DNA of 64,000 nucleotides. It comes from Macrocystis pyrifera (Eukaryota > Sar > Phaeophyceae > Laminariales > Laminariaceae). Below the pieces are notes generated by a model, which saw only the letters and a program-made list of their open reading frames with translations, ran no database searches and had not been told where the DNA came from. A program made the position numbers and the translations under genes. Location of the stretch: contig JASSKH010000001.1 of NCBI GenBank assembly GCA_031763025.1, positions 22,111,142 to 22,175,141 of the forward strand, given 5' to 3'. This document shows positions 1 to 64,000 of the stretch, one piece after another. Position 1 is the first letter of the stretch; each line of letters opens with the position of its first letter.

Positions 1-97
1 CGTCGTATCTTACAGTTGGTATCACAAAGTGAGGTGTTCTGCACGGATGCTCCCTCCCAGTACACTATTAACAGTGCTGTTGATTAGAGAGACAGCC

Positions 98-205
98 TAT
101 TACGGAGAACCATAGTAAATAGGACCAAATATTGTTAGTAAAAATAGATAAATATATAGGTTTTTATGAATACCATGGTCCTATTAACTATGGACCCCCG
201 TAATA
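98..205. mobile_element. MITE copy 1 (TA-flanked, about 110 bp)
   Basis: This is the first of fourteen copies of one short family in the window. Its ends are inverted repeats reading TATTACGG...CCGTAATA, followed inward by CATAGTAAATAGGACC on the left and a mirrored GGTCCTATTAACTATGG on the right. The AT-rich centre resembles TTAGTAAAAATAGNTAAATATATAGG. There is no coding capacity. The TA at each end is consistent with a Tc1/mariner-type TA target duplication, which is an inference from the ends only. Confidence 0.8.
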
Positions 206-344
206 GTAGCTACCCAATCAGCCCTGACTAAGTAGACTGGCATGTTTTCACTTTTAACCAACAGTACTACAATAAGTACTCCCAACGGCAGTATTTACGT
301 TACACTGTTGGCCAGAAGGGAAAACCTGCTCTAGTTAGCGCTGA

Positions 345-720
345 CTAAGCAAGTGTAGTAGGGCTATTCCTTCTGACCAAGAAACTATTAATATCAAGTT
401 TGTGAGTTCGACTCGATCTAGGCACTGATCTCCGGGGCGAACTCCTCGCCACGTGTTACTGCTCTGGGAAACCGAAAACCTTCGAGGCTTTTTACATCCC
501 GGGAAAAAAGTGATCACGCTACGAATCGAACCTATGTACGTCATGTTCAGAAGCGGACGAGCTACCCTACCCACCGAACTTATCCACGGCTAGGAGGTGA
601 TCGATTTTACAGATATGTAGCGCGTGACGAGGGGTTCGCCCCGAAGATCAATGCCGAGACTGAATCGAACTCACAAAGTCAATATCTTGTTGGTCAGAAG
701 GGAACGACTATTGATAAGTA
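345..720. repeat. Inverted pair of tRNA-like repeat pieces
   Basis: The sequence at about 345-460 recurs in inverted, diverged form at about 625-720. Shared stretches include GAGTTCGACTCGATCT on one side and its complement on the other, and CCTTCTGACCAAGAA on one side with TTGGTCAGAAGG on the other. GAGTTCGACTC resembles a polymerase III B box. I interpret this as two head-to-head fragments of an old tRNA-related repeat. Confidence 0.4.
505..580 (-). other. tRNA-like sequence, probably tRNA pseudogene or SINE head
   Basis: On the minus strand the sequence contains a GGGTAGCTCGTCCG stretch resembling an A box and AGGTTCGATTCG resembling a B box, followed by a run of six T that could act as a polymerase III terminator. 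The T stem and acceptor stem do not pair well, so I do not call a functional tRNA or an anticodon. Confidence 0.22.
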
Positions 721-1527
721 CCAGAGTAGAAGGCTATGCATTCTACTGACCGTGTAGGCTAGCGGCATGTCCTTTCTAACCAAGAAGTACTGCCGAGTCC
801 TCGCAGTGTGAGGGTACTATCAGCCTAAATACTGCCAGTACTTGCAACATCCGCAGGACAGAACCCCAGAATACGAACAGCAGTACTGGCAGTATCCGCC
901 CAGACTATTAATACTACAAGTACCGGCAGTCCCGCAGAATTGAACCCCGAAACTCCTCAAGTACAACCAGCATCCGCAATACACGCCTCAGAAAAACTTC
1001 CAGCACTCATAGCAGTTTGAGCAGTATTGCAGCATTGAGCGCTGGCACACTGCCAGTATTTTCAGTACCTCCGGTGCTCCCCGCCTAAAGTGTTTTGCTC
1101 CAACTCTCGCCCCTGGCAGCATCTGTGCATGTTTTCTACCAAAACTGGTTTGGATGAACTCATCGAAACGGTGTCCGAGTATACTGAGAGCATTTATAAT
1201 AAGAGTCCCTGCGAGTAAATATTGCGAGTACGGGCGCATCTCCTGTGTAGTCGTGATGGTAGGTCGCCGACACGTGAGTTGGATGCAATGGCCTTGGTCT
1301 ATCGTTATGCCAGGTACTCCGTACATGCTGAGCGAATACGGGATGCGAGGGGCGAGCCAGCACCGCCAGCGTTGTTTGTTGCACGTAGCATACAGCAGTA
1401 CAGCTATTTTTAATAGTGATAACAGCAAGGAAGCAACTACAGGCACGTAGTTGACGTCTTATTCCATACCAGGCAGCATCATATGTAAAACCAGCAGAAC
1501 AACGGCAGTAGCAACCAGTGCGCTCAC

Positions 1528-1694
1528 CCTGCAGAGCTGAACCGTGTACACCTCTCGCTTCTCGCCGGACAATTTGATGAGAGGGCTTAGGCAGATCGCG
1601 CAGGAAGCCTCTTTCAGCGACGGCGTCCGGAATTCCTCATCGACACCCTTTCCTGCACACCCCCTTTCGCTCCTCTCCGAATTTGCTCCGCCTG

Positions 1695-1727
<33 letters not shown>

Positions 1728-1959
1728 TGTTGCCGCAATCAACAGCATCGATTGCCTCGCTGGGTTCGGTCGAAGTTCTCCTGAGGGGAGTCTGGAACCG
1801 CAAGTTGACATCTAACGGCGAAATTCCGCCTGAAGGCTGCCTGCTCGGCCGTTCTCTGGGAGACGTGGCGAGAGTCACCACAGCAGCAGCAGCCGGAGAG
1901 CTATCACCTCCCGAGGAGGTGTCCCTATACGTTTCGCTTTGGGGCGTCTTCGGTTCCAT
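1528..1959 (-). CDS. RING-finger protein, first exon (partial gene)
   Basis: The minus-strand frame begins with an ATG at 1957-1959 and gives 144 codons: a Ser/Pro/Thr-rich N-terminus with a run of ten serines (encoded by a CTG-type triplet tract) and then CAICLSPL...EVYTVQLCR. C-x2-C followed about 20 residues later by L-C-R is the first half of a RING or RING-H2 finger, a domain typical of E3 ubiquitin ligases. A splice donor (AGG|GTGAGC) follows directly at 1527, in phase 0, so the next exon would be expected to begin with the zinc-binding histidine. That exon was not found to the left. The gene is divergent from the coiled-coil gene starting at 2475, with about 500 bp between the ATGs. 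No substrate or partner can be inferred. Confidence 0.6.
1698..1731. repeat. CTG trinucleotide tract
   Basis: About eleven CTG-type triplets in a row lie inside the RING exon. On the coding (minus) strand they encode a poly-serine run. Such tracts are length-unstable. Confidence 0.85.
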
Positions 1960-2474
1960 AAGGGTCAACGTTGGCGACAGTTACCCTGGGTTGGATCATG
2001 AGAGGAGAGAAAAATGCAAGTGCTGCCCGTTGGTGTTTATTATTAATAATATTAATATTAATAGTTGTGTTGCTCTTAGTTTTACTGGCTCAGAGTATTA
2101 CTCGTACAGAAGTACGTACGGGTACGTAACAATTGTAGGCACCAACATTTCAACACTCTGCACAGCATTCGTTTGCGTCATGCGAGCATGAACTCCGCAT
2201 GGTCTAGACAGATATACAGCAGCGAAATATGTTTGGCTCACCACGTTTGCCTCTCTTCGTATATGCGTACGTCCCAAGGAAGCGCAAGCCTGGTGTGCTG
2301 CTCCCAACGAATCTCGAACAATCCCCTACAAAATAACGCCAATCGAGAAAAGTGGAAACCGCACCTTGACAAACATTTTTTCATTTTTTTGGTTTTCGAA
2401 CAATCAACTACAAGCAGTTGTACAAACATTCGCGATCTCCGTGCTCCGTGCTCCTAGAGCAGTATCATAGCGCA

Positions 2475-2938
2475 ATGGGTATCCGTGGGGCTGCAGGAAA
2501 CGTGGCCGGGATACCTGGGAGAAACCCCAGTTGTCTCTTGGGTGATCGAGCGGTGCGGGAAGACGGGGAAGGGGGCGATCTGTGCGGCCGATTGTCAAGA
2601 AAGATACGGTCGCAGGCGGGTCAGCTGGCAGTGCTCACCGAAAAACTACAACAGCAGGAAGCCTACTCGAGACTCGTCGAGACCCGCTTGGTGCAGCTGG
2701 ATCCGGCGCACTCGCTGCCGGTAGCCCCCGAGCACCCCAACTGCGACGCCGCTAGTGGATCGATCCAGCAGCAAACGTCGTTTGTTGTTGGCGCTGAGCA
2801 CCGCGATCCTGACGAGCGTGGACCGCGCGGGGCGGGAGGCGGCGAGGACAGCCTGCGACGAGGATACCAGGCAGCCCAGACAAGATTGAGAGACGCGGCG
2901 CGGCTGATACGGCAACTTAAAGAAGCTTTGACCACCAG
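2475..2938 (+). CDS. Coiled-coil protein gene, exon 1
   Basis: The first in-frame ATG (MGIRGAAGNV) follows an upstream stop and begins a frame that becomes heptad-rich: LSRKIRSQAGQLAVLTEKLQQQ and, near the end, AARLIRQLKEALTT. The middle (about residues 75-130) is Gly/Asp/Pro-rich and probably disordered. The exon ends at a GTATGA donor at 2939 in phase 2. The next exon at 4186 opens in phase 2. The start is chosen as the first ATG; a non-coding exon upstream cannot be excluded. The protein is probably a structural or scaffold coiled coil, but I do not recognise the family. It is transcribed away from the RING gene. Confidence 0.55.
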
Positions 2939-4185
2939 GTATGAGGTGTGAGGACCCTGAGGAGACATCGAGTTAGACTCTTCCGGGCTGATAGGGTGGC
3001 GATCGATGCGGCTCGTGCAGCATGCGTAACGACAGCAGTGGGCACAGCGGTCGCCGATCGCTTTTTTTGTCCTCAAAGCGGCATCAAGACCAACAAACAA
3101 CCAGCAGCAGTAGAGACCCTCCGCAACCCGGTCTGCGCGCACGCAAGTTCTCTGCCGTCGCGGAAGCATGTGCACCAAAAATGGAGTTGCCGCCTCGTAC
3201 CTCGTACTCGTTTACAAATTCCTTGCGCTCGTCAGTATACTGCTTGCTTGCTGTACCTGTAGCGTACGAGGGCTGGATGAATGCGGACTCCGCAAGGCGC
3301 AGACAAAGGGCATAGCAGGACAGCAGCGGTGTGGTGGCCAGTCAGCTGGCCGACCTGGTCGACGGCACGGCGTCGCCCGTTTCCTAATCCGAGTGGGGAT
3401 GCTGCCCGAACAATTCTCGCGTTGAAGATGGAGATTTCCAGCGGAGATCCTGAACCATTTTTCCTCTTTCGATCCCTGAATTCAAATCGAATGCCGCGCG
3501 CGCGCCCTTGACTTCGTGGTATATAGCCAGCCTCGGCGTGCGATCCGACAGTTTCCCGCCAGAAAAATGGTGCGCGTGTGCAGGGGTAACGGTAATCCAG
3601 AGCCAACTTTCGTGTGTCGATTGTTGAATTCAAATTTGGTGGAGCTGAGAATAAATATGTTCATGTTGCCCTCGATCGCTGAAGAGGATCTCGCCCCTTT
3701 CCGGAATGATTAGCGACAAATAAATGTCAAGTCAAGCGCCACCTAAAATTGTACTCTACATCGGCTTCTATCAGCTATGCGAAAACCCTGAGTGATGCAG
3801 CCGATCTGTTCGAAGTTTACATCTCGCTTTTGAGAGTCGAAGGGGAAGATTATGCATGTACTTTGGGCTAGATTTTCTGCGCCGTTTATAGCCTTGCTGG
3901 AAATCGTACGCTCATAGCGGAGAAGGGTTGGCAGTCCCGTGCAACGGGGAGAGTACTCCTTGCCCACTATACCAGCGAACATCTGCCGATAATCTGCTCA
4001 CAGATCCTGTTGCTAGACTGGCTTACACTCTGGTCTGATTTATGTGTTCCCCGTGCATCTCCTGAACCCTGCTGCACAGTCCGGCGCAACGACCCCCCTC
4101 TTCTTCGCCCACACACGTATCAACTTTTGGCAACTCCTCACGTGAGAGTGTGGCTCCGCAATGTTTTCCCAATGTCGTTTGCCAG

Positions 4186-4498
4186 GGATGGCGAAGCGAA
4201 AGCCGCAGTCGAACGAGCCCGCAAGTTCCAGCAGGAGGCAAACACTCTCCGTCGCAAGGCAAGAAGCAGCAGCACCAGCGGCAGCAGCACCAGCGGGGGG
4301 GGGGGTAGCTGCGTCTGCGGCAGTCGCAACGCCTGTTGCTGCCGCGTGGGAGGAGATGCGCATGCCGCAGTTGGAGGCAGTCGGAGTCACCATCACCTCG
4401 AGGAGGACATCTCGCGCCTGGAGAAGCAGTTAGACGAGGAACGCGGGGCGTTTGCTGCGGCCAGGGCCGAGAATGACGAGCTTCAGGCGGCCTTAGAG
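4186..4498 (+). CDS. Coiled-coil protein gene, exon 2
   Basis: The exon follows a TTTGCCAG acceptor and opens in phase 2, matching the preceding donor. It encodes EAKAAVERARKFQQEANTLR, then a low-complexity Ser/Gly/Cys/His segment (about 55 residues, with a G-run), then a clear heptad segment DISRLEKQLDEERGAF and ENDELQAALE. It ends at GAG|GTACAG in phase 0. The low-complexity insert, containing CAGCAG-type triplets and a nine-base G run, looks like an expanded repeat inside the coding region. Confidence 0.55.
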
Positions 4499-5733
4499 GT
4501 ACAGATACGGAGAAGGGGGTGACGTTAACGTTGGCGCCGTAATGGGACGATGGTTAACGAGGTGGTGCGCGTAGCGTCGGTGGTCGTTCATCTCTGGTTT
4601 ATCGTTTGCGCTCATGATGTAGTTTCCTGATTAGGATAATGTTCGCCGCTTTGCCGTCTGCATCCCCTATTGATATGCGTAATAAATTTCCGGGTTGCCA
4701 CGTTCCGTAAGAACGGCCACCATATTTCATCGGCCATGTCCTCGCCACTTAAGGCCGAAGGTTGGAGCAGGGAAAAAAAAATAGTGTCGAGGCGTGTTTC
4801 ATCTTTCGGAAGTTCCTTCAATTTTAACTTGAGAATCGAGGGTCGAGGGTCGGGTTTCCTAAAGAGGATGTTTTTTTTTGTGACAGTGTCGCGCACCACA
4901 CTGTGGAACAGGAGAGACACGTTTTCTTACATGTAGATAGCTTTACATGTGTCCAGAGTGTGGCCAGGATGTGACACTTATATGTTGCATCATTACACCG
5001 ACCTATCTGCTTGTCTCCAGGAGATGCAGGTCTCTCAAACGGCTCTTCGGTATAAAAAAAAAGTAGGGTGCTTGTTTGAGCGTTCTGGCGAGATAAAATC
5101 GTAAACACTGTGCACCCATACAGAGATTCGACCAGTAGTCGCTGTTGTGGCTTGTGGCCAAGCCGTCGCTGACCTCTGGTCGTTGCTCGGCAGGCTTGTG
5201 CTTTGTTTATCATGATCGCCTTTGTCTTTTTGTCAAGAGCGCCGACCTCGAGCCACACTGCTCTAGTTCACTAAAGGTGGGGAGGGAGAAACTCACGTAC
5301 GTCGCGTGTGCTGCAGTATTTCCTGCGGAGCACCTTGACGCGCGTTTTTTCACTTTAGGAAACACCAAAAATGCTACTTTCTTGCAAAACTAAGAGCAAG
5401 CCCTTTGTACAACCTAGATAAAAAGAGCGGCGACCGGGTGAAAAAATAAACTGTTCTTAACAACATCCCAGCTACCGGGTATCTTGCAAAAAAATGACTG
5501 AAAAAAGGGGATTCAAGACAGAAAAAGAAAAAGAAATGACCCCCACATAGATAGCACCCAATAAATGATTAATGATAACTTTGGAGTTTGAGCGAGCATC
5601 AAAAACGGGTAAGAGCATGCTGCGCTCCTGTCGTGCGACTCTTTGCGTTGTACCTAGGACGCAAAAACCGCCCCCCGAACAAGCAGCAGCCGGTGCTGAA
5701 AATCGTGATGTCTTGTCCCTGAAATCTCTCTAG

Positions 5734-5805
5734 GGGCGAGCGGGGGGGGTGAAGAAGGCTGAGGATCTCGCCGCCGAAAAGGAAGCCCTTCTCGACTACG
5801 TGCAG
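5734..5805 (+). CDS. Coiled-coil protein gene, exon 3 (short)
   Basis: This 72-base exon is too short to stand out as an open frame. It lies between a TCTCTCTAG acceptor and a CAG|GTGGAC donor, both phase 0, and encodes KKAEDLAAEKEALLDYVQ after a short Gly-rich lead. The heptad pattern continues that of the flanking exons. The donor is weak at positions +4 to +6, so the 3' border is less certain. Confidence 0.45.
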
Positions 5806-6261
5806 GTGGACTACTGCATCGAAGGCGTTGCGTTCTTGCTTGGTTGGTTTGTTGGACGGGGGTCCGATGGGTAGTTCTTTCCGAGGGAGGGTGGGTTCAG
5901 TTGGGTGAGTATTTTCGCGGGTACGGTATTGTGGGATCAAAACCAAGAGTACTTTTTACCCGAAAACGTGAACCAAAACCTTATATTTCGCGATAAGGTA
6001 ACGGAATTTTTCTACCCTGGAACATTTTCCAAGATATCATACCAGGGTATTTCGTAGTATGGAGACGGATATGGTACTGGGGAGCTATAGTGCGGGTGGT
6101 ACATACCCGTTGGCAAGTCCTACGCCGTTTTACCCGGGTAAAAACCCGGGTGAACAGCGTACAGTAGCTATATTTGGCGCTACACTAAAGGCTACAAGAC
6201 TACTCGGGCATGATATACAAATTTTATACTGGTTAACTTCGGAGTACTGTAGGTAAGATTA

Positions 6262-6452
6262 CAACGGGCATGGTAGTGGGTGTACTCGATAGCATGCATG
6301 GCCGTAGTCGTATGACCATAGAACCTCGCATCCTTACAGTGCCGATACGGAGCACGTCGGGTTTTAACCGACCAGGCAGAGTTTGGTTGCACCACAATCG
6401 CGAAGCGCCGTGAGGTGTTTGTAGGGCGAGTCGCATTAAGGGTGAGCTGCAT
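6262..6452 (+). mobile_element. LINE 3'-end fragment (5'-truncated)
   Basis: About 190 bases match, with moderate divergence, the sequence downstream of the LINE-like C-terminus on the minus strand at 35085-35260. Shared words include GCATGCATGGCCGTAGTCGT, ATGACCATAGA, GAAGCGCCGTGAGGTGT and GGGTGAGCTG. Only the 3' untranslated end is present, as expected of a 5'-truncated LINE insertion. It lies in the intron between coiled-coil exons 3 and 4. Confidence 0.55.
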
Positions 6453-6806
6453 CCTGCTAAGAACCGCTTTTGAGGCGGACTTTCTTGCGTATGGATGGCA
6501 ACTTCGAATGAATCGATGTGTGTTCCGGTGTGGCCACTCCCAGAGACAGCAATGAATACACTACACTATGTACACTATCTATTGAGGGGCGGCAATACCG
6601 GGCATCGCATAGCAATATGTCTCTACTCTAATTAGGAGGGCCTTTTGATCGAATATTAATGTACAAATGCTCCTAATGTTGAAGGGCAGAGTGGTGCCTC
6701 TTACTACTGTAGGTTACACCGGGGGTAGATTGTATTCGAGGCATTCCAAAGTACCCACCATGGTCACCTGGTGTATGTACTTCATGCGTCGTCCGCAACA
6801 CCGCAG

Positions 6807-6977
6807 GATCTGCAGGAGAAGGTCAGCGGCTTGGAGGCCGCCTGCGGTTCCCTCGAACGCGAGCGTAGCGAAGCGTGCCTGCTCGTGAAGGATCTCCGGA
6901 GAGATGTAGAGGGGGCGGATACCGCTGCGGCGGACATGAGGCGGGACAACCAGCGCCAAGCGAGGGAAATCACGGAG
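6807..6977 (+). CDS. Coiled-coil protein gene, exon 4
   Basis: Fifty-seven codons in phase 0 at both ends encode EKVSGLEAACGSLERERSEA and VKDLRRDVEGADTAAADMRR, a strongly heptad-like segment. The acceptor is CCGCAG at 6801-6806, with a second in-frame candidate nine bases downstream (TGCAG). The donor is GAG|GTGTAC. The exon is GC-rich in contrast to the flanking AT-rich intronic sequence. Confidence 0.55.
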
Positions 6978-7664
6978 GTGTACCTGATGCCCTTTTGCTT
7001 GCTTCCCTGTTGGCTGCCGCAGAACATGAGCTGGTTCAATTTGAGCGCCCCAAAATGTGTATGTACCCCACCAATTCCGCTTGCCATGGTCTACTCTAGC
7101 GTCACACGTTTGGTATCAGACTGACCCCTGTGCACAGCGCAAGAAAACGTCGGCATCCGGCTTCAAAGACGTTAATTCGGGCAAAAACGTGAACGTTTAG
7201 CCGAAAACGTTGAACCTTTTGCGGGAATATGGCATCGTTGAGTTTAGTTGTCGTACGTGATGCCTAGCAATGCGCACATTTCCTGTCCTGCTTAGTGAAT
7301 TACCAAAAAACTCGTCGACGGTTTCCCTAGCATTTCCTGAAACGTGTCAAAACGTCCCCGAATTTTGAAGGGTGATAGATTCTGGTGTTGCCTTTAAAAC
7401 TCGAAATATTTCTGTACATTTTTTTCTTCAGATCTCTCGAAACCGGTTTTCCAGGATCCCAGCCACAGGGACCCAAATAGCCGACTTTTTGTTTTTTTAT
7501 TAGTTTCAAACTCAGCTGGCGCCAGATGCGGCTGTTAAGAATGAAATATCGCGCGAAAATCAGAAAAAAACTGACTGAGAAGGGTCGATATCGAATAGAC
7601 GTAAGGCCCAAAGTGGATCCGACACTAAAACTGAGCCATTACGAGATAATGCCGTAGCTTATAC

Positions 7665-7774
7665 TATTACAGGGGACCATAGTAAACGGGACCAAATTTT
7701 GTTAGTAAAAGTAGGGAATATATATAGGTTTTTGTATGTACCGTAGGTGCTATTTACTATGGTCCTCCGTGATA
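7665..7774. mobile_element. MITE copy 2
   Basis: Full-length copy with TATTACAGGGG and TCCTCCGTGATA ends, inside the intron between coiled-coil exons 4 and 5. Confidence 0.75.
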
Positions 7775-8029
7775 CACTACCAGGTAGTTACCAGAAATAT
7801 ACTGTTTCCGTTCAAAAGTCCCAATGTTCACGGCGTGTTTTCGAGACAGACCCTGATTTTTTTTTGCGCACGTGTTTTATGCGTCCTTGCCGAAGCCAAC
7901 ATCGTCGATATTTTTTTTTTTTGCACTTCTTTCGTTAGGAATTGGGGGTTCCGGGAAGCCCAGATATCCATATTATATATCAATTGACCAATTTTTCGGG
8001 CGATTTTATCGCCGAAAAAGCTATTAAAA

Positions 8030-9180
8030 AGATCAGGGCAGTCCTCGGGATTTTTCCCGCCGGTTATTACCGGACTCTGGACGACCCCGCGATCTCGTGA
8101 AATAGTCGAAATCTCGCTGCCGTTCAAACTGATCCCGACCAGATGGTTGTAACCCGATCCCGTCCAAAATGATCCCGTGAAAATAGGGACATCCCGATCC
8201 CGTCCAACCTAGTACCGCGAAGTAGCGTCAAATCCCGTGGTTTCTCGGTCCCGCGTCGTGCAAACCTGCAGAAATATCAGTATTGATATTCCCGAAACCT
8301 GTTCCAAAAACGTCCCGCGCTTTTCGATGCGAACGAGATATTTGTGTGACCTGCAGGTCTGACTATCCATCAACCATTTGCGTAATTTTCTCGTGAGTTT
8401 AATTCTTGGCGTGTGCATGTGTGCTTCGTCTGCTTTTAGTTTTTCTTCGTGTACGTACATCCTTTCTTTTCGTCTATGCTTGCTGGATGCCTACGTGAGA
8501 CTAAACTATTACGGGGGTCCATAGTTAATGGGACCAAATTTTACGAGTAAAAATAGGTAAATATATAGGTTTTTGTCTGTACTATAGGTCCTATTAACTA
8601 TAGACCCCCGAAATAGTGCGTCCTCTTTTCCCTTACTGAATGCCTAGAAAAAACGATATCCCCAAAGAAAAGTATGTGTCACACTCTTATGACACTCTTG
8701 TGATTGGAGGGGTTGCTCTGTTTAGTATAGCTCGGTACGAATCGGGACGTACGATGCAGCAGCGCCACCACCACGTTTTTTTGTCGTAGGGAGGTATGCT
8801 ATCTATTGGGTCTTGCGGAGCCCGCCAGGAACACGCTCTCGCGCAACAAATAATATGCCACTGTGGCGTCCTGTGATTCTTGGATCTCGCGCAAAACATC
8901 CCGCAAAGTCCCGTTAACTCCGAATCCCGTCTTGTGATGTCCTGTGGTTGACGAATCCCGCGTACAGCATCCCGTGGAATCCGGCGATTAATTAATCCCG
9001 TCCCGTGGCGTCCCGTGGACACTGCGTCCCGCCCAAAATATGCCGTGGAGTTTCACCAGTCAGGGATCCCGTCCTGTGGTGTCCCGTGGGTGCTGAGCCC
9101 CGCCCCCGAAGATGCCGTGGAGTCGCGTGTATGTCGGATCTCGCCCGAGACTGACCCGAAAGAAAACAATATTACCGAGG
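8030..9180. repeat. CCCGT-rich degenerate tandem words
   Basis: Outside the MITE, short words such as GATCCCGTCC, ATCCCGTGG and GTCCCGTGG recur irregularly (clusters at about 8040-8235 and 8870-9140). The pattern resembles a decayed minisatellite. No frame or motif suggests a gene. Confidence 0.4.
8507..8615. mobile_element. MITE copy 3
   Basis: Full-length copy. Both arms read TATTACGGGGGTCCATAG or its complement, with one mismatch at the right end. Confidence 0.8.
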
Positions 9181-10632
9181 ACTACCCTGAAAAAGATACC
9201 TGTTAGTATAGCTGACAGCTGTCGCTAGCAACTCGTGCAGCTGGATGTTTATAACCGTTGCCAACTTGTGCGCGTTGGGTGTCGATGAAAAACGGAAAAT
9301 AACATCAGCATATGAAAAAATGCAACAAACGTATCATGCGAAAAGAAGCGCATGCAAAAACTACGCGAGTGCTCGTACGCCGATCACACTCCGCCCCACC
9401 GGCCACCGTTGAACTGCCCGCCACCTCGGCAGTCGGTGAGCGGTGAGCGGTCACCCCTAGCCATCCTGCGGTTCGAACGACTGTACCGTTCTCGGCCCGC
9501 CCGCTACACCTCCAAAAACCTCCTCCGCTGTACGAGTACTCGTACAATAGCTATAAGAACTCTTGAGTACCCAACCAAGTGTAAACATTGTTCGGAGGTG
9601 ATTTTTTCTTTAGAAAGAATTGCACAATAGCAAGCACACGAGAGACTAGCAGAGCACAGGAGGCTTACCCCAGCGAGCCGTTCCCATCCGAGACACTGGG
9701 CTCGCACAGCCGCGGCGGCGGCTGTCTTGCCGCGTGGTGCTGTGTTTGTCAGCCCGCCGTGCTCTCTGTCTGCGCTGATGCGATAGCGATAAACTGCTGC
9801 TGTGAAAAAAAAAGTAATCGGTGGCTGATGTGTCATGATCGTTTTGACGATAAAATCGGTCGTAGGTAGACCCACCTGGCGACAATTTCGGAGGGATCCC
9901 TACCAAACGCAAGCTCGAAATTAGAAAAAGCTGCGTTCGCTCTTAACAAAACGCCCTTTTCTCGATCGTTTTTTTTAAGGAATCATAGAACACGTGCGCA
10001 CAAGTTGAGGGTCTGACTCGAAAAAATCGGTTCGACGTTAGATGAGGAAAAAACACAAGCCGTTAAACTTGAACCAGTCGCCCCGCCCGCACCATGATGG
10101 ACAGCACGGTAGTTGCTGCATCAGCGTAAGTTGGTGATGCCGTTTTTAGTGAAGGAAAAGGCAGGGGGTGGCTAACAGATGTTGTAGCTATGGTACAAGG
10201 GCGCTAACGAACCGAGGGCAAGAGGTAGGGTGTGTATGTAGGTCGGACACCGCCAGCATTCGGAGATAAAAAATGTGTAGGATTCAATGCCCGCGTATTC
10301 GGAACCGACGCATAGCACGGGGTTTGAATTGAATCAAGAAAAACAAATACACGTGTGTCAGCGACCGATCGCAAAGCAGAGGACGCATCTAGCATGTGCT
10401 GCTCGAGAGAAGAGCTGAAACCGTGAAGTAGAGTCCGCTGCAGCATTCTTCCGGAAAGGGACGACGGGTTTGGTAACGCTCGCCCATCGTGTCGAGGATC
10501 TCACGGCACCGAACCCGACGTTTTTTATCGAGGCATTTTTGTGAGCGAATGCACACAACGAGAAGCGAACCATAAACCAAACGAAAACGGCGATCGCCCG
10601 TTGCCCTCCGCGCTTTTCCGAACACCGCGAAG
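9181..10632. other. Intronic sequence, nothing recognised
   Basis: The stretch between the CCCGT-rich region and coiled-coil exon 5 contains several overlapping frames on both strands but no motif, RNA or repeat that I recognise. Confidence 0.3.
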
Positions 10633-10764
10633 GTGAGAGCACAGCTGGCGGAGTTAAGGAAGGCTGGGGAAGCGGAGATAACGGAGAAAGACGAGATGTG
10701 GCGACTGTACAACGAGCTTCTGGAGCAACTCCAGACGGCAGAGGAAGAAAAGGAAGAGCTCGAG
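10633..10764 (+). CDS. Coiled-coil protein gene, exon 5, GC donor
   Basis: Forty-four codons encode RAQLAELRKAGEAEITEKDE and EQLQTAEEEKEELE, among the clearest coiled-coil segments here. The acceptor is either CGCGAAG before 10633 or GCACAG before 10645, both phase 0. The donor reads GAG|GCAAGT, the usual consensus of GC-AG introns, rather than GT. The intron before it is about 3.7 kb with two MITEs and the one after it about 5.1 kb with a MITE and a pyrimidine-rich block. Confidence 0.55.
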
Positions 10765-12177
10765 GCAAGTCGATCAGAGTGTTCGTGTGGCGCGAGTAGT
10801 GCCGATAAGTTGATGCTATGCGGTTCCTTCGCCTTGATCGAGTCCTCGAGGCCTCGGGCATTGCGGAACATGAGCGCGTCGTCTCAAGAGAAGGCATCGC
10901 TTTCCAACCTTTGGAGGAACGTTAGTAATACCTAGCCCGCGTTACATTCGGGGAATCAGTTGTCACTCGTAAAACGTTCCGATTGTTAAAAAAAAATACG
11001 ACCGTATTCAATAGGAGTGGTCGGCGCCAGCGTGTGTGCAGTATATGTACAAGGCTTTGGTTTGTCAGATCGGCATTCATTGAAAAACGAGCATAACCGA
11101 GAGATCTTATACTCCCAAAATTGATACAAAAAACACATATACGTCCGGTATTTTAGCCATGTAGAGGTACATGAAATAAGCAATCGGGAAAAAGATTGCT
11201 GACCCTCACTCTGATTGGCTAACGCTCCATCGTACCTGTTCTTGGCTGGAAAGGCTGAGGTATACGTCCCTCGGGTTGCTCACCCGGTCTTCACCCTTTG
11301 TGTTCAACTGCACCCCTAAATGGTCCAGTCTAAACACGTCGCTGGCAACTGCAATACGGCCAGTCGTCAACACGGGCTGTCGGGACTTTTTGCCAGGTCA
11401 CCTGAGCTGTTATCACAAACACACGGAGAGACTGCGAAAAAACCAAGGGTGTTGTCCTTCACGTAGTACTGTGGCCGACGCTGCCGTCATCATTCAATCG
11501 GAGCCACGACGGGGGTAGGTAGGTACTCGGTAAGTCCCATCCTGAATGTTTGAGCATGTGCCCCTCACGCTGCCCCGATAGGTCTACGCTTCACATCGAT
11601 CGACGCTTGATTGCCTGCATGTCTGGTGTACGGCTGTCCCTTTCTGCGTCATGTATTCTGGAACCATCCTCACTATATAGGATTATCCCATGGTAAACAA
11701 TGCACTGGTTCATAAGGCAACCCTGCTATTCGTTTCCACCATTTCGCTGGACGAAATTTCTACCCCTTACCCTCTAACTACCAAGTTGTCTCTAAGACAA
11801 CCTTTCAAATAGACCCTTCCTCTTTGGTTGCCACGTCCACGACAGATGCTTTCAATTTTAGACATCGTCGAAGCGGGTGGGAGTTTGTCCCGCCCCCTTC
11901 TCCCAGCGTGCATGCGCTTCCACTACCCCTAAATAAAACAGGCAGATGAGGGGGGGGGCTGCACCGCCCTCTTTCCCCCCTCGAGCTCACACCTTCCCTC
12001 ATAAGAACAAACGAAACGCGGTCGATCTCCCTACCGACCGCTCTCCGCGAGTGCAACGCCTCCCATCACGAGGTCTCGTTTTATATTGTACTTACGACAG
12101 TTCTGTTATATTCGTCAGCCCCATCTGGTTACTTGTCTCGGCCGTCTCTCGTTCTCCCTTGCCCCGTCCCGAAGCTC

Positions 12178-12210
12178 CTTCCTTCCTTCCTTCCTTCCTT
12201 CCTTCCTTCT
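12178..12210. repeat. (TTCC)n microsatellite
   Basis: About seven to eight consecutive CTTC tetranucleotide units in the pyrimidine-rich block. Confidence 0.9.
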
Positions 12211-14205
12211 TGTTAACCGCCTCCGGGCCTTGCTCGCCACCAATTTGTTCTCTCGACTATTTTCCCCGAGTTCAACTCGAATTCTTCCGGAATCGGTATC
12301 GCCCCCGCTCCCCTCCATCCGTCCCCTTACGTTTCCCCTACGTATGTAAATGCCACTCCTCAAGCATTGAGTGGGTTGTTCCTGACCGTACCTCCAGCCT
12401 TCCGCCCCTCAATACGTCATTGAGGGAGCTTCTTCCGGCAGCTCGTCGCTTTTGTGCAAGCGAAACATTCCCTTAAACAGACCTACTATCCCTCCGCCCG
12501 CCCCCGCTCCAAACCTCCAAACCTCTTCCGTTCTTGGTCTCCCTGTCATGCCCTGAACCCCACTTCTACAATGACTGCCTCCTGCCTTCCCCCAACTGCT
12601 CGTTTTGTCTGAAGAACGCCACACCCCCCCCCCTCCACAAGCAAATCATATTGTGGAACGCCCCGTTTTGCCTGGTGACAAGATCAGAAAGTAGGACAAG
12701 ACCAAGTTTTATCCATACCACCCTTGCGCTCACTCCCCATAGTGGGATAATATCCAGCGTCCTCGTTGGCATTCCCCATGGCGACGGCCTCCTCAATCTC
12801 TGATGGCTGCCCTTGATTACGGGTGCCCTCTTTTGATGCCCTGTTTCTCCAGTCTGATCAACGGGCTCCCTGCCGGTAGTGACAATCCCACGAACTGCTC
12901 GTGGTATACATTTCATTGCTACCAACGTGCCTGCGATATTGGCCTCGTTGGTTCCTGTCTCCGCTTAACATTGCCTCCTCCGTTGGACCAACTCTGCCGC
13001 GAGCTCTTTTTCTCGAATAGTTTTCTGCAGCGAGCCCCCCTTCACGACTGACAACCTCCAGCTCACCGACACCCTTTAATTAGCCTCGTAAATATTTCGA
13101 GTCGAAGCTGCAACTCTTCCAGACGCGTACATACTCTTGTGCAGTATCTCCGAATTCATCTGCCGATCCCCGTACCCCAATTTATGCACCTGCCAAGCGG
13201 TTCCGGGACATTCCGCCTCCAGTTTGTCGGGGAATCTGTGCTTCCCCCCATGTCGTCAGTCCGTCTGCAAGCCTGTTAGCGAACCTCCGTACATGCCTTG
13301 TAAACACCAATGCTTCGATTACTAGTCAACGCCCCAGCTTGCGTATTCTTCTTCCCCTCACCGCGGCAACTCTTCACCCATGCTACGACCGCCTCGTTGT
13401 CCGCTCCCCCCCTCCTGACCGGTCCCTCTCCAACCATGCTTAACGTCACCCACGTCGTTGTCGTCATGGCCATGGCCTTCAGCAAGTTGATGGAAAGAAC
13501 ATCGTCCCCCGCCTGACCCCGTCTAATCGTACGCATCTCCCGTACACTCCTGTCTCCATGCACAGAGTCCCCCTAATCGCAGTTTCGGATGCATCCCAAA
13601 ACCACGCTCTACTCGGAAATTCTGAACGAAAATGAAGGACGACGCTGTTACACTCTGCCGCCGCACCCCCCCTTCTCCAGGAACCATCTCCGCCACCCCA
13701 CGTTGGCCATCGACTCGCGCGAACAATCCAAAAACAGCTTGCCTCGCTTCTGTCTGCTTCCTGTGCTTGCCCCAACTCCCCCCTTTCCCCCCGGCCCGCT
13801 CCACCAGGTCAATATGTAGGTTCGTAAACCACAGAAGCCGACGGACGAAGTACCGTCCGGGCCGGATCGCGCAGGACACGTGGTGCAACTTCCCTGCCAA
13901 CCAACGACGTTGCCATTTATCAACCCGTGGACTACTCTGCCAATGCGTGCGCACGCGACTCGTCTACTTTCCTCGCTGGCAGTACAATAGCCTTACTTGC
14001 CGTGTCACTACCGAACCTAAACGCCCCCTGGTGCATTGCCCAACCCGTGGTCTTCTTCTGCAATAGCAGCGGCTGTTCCCCGCGCACTTCTCGCCCTTCG
14101 ATTGAAAATGAATGAACCCTAACGATCGTGACAAGTCCGAAACACCACATCTCTTCTTTACCCCGATGTGTATTCCTTCGAGATGGCACCATCGACGAAA
14201 ATTAC

Positions 14206-14315
14206 TATTACGGGGGTACATAGTTAATAGGACCTATGGCACACACAAACACCTATATATTTACCTATTTTTAATAACAAAATTTGGTCCCATTAACTAT
14301 GGACCCCCGTAGTAC
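14206..14315. mobile_element. MITE copy 4
   Basis: Full-length copy with TATTACGGGGG and CCCCCGTAGTA ends, inserted in the pyrimidine-rich block in the opposite internal orientation to copies 1-3. Confidence 0.8.
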
Positions 14316-15889
14316 AAAGGCTAGACCGCTCGTCCCTCCCCGCTTCGGTGGTCGCACGGTGCATTCTGCCGGTCAGCGGACAACCGGGCGCCCTGTGTTT
14401 GGCGCTACCGTTACGTGCTCTACCGCGCTGTCCTCCGCCGGCGAGAACGAGGGAAGGGAAGCGGTCTGCGGGACGGGATGTCTGCGCGCGGCCGGTATTT
14501 GGACCGGCTAGCGGTACGCGAGCTCCCCACCCCAGCGCCGTATGAAGTCCACGCCCCGGCGACGTATGAACGCCCGGCGAAAAGTTCCCTATCTGTCTGT
14601 TTCTACCTCTCAGGGTGTTTCCGTGCGCCTTACCATTGTCCGCCCCTGCTCCTGACGGCTCCCCGTCCCCGGAGTTTCCGGCCGCCTCTTGCCCTCAGGC
14701 TGCTCCGTACCTTGGACCCGGAGGGTCACCTGCCTCGTTGTCCTGGTCTTCGTCGCGGTGCTGGTGGATGTTTGAGGAGGCGTTTCAGGCGCACCATCCT
14801 GACGCTCTCACGAGTCCCGAAACTAGAAGCAGACGATGCCTGACGAACTCTCGGCGACGCTCCCTGCTCGGCGGCCGACTCTCTCCTGCTCGTGCAGGGG
14901 CCTCGCCCGTTTGCTGTATCTCCTTGTTATAACGCTACCCCGATGGTTCAACGCTTCACATTGGTCCGCGGGTGATATAGTGCATGTCTGATGTACAGTT
15001 GTTTCTTTCTGCCCTGTTGTACCCTGGAACCATCCTTTCCAACCATATATATTATATATTGTATGTATTGCTACCCCGTTATAAACATCCCATTGGTTTT
15101 CTCCCGTTGGTCCCCATCATCCAACTGGATTATCTTTGTACGCGTTACTCTCGAAAAATTCAGGTTGCCCTCCAAGACCAATTCGTCATTCCTGTACCGC
15201 ATGATACAACAAGACACGACATCTCCAACCATTTTTTTAATCTGATTTTCTCCACGTCGGGAAGAGCGTAACCGTCGAGCTATGCGTCTACGGAACACTA
15301 TCGACGACACCTTTGCGAACCCGACATTTTCGTTGTGTGTGCCCTGCTTGTCTGCTTGTTTAGAGAAAACCGTTTCGGAACTTAGGGTCATTCTTATCGG
15401 AGAGTTTTTTTTTTCCCATCATTTCCATATTTTTTTCGCGCAATTTTTCTTCATCTTCCAGATTTTCCTGATTTTTTTTCTTTCCAAATATGTGAAGTAT
15501 AACTTTCCTGATTTTTTGGCTTGTGGAAAATTTCACAAATAGTGCCAGAACGCCTCCGTAGCTTGATATGCATCTCCGATTACTTCCAAAGTTTAGAAAT
15601 TCTGGAGAATAAGCTCTCCGATAAGAATGAGCCTTACGCCCGTGGTATATAGCACGTCCAGCACGGGGGCAATACATCACGATGTATTCCTCTCCGAAAC
15701 ATTATGACGCGTATGATACTGAACAGCCTACCACTCTGCATGCCCGGCTCGAGGGTAACGTCCGGCACGCGACCGAGCACTGGCTTGTGGGACTCAGTCG
15801 AGCTTCACCTTTCACGGTGTGTCTCGGGCAGCCATCTTCTTTCGTGTTTGGCTGAACGCTTGAGACTTCTGCACGGTGATATGGCGCAG

Positions 15890-16017
15890 TTTAAGGCGAG
15901 GCAGGGTACGAAGCGAGAGGAAGGCGAAGGAAAAGCCAAGCAAGCGCTACGCGAGCAGCTGGACCAATGTCTCAAGAGGCTGGAGGAAGCGGAGGAGGGC
16001 GCGGCGGCGAGAATCAG
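15890..16017 (+). CDS. Coiled-coil protein gene, exon 6
   Basis: The exon follows a GGCGCAG acceptor in phase 0 and encodes FKARQGTKREEGEGKAKQAL and LDQCLKRLEEAEEGAAARI, ending at CAG|GTGAAG in phase 2. The phase change is matched by the acceptor of the next exon at 18754, which supports the chain of exons as one gene. The composition is Glu/Lys/Arg/Ala-rich. Confidence 0.55.
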
Positions 16018-16366
16018 GTGAAGGTTCGATCGCATCCGAACTGGTCCGACAACTTTTTTGTGTTGTCATCACTCTTAGTTTTCAATTCAACCCATGGGAG
16101 GTTATGTCAAACTAACGATGTTTGATGGCGAACTGCGCGCTGCGGTGTACCAGGTAATATGTACGGGCCCCTTTTGCGAGGCGTGACAATAAGGCGTGCA
16201 GAGCTGAGCGGAAAGTGACACGCTCTGCGAGAAGTGAGGGGTAATTTTTCAGAAGGCGACGTTGCCACGGCTTTGCGTGGGAGAGGAATAGAACACATTG
16301 CGTAGTCTTGCGTTGGTCGTCTGAAGGGGGTTGCGTACATAATTGCTTCAGTCGGGGCCCTCCAGG

Positions 16367-16471
16367 AGGGAGGCTCGTAGTAAGTAGGACCAAATATTGT
16401 TAGTAAAAATTGTGAAATGCATAGGCTTTTGTGTATACTGTAGGTCCTGTTTACTATGGTCCCCCGTAGTA
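16367..16471. mobile_element. MITE copy 5, left end degenerate
   Basis: The right arm (TTTACTATGGTCCCCCGTAGTA) and centre match the family, while the left terminal repeat is eroded or rearranged (GGGAGGCTCGTAG). Confidence 0.65.
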
Positions 16472-17082
16472 GCGGTGTACGATTTGAGCCAGCTTCACAA
16501 AAATTATCGAAAATTAAGAGTGTACACAAACTCCTCATTGCAACTTCATTCCGAAAACAATCCCACGTGGTTGATTGAGTTAGGCATTCTTGAAAAAAAA
16601 AGAAGGTTAAAGCTGTGGGTCAAGTTCTACACGCCCCTCGATTCGGGGCCCTTTGCGCCTCAGTTTTTTTTTTTTCAGAACCGCTTTCTGGCGTTGGTCA
16701 CGACTAGAGAAGGCGATACGGCATACCCTTAACAAGACAAGTTGCATTATTGCACGTCATATGGCGGCCATCGTGCGTGTCCCAGTAGAATTGATATTGG
16801 CGTGGCAGCCCTACAGTAGATCGGAAAAGATGCTGCTGCTGCTGCTCGGCGATGCCCACCTGGGTGTTGTCTCCATGCCTGTGAGGCCTTCCCTTCCACT
16901 TGCGCGTTGGCCACTGCTGCAGCCGTGACCCACCAAAATAATTCGGACCTCGAAAGGCGAAGAGGTGCGTGCTTCGAGAAAATAACATCAAGAATATACC
17001 TGGTATTGAAAAAAAATAGTTCAAACAGTTCGCCACACAATGAACTTAATACTGTAAAACAGGCAAGGCATACAAAAACTTA

Positions 17083-17192
17083 TATTACGGGCGGCCATAG
17101 TAAGTGGGACCAAATATTATTAGAAAAAAATAGGTCAATATGTAGTTTTTTGTGTATACCGTAGGTCCTATTTACTATGGTCCCCCGTAATA
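17083..17192. mobile_element. MITE copy 6
   Basis: Full-length copy, TATTACGGGCGGCC to CCCCCGTAATA. Confidence 0.78.
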
Positions 17193-17655
17193 GTAGTTTG
17201 TAGTGTATCTTCCAATGTTTTACGCATCATCTTATTTTATATGCGAAGTATTTGCTAAGCCGTTGGGCTTTGCCGGCGTGAGGTCGAATCTCATCGCCGA
17301 CGCAAATATTAACTCCCTGCTTCACGAGATGGTCCCAAGTGACGTGGTAGTGTACCCCACTGCCAGGTGTGGTACTTTTCTTCCGCACGATCAAGGCGAA
17401 AGGAGGGAACCTCCGTCACTTTGTCAGAGAGGGGACGAGAGAGTGCCGAGGAGGTGGTGGGTTCGCCCCGGGCATCGACACATCGGCCTTTTTTGGCACC
17501 GAATACGTTTGGGTGATTACAAGATTCTCAGATGGTTTCTACAGTCTGCTTCCGTATTTTCCAATCGTACACGTGAGACGATTGTTCTGCGTACAATTCC
17601 CAAAACCTGTCCTCCACAGCAGTGGTATGGTACTTAGAGATTTAGTCCTTGCTGG

Positions 17656-17761
17656 TACGGAGGACAATAGTAAATAGGACCGAATATTGTTTGTAAAAAT
17701 AGGTAAATATATAGGTTTTTGTGTGTACCGTAGGTCCTATTTACTATGGCCCCCCTTAATA
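17656..17761. mobile_element. MITE copy 7
   Basis: Nearly full-length copy. The left end starts TACGGAGGAC, having lost a few terminal bases, and the right end reads CCCCCTTAATA. Confidence 0.7.
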
Positions 17762-18181
17762 GCGGTACGGCCCGCCCGTGGCGCCAGCCCCGCGTTTCCC
17801 ATCGTAGCCGTGAGTACCGGGTATGGTAGTACTCGCAGTGTGCTTTTATATCTTGTATTGTCCAGGTACCTTGTGTTTTTTTGTATTGTTATGATCAGAT
17901 TTGCCATCCTTCAATATGCGGCATGAGCTTCGACGTCGATCGCTCGCAAAACAAAACATCCCAGAAAGAACAAAGACGACCTATAGAAACCAAAAAAAGG
18001 AAACTTTTTGCACCAAGTCTAACTCCCCTTTGTACCTGCCGCGGTACTTCAAGCTTGACATCGATCTACTCCACTCGCTTGCTGTCCTTGTCCCACCCTC
18101 CCTTGCGTACTTACCAGATGTATTGCACTGGTGTATTGTGTCTTGTCTGGTATATACCTTCCCTCGGGCTCAATATATGTC

Positions 18182-18275
18182 TATTACGGGGGTCCATAGT
18201 TAATAGGACCTATGGTATACATAAAAACCTACATATTCACCTATTTTTACTGACAATATCTGGTCCTATTTACTA
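18182..18275. mobile_element. MITE copy 8, truncated by an adjoining SINE
   Basis: The left end TATTACGGGGGTCC is intact, but the right terminal repeat is missing: the element stops at CTATTTACTA and runs straight into the T-run of the SINE on the minus strand. Confidence 0.7.
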
Positions 18276-18589
18276 TTTTTTTTTTTTTTTAATCATCACT
18301 TTTACTTGCCAGCCTAGCTCGTAGGAGGTTTTATACCCTCAGCGATCTTCTGGACAAGCCGTGGCCACAGGTGTCGTCCCTTCTCCCCCCCAGTACGTGC
18401 CTTTATTTTTTGTCGCGCATAGGGTTCAGAGTTCCCACTGCTCGTCGATTTTCATCGAATGTACAGCTAACTCACGCTCTCACTGATCAATTTTATGCAA
18501 GAAAAGTCCCTACGAGCATGCACTCGGTGAGACTCGAACCCACGCAATTGATCTTGATAGGCTCCCGGACCACCTACCAAGCCACCGGG
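18276..18589 (-). mobile_element. tRNA-derived SINE copy A
   Basis: On the minus strand the element begins CCCGGTGGCTTGGTAGGTGG (A-box-like) and carries GGGTTCGAGTCTC (B-box-like), then a conserved body with GAAAATCGACGAGCAGTGGG and ACCACGGCTTGTCCAGAAG, and ends in an A-rich tail. The same unit occurs at 27099, 39773 and 49893. A direct repeat of about 35 bases (CTTCCCTCGGGCTCAATAT core) flanks the combined MITE and SINE at about 18153-18187 and 18590-18623. Confidence 0.75.
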
Positions 18590-18753
18590 TATACCTTCCC
18601 TCGGGCTCAATATCTGTCTATTAATAGTCTGAAGGGTTCCCTAGTGGTGAGAGGCTAAGGGTTAAGGTACAGACTCATGTGCATCATTACTCACTCGGCC
18701 GACCCCACACGCCGACTTCGCCCGCGAATAACACGCTGCCCCCCCCTCGGCAG

Positions 18754-19051
18754 GCACGCGGAAGAAGAAGCCCTGGCGCTGAAAGGCGCACTGTCCGCGA
18801 CGGAATGCCGCCTGGCCGAGATGGAAACCCTCGAGGCCGACGTCGTATCTCGGGGACAAGAAATCAACGAGTGCCGCGAGGAGACCGTGGCACTCAAGAA
18901 CGCCTTAAGTAATGCGAACTCCAGGCTGGTGGGAATGGATGCCCTCGGTGCGGACGTGAAAGCTCGAACGGAAGAGCTGGAGGAGTGCCAGCAGAAAAGG
19001 CGTTCGAGCGAGGAGGACCTGGTGAAGGAGAGAGGCCGCACGCAGCACTTG
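18754..19051 (+). CDS. Coiled-coil protein gene, exon 7
   Basis: The exon follows a C-rich tract and CGGCAG acceptor, opens in phase 2, and encodes two related heptad repeats: ETLEADVVSRGQEINECREE and DALGADVKARTEELEECQQK, each preceded by ALKGALS or ALKNALSN. This internal duplication of about 43 residues (about 130 bases) suggests growth of the rod by duplication. It ends at a strong donor, TTG|GTGAGT, in phase 0. If that donor is not used the frame reads on into a poly-G-encoded glycine run and stops near 19183. No further exon was identified with confidence downstream. Confidence 0.55.
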
Positions 19052-19078
19052 GTGAGTGGGGCGGGAGGGGGGGCGAGA

Positions 19079-19100
19079 GGGGGGGGGGGGGGGGGGGGGG
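19079..19100. repeat. Poly-G run
   Basis: An uninterrupted G run of about 22 bases lies just after the donor of coiled-coil exon 7. Exact length in raw data is unreliable. Confidence 0.85.
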
Positions 19101-19859
19101 CTACCACGCACATACAGATACGCGGCTGTTTCTGGTTGACCGTTGTGTCGGGTCTGTCTGTCTGTGATCCTGGGACGCGTTGAAATTTCTGCGCACTTCG
19201 GCGAAGGTGGGGTAAATTTGCATGATGTCCAATAGTATCGATTGCATGTGTTAGCGGGCTTGCTGATTGGTTCGTCGCTTGAAACGGCTGCCTCCAATCA
19301 ATATGATTTTTTGTTGTGTTCTTGGTTTTTCTTGCTACCAGATGTATTTTTCGTTTCGGTATTTTTTTTTGTAAATTTTTGTAATGGTTGTTCAATAACT
19401 TCGTCTTCCCGAATTCGGAAAATAAATAATTATTTCCGCTTTTCCAGTACGATTTTATTTTATCACACTTTTATTTTTACGTATCTCGTCTATCGATATC
19501 TATATACTCGTATATATAATTTTTATATACACGTACAGCAGTAGTAGTAGTCACGATAGTTACCCCGATAATTATCTCCAATTTTGCGATTTTGACCTCC
19601 CACAATGTCCTTGTTCGTATGAGATACCAGGTGTCAGGTAGGTCTTTTGTTTGTCTTGGTGGGTGGCAAGCCTCTCTGTTGTTGGCGGTGCTGTCTGTTC
19701 TTGGTGCTGCTTTCTGTTTCTGTTTTTTTTTGTTTCGTTTGTCTTGGTGGGTTGGTTGTCTGTCGCATCTCCTCCGGGAAGGCACTACACTTATTTGCTT
19801 GCGTACTCCTTTTCTTTCTTTCTCTCTTTGTCGTGCGCCTTTATCTCTAGAAACAATAT

Positions 19860-20240
19860 ATCTGGATCGCTGTTGTTAACTTTGTTTTGTTGTGCCTGCC
19901 GTACCCAGCACGATCGCATGGCATTGCACTGCTGTTGTCTTGTCTATACTTTTATTTCCTTCCTAGAATGCGGCAAATAAATGTATATACGCGCATATCT
20001 CTGTCATAGTTCGTGTTGTGGCCACATATCTTGCGTACACCAATATATATAGGATTAAGAATCGGCACGGGCACTGTGGGTGTGCTGGTTGCCAACGGGT
20101 AGAAAAAAAACGATCTAACGTGAAGAACACAACAATCAGCAGTACGTACTGCTGCTGTTCTACGAGTACTGCTGTGTGTCGGGACTCCGGAGACAAAAAA
20201 GAGTGTCGTTCATCATCACGCCGGAACCGTACATCAAGAC
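19860..20240. repeat. snRNA-cluster flanking repeat, copy at 19.9 kb
   Basis: CCCAGCACGATCGCATGGCA...TTGCACTG and AGAATCGGCACGGGCACT...AACGGGTAGAAA have diverged counterparts in the same order at about 40950-41120, next to a U1 gene. I infer that larger blocks carrying snRNA genes were duplicated and then diverged. Confidence 0.4.
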
Positions 20241-20408
20241 TACATGTACCTGTAGCTCGTGACACCTTGCTCCACAATTGTAGGGTGGTTTCGTGCTCGT
20301 GGAGCAAAAGCAACTATTTTAATAACGTCGTACCCAGCTGGAATCTGGTATATTTTACATTTGAGGACAAAGCGTCTCATCGATTTAAAACGGTGTTCCG
20401 CGCACTCC

Positions 20409-20421
20409 ATATCTCCGGCTG
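20409..20421 (+). promoter_or_regulatory. snRNA proximal sequence element of U2 (class A)
   Basis: ATATCTCCGGCTG begins exactly 60 bases before the U2 start. The same 13 bases sit at -60 in eight of the nine U2 copies on either strand, although other upstream sequence differs between the two U2 classes. Position and conservation fit the PSE of snRNA promoters. Confidence 0.65.
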
Positions 20422-20468
20422 CTGGACTCTAGGGTATATGTTTGGGGCACAATGTCGTGGTAGAAAGC

Positions 20469-20660
20469 ATACCTTCTCGGCCTTTTGGCTAAGATCATGT
20501 GTAGTATCTGTTCTAATCAGTGTGAAAACTGATTGACACTCATCGAGTGTCATTTTCACACCTGTTTTTGAAACTGCCGGGTTTAGCGCTGCTTGCAGTG
20601 TTCCGGCTGGATTTCCTCGGCATTTCACTACCGCCTTGTGAGGTCCGTCCCCTCGGGGAC
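20469..20660 (+). ncRNA. U2 spliceosomal RNA, class A copy 1
   Basis: U2 pairs with the intron branch site in the spliceosome. The 192-base sequence begins ATACCTTCTCGGCCTTTTGG with canonical stem-loop I, followed by the invariant branch-site recognition region GTGTAGTATCTG. Stem IIa (AATCAGT/ACTGATT), a IIb hairpin (GACACTC/GAGTGTC), the Sm site (TGTTTTTGA) and a terminal hairpin GTCCCC/GGGGAC are all visible. About 220 bases of upstream sequence are nearly identical to those of the copy at 63801. A long open frame on the opposite strand (CCPRGDGPHKAV) is only the antisense of this RNA. Confidence 0.93.
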
Positions 20661-21164
20661 AACACATCACCAAACAAACACCCTACCAAAACAGCCGTGC
20701 CTGAGCACCACATCACCGCCATCGCATTGTGCTCTCGGTAAAATCCTTCTCCTCGATTTTGCATCACCAATCACCACCACACTATGTACACACTACGTAT
20801 ATATGTTATGTGGTGTCTACTATACGCGTACGTACATACCTGCTGCTGTTCCCGGCGGAGGTACATGGACTCGTCCATATGTATCACTTTGTATTTTGTC
20901 TGAGGTGCAGATAGATGTGCTGCCGTTATCATGTATGTGTATTAGTCTTTGCTTGTTTTTTATTTTTCCCGGTGTCGTCTTCCACTCCAGAGTTGCTATG
21001 GAGCCTGTCCTGCGACCACGGACTGCATTGCATTTTCGCGATGAGTTAATGTGAGAACAACGAACAACCATCGTTTACCGTTGACCCGAGAAACCTCAGA
21101 GCCCTTCGGACCGTACGTGCCCAATGCACCACACCCCTGTATTCAATAGCCTTCTTCACCTTTA

Positions 21165-21621
21165 GAACAGGATGTTTTCGGACTTAAGGATGAAAGATTA
21201 CTTCAGGATGAAACGTAAAAATATAGAAATCGATGAAAAGATACCAAGGAAACATTTTTTTTTGTCTTCCTTTTTTTAGGGTAGGTAAAAGTCACCACAA
21301 AGCACCACCTCGCGAAGTTTTGGTCATACGATCTCGCATCGCCTCTCACCACCGCAAAAAAAAAAAAATCGAATTCTTACCCGCACCGAGAACGGCGGAA
21401 ATAGGTGAAAACCTGTTTGCGACACAGTGAGCGGCGACGCTGGGTCCTAGGACCCCAAAAAAAAACCGTGAGGTGGTGCCTTGTGGCGATATCTACCCAT
21501 CCCAGAAACGAAAAAAAAAAAAAAAGTTGGCTTCCTTGGTATTTTTTTAGAAATTTCCATTTTTTTCGCATTTCATCCTGAAGTAAAATCTTTCATCCTG
21601 AAGTCCGAAAATATCCTGTTT
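21165..21621. mobile_element. Foldback element (about 457 bp)
   Basis: The ends are inverted repeats with AACAGGAT, TTTCGGACTT, GATGAAAGATT and TTCAGGATGAAA on the left mirrored on the right. The similarity continues inward (ACCAAGGAAAC/TTCCTTGGT and CACCACCTCGC/GAGGTGGTGCC), so the whole element could fold into one long imperfect hairpin. No coding capacity. I saw no clear target duplication. Confidence 0.65.
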
Positions 21622-21879
21622 TGGCCTTCCTTTTTCTTCAGCATGTAGCCCGATTTTGCCAAAAATAGCCTTCAGAACTTTCGAAGGATGCGAGTATTAA
21701 GTCTTTTTTCGGTGCTTCACCTGCCGATTTTTCGAAAGTTTGGTCGGGCTCCTTACTGCAAATTTCAATTTATTTAACGATACGCACAAGTCAGTGTTCA
21801 CATACAGCATACGTGTATCATACTTGGCACATGGCAATTCCAGTATTTTTCTACAAAATGCAGTACAGTTTTCTGCCGA

Positions 21880-22440
21880 CTACTCATTCATCACATAGCG
21901 TCCTCTAAAAGATGCATGCCCAGATGCAAGCCCGGTGATGGCATTTTGAATTCGCTCACTGTTACGCTGCCCGCGCACGCGCGTCCTGTGCCCGCCAATA
22001 CCAACGCCTTCGGCTCGCTTCACTGAGCGGGCGTCGTCAGCCGCAAAAATCTTGTAATAGTACAACTTTGAGTAAACCAATACTCCTCCGTTAGATAGTT
22101 ATACACCTATATGCGGATAAATTTCGCCGCCGGACGCCTTTCCGCGCGGTTTCTTCACCGGGGCGAGCCCCAGCCTCGTGTGCATCCGTCGGTGCCACCG
22201 ATCTGCCTGCGCAGCCAGCACGAGTCACGCGTGCGGACAACACGTCGGAATATCGACGAAATACTGCCCTCTCAGCAACCTGGGGGGTGCTATCCCCTCT
22301 CGCGCGCCACAGAAGAGGAGTGCTTTCGTGCGTTGTCTTCGGGTGCGTTCTCTCTGACCGCGAACCCACCCAGAGGCTTCGCCAGCCTACACGGGGCTGA
22401 TCTCGTGGGGGAGGGCTGGGAGCTCGAGATCAATGTATGA
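21880..22440. other. GC-richer island with unassigned open frames
   Basis: A plus-strand frame at 22111-22437 (RINFAAGRLSARFL) and a minus-strand frame at 21880-22080 (IFAADDARSVKRAEGVGIGG) lie in sequence richer in GC than its surroundings. The second vaguely resembles copia-type pol near the protease, but not enough for a call. I regard both as probable transposon remnants. Confidence 0.2.
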
Positions 22441-23481
22441 TAAGAAGTTCACCCCCAAACAAAAAATGAGATTCCATCCAGGTCTCGTAGCAATGACGTC
22501 AAAAATGTTAAATGTGTTCTACCGTCATGTTATCGAATGGTAGGAGGAGGTACAAGTAGACGAGTACGACGAACGTCGGACCCTCAGGACAGAAACTACC
22601 GCGACAGCTGCGGCTGCTGTTCGCCTGTCTCGGATGTGTGTACGAGGTGCGGTTGAACCTCTGGCGCGGAGTAGGCAGAGCTGTACAGGAACACAGCCGC
22701 TGCAGAAGTTGGGCTCGTCATACAAAATGCATGTATGTGTCATCAGGTTTGTGGCCAAGATATTTACGAGTGCACACCCATGTGTACCGTAGTAGTGATC
22801 ACATTTACTCTAGGCAGTCACCTGGTATTCTCCGCGGGAGTGTGTAAGGCGCTCTATAGACTCTTGGCAATACACCTGACCTCTATCCTTCGCCACGATG
22901 CTGCTATCAACACGTACTCGAAACAGTTTTGGCATCACGCAAGGCGGCGACCGGCGGCCGGACAGGCCACCGGCGAAGCCCCCTGTATGCAAGTATGTGC
23001 CTAATACCGCTATTAAGAAGCGTCAGTTTGGCGTTAGGCTCAATACCTTATTTGTAGGCACACTCCAGTTGCATTTCTTAAACTGACGTTTCTTAGTTGT
23101 ATGGGCTTTTTTCAACCGCTTCATCTCTTAAACGGGACATTTCTTATTTTTAGGGGATTTTTGGCGGTAGGGGACTATCTGGATATTACCCATATTTCTT
23201 TTAAATAAAAAAAAATTAAAAAACGAAGGAAAACAGGCTCCACGCTTTGGGGGGAGTCCGGAGGGTATGTTGTACAAAGTGCTGTAGTCCACGTTTCATA
23301 TTTACTCGGCGTTTCCGAATAGGAATTCGCTTCTTATCTCGTTTGGGGCGTCGATCGCTGCTGTTTCTTTGACTAATATATTATATGTAGTAGTAGGCGT
23401 TGTGGTTGTATGTGTGTGTGTAGATTTGGGGCGTTGGATAAGGGATGGCTGGCAGAAGTTGCCTCTGAAAAATGAGTTGAT

Positions 23482-23592
23482 TACCCCACAAGTGGGGTCA
23501 AAAATCGAAAGAACTCCTTCAGGATCCTCTCAGCACGGTTTATCCTAGTAAAAGGCGAGGGTAAAATTCGTGATGCGAGAGGATCGGAGATG
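23482..23592 (-). ncRNA. U5 spliceosomal RNA, copy 1
   Basis: U5 holds the two exons together during both splicing steps. Read on the minus strand, the sequence contains the near-invariant loop I, CGCCTTTTACTA, enclosed by a stem whose lower part is GATCCTCTC paired with GAGAGGATC. An Sm site (ATTTTTGA) and a 3' hairpin ACCCCACTTGTGGGGT follow. Length is about 111, slightly shorter than human U5; the 5' end is set by analogy and could be off by a few bases. From 50 to about 115 bases upstream the sequence is conserved with the second copy at 32637-32747, while the region between is not, which argues for promoter conservation. Confidence 0.87.
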
Positions 23593-23641
23593 CTGATATT
23601 TATACCTGGGGCTTTAACGTATATACCCAATTTAATGTCCC

Positions 23642-23651
23642 CTGCTGTTTG
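23642..23651 (-). promoter_or_regulatory. Putative snRNA proximal element of U5
   Basis: On the minus strand AAACAGCAGG lies about 58 bases before U5 copy 1, and AAACAGCGGG lies at the same distance before copy 2 (32795-32804). U1 genes have AAACAGTGGG or AAGCAGTGGG at -60. The similarity suggests a common PSE, an inference from four to five sequences. Confidence 0.4.
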
Positions 23652-23803
23652 AGGTTGCGCTAAACCTACATAAACAGGTGACATGGCACACCTTTTGGAT
23701 ACTCAACCTCAAATTATTATGCTCCTGGCACCTGGTGTGCGATATGATAGGTACCACGCTGTCCCTAGACATGGGGACCTTTTTCATTGTATATTATTAT
23801 TAC

Positions 23804-23912
23804 TATTACGGGGGGCCATAGTTAATAGGACCTACGGTACACACAAACACCCATAAATTTACATATTTTTACTAACAATATTTGGTCCTATGTACTATGG
23901 TCCCCCGTAATA
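23804..23912. mobile_element. MITE copy 9
   Basis: Full-length copy, TATTACGGGGGGCC to CCCCCGTAATA, directly before the copia remnant. Confidence 0.8.
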
Positions 23913-23934
23913 CAAAAGGTTTTATTTTTAGGGA

Positions 23935-25070
23935 CAGAGTGGCAGATCTACCACGCGAGAGAGGCATCACGCCTCGCGGGTCGGTAGGTGGACGTGGTTC
24001 CCGTGGTTGACGAGGTTCCACGTCGATACGTGCAGTCACCAGGTCGACTACGAACATCCCCAACGCCAAGACCGTCCGCGAGCTCCGTAGTACCTCATAC
24101 GCATTCAACGCGAAAGGGGAGTTTCCTGACGCCGCCCATAGGGACGGTTCCTTCGGTTTCACGGAATATGCGTATGCTGTGGGGACATCTCAACCGGGTG
24201 TTCCACGGACGATCCAAGAAGCACGGGCCATGCCGGATGGTGCGCAATGGAATGCAGCTGCCGAACGCGAGATAACGAGTCTTAAGGAGCGAAAAGTCTA
24301 CGAGCTCGTCCCGCGCACGGCAGTTCCCCCTGGGAGGAAGCGGATTAAGTCCAAGTGGGTGTTCAAGCATAAGGCAGACGGATCCTTCAAAGGACGTTTA
24401 GTGGCTCAAGGCTGGAACCAAGTGCCTGGACTTGACTGCGGCAGCACCTTCGCTCCGGTGTGCAGGCTACAGAGCGTTCGGCTGGTAGCGTGCGTAGCCA
24501 TGGAATTCAACCTGGATTTGGATCACATGGACGTGTCCACTGCCGACTGCCTTTCTTTACGCAGACATCCAAGGGAAAGTGTTCGTCGAACAGGCACCTG
24601 GATTCGAGGTCAAGAACAAGGATGGAAGTGATCTAGTCATGCAGCTACAGTAGAGAAGAGCCTTTACGGGCTGGCCCAAAACCCCGGGAACTGGTTCCAC
24701 GCCATCGACCCCGTCCTTGTTGAGATCGGTTTCGCTCCACTAAAGTCTGACTCGTGCGTCTACTTGTACAACCACGACGGTGTCCAGATCATCTTGACGC
24801 TCTACGTCGACGACCTTCTTTTAGCCGGCAACGACTCGGACGCCATCTCGATGGTTAAAAGGAAAAAGTGCGCGCGCGGTGACTCTTCGCGTGGTAGATC
24901 TGCGCGGAGAGGCATCACGCCTCGCTGGTCGGCAGGTGGACGTGGTTCCCGTGGAATTCAACCTGGATTTGGATAACATGGACGAGTCCACTGCCTTTCT
25001 TGACGCAGACATCCAAGAGAAGCTGGTCGTCGAACAGGCACCTGGCTTCGAGGCTCAAAACCTATTATGG
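23935..25070 (+). pseudogene. Ty1/copia pol remnant (reverse transcriptase), rearranged
   Basis: From 24179 the plus strand encodes the start of a copia-type reverse transcriptase: EAMP-like EARAMPDGAQWNAA, KSKWVFKHKADG and GRLVAQGWNQVPG, then a frameshift near 24545. After a further break the frame near 24661-24870 gives SLYGLAQNPGNW and the catalytic YVDD (24802-24813). The piece at 24893-25065 repeats two earlier segments fused together: the 23940-24004 region joined to the 24505-24620 region (EFNLDLD..DVSTA / VEQAPGF). RNase H and integrase were not found. The element is non-functional. Confidence 0.8.
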
Positions 25071-25189
25071 ATATTGTGATATACCCTGGCATGGTGGCTG
25101 AGAGGCTGTGTCGTCGACGTTAGTCGAGGTGATAATACGTCCGAGAGGGTAGCCTGGAAGACGAGAGTCCTTCCACTGTGTGAAGAAGA

Positions 25190-25466
25190 TGTTGGCATAT
25201 TGTAACACTGGCGCTTAGTTGGCCAACACACGCAGATATAAACCGCAGAGTATGCAGGAGCCCAGACGATGGCTGCTTCCCAGAGCTGACCAGGACAGCT
25301 ACGATCCACACGAGAGAGTGATCTACTCGGCTAGCAAGCAGAGTATTCTACGGAAGTATTTCCTCCGCATACACATACGTACGTTACATTCGAACAGACA
25401 CATGAGATCTACGATATACAAGAGCAGTGCTGCTGAACATCGACTCATACTGGCTATGTGCTAACA
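25190..25466 (+). mobile_element. Candidate 3' LTR of the copia element
   Basis: The segment starts TGTTGGCATA and ends TGCTAACA, so its termini are short inverted repeats beginning TG and ending CA as in LTRs. It is preceded by a purine-rich stretch (GAAGAAGAT) like a polypurine tract and lies about 120 bases after the pol remnant in the right orientation. No second copy was found in the window. Confidence 0.5.
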
Positions 25467-26380
25467 TTAAACATTTCCATAACACAGAGAACCGACCGTG
25501 CGTCTGTGATCGAAGGTCGTCACCCTAACACGCTGATGTGTGTACCGCTGAGCGGAGCTACGTACTACGTACGTCTGGTATGATAAGCGCTCTTCATACG
25601 CACAGCAACAGCGCCAGCAGCACCTGTGCCGCAGAAAGCCACTCATAGCAGCAGTTGTGCAGCACTCACAAAATATAATGCTTGTGCGTGTCGCGGAGTA
25701 GGCGGAGCTACGATAGCATGAGGCTGTGCAGCGGTGTTTGACCCAAGATCGTATACTTCGTATAGTATAGTATAGTATATGCGATATGTATCGGTACACT
25801 ATAAAGCACCAGTCCACACACAGATGCTTCCAGCACACCAATACTACTTACTACTGTAATACATACGAGAGTACTCCGAGCAGTGGTGTATTGGGAGTAT
25901 CGTGGGTTTTTCGCACTGCGAGATGAAAGTACATGCTGCATGGCATGGAAGCAAGGACAACCAATATGCTGCGAGTACTGGTGAAGCGACCCCGACTACA
26001 GTCAGTAAGTGTCTTCATTCCACAAACATCCGAAATACTTGACGCACTCCGAGTACGAATCGTTTTCAATTCCGATATACTTTTTGAGTGCTCGGAGTAC
26101 AGCAGCGTAGTATGTACGTAGAATATGAACAGTAGTAGTGTCCAACCCTGACATATTGCCAGTATTATCAGTATAACTCCAGTTTCATCCTCCCCACCCC
26201 CCCCTCCGCCGAGAGCAATTAACTCCAACGAGCGATTGAAGTATCGTGCAGCCAGCAGATGAGAGTTTCGACGATTTTTCACCTTGTTTCTATCTCACAC
26301 TTGGCTTTCCTGTATTTTTTCTGCGGAAACCTCTCGTGGATTAATCATCAAAACGGTGACTGATGCTCTCTGTAATCTTT
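25467..26380. other. No gene recognised; AT-rich with short palindromes
   Basis: The stretch contains TATAGTATAGTATA words and a short C run (about 26190-26206). Open frames here have no recognisable motif. Confidence 0.3.
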
Positions 26381-26381
26381 G

Positions 26382-26486
26382 TATTACGGGGGACCATAGT
26401 AAGCAGGACCTACGGTAAACACAAAAACCTATATATTTACCTATTTTTACTAACAATATTTGGTCCTATTTATGACCCCCGTAATA
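26382..26486. mobile_element. MITE copy 10
   Basis: Both ends are intact, with a small deletion before the right terminal repeat (CTATTTATGACCCCCGTAATA). Confidence 0.75.
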
Positions 26487-26741
26487 AAATAGTGCCCCCA
26501 GTGTATATACTCCCAGTAGTCTCGGTTTAACTCCGGTATTTGTATGTATTTCCCCCCGAAAATAGCCGACTATACTCCCCACGTCTGGGATCATCTGTGC
26601 AGGCAGTCGCCCTTATTCTCCGTGGTGTGGGCATTGAGTCAGACCCCCCTCACATACAGTACCAGGTATGCAACAACGCTGCTAACATTTTGTGGGCATG
26701 ACGGGAGACAGCCACCGCCGGTGTGTGGCAACCCAGGCCGC

Positions 26742-26915
26742 CTTTTTTTTTTTTTTAATCCTCCGGCGGATTGGTTAAAAATAAAGCTTGACTAGCTCAC
26801 CACACTTACTTCCACGTTCAGATTCCGTGCCGTAGTGTGTCTGTTTGACCCATAGCTCCCGTTGCAGCAGCAGAGCAACCTGTGCTGTCAACAGCATAGC
26901 ACAGGCTGCTGTTAC
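26742..26915 (-). mobile_element. Second short repeat family, possible SINE, copy 1
   Basis: On the minus strand the order GCAGCCTG, GCAACGGGAGCTA, AAGCTTTA, AATCCGCC and an A-run tail matches a second copy at 47266-47418. The second copy has GGTCGTGAGTTTAAGC, which resembles a tRNA T-arm region. The A-run tail supports retrotransposition by a LINE. The assignment as tRNA-derived is tentative. Confidence 0.5.
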
Positions 26916-27098
26916 CACTGGCGGTTGGGCACGTTGACTCGACCTGACTGGCCCCCGAACGGTGAAGCATACTGCTGTCAACATGTGTGTCGCCGATATT
27001 TGACTGAAGGTCGCCGTACCACACGAGAATCTTGACATACATCCGTCGCTCTCATTTTCCGTATTAGTAGCATCAATATAGTGTATACATACCGGCGT

Positions 27099-27418
27099 CC
27101 CCGGTGGCTTGGTAGGTGGTCCGCGTGCCTGTCAAGATCAATTTCGTGGCTTCAAGTCCCACCGAGTGCATGCTCATAGGGACTTTTTCTTGCATAAAAA
27201 ATTAATAAGCGGAAAGCGCGAAAGCGTGAGTTGGCTACATTCGATGAAAATCGACGAGCAGTGGGAATGCTGAACCCTATGCGCGATAAAAACTTAAGGC
27301 ACGTACCGGGGGGGAGAAGGGACGACACCTGTGACCACGGCTTGTCCAGAAGATCGTCGAGGGTAAAACCTCCTACGAGTGGGCTGGGAAGTAAAAGTGA
27401 TGGATAAAAAATAAAATA
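27099..27418 (+). mobile_element. tRNA-derived SINE copy B
   Basis: Full-length copy beginning CCCGGTGGCTTGGTAGGTGG, with the B-box region slightly altered (GGCTTCAAGTCCC), the conserved body, and the tail GATAAAAAATAAAAT followed by a TA microsatellite. Open frames crossing it are not genes. Confidence 0.78.
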
Positions 27419-27529
27419 TATATATATATATGCAAGGTTCCTCTTCGGACGCACGGGGTGACTCAAGGCTTGAGTACAGTACGCATCCAATTACCACCAT
27501 TAGTAACACGAGTCCCCATACAGCGCTAC

Positions 27530-28880
27530 AATTAGAGGGTGGACCCTGCGGGTGCCCGCCACAAACGGGTATACCCGCCAAATTGTGGAGCCCGGGCCCT
27601 ACCCTACCCGCCGGGTTATGCCATTTTGAGGACCGGTTACCCGGGTACCCGTTTTTCTGCCGGGTACCGGACATTTTTTTTTAATGTTTCTTCGTATTTC
27701 GTCGCGACGAAACGACGAGTACGAACATGCACTTTTTATTGTTGATTCGATGCAGAAGACGCCTAAACTTGCCTTTTCGTGTTACTCCATTGCGCGGGCG
27801 TGATACGTATTATGTGTTTGAATGCGCGAAAAATTGTGAAAAGATGTACGATGGGGGCGGTGGTTGACGGTCTCCCGCTTATAGAAGATTGTTGCGAACT
27901 TTCTCCGACCCACTACGTACCGGATATCGGAGGTTAGCAAATTTATCAACTGATGATTGACGGCGGTGTAATGCTGAATTACAATCCGTGGTATCATACA
28001 TAGTAATGGAGAACTGTGATGCTGAATTTCAAGCTGTTGTACCATAGTGATGCGGAATTACCATAGAAAGCAAAATATCAACAACCGAACGTCTTCATTC
28101 TTGCTGGATGCCGCAGGGAGGCTCCCCCCGCGACCTGCTTGCCACTGTTGTTTGCCGGACCAGCAGCAACCTGTGCTTTCTTGCGCGCGGGAACGGCTCC
28201 TTCGGCTTGGGCCAGCGCACTGGCAGTAGCTACTCGTACGCTCGCAGCCCCCGAACCCCCGCCATTGATCTTCGGATTTCCCGCGGGCGCTGGTACGTCT
28301 TCGACGAAGTCAGCGCTATCTTTCTCCTCAGATTATCTACTGCTTGCTGCTGCTGTCAAAGCCAGGGCCTGAAGAGTCTTCGCTGTCGTCGCTGCTGCTG
28401 TCCGCATCGCTTTCGAGGGCGCTTTGCACAGGCGTATTTGAACTTTCGGCGGCATTCTCAGCAAGATCGCTCGCCGCCAGCAATTCAGTTTCCTTAGAGA
28501 TCGCGCCAGGATCGCTCGCGTCCTGGCTCATTGTGCCCAGCTGGTGCCGCGTGACGATACTACTGCCGTGTGCCGCGCGCGTCCTCTTCAGCACTGAATG
28601 TAGTTATTATTCGTTAATTAATGGTTTGTGTGGTTGGCTTGTTGTGTGAGTGCGTGTTTTGAAAGGGTTTCCTAAAGATATTTTGCAGGAACAATAAGGA
28701 ATTACCCGCGGGTTTTCGGGTACCCGCGGGTACCCGGGTACCCGATTCCCGACGACGCAATTACCCGCAGGCTCCGAAAACCCGCGGGTAATGAGCCTGG
28801 ACCCTACCCGCCAAACGGGTAGGACCCGTCCGGGTATACCCTCCGGGTACCCGGGTATACTCGCCGGGTACCTCTAGCTA
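27530..28880. mobile_element. Possible degenerate hAT-like element with CGGGTACCCG-rich ends
   Basis: The two ends (about 27535-27675 and 28685-28870) are dense in self-complementary CCCGGGTACCCG words. The outermost parts, CTACAATTAGAGG at the left and the complement of TGTAGCTAGAGG at the right, look like terminal inverted repeats. Similar TAGAGCTG ends occur at 39070-39270 and 41735-41995. The interior carries the minus-strand coding remnant at 28108-28594. No target duplication was seen, so the element boundaries are an inference. Confidence 0.35.
28108..28594 (-). pseudogene. Unidentified acidic/Ala-rich coding remnant
   Basis: A minus-strand frame from 28594 encodes MLKRTRAAHGSSIVTRH and then an acidic, Ser-rich segment (SDADSSSDDSEDSSG) ending in a stop near 28337. 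A shifted frame then continues with coding-like composition (DSADFVEDVPAPAGNPKING, ARKKAQVAAGPANNSGKQ) to about 28108. It may be the N-terminus of a transposon protein broken by a frameshift, or two exons. I do not recognise the family. Confidence 0.3.
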
Positions 28881-29079
28881 CAGTGTAAACCGTGTGTCTT
28901 AAAATATCCCAAGTTGAAAAATTGTAGATAGACGACAATTCAGTAAGGTTGTTTGGAGCCTTCTGGTTTCTTGCCTCAACCTCGATACTCTAGCACGACT
29001 CCGAAGGGAAATCCTCGATGTACCTGGTTGATATAGACTAGCTCATATATACTATAGAGGTCGATCTTAACGACACGTA

Positions 29080-29570
29080 CTATATTTCGTTTTTTCCTGA
29101 AGTTTCGGTATTTTTCACCAATTTCAGCGAGGGTTGAATCTTGTCGAGTACGTATCTCGGTTGGCGCGCGAAATAAATCGTCTCACCCGCCACAGAACCG
29201 TCACTACAGCAGCTGCGCTTGCGGAACCCATCCATACGGTGGTCCCACGTCATCGGTCTGACTCGTAGGCAGGTGTCGGTGCCTTGGGGAGTGAAATCCA
29301 TCACCAACTCGTCACCCTACAACGCCCAACGCGACAAAGTCTCAGCTATATTGCCCTCACCGAGCCGAGTCGGTCGGCCACTCCCTCGGTGCGGTCACCT
29401 TGTGTGAACTCGGCCACGAGAGCCCAGAAAGCTATTGCGCCTTCTGCGTTCGGCCATGAGTTGCGAATTGCCTTAGGGACGACGCTTGGCAGCCTTGTGC
29501 GCTCGCGAGTGGTGGCACAGCTCGATCGAGCGGTGGGGCTGCCCGATCCTCTATATCTACAGCCTTGAAA
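29080..29570 (-). pseudogene. Possible transposon gag-like remnant, frameshifted
   Basis: Minus-strand frames give NSWPNAEGAIAFWALVAEF and, after frame breaks, VMDFTPQGTDTCLRVRP and QPRYVLDKIQPSLK. The pieces look protein-like but are interrupted. The resemblance to retrotransposon gag is loose. Confidence 0.22.
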
Positions 29571-29704
29571 GATTTATTCCTGAAAAACCTTAAAAACTTC
29601 ACGACGCTTTTTATCGGGGTCGGACTTTATCGGCTTTCCCGAAAAAAATACGGAATTTTCGCGAAAATACTGAAAAAAACGAAAAAAAACACTCGTTATA
29701 AAAG

Positions 29705-29862
29705 ATCGAGCCGTACGTACTGCTGTAGAACTACTGTACCATGAACTCGTTTGGGCTGGTCGGTGTGACTTTTACCAGATTATATACGCAGCTTGCAAAG
29801 TTGAGTATCAACTATTTAATCAGTCGAACTCACAGCTGACGTATTTCAAAATTTATAAAAAA
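29705..29862. repeat. U1-upstream repeat module (copy at 29.7 kb)
   Basis: ATCGAGCCGTACGTACTGCT...TTTTACCAGATTATA recurs at 39352-39425. The adjoining 70-base module (GCAGCTTGCAAAGTTGAGTA...GACGTATTTCAAAATTT) recurs at 32446-32515 and several times at 39523-39770. Both precede U1 genes by 140 to about 950 bases, and one copy precedes U5. Confidence 0.6.
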
Positions 29863-29943
29863 AAAAATCGCGGTGGATTTGTACTCCTATTGTGTATGTA
29901 ATATCTGCTTCATCGTGCATTTGGTATCGTATTTGTGCGATGC

Positions 29944-29953
29944 AAAACAGTGG
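29944..29953 (+). promoter_or_regulatory. Putative snRNA proximal element of U1
   Basis: AAAACAGTGG begins 60 bases before the U1 start; the block continuing to GAGATATTGAAAC is conserved before all three U1 genes (same position at 40238 and, as AAAGCAGTGG, at 47991). Confidence 0.5.
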
Positions 29954-30003
29954 GCGAGCCGCAAAGAGATATTGAAACGAGGGAATACCCGATCACTGTA
30001 GGC

Positions 30004-30174
30004 ATACTTACCTGGCGGGGGCTTGCCAGTGGTCAATATGACTGGTGACCCCAGGGGGAGCAGGCTCTTGCACTGGGCTAGACCCTGGAGTGCTGTAATC
30101 CCTGGAGAATATTCCTTCGGGGGTATCTCTACCGCATAATTTTTTTCCGGGGAGGTGTCGCTTGCGACCCTCCC
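30004..30174 (+). ncRNA. U1 spliceosomal RNA, copy 1
   Basis: U1 recognises the 5' splice site. The 171-base sequence starts ATACTTACCTGG, the invariant 5' end complementary to splice donors. It continues with stem-loop I (GGGGGCTTGCC), a CCAGGGGGAGC...GCTAGACCCTGG arm, an Sm-type site (GCATAATTTTTTTC) and a 3' hairpin (GGGAGGTGTCGC/GCGACCCTCCC). The flanking sequence from -85 to -1 is conserved with the other two copies. The long frame on the minus strand overlapping it is antisense to the RNA. Confidence 0.92.
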
Positions 30175-30464
30175 AACACATGAACACCAAAATCTCGAAC
30201 AGCACAAAACACACACATCCCCGCCACCGCTCACCCCCCGACACCACATCATCCAACGTAGACATAACATACACGCAAAACATCCAACCAAACGCTCTGT
30301 TGCATAAACCTACCTGTGTATCATGTGCCCGGATGCGTCTCGGCGAAGGACACGAATTCCGAGTCCTCAGTGCGCTCCAGGGCGCTTTTTTCTCGCGACA
30401 CAAGGTGGACCGTATACTCCACTTGCTGCACCACGCTCCCCGATTGTAGAAGAATGTCCGAACA

Positions 30465-30513
30465 CAGTAGTCTGGGGTTTGGCGAATCGGAGAGAAAAAT
30501 AAAAAATCGGGGT

Positions 30514-30562
<49 letters not shown>

Positions 30563-30690
30563 AGTTCCATTGGAGGAATACCTGGTTCTTGGTGGTTCAC
30601 GGCAGGATCACAGCTGCACGTATATTCACGGCAAGCAGCAGCAGTTGGGAGGATCGACGGGCCGGGAGTAGAGATATAGTACGTGGGTCT
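30465..30690. repeat. snRNA-cluster intergenic repeat (three copies)
   Basis: GTCTGGGGTTTGGCGAA, a G run, GCTGCACGTATATTC and CGACGGGCCGGGAG recur in order at 40650-40890 and 44370-44665. Two of the copies lie a few hundred bases downstream of a U1 gene, suggesting that the U1 genes spread as part of a larger duplicated block. Confidence 0.55.
30514..30561. repeat. Poly-G run (about 48 bases)
   Basis: An uninterrupted G tract lies in a region (30465-30690) that has diverged counterparts at 40650-40890 and 44370-44665, where the run is 8 to 9 bases long. It could form G-quadruplexes. Assembly length is doubtful. Confidence 0.85.
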
Positions 30691-30940
30691 TCGATCGCAG
30701 TCATGCCCAAGAGCACCACCGACGAATATGAAGACGCGTCATCGTCGCAAGAGAGGGAAATGCGAAGTGTCGGGAAGATAGAGAATTGAGAGCGGAGCTG
30801 GAGGAAGCGGTGCAAGCGAGAGACGAAGAGCTGGCCAAGGAGGCCTGAAGCCAGGAAGGCGAAAGGCAGAGGAGCGGGAGGAGCGGCAGGCGTGGCCGAA
30901 GAAGAGAGAGGCCGTCGAGAAAATTTGTTGGGTCATTTTG
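30690..30940 (+). pseudogene. Possible broken coiled-coil exon
   Basis: One frame reads CREDRELRAELEEAVQARDE then a stop. A shifted frame continues RRKAEERE and KKREAVEKI with similar composition. The heptad-like, Glu/Arg/Ala-rich character resembles the coiled-coil gene exons upstream. It may be a decayed duplicate exon. The splice signals are not convincing. Confidence 0.25.
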
Positions 30941-31003
30941 TACCAGTGGGACCCAGAAACAAGTTTTGCAAAACATGTCATGAAGTGTTGTTCCGCGCAG
31001 TCT

Positions 31004-31016
31004 ATATCTCCGGCTG
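31004..31016 (+). promoter_or_regulatory. snRNA proximal sequence element of U2 (class A copy 2)
   Basis: ATATCTCCGGCTG starts 60 bases before the U2 start although the rest of the upstream region differs from copies 1 and 3. Confidence 0.65.
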
Positions 31017-31063
31017 ACAGGATCTAGGATATTTATGCGTGACACCACGAGTACTAGTATGGC

Positions 31064-31255
31064 ATACCTTCTCGGCCTTTTGGCTAAGATCATGTGTAGT
31101 ATCTGTTCTAATCAGTGTGAAAACTGATTGACACTCATCGAGTGTCATTTTCACACCTGTTTTTGAAACTGCCGGGTTTAGCGCTGCTTGCAGTGTTCCG
31201 GCTGGATTTCCTCGGCATTTCACTACCGCCTTGTGAGGTCCGTCCCCTCGGGGAC
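31064..31255 (+). ncRNA. U2 spliceosomal RNA, class A copy 2
   Basis: The 192 bases appear identical to the copies at 20469 and 63801 throughout stem-loop I, the GTAGTA branch-site region, stems IIa and IIb, the Sm site and the terminal hairpin. Only about 25 bases immediately upstream of the PSE and the PSE itself are shared with the other class A copies; the remaining flanks differ. The RNA body has been kept while the flanks diverged, consistent with selection or gene conversion. Confidence 0.92.
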
Positions 31256-31443
31256 AAAACACAACAAACACCAAACAACCCTCACCCCCAGCACCACCAC
31301 CATTGCATTCTGCTCTAAGCAAAGTCCTTCTCCTAGCACTAAACTACTTCGCACCTGGTACGTTATTTAATATCTACAATACTTACAGCTGCTGCTGATC
31401 CTCGCGGAGGTATACGTTGTTGTGATAATGGTACAAAATCTTG

Positions 31444-31492
31444 AAAAAAAAAAAATCATCACTTTTGCTTTCCAGGCCACTCGTAGGATTAG
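31444..31492 (-). mobile_element. SINE 3'-end fragment
   Basis: TCATCACTTTTGCTTTCCAG and CCACTCGTAGGA match the last 45 bases of the tRNA-derived SINE in reverse, next to an A run. Confidence 0.4.
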
Positions 31493-32160
31493 AGCCCATC
31501 TTAACGGGGAACACTAAATTGCGTTATTTTAAAATATTTTTTTTTAATTTGATTTCGAAAAAAAAACGTGTTCGTATTCTACCGGGAAACGGCGTACCAG
31601 GTATTCATTTGTCGAGCGAATTCGGAACAACCTGGAATATCGTACCGCGTCACACAACGCCCAGCCGACAAACAGCGACGAGCGTAGACGAGAACGAAGG
31701 TTTGCGTTGTCGCGTGCGCGCTGCCGCCAGCTTCCTTTTCTTTTTGGTGGCGCAGGATAGGAAGCTATCACTCTCAGGGTGTCTTGGGTGGGCGGAGGGA
31801 GCCCTCAAGCGCCACGTGCGAAACAGTAACGGTGATGCAGCCATCGAGGTCTCGAGCGTATCCTCTGTTTTTTTGCTCGTATGCTCGGTTTTCGTGATGG
31901 TTGGCCGATCGAGCAGGTCGAAAAAAAAAAAAATGGTTTTCGGCCGCGATGATCTCTTTTTAGGCGCCACCGCCGAGGTATGATGTGCTATGTATGGTCT
32001 GTGTGGGCGTGGGCGCGGCCATTGCTCCGGTCGCCTGTCGTTGAGGTTCGCATTTTATCGCCTCGGTCGAAGCGGCCAAGAATCACCCCAGACTCCACCG
32101 GGGTTGTTGACCCACCATGAACATGCTACATCAAGGCTGATCAACTCCCAAATTCCAAAT
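31493..32160. other. Unassigned open frame region
   Basis: A plus-strand frame runs through 31441-31983 (FGTTWNIVPRHTTPSRQ, RVRAAASFLFFLVAQDRK), but it starts within a SINE fragment and has no motif I recognise. I do not call it a gene. Confidence 0.2.
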
Positions 32161-32166
32161 TGAAAT

Positions 32167-32281
32167 TATTACGGAGGACCATAGTAAATAGCACCTACGG
32201 TACACACAAACACCTATATATATATCCTTATTGATACTAACAATACTTGGTCCCACTTACTACAGTATGGTCCCCCTAATA
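32167..32281. mobile_element. MITE copy 11
   Basis: Full-length but diverged copy, TATTACGGAGGACC to TCCCCCTAATA, with a short insertion near the right arm. Confidence 0.7.
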
Positions 32282-32636
32282 GAAAAATCGCACTCAATTT
32301 ATTTTATTTTATTTGACTTAAGAATGCCTGCTTGATATGATTCACTCTTCGGCCAATCAGATGCAAAACAAATTAGGAAAAGAAAATCAAATCAAATTGA
32401 AAAAAACCAGAAGTCCTCGATAAGATGGGCCGCTATACAATTGCAGCTTGCAAAGTTGAGTATCAACTATTTAATCAGTCGAACTCACAGCTGACGTATT
32501 TCAAAATTTGTAAATTTAATTGGTTGGGTGTAAGCAATAATGTGTCGTGTGTGGTGCGTAGGTGTTGTGTGACTGCTGTATTCGGCGTCGGATTGTGCGG
32601 TGGGTGGGTAGATGTTGTCTGTGAAGATGAGCGGTT

Positions 32637-32747
32637 TACCCCACAAGTGGGGTCAAAAATCGAAAGAACTCCTTCAGGATCCTCTCAGCACGGTTTATCC
32701 TAGTAAAAGGCGAGGGTAAAATTCGTGATGCGAGAGGATCGGAGATG
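32637..32747 (-). ncRNA. U5 spliceosomal RNA, copy 2
   Basis: The 111-base body matches copy 1 at 23482-23592 without differences that I could see: loop I CGCCTTTTACTA, the GATCCTCTC/GAGAGGATC stem, the Sm site and the ACCCCAC/GTGGGGT hairpin. The sequence immediately 5' (the first 45 bases upstream) is unrelated, while the block further up (GTTTGAGGCTGTGCTAAACC and TGACATGGCACACCTTTT on the plus strand) is again conserved. Confidence 0.87.
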
Positions 32748-33028
32748 GTATTGGACGTGGTTTGGACTTATGTTTATATACCTATTTTTTGTTGCCCGCT
32801 GTTTGAGGCTGTGCTAAACCTACGTAAACAGGTGACATGGCACACCTTTTAGATACTCCTATTAATATATGTATACCCGTACTCGATGATACCGCCGTGG
32901 CATATACGGAGTTATTTCGACTTGAAACAATCCTATACCTGGTGAGTATTACGCGTCGGACGGAACAGTTCCACGACTGGCATGACCGCGCTCCCCCAGA
33001 CCAATAAAGCAGGGCAGTTTCCTTTGTC

Positions 33029-34773
33029 AAATGGTCAAAGGGCGGATATACCCCCTGGTGTTTCGGCCATTTGGGGGTATAGGACAAACACGCCCACATG
33101 GCAGGCGCTCCCACGTGCCCAAACCTGCCCCAAATGCAATTCCGACGCGCTAGCGAGACGCCCCCAGCCCATGCCGAGCACGCATACCCCCTTTTATTCG
33201 GGCACGTTATTGGGCCTGTGAAGGGACCGCGGCGCAGGAGGGTACAAAATGATCCCCCTTTTCGACTGCAACTTGGTGGGGGTAGAGAGAGTCTCGCAAA
33301 ATCTACCAAACGGATCTACTACACTCAATAGACCACAATTTACCCCCACTTGACCGAAAACATACCCCTTTTAGCCCACTTCTGACAGCCTCAAAAGCGT
33401 CTACAAGTATATGTATCCACGTCACCGCGCCACAGCCCGAATAAACTGCGGACGGACCATCCAGAACTTGCGAGTCGTGGCGATCGCCTTTCAGAAAATA
33501 TCGTGGCACAACAAATATACAAATCAAAAATTTATACGTGCGAAGACGAAATAAATGTAAATTTACTCCTTAGGAAGCTTGACGGTATAATCAAATGACA
33601 TTAGGTCGTGCGTCGGGCGCTTGGTACTCGGACGGGAGGATGCTGGGCGCTCGGTGCTTGGTTGTCGGACGGCAAAGATGACGGGGACACGAGCATAAGG
33701 CGCAACGAACGGTCTGTAGTCTCCTCGTGAGATGCTTTCTTCCTCCTTCTTTCTTAGGGTTAGCTCGTGTCTATCCCCGAGACCGCAACGACGTATGCCA
33801 GACAGCGACCGTTGTAGTCAGTAGCCACGAGTTGGTCAGTCGTGGGAACGGGGGGATATGCCCGAGGCCATGTTACCGATAGTTCAGTTTGCGCATTGAT
33901 TTTATTTTGTGTGCGCCTTCTTCGTCTCGTGAATTTTTAGGTCGGAAGCGTCGTGCTTCCCGGACAAATTTTGTTTTATTATGGTTTTTCGGATCTTCCT
34001 AGGGCCCCAGCACCTTAGTGTGACCACGGACTCCTTCATTTAAGAGTTAACGTAAGAACAACAACAACAACAACAACACTGATACTCACTATGGATGTGT
34101 ACGAGTACTGGCGCTGCTTGCCTCCTTGGGCTGTGCCTTATTCCCGTGTCCCCATCATCCTTCCCGCCCTACAACCAAGCACCGAGGGCCCAACGCACGA
34201 CCTATTGTATTGTATGTCTTCCGATTTATCCCATCATGTTTTTCAAGAAGCAAACATATCTTTATTCCGTCTATAAAGTTTTGATTTGTATGTTTGTTGT
34301 GCCGTGATATTTTCGAAGACAAACGATCGCCATACTCGCAACTTCTGGATGGTCCGCCCGTGGTCTATTCGGGCTGCTGGGCCGTGACGTGGATACGTAT
34401 ACTTGTAGTCGCTTTTGAGGCTGTCAGAAGTGGTCCCAAAGGGGTATGTTTTCGGTCAAGTGGGGGGAAATGGTGGTCCACTAGGGGTAAAATAGATACG
34501 TTTGGTAGATTTTGCGGGGTTATATCCCCCCCAACATTTAATCTAAAGGGGAAATCCTTTCGCTCTCTCCTGCGCCGCGTTCCCGTTAGGCCCAATAACG
34601 TGTCCGAAAAAAAAGGGGGTGTGCGTGGTCGACATTGGCTGCGGGCGTCTCGCCAGCGCATCGGAATTGATTTTGAGGCAGGTTTGGGCACGTGGGAGCG
34701 CCTGCCGTGGGCGTGTTTTCTTATGCCCCCAACTGGCCGAAACGCCAAAGGGTTTACCCCCTTTTTACCATTT
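33029..34773. mobile_element. Long-arm foldback element (about 1.75 kb)
   Basis: The sequence at about 33029-33525 is an inverted, diverged copy of about 34275-34773. Paired words include GCCTCAAAAGCG/CGCTTTTGAGGC, GGATGGTCCGCCCG or its complement, GGCACGTTATTGGGCC/GGCCCAATAACGTG and AGGCGCTCCCACGTGCCC with its complement. About 750 bases of unpaired interior contain no recognised gene, only an AACAAC microsatellite near 34060. The termini read AAATGGT...ACCATTT. This suits a foldback-type or long-TIR DNA transposon derivative. Confidence 0.65.
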
Positions 34774-35061
34774 ACCTGTATGTGTTACATCATCATTATT
34801 ATGCTTGCCATACGACAATGTTCGGCATGAGCTTGAACGTTCATCACTCAAAATATTCCTGAAGAAGTCCCCGGAAACAAAGGAAACCTATGCACAAGGT
34901 ATATCTGCCTTCTACGTCTACTTTCTCCTATGCTTTATCCACGATACTCTGTTTGTTGTCTTTGCTCCTTCCTCTATCTCAATATGTACTCTTTACGTTC
35001 TATTCTTAGATCCTAAGCCACATCCAAGCTCCATCCCCACGCCATCGGTGTGGGTCTGTCA

Positions 35062-35079
35062 CCCCCCCCCCCCCCCCCC
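35062..35079. repeat. Poly-C run
   Basis: About 18 C in a row at the distal end of the LINE 3' region. Confidence 0.85.
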
Positions 35080-35084
35080 TGGTC

Positions 35085-35267
35085 CTTCAGCTCACCCTTC
35101 ATGCGACTCGCCGGACACCTCACGGCGCTTCGTGCTTGGTGCAAGCAATGTCTGCCTGGTCGGTGAGAACCCGACATGCTCCGTCCCGGCATTGTAGGGA
35201 TGCGAGGGTCTATGGTCATACGACTACGGCCATGCATGATATCGAGTACATCTCTCCTATCGAGTAC

Positions 35268-35302
<35 letters not shown>

Positions 35303-35372
35303 TGGTCCTTCTCGATTCCTGTCGACCTCTAAGCTGGAGTTTGAATCGCGACACCCTCCTCGAGATGGCGAC
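35085..35372 (-). mobile_element. LINE 3' untranslated region
   Basis: Downstream of the LINE ORF end, the minus strand carries the sequence shared with 6262-6452, interrupted by a 33-base G run (C run at 35269-35301 on the plus strand). The shared 3' end in two places supports its identity as a retroposon tail. Confidence 0.5.
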
Positions 35373-35790
35373 CTATGTAGTTACCGAGACGATTAGGAGT
35401 AGGCGTTCCTTCACCGCTCCTTTCCTTCCCATCGACCCACCGTCCCTCCCCCCCACTACACTAGCTGCCAGCTGGTCGATGAACTTACTGCCCTCTACCC
35501 CGAGACGCCCAAAGCTTTCCACCGCTAAAGTGGCGAGTTTGTGACTCCGTTCGTCAAAGGACACATGTCCCGGACGAGCATAGTGTTGGCGCTTGCTCGC
35601 CTCGGAGGTAGAGGCGGCTGATCCGTCGTGATCAGCACTTCCTCCTCGCAGGTGTATCTGCGCTTGAGGGTTAGCATGCGTGACGTCCAGCAGGATGTAC
35701 TTCTCCCTATATTCCCTGTTCGGAGCGTCCCGTAGACCTCCTCTCCTGACGACATCATACGTACTAAATTTTGTACAAATCAGAACACGG
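35373..35790 (-). pseudogene. LINE-type ORF2 C-terminal fragment
   Basis: One minus-strand frame runs about 139 codons without an initiator: EYREKYILLDVTHANPQAQI, then GSADHDGSAASTSEASKRQHY, then LATLAVESFGRLGVEGSKFI and a stop at 35373. The pattern of a 'LLDVT' strand, a Lys/His-Tyr segment and 'ETFG/ESFGRLG' followed by a helix is what I know from the far C-terminus of algal and oomycete LINE-like reverse transcriptase proteins. The reverse transcriptase core is absent, so this is a 5'-truncated copy. Confidence 0.5.
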
Positions 35791-35964
35791 TACTATTCCC
35801 CTTATGAATCACATTCTATGCCAATTTCTTTATCAACCAGAGTACTATTTTATTTCGTTTGTTGTTCTGTACTATTTCCTGTATCAACCGGCAGTACAGA
35901 CAATTGGGCTGGTTGCGGTACAGTGCATGTGTCAATTCGTCTTGATCAGTTTGTTTCGATACAG

Positions 35965-36074
35965 TATTACGGGGATCCATAGTAGTAAATAGGTCCAAAT
36001 ATTGTCAGTAAAAATAGCTAAATATAGCCTTTTGTGTGTACCATAAGTCCTATTTACTATGGTTCCCCGTAATA
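35965..36074. mobile_element. MITE copy 12
   Basis: Full-length copy, TATTACGGGGATCC to TTCCCCGTAATA. Confidence 0.78.
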
Positions 36075-36677
36075 GTACCCACACGAGAGTTAAGGTCTGG
36101 AGTGTGGCACAGACTCTGGGCGGCGTGTTTCCCCTGCGTCTATAATTGCACTCTTCTTAAGTATTCCTTTGTTTGATACGGTACTCGGTGTATAGGTATC
36201 CATGTTCAGGTATTCGCTTTCGACCGCTCAATGCGGAGAAGGAGAGTGATTCCACCGCCCCCTCAATCTCAGTTTGGATGTTGCAGGCATCATCTTAGTC
36301 CAACTGCACCCACGGCTATGCTAACGTATATACACGAGGCCTATTACTAGCAATTGTCAAAAGTAACAGCAGTAGGATTTATGCCGACGGCTAATGTCCT
36401 GTTTCTGTTGTAATATCGAGAATACCTGGCACCGAATATCTTGCACCTGGTATTGGTTACCCAACCGGAAGTCCACACTACTCTATTATTGCCAGTTACC
36501 TAGAGGAATCGTCGCCACCTGAGGGGTATATGTGAAGGGGTTAGCTACTATGCTCTAATATCCAATTGAAAATATCGATCGATTACCCAACCCAGAGGGT
36601 AAAATCTCTCTCCCCCTCTGAACGGCGGGATCTTTGGGACGTCGGTATCGTACACGGCCGTACGTTGACCTACCTAC

Positions 36678-37237
36678 CAGGGATATAATTTGCTGTTGCG
36701 CTGTTGCGCTGGCGCAACATGTTGGTCAAAATGACCTTTTCCCGCAACACAGCCGCGGAGGGCCTGGTTGCGCGCAGCGCAACACGCGATTTTGGGCGCG
36801 CGATTCTTTGGGCCGCAGGCCCAAAAAATTGTTGCGGGCGAACAAAAAAATTGAGAACAAAAAAAATGGATACACTGTTTTTCAAATTCGCCTTTGGCGA
36901 AAAAAAAAAATGGGCTCCCTCTTAGAATTCAGCGCAGGCATTTTTTTTTCGAGGCTCTTTTTCTATAGTAAAACTAAAGAAATTTAGGTTCTGATCCCGA
37001 TAAACGCCTTTTCGAGGTTCGGGAGGCGTTTAAAACGCACTTTGTTACTTGGTTTTCGGGCATATATTCGCGAATATATCGCAATTTTGTTTGCCTCCGA
37101 CGGCCCTCCCTGGGGGCCTTCCGAGGGCCCTCCCGGGGGGGACCTGCGGGGGGCTTGCACGCCGCAGGCGCTCAACACGCTTTGCGTCGCCTGTTGCGCT
37201 GCGCGCAACAGACACCGGACCACTAATTATATCCCTG
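36678..37237. mobile_element. Non-autonomous hAT-type element with 8-bp target duplication
   Basis: The element starts CAGGGATATAATT and ends AATTATATCCCTG. It is flanked by CTACCTAC at 36670-36677 and again at 37238-37245. An 8-bp duplication with CAGGG termini is the signature of the hAT superfamily. Subterminal TTGCGC repeats and a GC-rich interior (GGGCCCTCCC words) are present, with no transposase. The 560-bp interior includes a short TTGCGCTG inverted repeat near both ends. Confidence 0.72.
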
Positions 37238-37263
37238 CTACCTACCCGCTTCGTTTCAGTACC

Positions 37264-37321
37264 TATTACGGGGGGCAATAGTAAGTAGGACCAAATACTG
37301 TGAGTAAAAATAAGCAAATAC
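37264..37321. mobile_element. MITE copy 13, left half (split)
   Basis: The left half of a MITE ends abruptly at AAAAATAAGCAAATAC, where a 1.16-kb element begins. The right half resumes at 38482. Confidence 0.75.
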
Positions 37322-38481
37322 AAGGCGCTTCGCTCCGCGGGCGGCCTACGCCGCCCGCTACGCTCGCTCAGGAAGGAAACATAAAAAATTATGCGAAGCG
37401 GACAGAGGTCCATGATTGAATACTCGTATTGTTTTTTTTATGGCCCCTGTAGTTAGCTGCAAACTGGCGACTTGATAATGCCAAGAGTCTTGCCGCCATG
37501 CTTCCGGAGAAAACAGCTCGGACGCCACATATGCTTCGCGTCGCGGGCGGTTTTCCGCTACGCTCGCTCACACGTCGTACATACGTACATACCCAGGTAG
37601 GGTACTTATTTTCTTCTTTCGATATGCTCTGTGTCTGTGTACTCGTATGTGCGAAAAATAAAGCACAGAACGGCACAGCAACACAGCTAAAACAACCAAA
37701 ATGAAACCGAAAATTTCTAAAAGAAAAAAATCCCCGTCCCCTTTCGTGTAATAATTTACTACCTGAGTGGAACACCTTACACCAGTCAAAAAAAAAAAGT
37801 GCAAAAAGAAAAAATCTTACAGCAGAGCTTCCCTCTCAGCCTCGTACGCCGGCCGCCCCTCTCGCGACCATCTCGCCACCGATTCAGTCCGGGTAAAGCT
37901 TCCCTCCCTCTCTTCCACAGTGAGCCCCGTCGCCCGCCTCGCGTGAAGCCCGGTGCTCACCGTGGACCTCGACGCAAGCTCGACAATGTTGGTGCTCATT
38001 CGGGGTACCTCTCTCTTGTGACTCTCAACCCGGTCGCAAAAATAAGCACCGCTTGAATATTATCTTACAATCCCGAACGAACCTTAAATACTCGTGCGTA
38101 CTCTATCCAAAATCACAAATGGAGGCCAGACAGAGCCTATTGATGCATCCCTCGTGTCTCGAGGCACACGCGACGCCTAGGCACGAAAGCGGCGACCGCG
38201 CTCCTTGCAACTCCCCTTCTACTCGCCAGCATCCGCTGACACCCGCGACGGTGCCGGGTTCGCCCGCGCAACCGTGCTCGGAGTACACGCACGCACACGA
38301 AACGAAAGAAGAAAAAAGGAAAGAAGGACTGAAAGTACGACGAGAAATGGAGAAAACAAAGACTCGCTGGAACGGTCCGGCAAGTAATAAACGGAGGCGA
38401 TTCCCAAGTGGGAGCTCTGAGAGGCCAGGGATGTACCAACCGAGCACGCTCAGAGGTTGAGATATCTATAAGTAGTTCTAT
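37322..38481. mobile_element. 1.16-kb element of unknown type, copy 1 (inside a MITE)
   Basis: The block is nearly identical to 60650-61811 and in both places interrupts a known sequence, here a MITE. It opens with a strong GC hairpin (CGGGCGGCCTACGCCGCCCG, flanked by GCTTCGCTCC and GCTACGCTCGCTC) and ends near CGAGCACGCTCAGAG plus about 30 less conserved bases. Overlapping frames on both strands (for example MEARQSLLMHPSCLEAHATP) are shared by both copies, but shared frames are expected between recent duplicates. An inverted fragment of its right part lies at 46155-46350. I cannot assign a class. Confidence 0.65.
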
Positions 38482-38532
38482 GTAGGTTTTTGTGTGTGCC
38501 GTAGGCCCTACTTTCTATGGTCCGCCGTAATA
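38482..38532. mobile_element. MITE copy 13, right half
   Basis: GTAGGTTTTTGTGTGTGCCG through TCCGCCGTAATA completes the MITE started at 37264. Confidence 0.75.
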
Positions 38533-39060
38533 GGGAACCAGGGAGATATGTTTTTAGGGACGCACGCGCATGCATGCGTTTTTATACGTGGAAGAAACGG
38601 TTGAAGTGTCCTCGACAACGTCAAATGTGTAAAGGTGTTACCTATACCGAGTTATGTGGGTTCCAGGTTCTCGACCAGACCGTCGCATGGGTATTATCCC
38701 GCGGAGGTCCCACCATTCGCCGAGGTCGTGGATATCCGTATATCTTATTGTACGACTGTGGTCATCCATATTCCATGACTCTTTGTTGTCGTCAGCAGAG
38801 ATGTCGTCAGCAGTGACATTGTCCCGTGACAAGTAGTCACTGCGGATTGGAATGCAAGGCCCGTGCCTCGCACACACTCTCTCTCTTCCTCTTCCATCAT
38901 CGTTGATGGTTGTTCGTGAGATCGTCCGTACCGATCCTATACCAAAACCTGGCGTGTCCTACACGCTACACCCTCTAAGAAAGGGAAGTGCCACAGATGT
39001 CGAGTCGAACCTGGGGGCCCTCGCCACAGTTAGATAGATAAAATATCGATCATTTACCCA
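38533..39060. other. No gene recognised
   Basis: Sequence between the split MITE and the palindrome-rich element contains only short frames without motifs. Confidence 0.3.
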
Positions 39061-39069
39061 ACCCAGGGC

Positions 39070-39270
39070 ATTCCTTGTAGCAGGTGCAATCGCCTCTATA
39101 GTCGTTCAGGTACCCGCAAGCAATACCCGGGTAATCGGTTAACGAGTACCCGCTAATTCGCCGCGGATCCCCGCTAAGCACCGCAATATCCGCCGGGTGC
39201 CCGTTTCCCGGGTCGGGTAGCAGGTATTCGTTAGTGGCGGATACCCGGCGGGGTACAGCTCTACCCATAG
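39070..39270. repeat. CGGGTACCCG-rich palindromic element
   Basis: Dense self-complementary words (GGTACCCGC, ACCCGGGTAAT, CCGCCGGGTGCCCG) end on the right with GCTGTACCCCGCC read in reverse, similar to CTAGAGCTGCACACTCCGCC at 41735. Probably a short hAT-like element, related to those at 27530-28880 and 41735-41995. Confidence 0.4.
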
Positions 39271-39490
39271 AGAGGGGGCTTTTTTTTCTTGGAATATTCC
39301 AAGAAAAAAAAGGCTCGCACGCTCTGAGCGCTTCGCGCGCCTCATTTTTGATCGAGCCGTACGTACTGCTGTAGAACTACCATGAACTCGTTTGGGCTGG
39401 TCGGTGTGACTTTTACCAGATTATAAATTCGACAAGGAATCACATATAGAATACGCGCGCTCGGTTTATCACAACACTTGTAAAATTAGG

Positions 39491-40142
39491 TAAAAATGGA
39501 ATATAGACGAGGCGTATTACGCAGCTTGCAAAGTTGAGTATCAACTATTTAATCAGTCGAACTCATCACAGCTGACGTATTTCAAAAAAAAATTATAAAT
39601 TTTGAAATACGTCAGCTGTGAGTTCGACTGATTAAATAATTTTTTTTTAATAAATTTTGAAATACGTCAGCTGTGAGTTCGACTGATTAAATAGTTTTTA
39701 TAAATTTTGAAATACGTCAGCTGTGAGTTCGACTGATTAAATAGTTGATACTCGACTTTGCAAGCTGCGTAATTTTTTTTTTTTTTTTTTTTTTTCATCA
39801 TCACTTTTACTTTCCAGCCCACTCGTAGGAGGTTTTACCCTCGACGATCTTCTGGACAAGCCGTGGTCACAGGTGTCGTCCTTCTTCTCCCCCCCGGTAC
39901 GTGCCTTTAGTTTTTATCGCGCATAGGGTTCAGCATTCCCACTGCTCGTCGATTTGCATCGAATGTACAGCTAACTCACGCTCTCGCGCTTTCCGCTAAT
40001 CAATTTTATGCAAGAAAAAGTCCCTATGAGCACATGCACTCGGTGAGACTCGAACTCACGAAATTGATCTTGATAGGCTCGCGGACCACCTACCAAACCA
40101 CCGGGGACGCCGTAATACGCCTCGTCTATATTCCATTTTTAG
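39491..40142. repeat. Inverted-repeat-bounded composite upstream of U1 copy 2
   Basis: AAAAATGGAATATAGACGAG...GCGTATTAC at 39491-39521 is mirrored at about 40113-40142. Inside are the 70-base module once in direct orientation (39523-39595), three inverted partial copies of about 62 bases each (39590-39770; AAATACGTCAGCTGTGAGTT), and a SINE. It separates the upstream repeat at 39352 from the U1 promoter at 40238, whereas in the 29.7-kb copy they are close together. Confidence 0.6.
39773..40109 (-). mobile_element. tRNA-derived SINE copy C
   Basis: Full-length minus-strand copy with the T run (A tail) at the left and B-box GAGTTCGAGTCTC read in reverse. A short duplication, CGTAAT, flanks it (39768-39773 and 40111-40116). 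Confidence 0.78.
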
Positions 40143-40297
40143 TTTATAAAAAAATTCGCGGTGGATTTGTACTCCTGTTGTGTATTTAATACCAGTATCT
40201 GCTTCGTCGCGCATTTGGTATCGTATTTGTGCGATGCAAAACAGTGGGCGAGCCGCAAAGAGATATTGAAACAGGGGAATACCCGATCACTGTAGGC

Positions 40298-40467
40298 ATA
40301 CTTACCTGGCGGGGGCTTGCCAGTGGTCAATATGACTGGTGACCCCAGGGGGAGCAGGCTCTTGCACTGGGCTAGACCCTGGAGTGCTGTAATCCTGGAG
40401 AATATTCCTTCGGGGGTATCTCTACCGCATAATTTTTTTCCGGGGAGGTGTCGCGTGCGACCCTCCC
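40298..40467 (+). ncRNA. U1 spliceosomal RNA, copy 2
   Basis: The sequence is nearly identical to copy 1, with one base missing at TGTAATCCTGGAG (copy 1 has TGTAATCCCTGGAG) and a changed loop base in the 3' hairpin (TCGCGTGCGA). The 5' end ATACTTACCTGG, the Sm-type site and the upstream block at -60 are intact. Length is 170. Confidence 0.9.
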
Positions 40468-40649
40468 AACGCCAAAATCTTGAACAACACCACAAAACAC
40501 ACACATCCTCGCCACCGCTCACCACACCACAACATGCAGGGTAAACTTGAAAACACACACACACACACAATATACCCAACCATATTTGATTGGCACTCTG
40601 TATTTATTTGTGTATTTTACTTGTGTCTTCGCTTTATGTTTCTTTGTAA

Positions 40650-41150
40650 AAGTCTGGAGTTTGGCGGATCGAGAAAGAAAATTACAGAAAACGAGGCAAG
40701 GGGGGGGGGTGGTTCCACAGTATAGAGAGATACCAGATTTGGGGGTCACATCAGCAGCACAGCTACACGTATAAACGGGGCAGGCATCATACTCAACCGC
40801 ATCGGTACAGCAGGAGCAACAGCAGCAGTGGTGGCAGAGAAGGTCGACGGTAGGTCCATAGGGGAGTAGAGATGCAGCAAGTGGCGACATCGGTCGCTTT
40901 GTTTGTTTCCTTTTGTTATCTCTTTTTCATATAATGTGTATGTCATGCCTGTCGTATCCAACACGATCACGTGGCACTGCATTGTCTACTCTGCTCACTG
41001 CACAACAATGTAGTACCTCTGTGGCGTAGTTTTGTAACCACATAACTTTCAACTCTCCGGGATGGAAGAATCGGCACGGACACTTGTTTGTGCTGGATTT
41101 CGACGGGTAGAAAGAACGAAGAACAACACATACATACACATAAATACCAG
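40650..41150. repeat. snRNA-cluster flanking repeats, copy at 40.7 kb
   Basis: The first part matches 30465-30690 and 44370-44665; the second part (about 40940-41120) matches 19900-20110. Together they show that the two repeat types were once adjacent. Confidence 0.45.
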
Positions 41151-41159
41151 GTACAAGTG

Positions 41160-44050
41160 TTTTGGCTGACGCAGCCCGCTCAATGAAGCGAATCCAAAAC
41201 CTTCTTGCTTACAGTAATTGTTGACCACAGTGGACAATGGAATAAGGTCAACAGCCAAAAACAGGTGCACCTGTTCCATTTGAGCCAACAATTGTATATA
41301 TACTGAAACCAAGTAAACACACACCATATCTATGCGGTGTTCTTGGCCATGAGAAATCACAACCATGGATGGCATGTTTGCTTCGCGCATGAACTGTGAG
41401 CATTTTGCTCCTCCTTCGCCGAGTTGGACAGCGGCGCCTTTCCTCTCGAAGGGGACACTGAGCGCTGCTGTGGGGAGGAAGCGGCTCCGCCATGCTGCCA
41501 CGGACAGTCCGGTGGCACTCGGTAATGCCGGTGTCTTGCGGGGAGAAAATACTAGAACCGAGTAATTTTTGAAGATCCTAAACGATATGACTTCTATTAA
41601 TAATACACATAGTAAGCGTATTACATATCGTAATAAGGATGTGTTCTCTGTGCTCGATTACGACTCGACTGTCTTCGTTGGTCCTCAGGTATTTAAAGCC
41701 GTGTCTTTTCTACATGACGAGTGAACACTAGAGCTGCACACTCCGCCGGGTATCCGCCACTAGTGGGTACTAGCCACAAACCGGAGCCATTTCCCGACCC
41801 AGGTAACGGGTACCTGACGGGTATTGCGGGTATCCGCCACAAACTAGCGAATACCCGCAGACCGATTACCCGGGTACTGTTATCGGGTACCCGGAAGACT
41901 GTTGCGGTGGTTGCACTCCGTAAGGGGACGCCAGCACCCTCTGGAATATGTCAAGTACCCGCGCGTAGGCGTTTCGGCAGCATATACATACGGCTTGGAA
42001 TTAGAGTAAGGGATTAGCAACCAAGATCCGTATTTCGTAGTTGTAGAATAATACCAGGTAGTTGATGACAATATATATTCAAGAATCCTGAGTTATTTTG
42101 TCCTTTTTTGCCTGTTTTTGGGAACAATAACTTACTACGACCCATCATGGAAACGTAGTTTTTCCTCCAGCAGCATCTTCGATGACGACTACTGAAGAGA
42201 TACATCATTCGCCTGGAAAACAGCAGTATTTTAATGAAGGCCACTTTTTCATCGGTGATGTAGCCATTGTCCTAAGCTCCCTGAAATGAAACATTTTGGC
42301 GTTTTAGCGAGTTTTTTTGTGCTACTCGCTCGCAACTTCGAGTACACAAAAACTCCTCGTGAGGCGTTTCTGGCTGCCTACGACGACTGCCGTCTGGCGC
42401 ACCCGACGCCCTCACACACCCCATCAGGAGCATCCCTCAATTTCGCGGGCTGTAATTTCCTGTGAGGAGCTGCAGCTGTCCGCAAGTGAACAGTACAAAC
42501 GTTCAGTAAGGGGCTGTTTTTGGCTCATGTTGTGCACCCCAAATTTCGACCACTGTTGCACCTCTGAGTCGAGGTGTATAGGCCTCCGTTGAGAACCTGC
42601 GGGCGATCAATCTCGAGAGAAACGCAAAAGCTGCTGTGACAAACCTCTTTCAAATCACGGTCGCTCTCCGGGGAGCACGAACCAGCAGAAGTTCTAAACG
42701 CAGCGTGTTAAAATAGCCATGTTTTTTTTTAGGTTCCTATGCAACATCTAGAGTTGAGATTGACCGGAAACCCGGGGATCAGGAGACGCTTGGGTGCCAG
42801 CATATAGCCTTAAGTGGCACATGTAATGGAGAACAGCATAGACTACGGTTGGATGCAAAAAAAAAAATAATTGTTTTTTGACCGCCACTTTATCACCGGG
42901 GGTACGTTGACTACCACACCCCTTCGGATGTACCCCTGCGTGTCGAACTCCAGAGTATCACACCCGGTGGACACCATTCACCTACAACACGCACGCACCG
43001 GTAATGATCCCGGTATCTTATTGAATCAGAGTTGATTGTGTTTTCCTTTTTTTCGTTTTAGACCCGTATCCGCTACGGGTACGGTGTACGGTAGTTTTGT
43101 GGGCAATCACGGATTTTGTCGTTACAAAACAACGCGCACTGCTACAAATATATACGGTACGGGTACTGGTGTTCGGTAAGGGTGTGTGTTGTGCTCGGGG
43201 TGGGATACTCATAGAAAGGCTTCTTATCGATATGTCAGCAGTCAGTTTTTTCAGCGAGACAAGGCCTCCGAGGTGCAATCCTCGGGAGTTTTGTCATCGA
43301 ATGTTGTACCGGCACCGGTAGCCTTTCTCCAATAACGCAAAAAACGACGGGGTTTCTTGCCGTCATCCCCGGGTTTTACGGTATATGCGTGGGCGTTACT
43401 ATCGCCGGCATCGCGTGGGAATGAAAAATAGAACTGGCGTTAGACCAAAAACTCGCATACAGTAGTAACACATCCCTTGTTGACACGCCCCCTTATTGGG
43501 TACCCCGCCTGTATCGCCCCCCTTTGTTTTCCCACCCCTCGCAATGCCCTGAAGTCTGCCGGGGTCTATTTACACTCCATAGCAATCAAAGATGCCGCTA
43601 GCGCACCCCCTCGTTATCACACCCCCTGTCACCTGCTGGCGGAGTCTGTGCGCACTCGTTGGCGACCGACGTCCCGTTATCGCACCCTCTCGTTGTCAAA
43701 CACCCCCCACCAGCTGTGAGGCTCCCGTGCATGATGCTTTTCGTCGGGGGTATGCCAGATACCACACACCCTCCCATAAAAACACCCCAGCGGTGATGAT
43801 ATCTTCCAGACATTTTCAAAGGTCAAAATATATACCAGGTATATATATATATCCCCGTGGTGTGCTTTCATCTGCGTTGCACGGTAACAAATTCCACATT
43901 ATATCATTATAATTGCTTCAATGGAATTTCCATTGCTGTCCAGCGTGGTCTTGGGATCGCTTTCGTTGTAAGCGATGTGCGTCAACGAAGAAACCTTATA
44001 CCATGGCATGGTATATGATTATACGAATCATGACGAGGTATTAATTTTTG
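41160..44050. other. No gene recognised
   Basis: This region holds the palindromic element at 41735-41995, a C-rich stretch with two similar halves (about 43600-43640 and 43675-43715, CGCACCC...TCGTT) and AT-rich sequence. Open frames have no motif I recognise. Confidence 0.3.
41735..41995. repeat. CGGGTACCCG-rich palindromic element
   Basis: The element begins CTAGAGCTGCACACTCCGCC and contains repeated CGGGTATCCGCC, GGGTACC and CCCGGGTAC words. Its left end matches the complement of the right end of 39070-39270. Confidence 0.4.
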
Positions 44051-44059
44051 TATCAATAC

Positions 44060-44168
44060 TATTACGGGGGTCCATAGTTAACAGGTCCTATGGTGTACAT
44101 AAAAACCTATATATTTGCCTATTTTTACTAACAAAATTTGGTCCCGTTAACTATGGACCCCCGTAATA
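44060..44168. mobile_element. MITE copy 14
   Basis: Among the best preserved copies: both ends read TATTACGGGGGTCCATAGTT or its complement, making near-perfect terminal inverted repeats of about 25 bases. Confidence 0.85.
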
Positions 44169-44715
44169 GACTATTAATAGTATAGGTTTCGATCTGCCAA
44201 CTATATATACCATGATACGTACGCGTGTACGCGTATAGGTTCGTCGTGTTTCAGGCACAGCAGTTATAATTGGTGGCGTGTCCTCACATAACTAGGTAGT
44301 CTACACCAGTGCAACATAGTCCTTGTTCGGTTGGTTGGGGTGTTGTGAGGTACATAGAAGAAGAATGTCCTGACAGTCTGGGGTTTTTGGCGAAGCGGAG
44401 AGAAAAAAGACGATTCGGGGTAGGGGGGGGGCGGTGTGATTCCAGGGGAGAGATATATACCTGGGTACTGGCATGTCACGGGAGGACCACTATTAATAGC
44501 TGCACGTATATTCAGGGCAAGCATAATATATATGCGCAGAGGCATCGGTACAGCAGTGGCAACAGCTGCTAGCAGCAGGGACTACAGCAGCAGCAGCAAT
44601 TGAGAGAATCGACGGGCCGGGAGCTGGGGGAGTAGATATATACATACGTTGGTCTTCGATCGTCGCCGCGAGTGTGTTTTTTCTTGGTTGTCTTGTCGTG
44701 TGAGGAGGGAGAGCT

Positions 44716-44812
44716 TGCCCCAAGGGGCATCAGAAATTGGTGGCAACCGTTAGGTTATCCACACGGGATTGGAGTAGTTTTCAACTAGCAATCACCACGC
44801 ATCAGCAAAGCT
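44716..44812 (-). ncRNA. U4-like RNA, probably a truncated copy
   Basis: On the minus strand the sequence starts AGCTTTGC as U4 does, contains GATTGCTAGTTGAAAACT, very close to the U4 segment that pairs with U6 in stem I, then an Sm-like site (AATTTCTGA) and a terminal hairpin TGCCCCTTGGGGCA. The 5' stem-loop with its kink-turn, normally about 30 bases between the first two motifs, is absent, and total length is 97 against about 145. It is likely a pseudogene, but the other U4 landmarks are in the correct order. Confidence 0.45.
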
Positions 44813-45217
44813 TCACGCACAATGGTATTGCCCGAGGAGCAAAGATACCTCACAGGCACATCTCTGGTTGGGCACCTTTACAACGATGTACCTTCAGCAG
44901 TTGTTTTGCACTGCGCAAACACAACATAATTTGCCGCACAACATGTATTATTTCGATTTGTTTTTGCTCGTCCTTATTTTATTGTTTGATACTCGTTTGT
45001 ACTCAAGTATTAATAGTGGTGGTGATGGTGTCCAAATGACTCTTCACCGCTATATGCCGGTTTCGGTGTGCCGCGCGAGGAACCCGCTCTATCGTGATCA
45101 ATCCGCACTAATTTCAACACAACATTTCCCTCACTAACTTCAAGATGTTTTTTTTTCCACACTAAAATCAAGATATTGGTTTTCAAAAAGTCGAAAGAAA
45201 GTAAAAATATCTATATT

Positions 45218-45689
45218 CCCAAAACTCGGGTCAGAATCGGAAAACACTCAAACCCGAGCGAGATAGCCGCCGCTGCACTAAATCCAAGATAAAAAATCCG
45301 GAAAAAATCTCGATTTTCTTTTTCTTGTCGTTCCGCGGTACGGCGCTGGACAGCCGGGCGCAGGCAGAAACGTGAGAGTTTGAATCCCGCCTCTGCACGG
45401 CGTTTTATGTTTTTCGTTGGTGCAGTGAGTAAGTGTATGAGTTTTAGTGTCCCAAAACTCGGGTCAGAATCGAAAAAAACACTCAAACCCGAGCGAGATA
45501 GCCGCCGCTGCACTAAATCCAAGATAAAAAATCCGGAAAAAATCTCGATTTTTTTTTTTCGTGTCGTTCCGCGGTACGGCGCTGGACAGCCGGGGCCCGG
45601 GCAGAAACGTGAGAGATTTCGAATCCCACCTCTGCACATCGTTTTATTTTTTTCGTTGGTGCAGTGAGCAATTGCATGAGTTTTAGTGT
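45218..45689. repeat. Two tandem copies of a 233-239 bp tRNA-like repeat
   Basis: Units at 45218-45450 and 45451-45689 are about 95 percent alike by eye, both starting CCCAAAACTCGGGTCAGAAT and ending GAGTTTTAGTGT. Each contains GTACGGCGCTGGACAGCCGG and a GAGTTTGAATCCCGCCTCTG or GATTTCGAATCCCACC stretch resembling a B box. A dimeric SINE or a tandem duplication of one are the likely explanations. Confidence 0.6.
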
Positions 45690-46154
45690 TCCTTTTTTTG
45701 TTTGGGTTACAGCAATTGTATGGGTCAAGTATATATGACGTCATGGCAAAAGCGTGGGGTGTTCGCTTTTCGTTTTTATTCGTGGGTGCATGGTGAGTGG
45801 GTGGGTGGCTTAGTGGGTGTGTCGATGGGTTCGTGGATGGGTATCAGTGGGTGCGTGGGTGCGTGGGTCGGTTGGTATATATGTGGGAGTGGGAGAGTGA
45901 TTTCGTGCCTGTGGTAGTTGGCCCTGTTTTTTTTTTTTTTTGTGACGAATGCAAACAGCAGTGTTTCTCGTGCGCTATCACACCGCGGCCCCGCCCTCTA
46001 GCATATTTCGTCTCCCCGATTCCAGACAAAATGAATTCCATGTTCCCTTCTATGTACTGGCAGGTATAAGCAGAACACTTTAAGTTTCAGGTACAATAAA
46101 CAAATTGCATATAAACCTACTTGCATACTATATATTTCTCTCCATTATTCTCTC

Positions 46155-46350
46155 TCTTGTCTCTGAGCGTATACTCGGCTGTTCCATCCCTGGCCTCTCA
46201 GAGCTCTCACTTGAATATCGCCTCCTTCGATTACTTGCCAGCGAGATGATTTTTTCCTTTTTTCTTCTTTCGTTTTGTGTGCGTGCGTGTACCCAGAGCA
46301 TGGCACCGCGGGCGTGCCCGGCGCCGTCGCGGGTGTCAGCGGGGGGTGTT
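46155..46350. mobile_element. Inverted fragment of the 1.16-kb element
   Basis: CATCCCTGGCCTCTCAGAGC, TTTCTTCTTTCGTTTTGTGT and CCGTCGCGGGTGTCAGCG match, in reverse, the right part of the element at 37322-38481 with moderate divergence and one internal deletion. It is an older copy. Confidence 0.6.
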
Positions 46351-47044
46351 GGCGGATATTTCAGCGTACCACGACAGTAGTCATCCTTATATTTCTCCGT
46401 ACCTGTGGTATTAACTAATACCTGGTACGAGTAATTTGTACGGTAATGTAAGAATTCCGTTTGGTATTCATGTTGATGTTTAAACGACCCTTATATTTAC
46501 ACTAGTGACTTAATGCTGCTCGATGGTACAGTAGTGATGACTATGGTACTAATATAATGTGGTGTCGCATTGGATCTACACCTGTGAAGCGGTGACCGGT
46601 CTAGGGTAGTGGTAAGGGTAGTGGTAAGGGACGCAGGTGGTTCTGGCAGCTGGAAAGCAGTGCTTCGCTTCTTCTGATTTAGATCTTCTTATTGATGGCG
46701 AGAGCTGAGGAGGTGCTCTGGTAGAGAAGTGAGTAGGTAGGGGGGCGGGACTCGACGCCCAGATATACTCGTCCCACCCCACGCCACAAGCTCTCCTAAA
46801 TTCCTCTTATCTGATGTACGCCTACAGAACTTTCCTATGGCTACCAATCGTTCTTCTGCTAATATAAGAATATCTCACTTCGTGATCCTATCTGCGTTAA
46901 GGAACATTACTCTCATCTAAGGGGTTTTCCGCCCTAGGGAACATTCCTAAGAGAACGTTACTCTCAACTAACGGAATATCCGCCGGGTTAATCCATTCTT
47001 TGGATTATTCTCGTATTCGTGAGACTAGAAGACTGCAACGTATT

Positions 47045-47245
47045 ATCTATATATATAGCCCATGAATACTCTACTCATATCACATTAGCCCACCCTGAAT
47101 AGTCGTATATGCAGACCACAAGATGGTCGGAGGGTGATGACAAAGTTCATCCCAAACGGCCAGGAAAAAGGTGGTCGAAGATGCGGCTATTCGAAACAAA
47201 CGAAATGAGGCTATAGACCCCCCCCACACCTCGTAATAAGACCCA
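47045..47245. repeat. Retroelement-associated repeat, also at 58490
   Basis: ATCACATTAGCCCACCCTGA...TAG, GGTCGAAGAT, GCGGCTATTC and CCACACCTCGTAA recur in order at 58497-58670, inside the gypsy-containing insertion. It may be part of that element's LTR or 3' untranslated region. Confidence 0.5.
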
Positions 47246-47265
47246 AGTCACAATCTACACCGTTG

Positions 47266-47418
47266 TCTTCTTCTTTTTTATCCTCGGGCGGATTGGAAAA
47301 AACAATTTTAAAGCTTAAACTCACGACCCTTCGACGTCTAGAATACGTGTCGTGTGTCAATTTAAGCCGTAGCTCCCGTTGCAATAGTAGTATAGAGCAG
47401 GCTGCTGCTACCACCGTC
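47266..47418 (-). mobile_element. Second short repeat family, copy 2
   Basis: Diverged partner of 26742-26915, with GCAACGGGAGCTACGG and GGTCGTGAGTTTAAGC on the minus strand and an A-rich tail. Confidence 0.5.
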
Positions 47419-48050
47419 TTTTAGTACAAGATTTCCCTTCGGAGTCTCGTCGCGCTCATCATGTTGAACGAAAACACAGGCTATTGATACGTTTGCATAG
47501 CGCTCAGCTTGTGTTCATAACGGGGGTGACGCAAGAAATGAGAAGAAAAATGCCCAAATCAACCTGAATATTTGGTTCGAATTAAGACAACAGAGATGTT
47601 TGTAGAGATTTTGGTGGTTACACCACAGAAAACCAAAACCAAGTAGAATAGCCTGGCTGCATCATTAGAAAGCAGCAGAGCAGCACAGCGCACCACAGTA
47701 GTAGATATTGGTACAGATACACCACAGTAGCAGCAGCAGAGCAGAAAAGCAGCAGTGCCGAAATGAAAAACCCTAAACACTCAAAACTTGTCGGCCAATG
47801 AGCGGGAACGTAATGTCGTACCTGGTATGTATTAACACAGTAGTAGTAGCTCTCCGTGGGCTGTATGTAGCAGAAGAAAGTAACGTAATTTTACGGGGGT
47901 TTTTCGCTGACGCCTGCTTAACATAAAACGTTAAGTGTTACATTGTTATCCAAGGTGTGCACTACTTACTGTTTCGTATTTATGCGATGCAAAGCAGTGG
48001 GTGAGCCGCAAAGAGATATTGAAACAGGGCAATATCCTATTCTTGCAGGC

Positions 48051-48222
48051 ATACTTACCTGGCGGGGGCTTGCCAGTGGTCAATATGACTGGTGACCCCA
48101 GGGGGAGCAGGCTCTTGCACTGGGCTCGACCCTGGAGTGCTGTAATCCCTGGAGAATATTCCTTCGGGGGTATCTCTACCGCATAGTTTTTTTTCCGGGG
48201 AGGTGTCGCTTGAGACCCTCCC
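48051..48222 (+). ncRNA. U1 spliceosomal RNA, copy 3
   Basis: This copy is more diverged than the other two: GCTCGACCCTGG for GCTAGACCCTGG, GCATAGTTTTTTTT for GCATAATTTTTTT at the Sm-type site, and TTGAGACC for TTGCGACC in the 3' hairpin. The 5' end ATACTTACCTGG and the conserved upstream block (AAAGCAGTGGGTGAGCCGCA at -60) remain. It could be a variant gene or an early pseudogene. Confidence 0.85.
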
Positions 48223-48526
48223 AAATCCTCAAACAAACACCCACACAACCTAGAACTATTATCACCAATCACCAAACACACGAACGACAACAGAGTATAG
48301 CACGGGTTATTGTTGTTGTATGCTCACATTATCTCTTGAGAAAAAAAAAAAACCGTGGTCACACAAACGTGCCAGAGCCCTACCGTAGGAAGGTCCGAGA
48401 AACAAAACAAATGTTACGCCATTGAGAAGGAGGAATGTTAACATCAATACGTAGCCGTTGACTGAATGCGTAATGCGCTGGTGCGGTGGTGGTGCTCGGC
48501 GCTGAGCTGTTTGGTTGGTGTTTGTT

Positions 48527-48703
48527 GTCCCCGAGGGGACGTACCTCACAAGGCGGTAATGGAATACCAAGAAAATCCAGCCGGAACACCGCAAGCAGCG
48601 CTAAACCGGACAAATTCAAAAACAGGTGTGAAAATGTCAATCAGTTTTCACACTGATTAGAACAGATACTACACATGATCTTAGCCGTAGGCTGAGAAGG
48701 TAT
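48527..48703 (-). ncRNA. U2 spliceosomal RNA, class B copy 1, lacks stem IIb
   Basis: This copy has the class B stem-loop I with one more change (minus strand CTTCTCAGCCTACGGC) and the branch-site region GTAGTATCTG. It lacks 15 bases that form the IIb hairpin, making it 177 instead of 192 bases. Its upstream element reads ATATTTCCGGCTG and lies at -54 rather than -60. All three defects suggest a pseudogene. It belongs to an outlying unit interrupted by a minisatellite element and a SINE. Confidence 0.75.
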
Positions 48704-48824
48704 GATTTATAATCAACTAAGGTGTCATGATTCTATCAGGCTGTCAGCCGGAAATATTAGCTGCACGTACTCACCAGATTAGGGCCGTATGCTTGCGTAT
48801 GCTTGACATCTTATTTTTTTGAGG

Positions 48825-49702
48825 GGCTTTTCGCGGGTCATGACCCGACCCGCGGGTCGGGTCACGGGGTGTTCAAAATGTCACGGGTCGGGTCAGGTCG
48901 GGTCAGGAAGTATTCAAACTCTCACGGGTCGGGTCGGGTCGGGTCGGGTCAAGAGGCATTCTAATCTCACGGGTCGGGTCGGGTCGGGTCAAAAGTTTTT
49001 CAAATCTCACGGGTCGGGTCGGGTCGGGTCAAGAGGTGATGAAAAGCTCACGGGTCGGGTCGGGTCATGACCCGTGAGAAACGGGTCACTCGCGGGTCAG
49101 GCCACCGTGACCCGCGAGTTCTTTTCTGCTGACCCGCGGGTCGGACCCGCGCATCCGGCCCGCGGATCCGACACTCAAAGCACTTCCCGCTCTCTTACCC
49201 AAAGGCTTTTCTCGTACAAGTACCCAATAATACTCCTTTGGTATCTTATTCAAGCATTAAAACACTGCCAAATCCATATACGCATGCCCGCATCCATTGA
49301 TACCCACTACAGCCAGGCCACATAGTGCTTGTGGGCACAAAAATGCATATTAAATTGTTTTTGAAGAGTCGACCCACGGGCCGGATCCGCAGGTCGGACC
49401 TGCCGGTCAAGATAAATAGTCTCGCGGGTCAAGGTGACCCGACCCGCATGAAACCCGTGTCTCACGGGTCAATCTGAAGGTGACGGGTCGGGTCGGGTCG
49501 GGTCAGGAGGTTTTGAAATCTCGCGGGTCGGGTCGGGTCGGGTCAGGATATTTTCATATCTCACGGGTCGGATCGGGTCGGGTCGACAACTTTTTTAATC
49601 TCGAGGGTCGGGTCGGGTCGGGTCAAGAGGATTTCAAAATATCGCGGGTCGGGTTGAGTCAGGACCCGACCCGTGAGATTGGACCTGACCCGCGAAAAGC
49701 CA
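48825..49702. repeat. GGGTC minisatellite bounded by inverted repeats
   Basis: GGCTTTTCGCGGGTCATGAC at the left is mirrored by GACCCGCGAAAAGCC at the right. Inside are two arrays (48850-49085 and 49480-49700) of 40-50 base units, each CTCACGGGTCGGGTCGGGTC plus a variable AT-rich spacer such as AAGAGGCATTCTAA. The whole element sits in a U2-containing unit at the point where other units have only a T run. It is probably a foldback-type DNA element with an expanded interior. Confidence 0.7.
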
Positions 49703-49892
49703 TGTTTCTTTGCCCATTTATTATCTTCGCCCTTCTTGCTCGTGCTGCCGGGACAACATAATAATATATTTCCGGGGATTTCTTCTTTCAGGAATTTTTG
49801 AGTGATCAACGTTCAAGATCATGCTACATATTGTCGGATGGCAAGCATAATCAATTATAATATGCACAAGTGTTGAATGGAGGTAAGGTGTC

Positions 49893-50204
49893 CCCGGTGA
49901 CTTGGTAGGTGTGGTCCGCGAGCCTATCAAGATCAATTTCGTGAGTTCGAGTCTCACCGAGTGCATGCTCGTAGGGACTTTTTCTTGCTTAAAATTGATT
50001 ATCGGAAAGCGCGAGAGCGTGATTTAGCTGTACATTCGATGAAAATCGACGAGCAGTGGGAATGCTGAACCCTTTGCGCGATAAAAACTAAAGGCACGTA
50101 CCAGGGGGGGGAAGGGACGACACCTGTGACCACGGCTTGTCCAGAAGATCGCTGAGGGTAAATCCTCCTACGAATTAGACTGGAAAGTAATAGTGATAAA
50201 AAAA
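49893..50204 (+). mobile_element. tRNA-derived SINE copy D, with empty site in sister units
   Basis: The full-length SINE is flanked by AAGGTGTC at 49885-49892 and 50205-50212. The sister U2 units contain the uninterrupted GGAGGCAAGGTGTCTTATCA, which is the pre-insertion site. This defines the element as about 312 bp with an 8-bp target duplication. A-box-like and B-box-like (GAGTTCGAGTC at 49943-49953) motifs lie in the first 65 bases. Confidence 0.85.
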
Positions 50205-51779
50205 AGGTGTCTTATCACACCTCACAAATAATAGCAGAGAGAGAAAGAGAGCTCCGCCCGCTCAAACTCCTATGGTACTACTGGTTTCACGTACGAAAAA
50301 CAAAACCTAGTCAAGATCATGGATCCGCAGGATATATATCTTTGAGGCCGCCATCTACATTCAGTGGCCCTGCCCGACACGAAGCGGATTGAGCGTGGGC
50401 TAGTTCTATGTCGAGATCGAAGGTCTACCGTCGCGTATGAGCTGCTGCATGTTTTCTGTGCTAGTTCGCGGGGTGATTTCGACACCATGTAGAAAATGTT
50501 ATTCACCGAATTGGTGTCGTTCGGCTCACATGGCATGGCACGGGGGGGGGGGGTGGGGCTTGGCCCAAGCGGCGCGTCTCTGTGTCAGCTACCCCTGCTC
50601 GTGGCCGCACCGTCGATCAAACGCCCGGCTGACTCTTGCACTTCGTGCCCGAGTCATTGCGTGCTTGGCGTGCACTCAACAAAGCAAAGCTGCTCGAAAA
50701 AAATGAAAGCAATGAACGGGCGTTTCGAAAGTGTATTGCGTTATAACACAGGATTTTGCTTCAACTTTAGTTAGTTAGTTTGATGTTTGCGCTACATATA
50801 ACACAGGATTTTGCGGAGTATTGCCGAGGTACGAGAAAATTTATGTTTTGTACGTACGGGAGAAATTGACCAATCAGATCAACACGGGTTGTTGTACCCG
50901 TATAGTCTAGAAGTAAGTGCACCTGGGCCCAGCTCTGCTGTAGCAGTTGACTCCCGACCGAGAGGACGCAGCGAGGCAGGGTCGTCAAAACAAGTCCCAG
51001 GTGTGGAAAAGACTGGTTTAGCTTCCTGGTGTATAGCTTTAGACTGGTGGGAGCTGCTGTCTTCTTCGCTGATCGGTTAGCTTGCTTCGATTTTGAGCCA
51101 GGCAGCATCAGCGCCACGTACTACGTAAGTTGTGGTATTGAATGCTGGGTCGACGGAAATTCAGCGAGCCAGACGTTCGGCATATATACTTTGTTGGATT
51201 GTTTGCGACGATTTTTTTGGATTGTTTCTTGATACTCGCGGGAGAGCCAAAGAGACAGATACACTCCCAGGAATAGTACGATGACAGGCCCACTATAATA
51301 CTGTATGTACCAGGTACACCAAACAACCCAAAACGCCTTGCCCAAGATAACTCCTTCTCCCTCATATACGTCACCCATTAATTTTGTTTGCTGGGGTGGG
51401 AGAATGGTGAACACGTATATATGGCATGTGACCACGTGACCACGGCTTGTTCAGAAGATCGTCGAGGGTATAGACAATTCTTACGTACTTGCTTGTTGCG
51501 ATTTAAACACGCGAATTTAGCTGAAAAGCAAACATGATGTATACTCCCTGACACGGCAGCACCAACTAACTGTGTTGATAATATTGGGTGTTTGGGTGTC
51601 ATCGGTCGTGAACGAGACCAAGGGGGGCTGATTGAATTGCTCGTGGTTTTTACGATATGTATACTTGATCATTCTGATACTATACGTGTAGCTTTGAGGC
51701 AGCAGGATCCGGTGAAGTAGTGCTCGGGATGAGGTCCGGTGTGTTGAGTGTTGGGGTGTTTGGTTGGTGTTGTTGTGTT

Positions 51780-51971
51780 GTCCCCGAGGGGACGGACCTT
51801 ACAAGGCGTTAATGGAATGCCAAGAAAATCCAGCCGGAACACTGCAAGCAGCGCTAAAACCCGACAAATTCAAAAACAGGTGTGAAAATGACACTCCATG
51901 AGTGCCAATCAGTTCTCACACTGATTAGAACAGATACTACACATGATCTTAGCCGTAGGCCGAGAAGGTAT
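51780..51971 (-). ncRNA. U2 spliceosomal RNA, class B copy 2 (array unit 1)
   Basis: All main U2 parts are present: branch-site region GTAGTATCTG, stem IIa with one loop change, stem IIb with a G-U replacing an A-U pair (GGCACTC/GAGTGTC), Sm site TGTTTTTGA and terminal hairpin. Stem-loop I is altered, CTCGGCCTACGGCTAAG in place of class A CTCGGCCTTTTGGCTAAG, so it keeps the pairing but shrinks the loop from four to three bases. The length is the same 192 as class A because of an extra T later. The PSE lies at 52019-52031, 60 bases upstream. Confidence 0.88.
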
Positions 51972-52018
51972 GATTTATGAGCGACTAAGGTGTCATTACT
52001 GTATAGCCTCTAGGCTGT

Positions 52019-52031
52019 CAGCCGGAGATAT
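52019..52031 (-). promoter_or_regulatory. snRNA proximal sequence element of U2 (class B)
   Basis: ATATCTCCGGCTG on the minus strand at -60. Identical elements lie before the other array copies at 53693-53705, 55365-55377, 57031-57043 and 62976-62988. Confidence 0.65.
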
Positions 52032-53453
52032 TAGCTGCACGTACTCGCCAGATCAGGGCCGTATGCTGGCGTATGCTTGACATCTTTTTTTTTTTTGCCC
52101 TTCTTGCTCGTGCTCCCTCTGTCTGTGTAATTTCTTGCCACTCGTACTGCAGTTAGTTGCGCGCTGTCGGGACAGCATAATAATATATTTCCGGGGCTTT
52201 CTTCTTTCAGGAATTTTTTGAGCGATCAACGTTCAACTTCGTGCTACACATTGCAGATTGTCGGATGGCAAGCATAATCATAATATGCACAAGTGTTGGA
52301 ATGGAGGCAAGGTGTCTTATCACTCCTCACAAATAATAGCAGAGAGTGAAAGAGAGCTCCACCCGCTCAAACTCCTATGGTACTATTAATACTATTAATA
52401 GTTTCACGCACGAAAAATAAAACCTAGTCAAGATCACGGATCCGCAGGATATATATCGTCGAGGCCGCCATCTACATTCAGTGGCCCTGCCCGACACGAA
52501 GCGGATTGAGCGTGTTTTGTACGTACGGGAGAAATTGACCAATCAGATCAACACGGGTTGTTGTACCCGTATAGTCTAGAAGTAAGTGCACCTGGGCCCA
52601 GCTCTGCTGTAGCAGTTGACTCCCGACCGAGAGGACGCAGCGAGGCAGGGTCGTCAAAACAAGTCCCAGGTGTGGAAAAGACTGGTTTAGCTTCCTGGTG
52701 TATAGCTTTAGACTGGTGGGAGCTGCTGTCTTCTTCGCTGATCGGTTAGCTTGCTTCGATTTTGAGCCAGGCAGCATCAGCGCCACGTACTACGTAAGTT
52801 GTGGTATTGAATGCTGGGTCGACGGAAATTCAGCGAGCCAGACGTTCGGCATATATACTTTGTTGGATTGTTTGCGACGATTTTTTTGGATTGTTTCTTG
52901 ATACTCGCGGGAGAGCCAAAGAGACAGATACACTCCCAGGAATAGTACGATGACAGGCCCACTATAATACTGTATGTACCAGGTACACCAAACAACCCAA
53001 AACGCCTTGCCCAAGATAACTCCTTCTCCCTCATATACGTCACCCATTAATTTTGTTTGCTGGGGTGGGAGAATGGTGAACACGTATATATGGCATGTGA
53101 CCACGTGACCACGGCTTGTTCAGAAGATCGTCGAGGGTATAGACAATTCTTACGTACTTGCTTGTTGCGATTTAAACACGCGAATTTAGCTGAAAAGCAA
53201 ACATGATGAATACTCCCTGACACGGCAGCACCAACTAACTACTGTGTTGATAATATTGGGTGTTTGGGTGTCATCGGTCGTGAACGAGACCAAGGGGGGC
53301 TGATTGAATTGCTCGTGGTTTTTACGATATATGTATACTTGATCATTCTGATACTATACGTGTAGCTTTGAGGCAGCAGGATCCGGTGAAGTAGTGCTCG
53401 GGATGAGGTCCGGTGTGTTGAGTGTTGGGGTGTTTGGTTGGTGTTGTTGTGTT

Positions 53454-53645
53454 GTCCCCGAGGGGACGGACCTTACAAGGCGGTAATGGAATGCCAAGAA
53501 AATCCAGCCGGAACACTGCAAGCAGCGCTAAAACCCGACAAATTCAAAAACAGGTGTGAAAATGACACTCCATGAGTGCCAATCAGTTCTCACACTGATT
53601 AGAACAGATACTACACATGATCTTAGCCGTAGGCCGAGAAGGTAT
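53454..53645 (-). ncRNA. U2 spliceosomal RNA, class B copy 3 (array unit 2)
   Basis: Same as array unit 1 except that near the 3' end it has AAGGCGGTAATGG on the plus strand where the others have AAGGCGTTAATGG. That is the class A state at this base and hints at gene conversion or an ancestral base. The PSE is at 53693-53705. Confidence 0.88.
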
Positions 53646-55125
53646 GATTTATGAGCGACCAAGGTGTCATTACTGTATAGCCTCTAGGCTGTCAGCCGGA
53701 GATATTAGCTGCACGTACTCGCCAGATCAGGGCCGTATGCTGGCGTATGCTTGACATCTTTTTTTTTTGCCCTTCTTGCTCGTGCTCCCTCTGTCTGTGT
53801 AATTTCTTGCCACTCGTACTGCAGTTAGTTGCGTGCTGTCGGGACAGCATAATGATATATTTCCGGGGCTTTCTTCTTTCAGGAATTTTTTGAGCGATCA
53901 ACGTTCAACTTCGTGCTACACATTGCAGATTGTCGGATGGCAAGCATAATCATAATATGCACAAGTGTTGGAATGGAGGCAAGGTGTCTTATCACTCCTC
54001 ACAAATAATAGCAGAGAGTGAAAGAGAGCTCCACCCGCTCAAACTCCTATGGTACTATTAATACTATTAATAGTTTCACGTACGAAAAATAAAACCTAGT
54101 CAAGATCACGGATCCGCAGGATATATATCGTCGAGGCCGCCATCTACATTCAGTGGCCCTGCCCGACACGAAGCGGATTGAGCGTGTTTTGTACGTACGG
54201 GAGAAATTGACCAATCAGATCAACACGGGTTGTTGTACCCGTATAGTCTAGAAGTAAGTGCACCTGGGCCCAGCTCTGCTGTAGCAGTTGACTCCCGACC
54301 GAGAGGACGCAGCGAGGCAGGGTCGTCAAAACAAGTCCCAGGTGTGGAAAAGACTGGTTTAGCTTCCTGGTGTATAGCTTTAGACTGGTGGGAGCTGCTG
54401 TCTTCTTCGCTGATCGGTTAGCTTGCTTCGATTTTGAGCCAGGCAGCATCAGCGCCACGTACTACGTAAGTTGTGGTATTGAATGCTGGGTCGACGGAAA
54501 TTCAGCGAGCCAGAAGTTCGGCATATATACTTTGTTGGATTGTTTGCGACGATTTTTTTGGATTGTTTTTTGATACTCGCGGGGGAGCCAAAGAGACAGA
54601 TACACTCCCAGGAATAGTACGATGACAGGCCCACTATAATACTGTATGTACCAGGTACACCAAACAACCCAAAACGCCTTGCCCAAGATAACTCCTTCTC
54701 CCTCATATACGTCACCCATTAATTTTGTTTGCTGGGGTGGGAGAATGGTGAACACGTATATATGGCATGTGACCACGTGACCACGGCTTGTTCAGAAGAT
54801 CGTCGAGGGTATAGACAATTCTTACGCACTTGCTTGTTGCGATTTAAACACGCGAATTTAGCTGAAAAGCAAACATGATGAATACTCCCTGACACGGCAG
54901 CACCAACTAACTACTGTGTTGATAATATTGGGTGTTTGGGTGTCATCGGTCGTGAACGAGACCAAGGGGGGCTGATTGAACTGCTCGTGGTTTTTACGAT
55001 ATATGTATACTTGATCATTCTGATACTATACGTGTAGCTTTGAGGCAGCAGGATCCGGTGAAGTAGTGCTCGGGATGAGGTCCGGTGTGTTGAGTGTTGG
55101 GGTGTTTGGTTGGTGTTGTTGTGTT

Positions 55126-55317
55126 GTCCCCGAGGGGACGGACCTTACAAGGCGTTAATGGAATGCCAAGAAAATCCAGCCGGAACACTGCAAGCAGCGC
55201 TAAAACCCGACAAATTCAAAAACAGGTGTGAAAATGACACTCCATGAGTGCCAATCAGTTCTCACACTGATTAGAACAGATACTACACATGATCTTAGCC
55301 GTAGGCCGAGAAGGTAT
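55126..55317 (-). ncRNA. U2 spliceosomal RNA, class B copy 4 (array unit 3)
   Basis: No difference from array unit 1 was seen in the 192-base body. The PSE is at 55365-55377. Confidence 0.88.
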
Positions 55318-56791
55318 GATTTATGAGCGACCAAGGTGTCATTACAGTATAGCCTCTAGGCTGTCAGCCGGAGATATTAGCTGCACGTACTCGCCAGATC
55401 AGGGCCGTATGCTGGCGTATGCTTGACATCTTTTTTTTTTGCCCTTCTTGCTCGTGCTCCCTCTGTCTGTGTAATTTCTTGCCACTCGTACTGCAGTTAG
55501 TTGCGCGCTGTCGGGACAGCATAATAATATATTTCCGGGGCTTTCTTCTTTCAGGAATTTTTTGAGCGATCAACGTTCAACTTCGCGCTACACATTGCAG
55601 ATTGTCGGATGGCAAGCATAATCATAATATGCACAAGTGTTGGAATGGAGGCAAGGTGTCTTATCACTCCTCACAAATAATAGCAGAGAGTGAAAGAGAG
55701 CTCCACCCGCTCAAACTCCTATGGTACTATTAATACTATTAATAGTTTCACGTACGAAAAATAAAACCTAGTCAAGATCACGGATCCGCAGGATATATAT
55801 CGTCGAGGCCGCCATCTACATTCAGTGGCCCTGCCCGACACGAAGCGGATTGAGCGTGTTTTGTACGTACGGGAGAAATTGACCAATCAGATCAACACGG
55901 GTTGTTGTACCCGTATAGTCTAGAAGTAAGTGCACCCGGGCCCAGCTCTGCTGTAGCAGTTGACTCCCGACCGAGAGGACGCAGCGAGGCAGGGTCGTCA
56001 AAACAAGTCCCAGGTGTGGAAAAGACTGGTTTAGCTTCCTGGTGTAGCTTTAGACTGGTGGGAGCTGCTGTCTTCTTCGCTGATCGGTTAGCTTGCTTCG
56101 ATTTTGAGCCAGGCAGCATCAGCGCCACGTACTACGTAAGTTGTGGTATTGAATGCTGGGTCGACGGAAATTCAGCGAGCCAGACGTTCGGCATATATAC
56201 TTTGTTGGATTGTTTGCGACGATTTTTTTGGATTGTTTCTTGATACTCGCGGGAGAGCCAAAGAGACAGATACACTCCCAGGAATAGTACGATGACAGGC
56301 CCACTATAATACTGTATGTACCAGGTACACCAAACAACCCAAAACGCCTTGCCCAAGATAACTCCTTCTCCCTCATATACGTCACCCATTAATTTTGTTT
56401 GCTGGGGTGGGAGAATGGTGAACACGTATATATGGCATGTGACCACGTGACCACGGCTTGTTCAGAAGATCGTCGAGGGTATAGACAATTCTTACGCACT
56501 TGCTTGTTGCGATTTAAACACGCGAATTTAGCTGAAAAGCAAACATGATGAATACTCCCTGACACGGCAGCACCAACTAACTACTGTGTTGATAATATTG
56601 GGTGTTTGGGTGTCATCGGTCGTGAACGAGACCAAGGGGCTGATTGAATTGCTCGTGTTTTTTACGATATGTATACTTGATCATTCTGATACTATACGTG
56701 TAGCTTTGAGGCAGCAGGATCCGGTGAAGTAGTGCTCGGGATGAGGTCCGGTGTGTTGAGTGTTGGGGTGTTTGGTTGGTGTTGTTGTGTT

Positions 56792-56983
56792 GTCCCCGAG
56801 GGGACGGACCTTACAAGGCGTTAATGGAATGCCAAGAAAATCCAGCCGGAACACTGCAAGCAGCGCTAAAACCCGACAAATTCAAAAACAGGTGTGAAAA
56901 TGACACTCCATGAGTGCCAATCAGTTCTCACACTGATTAGAACAGATACTACACATGATCTTAGCCGTAGGCCGAGAAGGTAT
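56792..56983 (-). ncRNA. U2 spliceosomal RNA, class B copy 5 (array unit 4)
   Basis: No difference from array unit 1 was seen in the 192-base body. The PSE is at 57031-57043. It is the last unit before the array is interrupted by the gypsy-containing insertion. Confidence 0.88.
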
Positions 56984-57954
56984 GATTTATGAGCGACCAA
57001 GGTGTCATTACTGTATAGCCTCTAGGCTGTCAGCCGGAGATATTAGCTGCACGTACTCGCCAGATCAGGGCCGTATGCTGGCGTATGCTTGACATCTTTT
57101 TTTTTTTTGCCCTTCTTGCTCGTGCTCCCTCTGTCTGTGTAATTTCTTGCCACTCGCACTGCAGTTAGTTGCGTGCTGTCGGGACAGCATAATGATATAT
57201 TTCCGGGGCTTTCTTCTTTCAGGAATTTTTTGAGCGATCAACGTTCAACTTCGTGCTACACATTGCAGATTGTCGGATGGCAAGCATAATCATAATATGC
57301 ACAAGTGTTGGAATGGAGGCAAGGTGTCTTATCACTCCTCACAAATAATAGCAGAGAGTGAAAGAGAGCTCCACCCGCTCAAACTCCTATGGTACTATTA
57401 ATACTATTAATAGTTTCACGTACGAAAAATAAAACCTAGTCAAGATCACGGATCCGCAGGATATATATCGTCGAGGCCGTCATCTACATTCAGTGGCCCT
57501 GCCCGACACGAAGCGGATTGAGCGTGGGTTAATTCTATGTCGAGATCGAAGGTCTACCATCGCGTATGAGCTGCTGCATGTTTTCTGTGCTAGTTCGCGG
57601 AGTGATTTCGACACCATGTAGAAAATGTTACTCACCGAATTCGTGTCGTTCGGCTCACATGATGGCATGGCACGGGCGGGGGGTGGGGCTTGGCCCAAGC
57701 GGCTCTGTGATGTGTGCGTGGGAGAGCAGTAAGGGTTCCACGGGATGATGATCCACAGAAGAAGTGTGACACAGGTGTCTGTGCTTGGTCAAACTCAGAC
57801 CTAGTTCTTTTTGGAGTTCTCTTGTTTTATTGGTGCAAGGCTTGCTCAAAAGGGGCAAGTGAGAAGAGTGAGGAGAGAGGGGGGGGGGGGTGAGCACATG
57901 CTTTTTGAAGCCAGGAGTATCCTCTGGCTTCAACCGGCTATATTCTACTGGCAA

Positions 57955-58265
57955 GGGTGCATGCGTCACCCTCACTTCAATAGTGCAACGTCCCGTAAAA
58001 GTGCATGCGTTGCCCTCAACTTCAATAATAGTACAACGCCCCGTAAGGGTGCATGCGTTGCCCTCAACTCCAATAGTACAACACCCCGCAAGGGTGCATG
58101 CGTTACTCTAAACTTCAGTAATACAACACCCCGTAAGGGTGCATGCGTTACTCTAAGCTTCAATAGTACAATAACACATAAGGGAACATACGATACTCTA
58201 AACTTCAATAGTACAACACCCCGTAAGGGTGCATGCGTTATTCTCAGCTTCAATAGTACAACCTA
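57955..58265. repeat. 45-bp tandem repeat, about seven copies
   Basis: Units of the type GGGTGCATGCGTTACTCTAA...CTTCAATAGTACAACACCCC repeat with 45 to 48 bases each. Because most units are a multiple of three, a plus-strand frame from 57811 to 58269 stays open and encodes a 15-residue repeat (KGACVTLNFNSTTPR type). I do not regard it as a demonstrated gene. Confidence 0.8.
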
Positions 58266-58269
58266 CTAA

Positions 58270-58445
58270 CCTGCATATCAGATTCTACAGATATACCAGT
58301 CTGCGTGTCTACAGATATACTAACCTGCGTATCGACAGATATCAAATGGTAAACAGGGTACGACCCGACTGGAACAATAATAGCCTGCGTATCTACAGAT
58401 ATCAAATGGTAAACGGGGTACGACCCGACAGGAACAATAATATTT
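58270..58445. repeat. Short tandem repeats (ACAGATAT type)
   Basis: Two copies of a 57-base unit (GCGTATC.ACAGATATCAAA...GTACGACCCGAC) follow several shorter CTGCGT.TC.ACAGATATAC words. Non-coding. Confidence 0.7.
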
Positions 58446-59286
58446 AACGGCCCCTACTGATGGTTGGTCTATTGACTACCAACCAAGGTACTCTATCACA
58501 TTAGCCCACCCTGAATAGCCGTAGATGCAGATCCCACGACGATATAGAGATGGCTATTTAAGACATCAGAAAATCGAAGAGGGGGGTCGAAGATACTGCT
58601 ATTCAAAACAAACGACAGACTAACGAGATCATAGACTAACCCACACCTCGTAAATGAGGCTAAGACGCCTCTGGTAGGATCAGCAGTTGTGCTAGAGATG
58701 GAGAACGTCAAGGAAACGCAGTAGTGAAGGCACAACGGGATGTTCGTCGTAGTACAATACGTAACTAGGAATACCAAGGGGGGGGGGGGGAGGCGGCAAC
58801 TGAGGGCCCGATGCGACCCGTCGTGGCTACACGCGGTGTAAGCTACGAGAGAGGCGGGAGAGACCGAGCCAGGTAAGGTACGAACTAGTAAGCGGGAGAA
58901 AAATCCGGCAAATACTTGATATAGAGCGAAGTCTACATGAAGCTAGAGCGACAGGGACACAACAAAGTCCCCATGGATTGGTTGTCAAATAAAGACTATA
59001 AAGAAAAAAAGAGAAGAGAGAAAAAAAAAAAAGAAGAGAAGCCTGGAAAGAAGAAATGGAAAAAGAAAAATAATGAAGACCGAAAAAACCGCCCCTATGG
59101 AAAAGTAGAAGGGGGTATAACAGAAAGGTAGGCCCTGGAGGTACAATAACACTTTCTGTTGCGAATTGCGTCCTAGCGAAACAAACGAAACGTGAGGTGT
59201 GAGATGGAATCAACACACAAAGCGAACGCGCGTCAAAGACAGCGGACGCACAGAATATACCGGTCCCAAAACTAGTACACTACAAT

Positions 59287-60360
59287 CTAACGCATCCGTC
59301 GACCATCAGCTACTGTTAACTGGCCGGGCGGATGAGTGGTTGGGGGGGGTGCATTAGCATTCCGTAGTACTCCGCGTGCTAGTCCTCCGGCCTGATGACG
59401 CTGAAGGCACCAGGATCCTTGAGTGGCGCTCCGTGAAGTGGTGTAGAGGGACGGAAGGAGTTTGATCTTGATCGCTCCCGGGTCGTCGAGGAAGCGGACG
59501 ATGTAGAAGTGAGTGGAGGAGGTGTCGGTCGAGGCGCGCGGGGCAACTTTGCCCAACCACCAGAGACCATCGCGGGCCTTGTACCAGAGGTGTGCCCCGG
59601 CAGGTAGAGGTGAGGAGCTGAAACGGTGAAGCCAGAGGGTGCGTGGTACGAGGCTGTATCCGGGAGCGAGGAAGATTTCGCCCCGGGACCGCGAAAGTTC
59701 ACGGTGAGCGGCCCCGATGCACATCTGGCGGTATAAACGGTTGGTCTGGCGATGCTGTGAAGGGTTTCCCGACCAATAGCGGAGGATGTGGGGTCGGTGG
59801 AGCTGTAGGTCACGTTCGTGTTCCCAAGAAGGGCTAAGGAGCCCGGTCCAGTGTGTTTCGTACATCACGGCGAGAACGCCTCCCCGACCACGAACGAGTT
59901 GGTGTCCCGAGATCTGGTCGACCTCGAGGCGTTCGGGCGGTGGACCGATATCGTCGAAGGTGACGTGGAAGGGCGGGGACTTGGTGGAGAAGGAGCTGAG
60001 AACGTACTTGGTCAGGTCGGTCAGTAGGTGTTTGGGGAGATCGTCGATGTCGTCGGGGTTCCGGCAGGGCTTGCAGCGGAGGACGGAGACGCGGTGCTTG
60101 GAGTCCCGCCCCGGCATGTCCGAGGGAAGGTCGAAGTACAGGAGCTTGTCGTGAAGGGGCCGTCCGTCTGGAACGGCTGAGGCTGGTGCTGGGCCCGCGG
60201 CAAGAATCTTGAACGGGCCAATCCAGTTGAAGGAGAGTTTTGTCTTAAGAACGGTGGCGTCGGTGCCTTTCTTGGCTCCCTGTCGAATAGTGGCAGCTGT
60301 GTTGTAGATCCATGCCCAACCGCCGACAGAGAACGGAGGGGAAAGGCGGAGGGCGTCCAT
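59287..60360 (-). pseudogene. Ty3/gypsy integrase C-terminus with chromodomain (chromovirus type)
   Basis: The 357-codon frame is open to its end and begins at the truncation point, within the integrase C-terminal GPF/Y-like region (NWIGPFKILAAGPAP; FDLPSDMPG). A chromodomain-like segment follows, VDQISGHQLVRGRGG...YETHWTGLL..SWEHERDL, which in such elements guides integration to chromatin. A further domain, AGAHLWYKARDGLWWLGKV, STHFYIVRFLDDPGAIKIKL, resembles a Tudor- or chromo-like barrel and is typical of some stramenopile elements in my experience. The protease, reverse transcriptase and integrase core are missing, so the copy cannot move by itself. Confidence 0.72.
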
Positions 60361-60649
60361 GATGGGTGCGTTGCGTCGGTCTCTGTGTCAGCTACCCCTG
60401 CTCGTGGCCGCACCGTCGATCTAACGTCCCTCTGCACTTTTTTCCTGAGTCATTGCGTGCTAGGCATGCACGAAAAAAAACAAAGCGGCTCGAAAAAAAT
60501 GAAAGCAATGAACGGGGGTTTCGAAAGTGTATTGCGTTATAACACAGGACTTTGCTTCAACTTTAGTTAGTTAGTTAGATGTTTGCGTTACGTATAACAC
60601 AGGATTTTGCGGAGTATCATCGAGATACGAGAAAATATGTGTTTTGTAC

Positions 60650-61811
60650 AAGGCACTTCGCTCCGCGGGCGGCCTACGCCACCCGCTACGCTCGCTCAGG
60701 AAGGAAACATAAAATTATGCGAGGCGGACAGAGGTCCATCATTGAATATTGTTTTTTTTTTTTTGCCCCTGTAGTTAGCTGCAAACTGGCGACTTGATAA
60801 TGCCAAGAGTCTCGCCGCCATGCTTCAGGAGAAAACAGCTCGGACGCCACATATGCTTCGCGTCGTGGGCGATTTTCCGCTACGCTCGCTCACACGTCGT
60901 ACATACGTACATACCCCAGGGAGGGTACTTATTTTCTTCTTTCGATATGCTCTGTGTCTGAGTACTCGTCGTGATGTACGAAAGATAAAGCACAGAACAG
61001 CACTGCAACACAGCAAAAACAACGAAAATGAAACCGAAAAATTCTAAAAGAAAAAAATCCCCGTCCCCTTTCGTGTAATAATTTACTACCTGAGTGGAAC
61101 ACCTTACACCAGTCAAAAAAAAAAAAAAATGAAAAAAAGAAAAATCTTACAGCAGAGCTTCTCTCTCAGCCTCGTACGCCGGCCGCCCCTCTCGCGACTA
61201 TCTCGCCACCGATTCAGTCCGGGTAAAGCTTCGCTCCCTCTCTTCCACAGTGAGCCCCGCCGCCCGCCTCGCGTGAAGCCCGGTGCTCACCGTGGACCTC
61301 GACGCAAGCTCGACAATGTTGGTGCTCATTCGGGGTACCTCCCTCTTGTGACTCTCAGCCCGGTCGCAAAAATAAGCACCGCTTGAATATTATCTTACAA
61401 TCCCGAATGACCCTTAAATACTCGTACGTACTATATCCAAAATCACGAATGGAGGCCAGACAGAGCCTATTGATGCATCCCTCGTGTCTCGAGGCACACG
61501 CGACGCCTAGGCACGAAAGCGGCGACCGCGCTCCTTGCAACTCCCCCTCTACTCGCCAGCATCCGCTGATACCCGCGACGGTGCCGGGTTCGCCCGCGCA
61601 ACCGTGCTCGGAGTACACGCACGCACACGAAACGAAAGAAGAAAAAAGGAAAGAAGGACTGAAAGTACGACGAGAAATGGAGAAAACAAAGACTCGCTGG
61701 AACGGTCCGGCAAGTAATAAACGGAGGCGATTCCCAAGTGGGAGCTCTGAGAGGTCAGGGATGTACCAACCGAGCACGCTCAGAGATCGAGAACTAAGTA
61801 AGTATATCTAT
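60650..61811. mobile_element. 1.16-kb element of unknown type, copy 2 (inside a U2 unit)
   Basis: About 97 percent identical by eye to 37322-38481. Here it splits GTTTTGTAC from GTACGAGAGAAATTGACC, which are contiguous in the tandem U2 units (GTTTTGTACGTACGGGAG). The two independent insertion contexts define the element ends to within a few bases. Confidence 0.7.
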
Positions 61812-63447
61812 GTACGAGAGAAATTGACCAATCAGATCAACACGGGTTGTTGTACCCGTATAGTCTAGACGCGCACCTGCGCCCAGCTCTACTGTAGCAG
61901 TTGACTCGCGACCGAGAGGACGCAGCGAGGCAGGGTCGTCGAGGCAGGTCCAAGGTATGGTAAATACGGTTTAGCTTCCTGGTGTTGTAGCTTTAGACTG
62001 GTGGGAGCTGCTGTCTTCTTCACTCATCGGTTAGCTTGCTTCGATTTAGAGTCAGGCAGCATCAGCGCCACGTACTACGTAGGTTGTGGTATTAAATGCT
62101 GGGTCGACGGAAATTCAGCGAGCCAGACGTTCGGCATATATACTTTGTTGGATTGTTGTTTGCGACGATTTTGTTGGATTGTTTTTTGCCACTCGCGGGA
62201 GAGCCGAAGAGATAGATACACTCCCAGGAATAGAGTACGATGACAGGCCCACTATAATACTGTATGTACCAGGTACACCAAACAACCCAAAACGCCTTGC
62301 CCAAGATAACTCCTTCTCCCTCTTATACGCCACCCATTAATTTTGTTTGCTGGGATGGGAGAATGGTGGACATATATATGGCATGTGACCACGTGACCAC
62401 GGCTTGTTCAGAAGATCGTCGAGGGTATAGACAATTCTTACGTACTTACTTGTTGCGATTTAAACACGCGAATTTAGCTGAAAAGCAAACATGATGAATA
62501 CTCCCTGACACGGCAGCACCAACTAACTGTGTTGATAATATTGGGTGGGTTTGAGTGTCATCGGTCGTGAACGAGACCAAGGGGCTGATTGAATTGCTCG
62601 TGTTTTTTACGATATGTATACTTGATCATTCTGATACTGTACGTGTAGCTTTGAGGCAGCAGGATCCGGTGAAGTAGTGCTCGGGATGAGGTCCGGTGAG
62701 TTGAGTGTTGGGGTGTTTGGTTGGTGTTGTTTTGCTGTCCCCGAGGGGACGGACCTTACAAGGCGTTAATGGAATACCAAGAAAATCCAGCCGGAACACT
62801 GCAAGCAGCGCTAAAACCCGACAAATTCAAAAACAGGTGTGAAAATGACACTCCATGAGTGCCAATCAGTTCTCACACTGATTAGAACAGATACTACACA
62901 TGATCTTAGCCGTAAGCCGAGAAGGTATGATTTATAAGCGACTAAGGTGTCATTACTGTATAGCCTCTAGGCTGTCAGCCGGAGATATTAGCTGCACGTA
63001 CTCGCCAGATCAGGGCCGTATGCTGGCGTATGCTTGACATCTTTTTTTTTTTGCCCTTCTTGCTCGTGCTCCCTCTGTCTGTGTAATTTCTTGCCACTCG
63101 TACTGCAGTTAGTTGCGTGCTGTCGGGACAGCATAATAATATATTTCCGGGGCTTTCTTCTTTCAGGAATTTTTTGAGCGATCAACGTTCAACTTCGTGC
63201 TACACATTGCAGATTGTCGGATGGCAAGCGTGATCATAATATGCACAAGTGTTGGAATGGAGGCAAGGTGTCTTATCACTCCTCACAAATAATAGCAGAG
63301 AGAGAAAGAGAGCTCCGCCCGCTCAAACTCCTTAGGGCACGAAAAACAAAACCTAGTCAAGATCACGGATCCGCAGGATATATATCGTCGAGGCCGCCAT
63401 CTACATTCATTGGCCCTGCCCGACACGAAGCGGATTGAGCGTGGGTT
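61812..63447. repeat. Diverged fifth U2-containing unit
   Basis: The unit starts GTACGAGAGAAATTGACC and follows the same order as the 1.67-kb array units with several per cent divergence and small indels, ending near GGATTGAGCGTGGGTTAATT. It contains U2 class B copy 6. Confidence 0.85.
62737..62928 (-). ncRNA. U2 spliceosomal RNA, class B copy 6
   Basis: The 192-base body matches the array copies except for a further change in stem-loop I (CTTCTCGGCTTACGGC on the minus strand, turning a G-C into a G-U pair) and GAATACC for GAATGCC on the plus strand. The PSE lies at 62976-62988, 60 bases upstream. The surrounding unit is more diverged than the RNA. Confidence 0.87.
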
Positions 63448-63740
63448 AATTCTATGTCGAGATCGAAGGTCTACCGTCGCGTATGTATGAGCTGCCGCAT
63501 GTTTTCTGTGCTAGTTCGCGGGGTGATTTCGACACCATGTAGAAAATGTTATTCACCGAATTCGTGTCGTTCGGCTCACATTGCTGTAGCTCGTGACACC
63601 TTGCTCCACAATTGTAGGGTGGTTTCGTGCTCGTGGAGCAAAAGCAACTATTAATACCGTCGTACCCAGCTGGAATCTGGTATATTTTACATTTGAGGAC
63701 AAAGCGTGTCATCGATTTAAAACGGTGTTCCGCGCACTCC

Positions 63741-63753
63741 ATATCTCCGGCTG
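63741..63753 (+). promoter_or_regulatory. snRNA proximal sequence element of U2 (class A copy 3)
   Basis: ATATCTCCGGCTG begins 60 bases before the U2 start, within an upstream region nearly identical to 20250-20468. Confidence 0.65.
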
Positions 63754-63800
63754 CTGGACTCTAGGGTATATATTTGGGACACAATGTCGTGGTAGAAAGC

Positions 63801-63992
63801 ATACCTTCTCGGCCTTTTGGCTAAGATCATGTGTAGTATCTGTTCTAATCAGTGTGAAAACTGATTGACACTCATCGAGTGTCATTTTCACACCTGTTTT
63901 TGAAACTGCCGGGTTTAGCGCTGCTTGCAGTGTTCCGGCTGGATTTCCTCGGCATTTCACTACCGCCTTGTGAGGTCCGTCCCCTCGGGGAC
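63801..63992 (+). ncRNA. U2 spliceosomal RNA, class A copy 3
   Basis: Complete 192-base U2 at the right edge of the window, identical as far as I can see to the copy at 20469. Upstream similarity to that copy extends to about 63587 (GTAGCTCGTGACACCTTGCT), where it joins the end of the class B unit region. It is on the plus strand, pointing away from class B copy 6. Confidence 0.92.
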
Positions 63993-64000
63993 AACACAAC

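Follow-up and report, generated by a model that had tools for sequence, protein, structure and literature searches.

The window, a 64-kb stretch of the genome of the kelp Macrocystis pyrifera, lies on one contig (C189) of a 537-Mb assembly in 223 contigs and contains part of a mixed cluster of spliceosomal snRNA genes. Searching it with cmscan gave 15 matches at the Rfam gathering score, every one spanning the whole model, and their E-values rule out a chance origin; six extra weak matches at E up to 5 were all non-snRNA, and no further snRNA was found in the window at that level. The nine U2 copies (RF00004) score 105.5–144 bits against a cut-off of 46, the three U1 copies (RF00003) 83.8–94.5 bits against 69.5, the two U5 copies (RF00020) 66 bits against 40 and the single U4 (RF00015) 85.5 bits against 46. 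A preliminary description, made by reading the letters, had placed the same genes at the same positions, and the covariance models for all four RNAs agree with it. The diagnostic motifs on which it relied are located inside the bodies: ACTTACCTG at the 5′ end of U1, GTAGTA in U2, the CGCCTTTTACTA loop in U5 and GCTAGTTGAAAACT in U4. Its "U4-like" copy is indeed U4, but the qualifier can be dropped, the match being full length.

The genes lie on both strands. The first eight are U2a (20469–20653, +), U5a (23483–23591, −), U1a (30004–30176, +; 94.5 bits), U2b (31064–31248, +), U5b (32638–32746, −), U1b (40298–40469, +; 88 bits), U4 (44717–44846, −) and U1c (48051–48224, +; 83.8 bits). U2a and U2b, which we call class A, have identical bodies of 144 bits, and the bodies of U5a and U5b are likewise identical. 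They are followed by U2c (48534–48703, −; 105.5 bits) and by a tandem array (50844–57526), seen in self-comparison as four units of ~1.67 kb with ~99% identity. Each unit carries one class B U2 on the minus strand: U2d (51787–51971), U2e (53461–53645), U2f (55133–55317) and U2g (56799–56983), at 126.5 bits except for U2e at 128. A diverged fifth unit, ~94% identical to the others, holds U2h (62744–62928, −; 122 bits). The last gene, U2i (63801–63985, +; 144 bits), is again of class A.

U2i opens the second copy of a block of ~31 kb. The first copy (20250–51123) recurs with gaps at window-equivalent positions 63584–95688, mostly past the window end, and the pieces are 96–99% identical; at its start, 20250–20833 matches 63584–64165 at 97.6%. 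Because the block is repeated, the window holds only part of the cluster. With the fetched neighbouring sequence, the whole comprises 24 genes over 76 kb and continues ~32.5 kb beyond the window, so that the end at 63992 given in the preliminary description does not hold. Assemblies commonly go wrong at near-identical repeats, and the block and array might for this reason be artefacts, but we consider this very improbable. The published Macrocystis assembly was made from a single haploid gametophyte at ~100× PacBio coverage with a mean read of 15.8 kb (PMC10498591), which is longer than the 6.7-kb array; the block copies differ by ~1–4% and carry segments of their own, the 133 kb of joined sequence contains no N, and the gene order is found again on other scaffolds.

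Gene bodies diverge less than their flanks. Between the block copies, the bodies of eight gene pairs (the U2c pair left out) differ by 4 substitutions over 1241 columns and their downstream flanks by 23 over 1512 (Fisher p = 0.0014). In the promoters of the same pairs there are 21 in 641 columns, or 3.3% compared with 1.5% downstream, and no extra promoter conservation is seen between the block copies. The same picture is given by genes within the window: U2a and U2b are 100% identical in the body, 70.7% in the promoter and 46.9% further upstream, where random pairs average 47.6%, and the corresponding values for U5a and U5b are 100%, 69% and 61%. Another U2, at window-equivalent 96368 on the minus strand, has a body of class A and a promoter resembling that class, joined to a class B 3′ flank.

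U2c has lost stem-loop IIb, and its degenerate promoter is displaced to −63; its duplicate at window-equivalent 93111 also lacks the stem-loop and has changes in the branch-site region. Thus, all nine U2 copies of the preliminary description pass the cut-off, but this one is probably a pseudogene, judging by its sequence. The class B genes could be a functional isoform with a use of its own, beyond an amplified and drifting copy, and in their favour the branch-site and Sm regions are unchanged in the five copies and one stem IV pair differs from class A on both sides. This is the only such both-side change among 63 predicted U2 pairs. Against it, the promoter element of class B is weaker, one base of loop IV is altered in four of the five copies and conservation of the bodies does not significantly exceed that of the spacer (p = 0.06–0.27). 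In the second block, moreover, the only class B gene found is the decayed U2c duplicate, and at the apparently equivalent locus the body is of class A. On balance we regard a separate function for class B as rather doubtful.

A conserved upstream element at fixed distance had also been claimed, and a motif search recovers it. With a score of 19.8 bits, a 14-mer at −69/−70 is common to U4 and to one gene each of U1, U2 and U5; none of 200 dinucleotide-shuffled sets reached that score (null maximum 18.4). Of the six settings used (three gene sets by two widths), five gave 0/200 and the other, with width 10 and five genes, 1/200. The PSE-like element precedes 14 of the 15 window genes at −68 to −70, the exception being U2c; it lies at −69 in U2a, U5a and U1a, for example at 20400–20415 (+) upstream of U2a, where a TATA-like GGTATAT follows at −36. 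The matrix built from these sites was trained on the window genes themselves, and genes outside the window form a separate set. Of 15 genes belonging to other clusters or pairs, 14 have their best match to the matrix, over the range −120 to −16, at −68 to −70, and one further such gene has it at −71; for all outside genes scored, 15 of 17 have it at −68 to −71. Three of these outside promoters are rightly placed while scoring 4.6, 5.0 and 7.8, under the 95% background level. The matrix did not find the element in a U2 at 25.2 Mb on the window's contig, and a matrix that excluded every U2 site placed its best match near −69 in none of the five class B promoters.

U6 genes are different. None of eight U6 loci reaches the 95% background level (8.1), their best scores being 0.6–6.2, and T-runs lie 3′ of the genes; a promoter common to U6 and the other snRNAs is ruled out for these eight loci. 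It appears, then, that a PSE/USE-like element at a fixed position marks the snRNA genes of Pol II type and is absent from these U6 loci. At the other end of the gene, U2 has an extra terminal hairpin, GTCCCC-TC-GGGGAC, extending past the Rfam end and completed in U2a by CGGGGACA (20654–20661, +). It is invariant in eight aligned U2 copies.

Genome-wide, we counted matches over the cut-off (the gene numbers are lower bounds) and called a gene linked if another of the U1, U2, U4 and U5 types lay within 25 kb. All 13 U1 and all 3 U4 genes are linked, as are 8 of 9 U5 and 16 of 23 U2 genes. Before the third U4, 2.6 kb from a U1, was added to the count, the linked total was 39 of 47 (U4 then 2 of 2). 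Over 1000 random placements the linked total averaged 0.14 and never exceeded 4, which speaks against chance, although this control is weak because the genes are paralogues. The order U2+ U5− U1+ is present also on C191, C206 and C214 (on C214 with a U2 fragment only), and on C189 and C191 it continues with U2+, U1+ and U4−. U1, U2 and U5 genes occur at further loci as well; U4 is found at one other place, on C191, two of its three genes being in the window's cluster, and all three bodies are identical. The 16 U6 genes are all more than 25 kb from any U1, U2, U4 or U5 gene, the closest on a shared contig being 8.56 Mb away, and at the gathering score no U6 was found in the neighbouring loci that were fetched (140 kb). 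The absence of U6 from the window, already remarked upon, therefore extends to the genome at this distance, and the window and the genome-wide search both support reading the locus as a cluster in which the types are mixed, both strands are used and upstream elements are common to the genes.

The solitary copies are seven U2 and one U5. The flanks were read for one of the U2 copies, on C211: it has an identical body with an A-run behind CGGGGACA and no PSE-like element upstream, so retro-copies probably exist; the seven others may be working dispersed genes. These copies, together with the decayed U2c and its duplicate, could suggest that most copies are dead, as retro-pseudogenes or decayed genes, and that the RNA comes from a few dispersed genes. 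We reject this as highly unlikely. The element stands near −69 in 14 of 15 window genes, which trained the matrix, and in 15 of 16 genes of other clusters and pairs; bodies have diverged less than flanks; and, because every U1 and U4 over the cut-off is clustered, no dispersed source of these RNAs was found among what are lower-bound counts.

Thus, we are confident that the locus is a large cluster of Pol II-type U1, U2, U4 and U5 genes, of which a module has been copied across scaffolds, with U6 kept apart. Every gene would be its own transcription unit, with the PSE/USE-like element at about −69 and the TATA-like sequence at about −36; the RNA body would close with a hairpin, and an A/C-rich tract at the expected place may act as the 3′-end signal. 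An ancestral module U2+ U5− U1+ would have been copied onto several scaffolds, and on C189 also duplicated in tandem, with one U2 amplified. Selection and recombination between copies may hold the bodies alike while the spacers drift, and U6 would be a Pol III-type gene held separate. The sequence itself shows the genes, their order and numbers, the position of the promoter element and the lower divergence of bodies compared with flanks. That the cluster genes are transcribed, and by which polymerase, we infer, and clustering may aid shared expression or homogenization. A bolder proposal, which we think improbable as a whole, is that in brown algae nearly all working Pol II-type snRNA genes sit in a few multi-type loci of the same order, acting as one unit of expression and homogenization, and that class B U2 is expressed as an isoform, belonging for instance to a single life stage.

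These data give a genome-wide view of the layout of splicing RNA genes in a multicellular lineage beyond animals and plants. They provide a candidate brown-algal snRNA promoter element that, once defined, could help in building tools for kelp. The identical bodies with diverged flanks, the recombinant U2 and the amplified U2 variant are natural material for work on the homogenization of multicopy RNA genes.

Searches for relatives with exact U2 patterns gave no match in viral contigs, nor did a longer exact pattern in genome contigs; a looser one found three stray pieces there, in bacterial MAGs. A protein search with a coiled-coil exon returned three unnamed proteins. A U12 search gave no matches, its control likewise matching nowhere. 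Dada transposons, which are able to target snRNA genes (PMC3706591), were considered; each snRNA body in the window spans its complete Rfam model. Small RNAs derived from U2, and a U2 region of 226 nt, are described in the diatom Phaeodactylum (PMC4247016), and U1 is reported missing in Amoebophrya (PMC7789003).

The preliminary description called mixed clustering unusual, which is fair, but precedents exist. In Symbiodinium minutum, according to a review, all five snRNAs are clustered and others are spread over about 70 places (PMC4083563). The kelp resembles it in having several types in one cluster and more genes elsewhere, but the Symbiodinium cluster includes U6; no such five-snRNA cluster was found in the window or in the 140 kb of neighbouring loci, and the kelp gene order recurs on several scaffolds. 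Arabidopsis is described as having seven U1–U4 pairs spaced by 180–300 nt and one U2–U5 pair spaced by under 200 (PMC545797). It shares with kelp the small mixed groups, U2 beside U5 and a USE plus TATA promoter, a likeness of layout, but its groups are pairs, whereas a kelp cluster has up to 24 genes, drawn from four types and spread over 76 kb. In the European hake U1 and U2 lie at a single chromosomal place (PMC4696792), and in Euglena U3 and U5 are linked (PMC2784804). In Euglena and in animal U1/U2 clusters, as in kelp, snRNA genes are repeated and two types are sometimes together, whereas kelp, comparing by published description, has four types interleaved in a recurring order. Mixed snRNA clusters are known elsewhere and have rarely been described so fully.

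All 15 snRNA genes that the preliminary description had listed at 20469..63992 (nine U2, three U1, two U5 and one U4) were full-length matches exceeding the Rfam gathering scores in a covariance-model scan of the window. At a permissive E of 5 no further snRNA appeared in the window, the six extra weak matches all being non-snRNA. The listed genes are therefore borne out, as is the absence of U6, in the strict and permissive scans alike. ARAGORN, with bacterial settings, found no tRNA in the window. The window is C189:22111142-22175141, and the cluster extends beyond it. Scanning ~69 kb of flanking sequence on either side (L012-L025) at the gathering score gave no snRNA on the left; on the right, nine genes follow that at 63801, in the order U5-, U1+, U2+, U5-, U1+, U4-, U1+, U2-, U2-. 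The rightmost ends at 96552 in window numbering extended to the right, and the final 36 kb of the scanned right flank gave no match at that score. The whole cluster thus comprises 24 genes over 76 kb: 12 U2, 6 U1, 4 U5 and 2 U4. Its right half is a repeat of its left, 20250-51123 matching 63584-95688 in pieces 95.7-99.1% identical, with gaps. One U2 in the second block (L013:2067-2254, extended numbering 75725-75912) has three additional T in the T-run of its Sm site and is otherwise of class A, one of the two U2 classes described below.

Clustering of this kind is found across the genome, where the counts are lower bounds: at least 23 U2 matches over the cut-off among 25 listed, at least 13 of 14 U1, 9 of 9 U5, 3 of 3 U4 and 16 of 17 U6. 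A gene of another type among U1, U2, U4 and U5 lies within 25 kb of 13/13 U1, 16/23 U2, 8/9 U5 and 2/2 U4 genes, 39 of 47 in all with two U4 counted; the third U4, on contig C191 and 2.6 kb from a U1, brings this to 40 of 48. In 1000 random placements the mean number of genes so linked was 0.14 and the maximum 4 of 47. None of the 16 U6 genes lies within 25 kb of any U1, U2, U4 or U5 gene. Besides the 24 genes of the C189 cluster there are groups on C191 (U2+ U5- U1+ U2+ U1+ U4-; 41 kb), on C206 (in reverse reading U2+ U5- U1+ U1+ U1+ U1+, with a U1 piece below the cut-off) and on C214 (U5- U1+, with U2-like pieces below the cut-off), and a U2/U5 pair on one strand at C189:25.2 Mb. The order U2+ U5- U1+ is thus common to both C189 blocks, C191 and C206, and to C214 if its U2 fragment is included. 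The other groups were compared with the C189 cluster in part (20 kb of C206, 30 of 41 kb of C191 and ~3 kb of each of the remainder), and among the matches listed likeness is mostly limited to gene and promoter, ~110-410 bp, dispersed repeats aside; the copies in these groups therefore look old. By eye, stem-loop IIb of the U2 in the 25.2-Mb pair (C189:25199846) reads GACGCTC/GAGCGTC against GACACTC/GAGTGTC in class A, one pair being altered on both sides.

The genes share a candidate promoter element resembling a PSE. A 14-mer of approximately GYGC, five bases, then AAAC (ATATC in U2) has its first base at -69 or -70 in U1, U2, U4 and U5; taken from one gene per type it scores 19.8 bits, which 0 of 200 shuffled sets reach, and in one of the six search settings tried, 1 of 200 sets reached the observed score. 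With a matrix trained on the window, the sites of 14 of the 15 genes are the window's top 14, all at -68 to -70; the site of the probable pseudogene U2c (48534..48703, minus strand) scores 9.4 and is placed at -63. When each type was held out and -120..-16 searched, the top site fell at -68..-70 in 3/3 U1, 3/3 class A U2, 1/1 U4 and 2/2 U5 genes, and in 0/5 class B U2 genes. The test covered 17 of the 24 genes over the cut-off outside the C189 cluster (48 minus 24). Sixteen of these belong to groups or pairs. The U4 on C191 has its best site at -71, and 14 of the other 15 have theirs at -68..-70, the U2 at C189:25.2 Mb being the sole miss; three correctly placed sites score only 4.6, 5.0 and 7.8, and since these genes are paralogues the tests are not wholly independent. 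The 17th, a solitary U2 on C211, has no element. A TATA-like stretch lies at about -36 (TATAT in U2a and U5, GATATT in U1 and U2b, CTATA in class B, TGTAAA in U4). For U6, 8 of 17 loci were scored with the matrix: their best sites (0.6-6.2) remain under 8.1, the 95% level of the background, and T-runs lie downstream of the genes. In plants and animals, snRNA genes like those of the cluster are transcribed by Pol II and U6 by Pol III, and the anatomy here fits a prediction of Pol II-type cluster genes and Pol III-type U6. Downstream of 13 of 14 genes, A or C makes up at least 76% of the next 50 bases (95% level of the window 66%), the exception being U5a (23483..23591, minus strand) with 62%; the 15th gene runs off the window, and for U2 counting began 16 bases past the Rfam end.

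Bodies have diverged less than their flanks. The 185-base bodies of U2a (20469..20653) and U2b (31064..31248), both on the plus strand, are identical, with distal upstream flanks at 46.9%, a random similarity; the 109-base bodies of U5a and U5b (32638..32746, minus strand) are likewise identical, and the similarity of their distal flanks, 61%, exceeds random. Identity among the U1 bodies is 96.6-98.8%. In the cluster all four U5 bodies are identical, as are both U4; one U2 body is shared by 4 of 12 genes, another by 3 of 12, and one U1 body by 2 of 6. Between the blocks, summed over eight gene pairs with the decayed U2c pair excluded, bodies differ by 4 substitutions and 3 indels in 1241 columns, downstream parts by 23 and 17 in 1512, promoters by 21 and 2 in 641, and further upstream parts by 86 and 56 in 1858, 78 of these 86 substitutions coming from three pairs with poor upstream alignments. 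Substitutions are fewer in bodies than downstream (Fisher p 0.0014), and those in the promoters speak against strong constraint on the promoter as a whole.

The two U2 classes differ by ~9% in the body. Loop I is TTTT in class A and TAC in class B, and of the 63 predicted pairs a single one, in stem IV, has both of its bases changed. Class B forms four tandem 1.67-kb units, 99% alike, plus a diverged fifth. Array bodies differ from U2h (62744..62928, minus strand) at 2-3 of 185 bases and the rest of the unit at 50-56 of ~1440, which is no significant difference in divergence (p 0.06-0.27). The apparent class B counterpart in the second block, on the minus strand at 96368 (extended numbering), combines a body of class A and a promoter resembling class A (in -70..-31, 82% to U2a vs 68% to the class B gene U2d, 51787..51971, minus strand) with a 3' flank resembling class B, which points to recombination between copies. 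A hairpin, GTCCCC-TC-GGGGAC, spans the Rfam U2 end and is unchanged in all eight U2 aligned. The body of the C211 U2 (C211:3331983) is identical and runs into about ten A following CGGGGACA; a search for target duplications of at least 6 bases gave none. From the A-run behind an identical body and the missing -69 element it is a probable retro-copy and, if so, the RNA behind it would have ended near CGGGGACA.

Several repeats accompany the genes. A dispersed element of ~312-330 bp (49885-50211; also ~18274-18589, 27100-27422 and 39781-40112) breaks a class B unit remnant at ~49893, with an A-run at its end and an 8-bp flanking repeat, AAGGTGTC, and appears SINE-like. At a U6-like copy on C198 a T-run is followed, by eye, by letters resembling the start of this element (CCCCGGTGGCTTGGTAGGT), perhaps a chimeric retro-copy. 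A 1.17-kb repeat (37319-38484 and 60647-61814, 95% alike) also lies close to U1 genes on C191 and C214, and CGGGT-rich arrays of ~40-bp units (48853-49066, 49484-49654) lie within a decayed class B unit. A 107-118-bp repeat, in either orientation and ~61-90% alike, recurs in the window (101-207, 7669-7775, 8510-8616, 14201-14318, 16366-16472, 17087-17193, 17656-17762, 18177-18294, 23799-23916, 26377-26494 and 44055-44172). On the plus strand are a Copia-type reverse transcriptase fragment (24011-24631; Pfam RVT_2, E 1e-18) and a probable coiled-coil protein exon (18659-19183), with three unnamed relatives 57-72% identical and no Pfam family exceeding the cut-off.

What is observed is the anatomy alone; as the most likely mechanism we propose that each gene would have its own Pol II-type promoter and that clustering would have arisen by duplication of a module. 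The cluster may be kept by drift, or by a benefit for shared factors or homogenization. One paper links Cajal bodies to snRNP assembly and genome conformation (PMC4802181). Judged by title or abstract start, a search of a mostly open-access literature for brown algae or Ectocarpus gave no paper on snRNA gene organization in brown algae, and the paper on the kelp genome mentions neither 'snRNA' nor 'non-coding RNA' in its main text (PMC10498591). In the part of the literature covered, Symbiodinium minutum also has mixed snRNA clusters, and Arabidopsis too has mixed snRNA genes, but as pairs.
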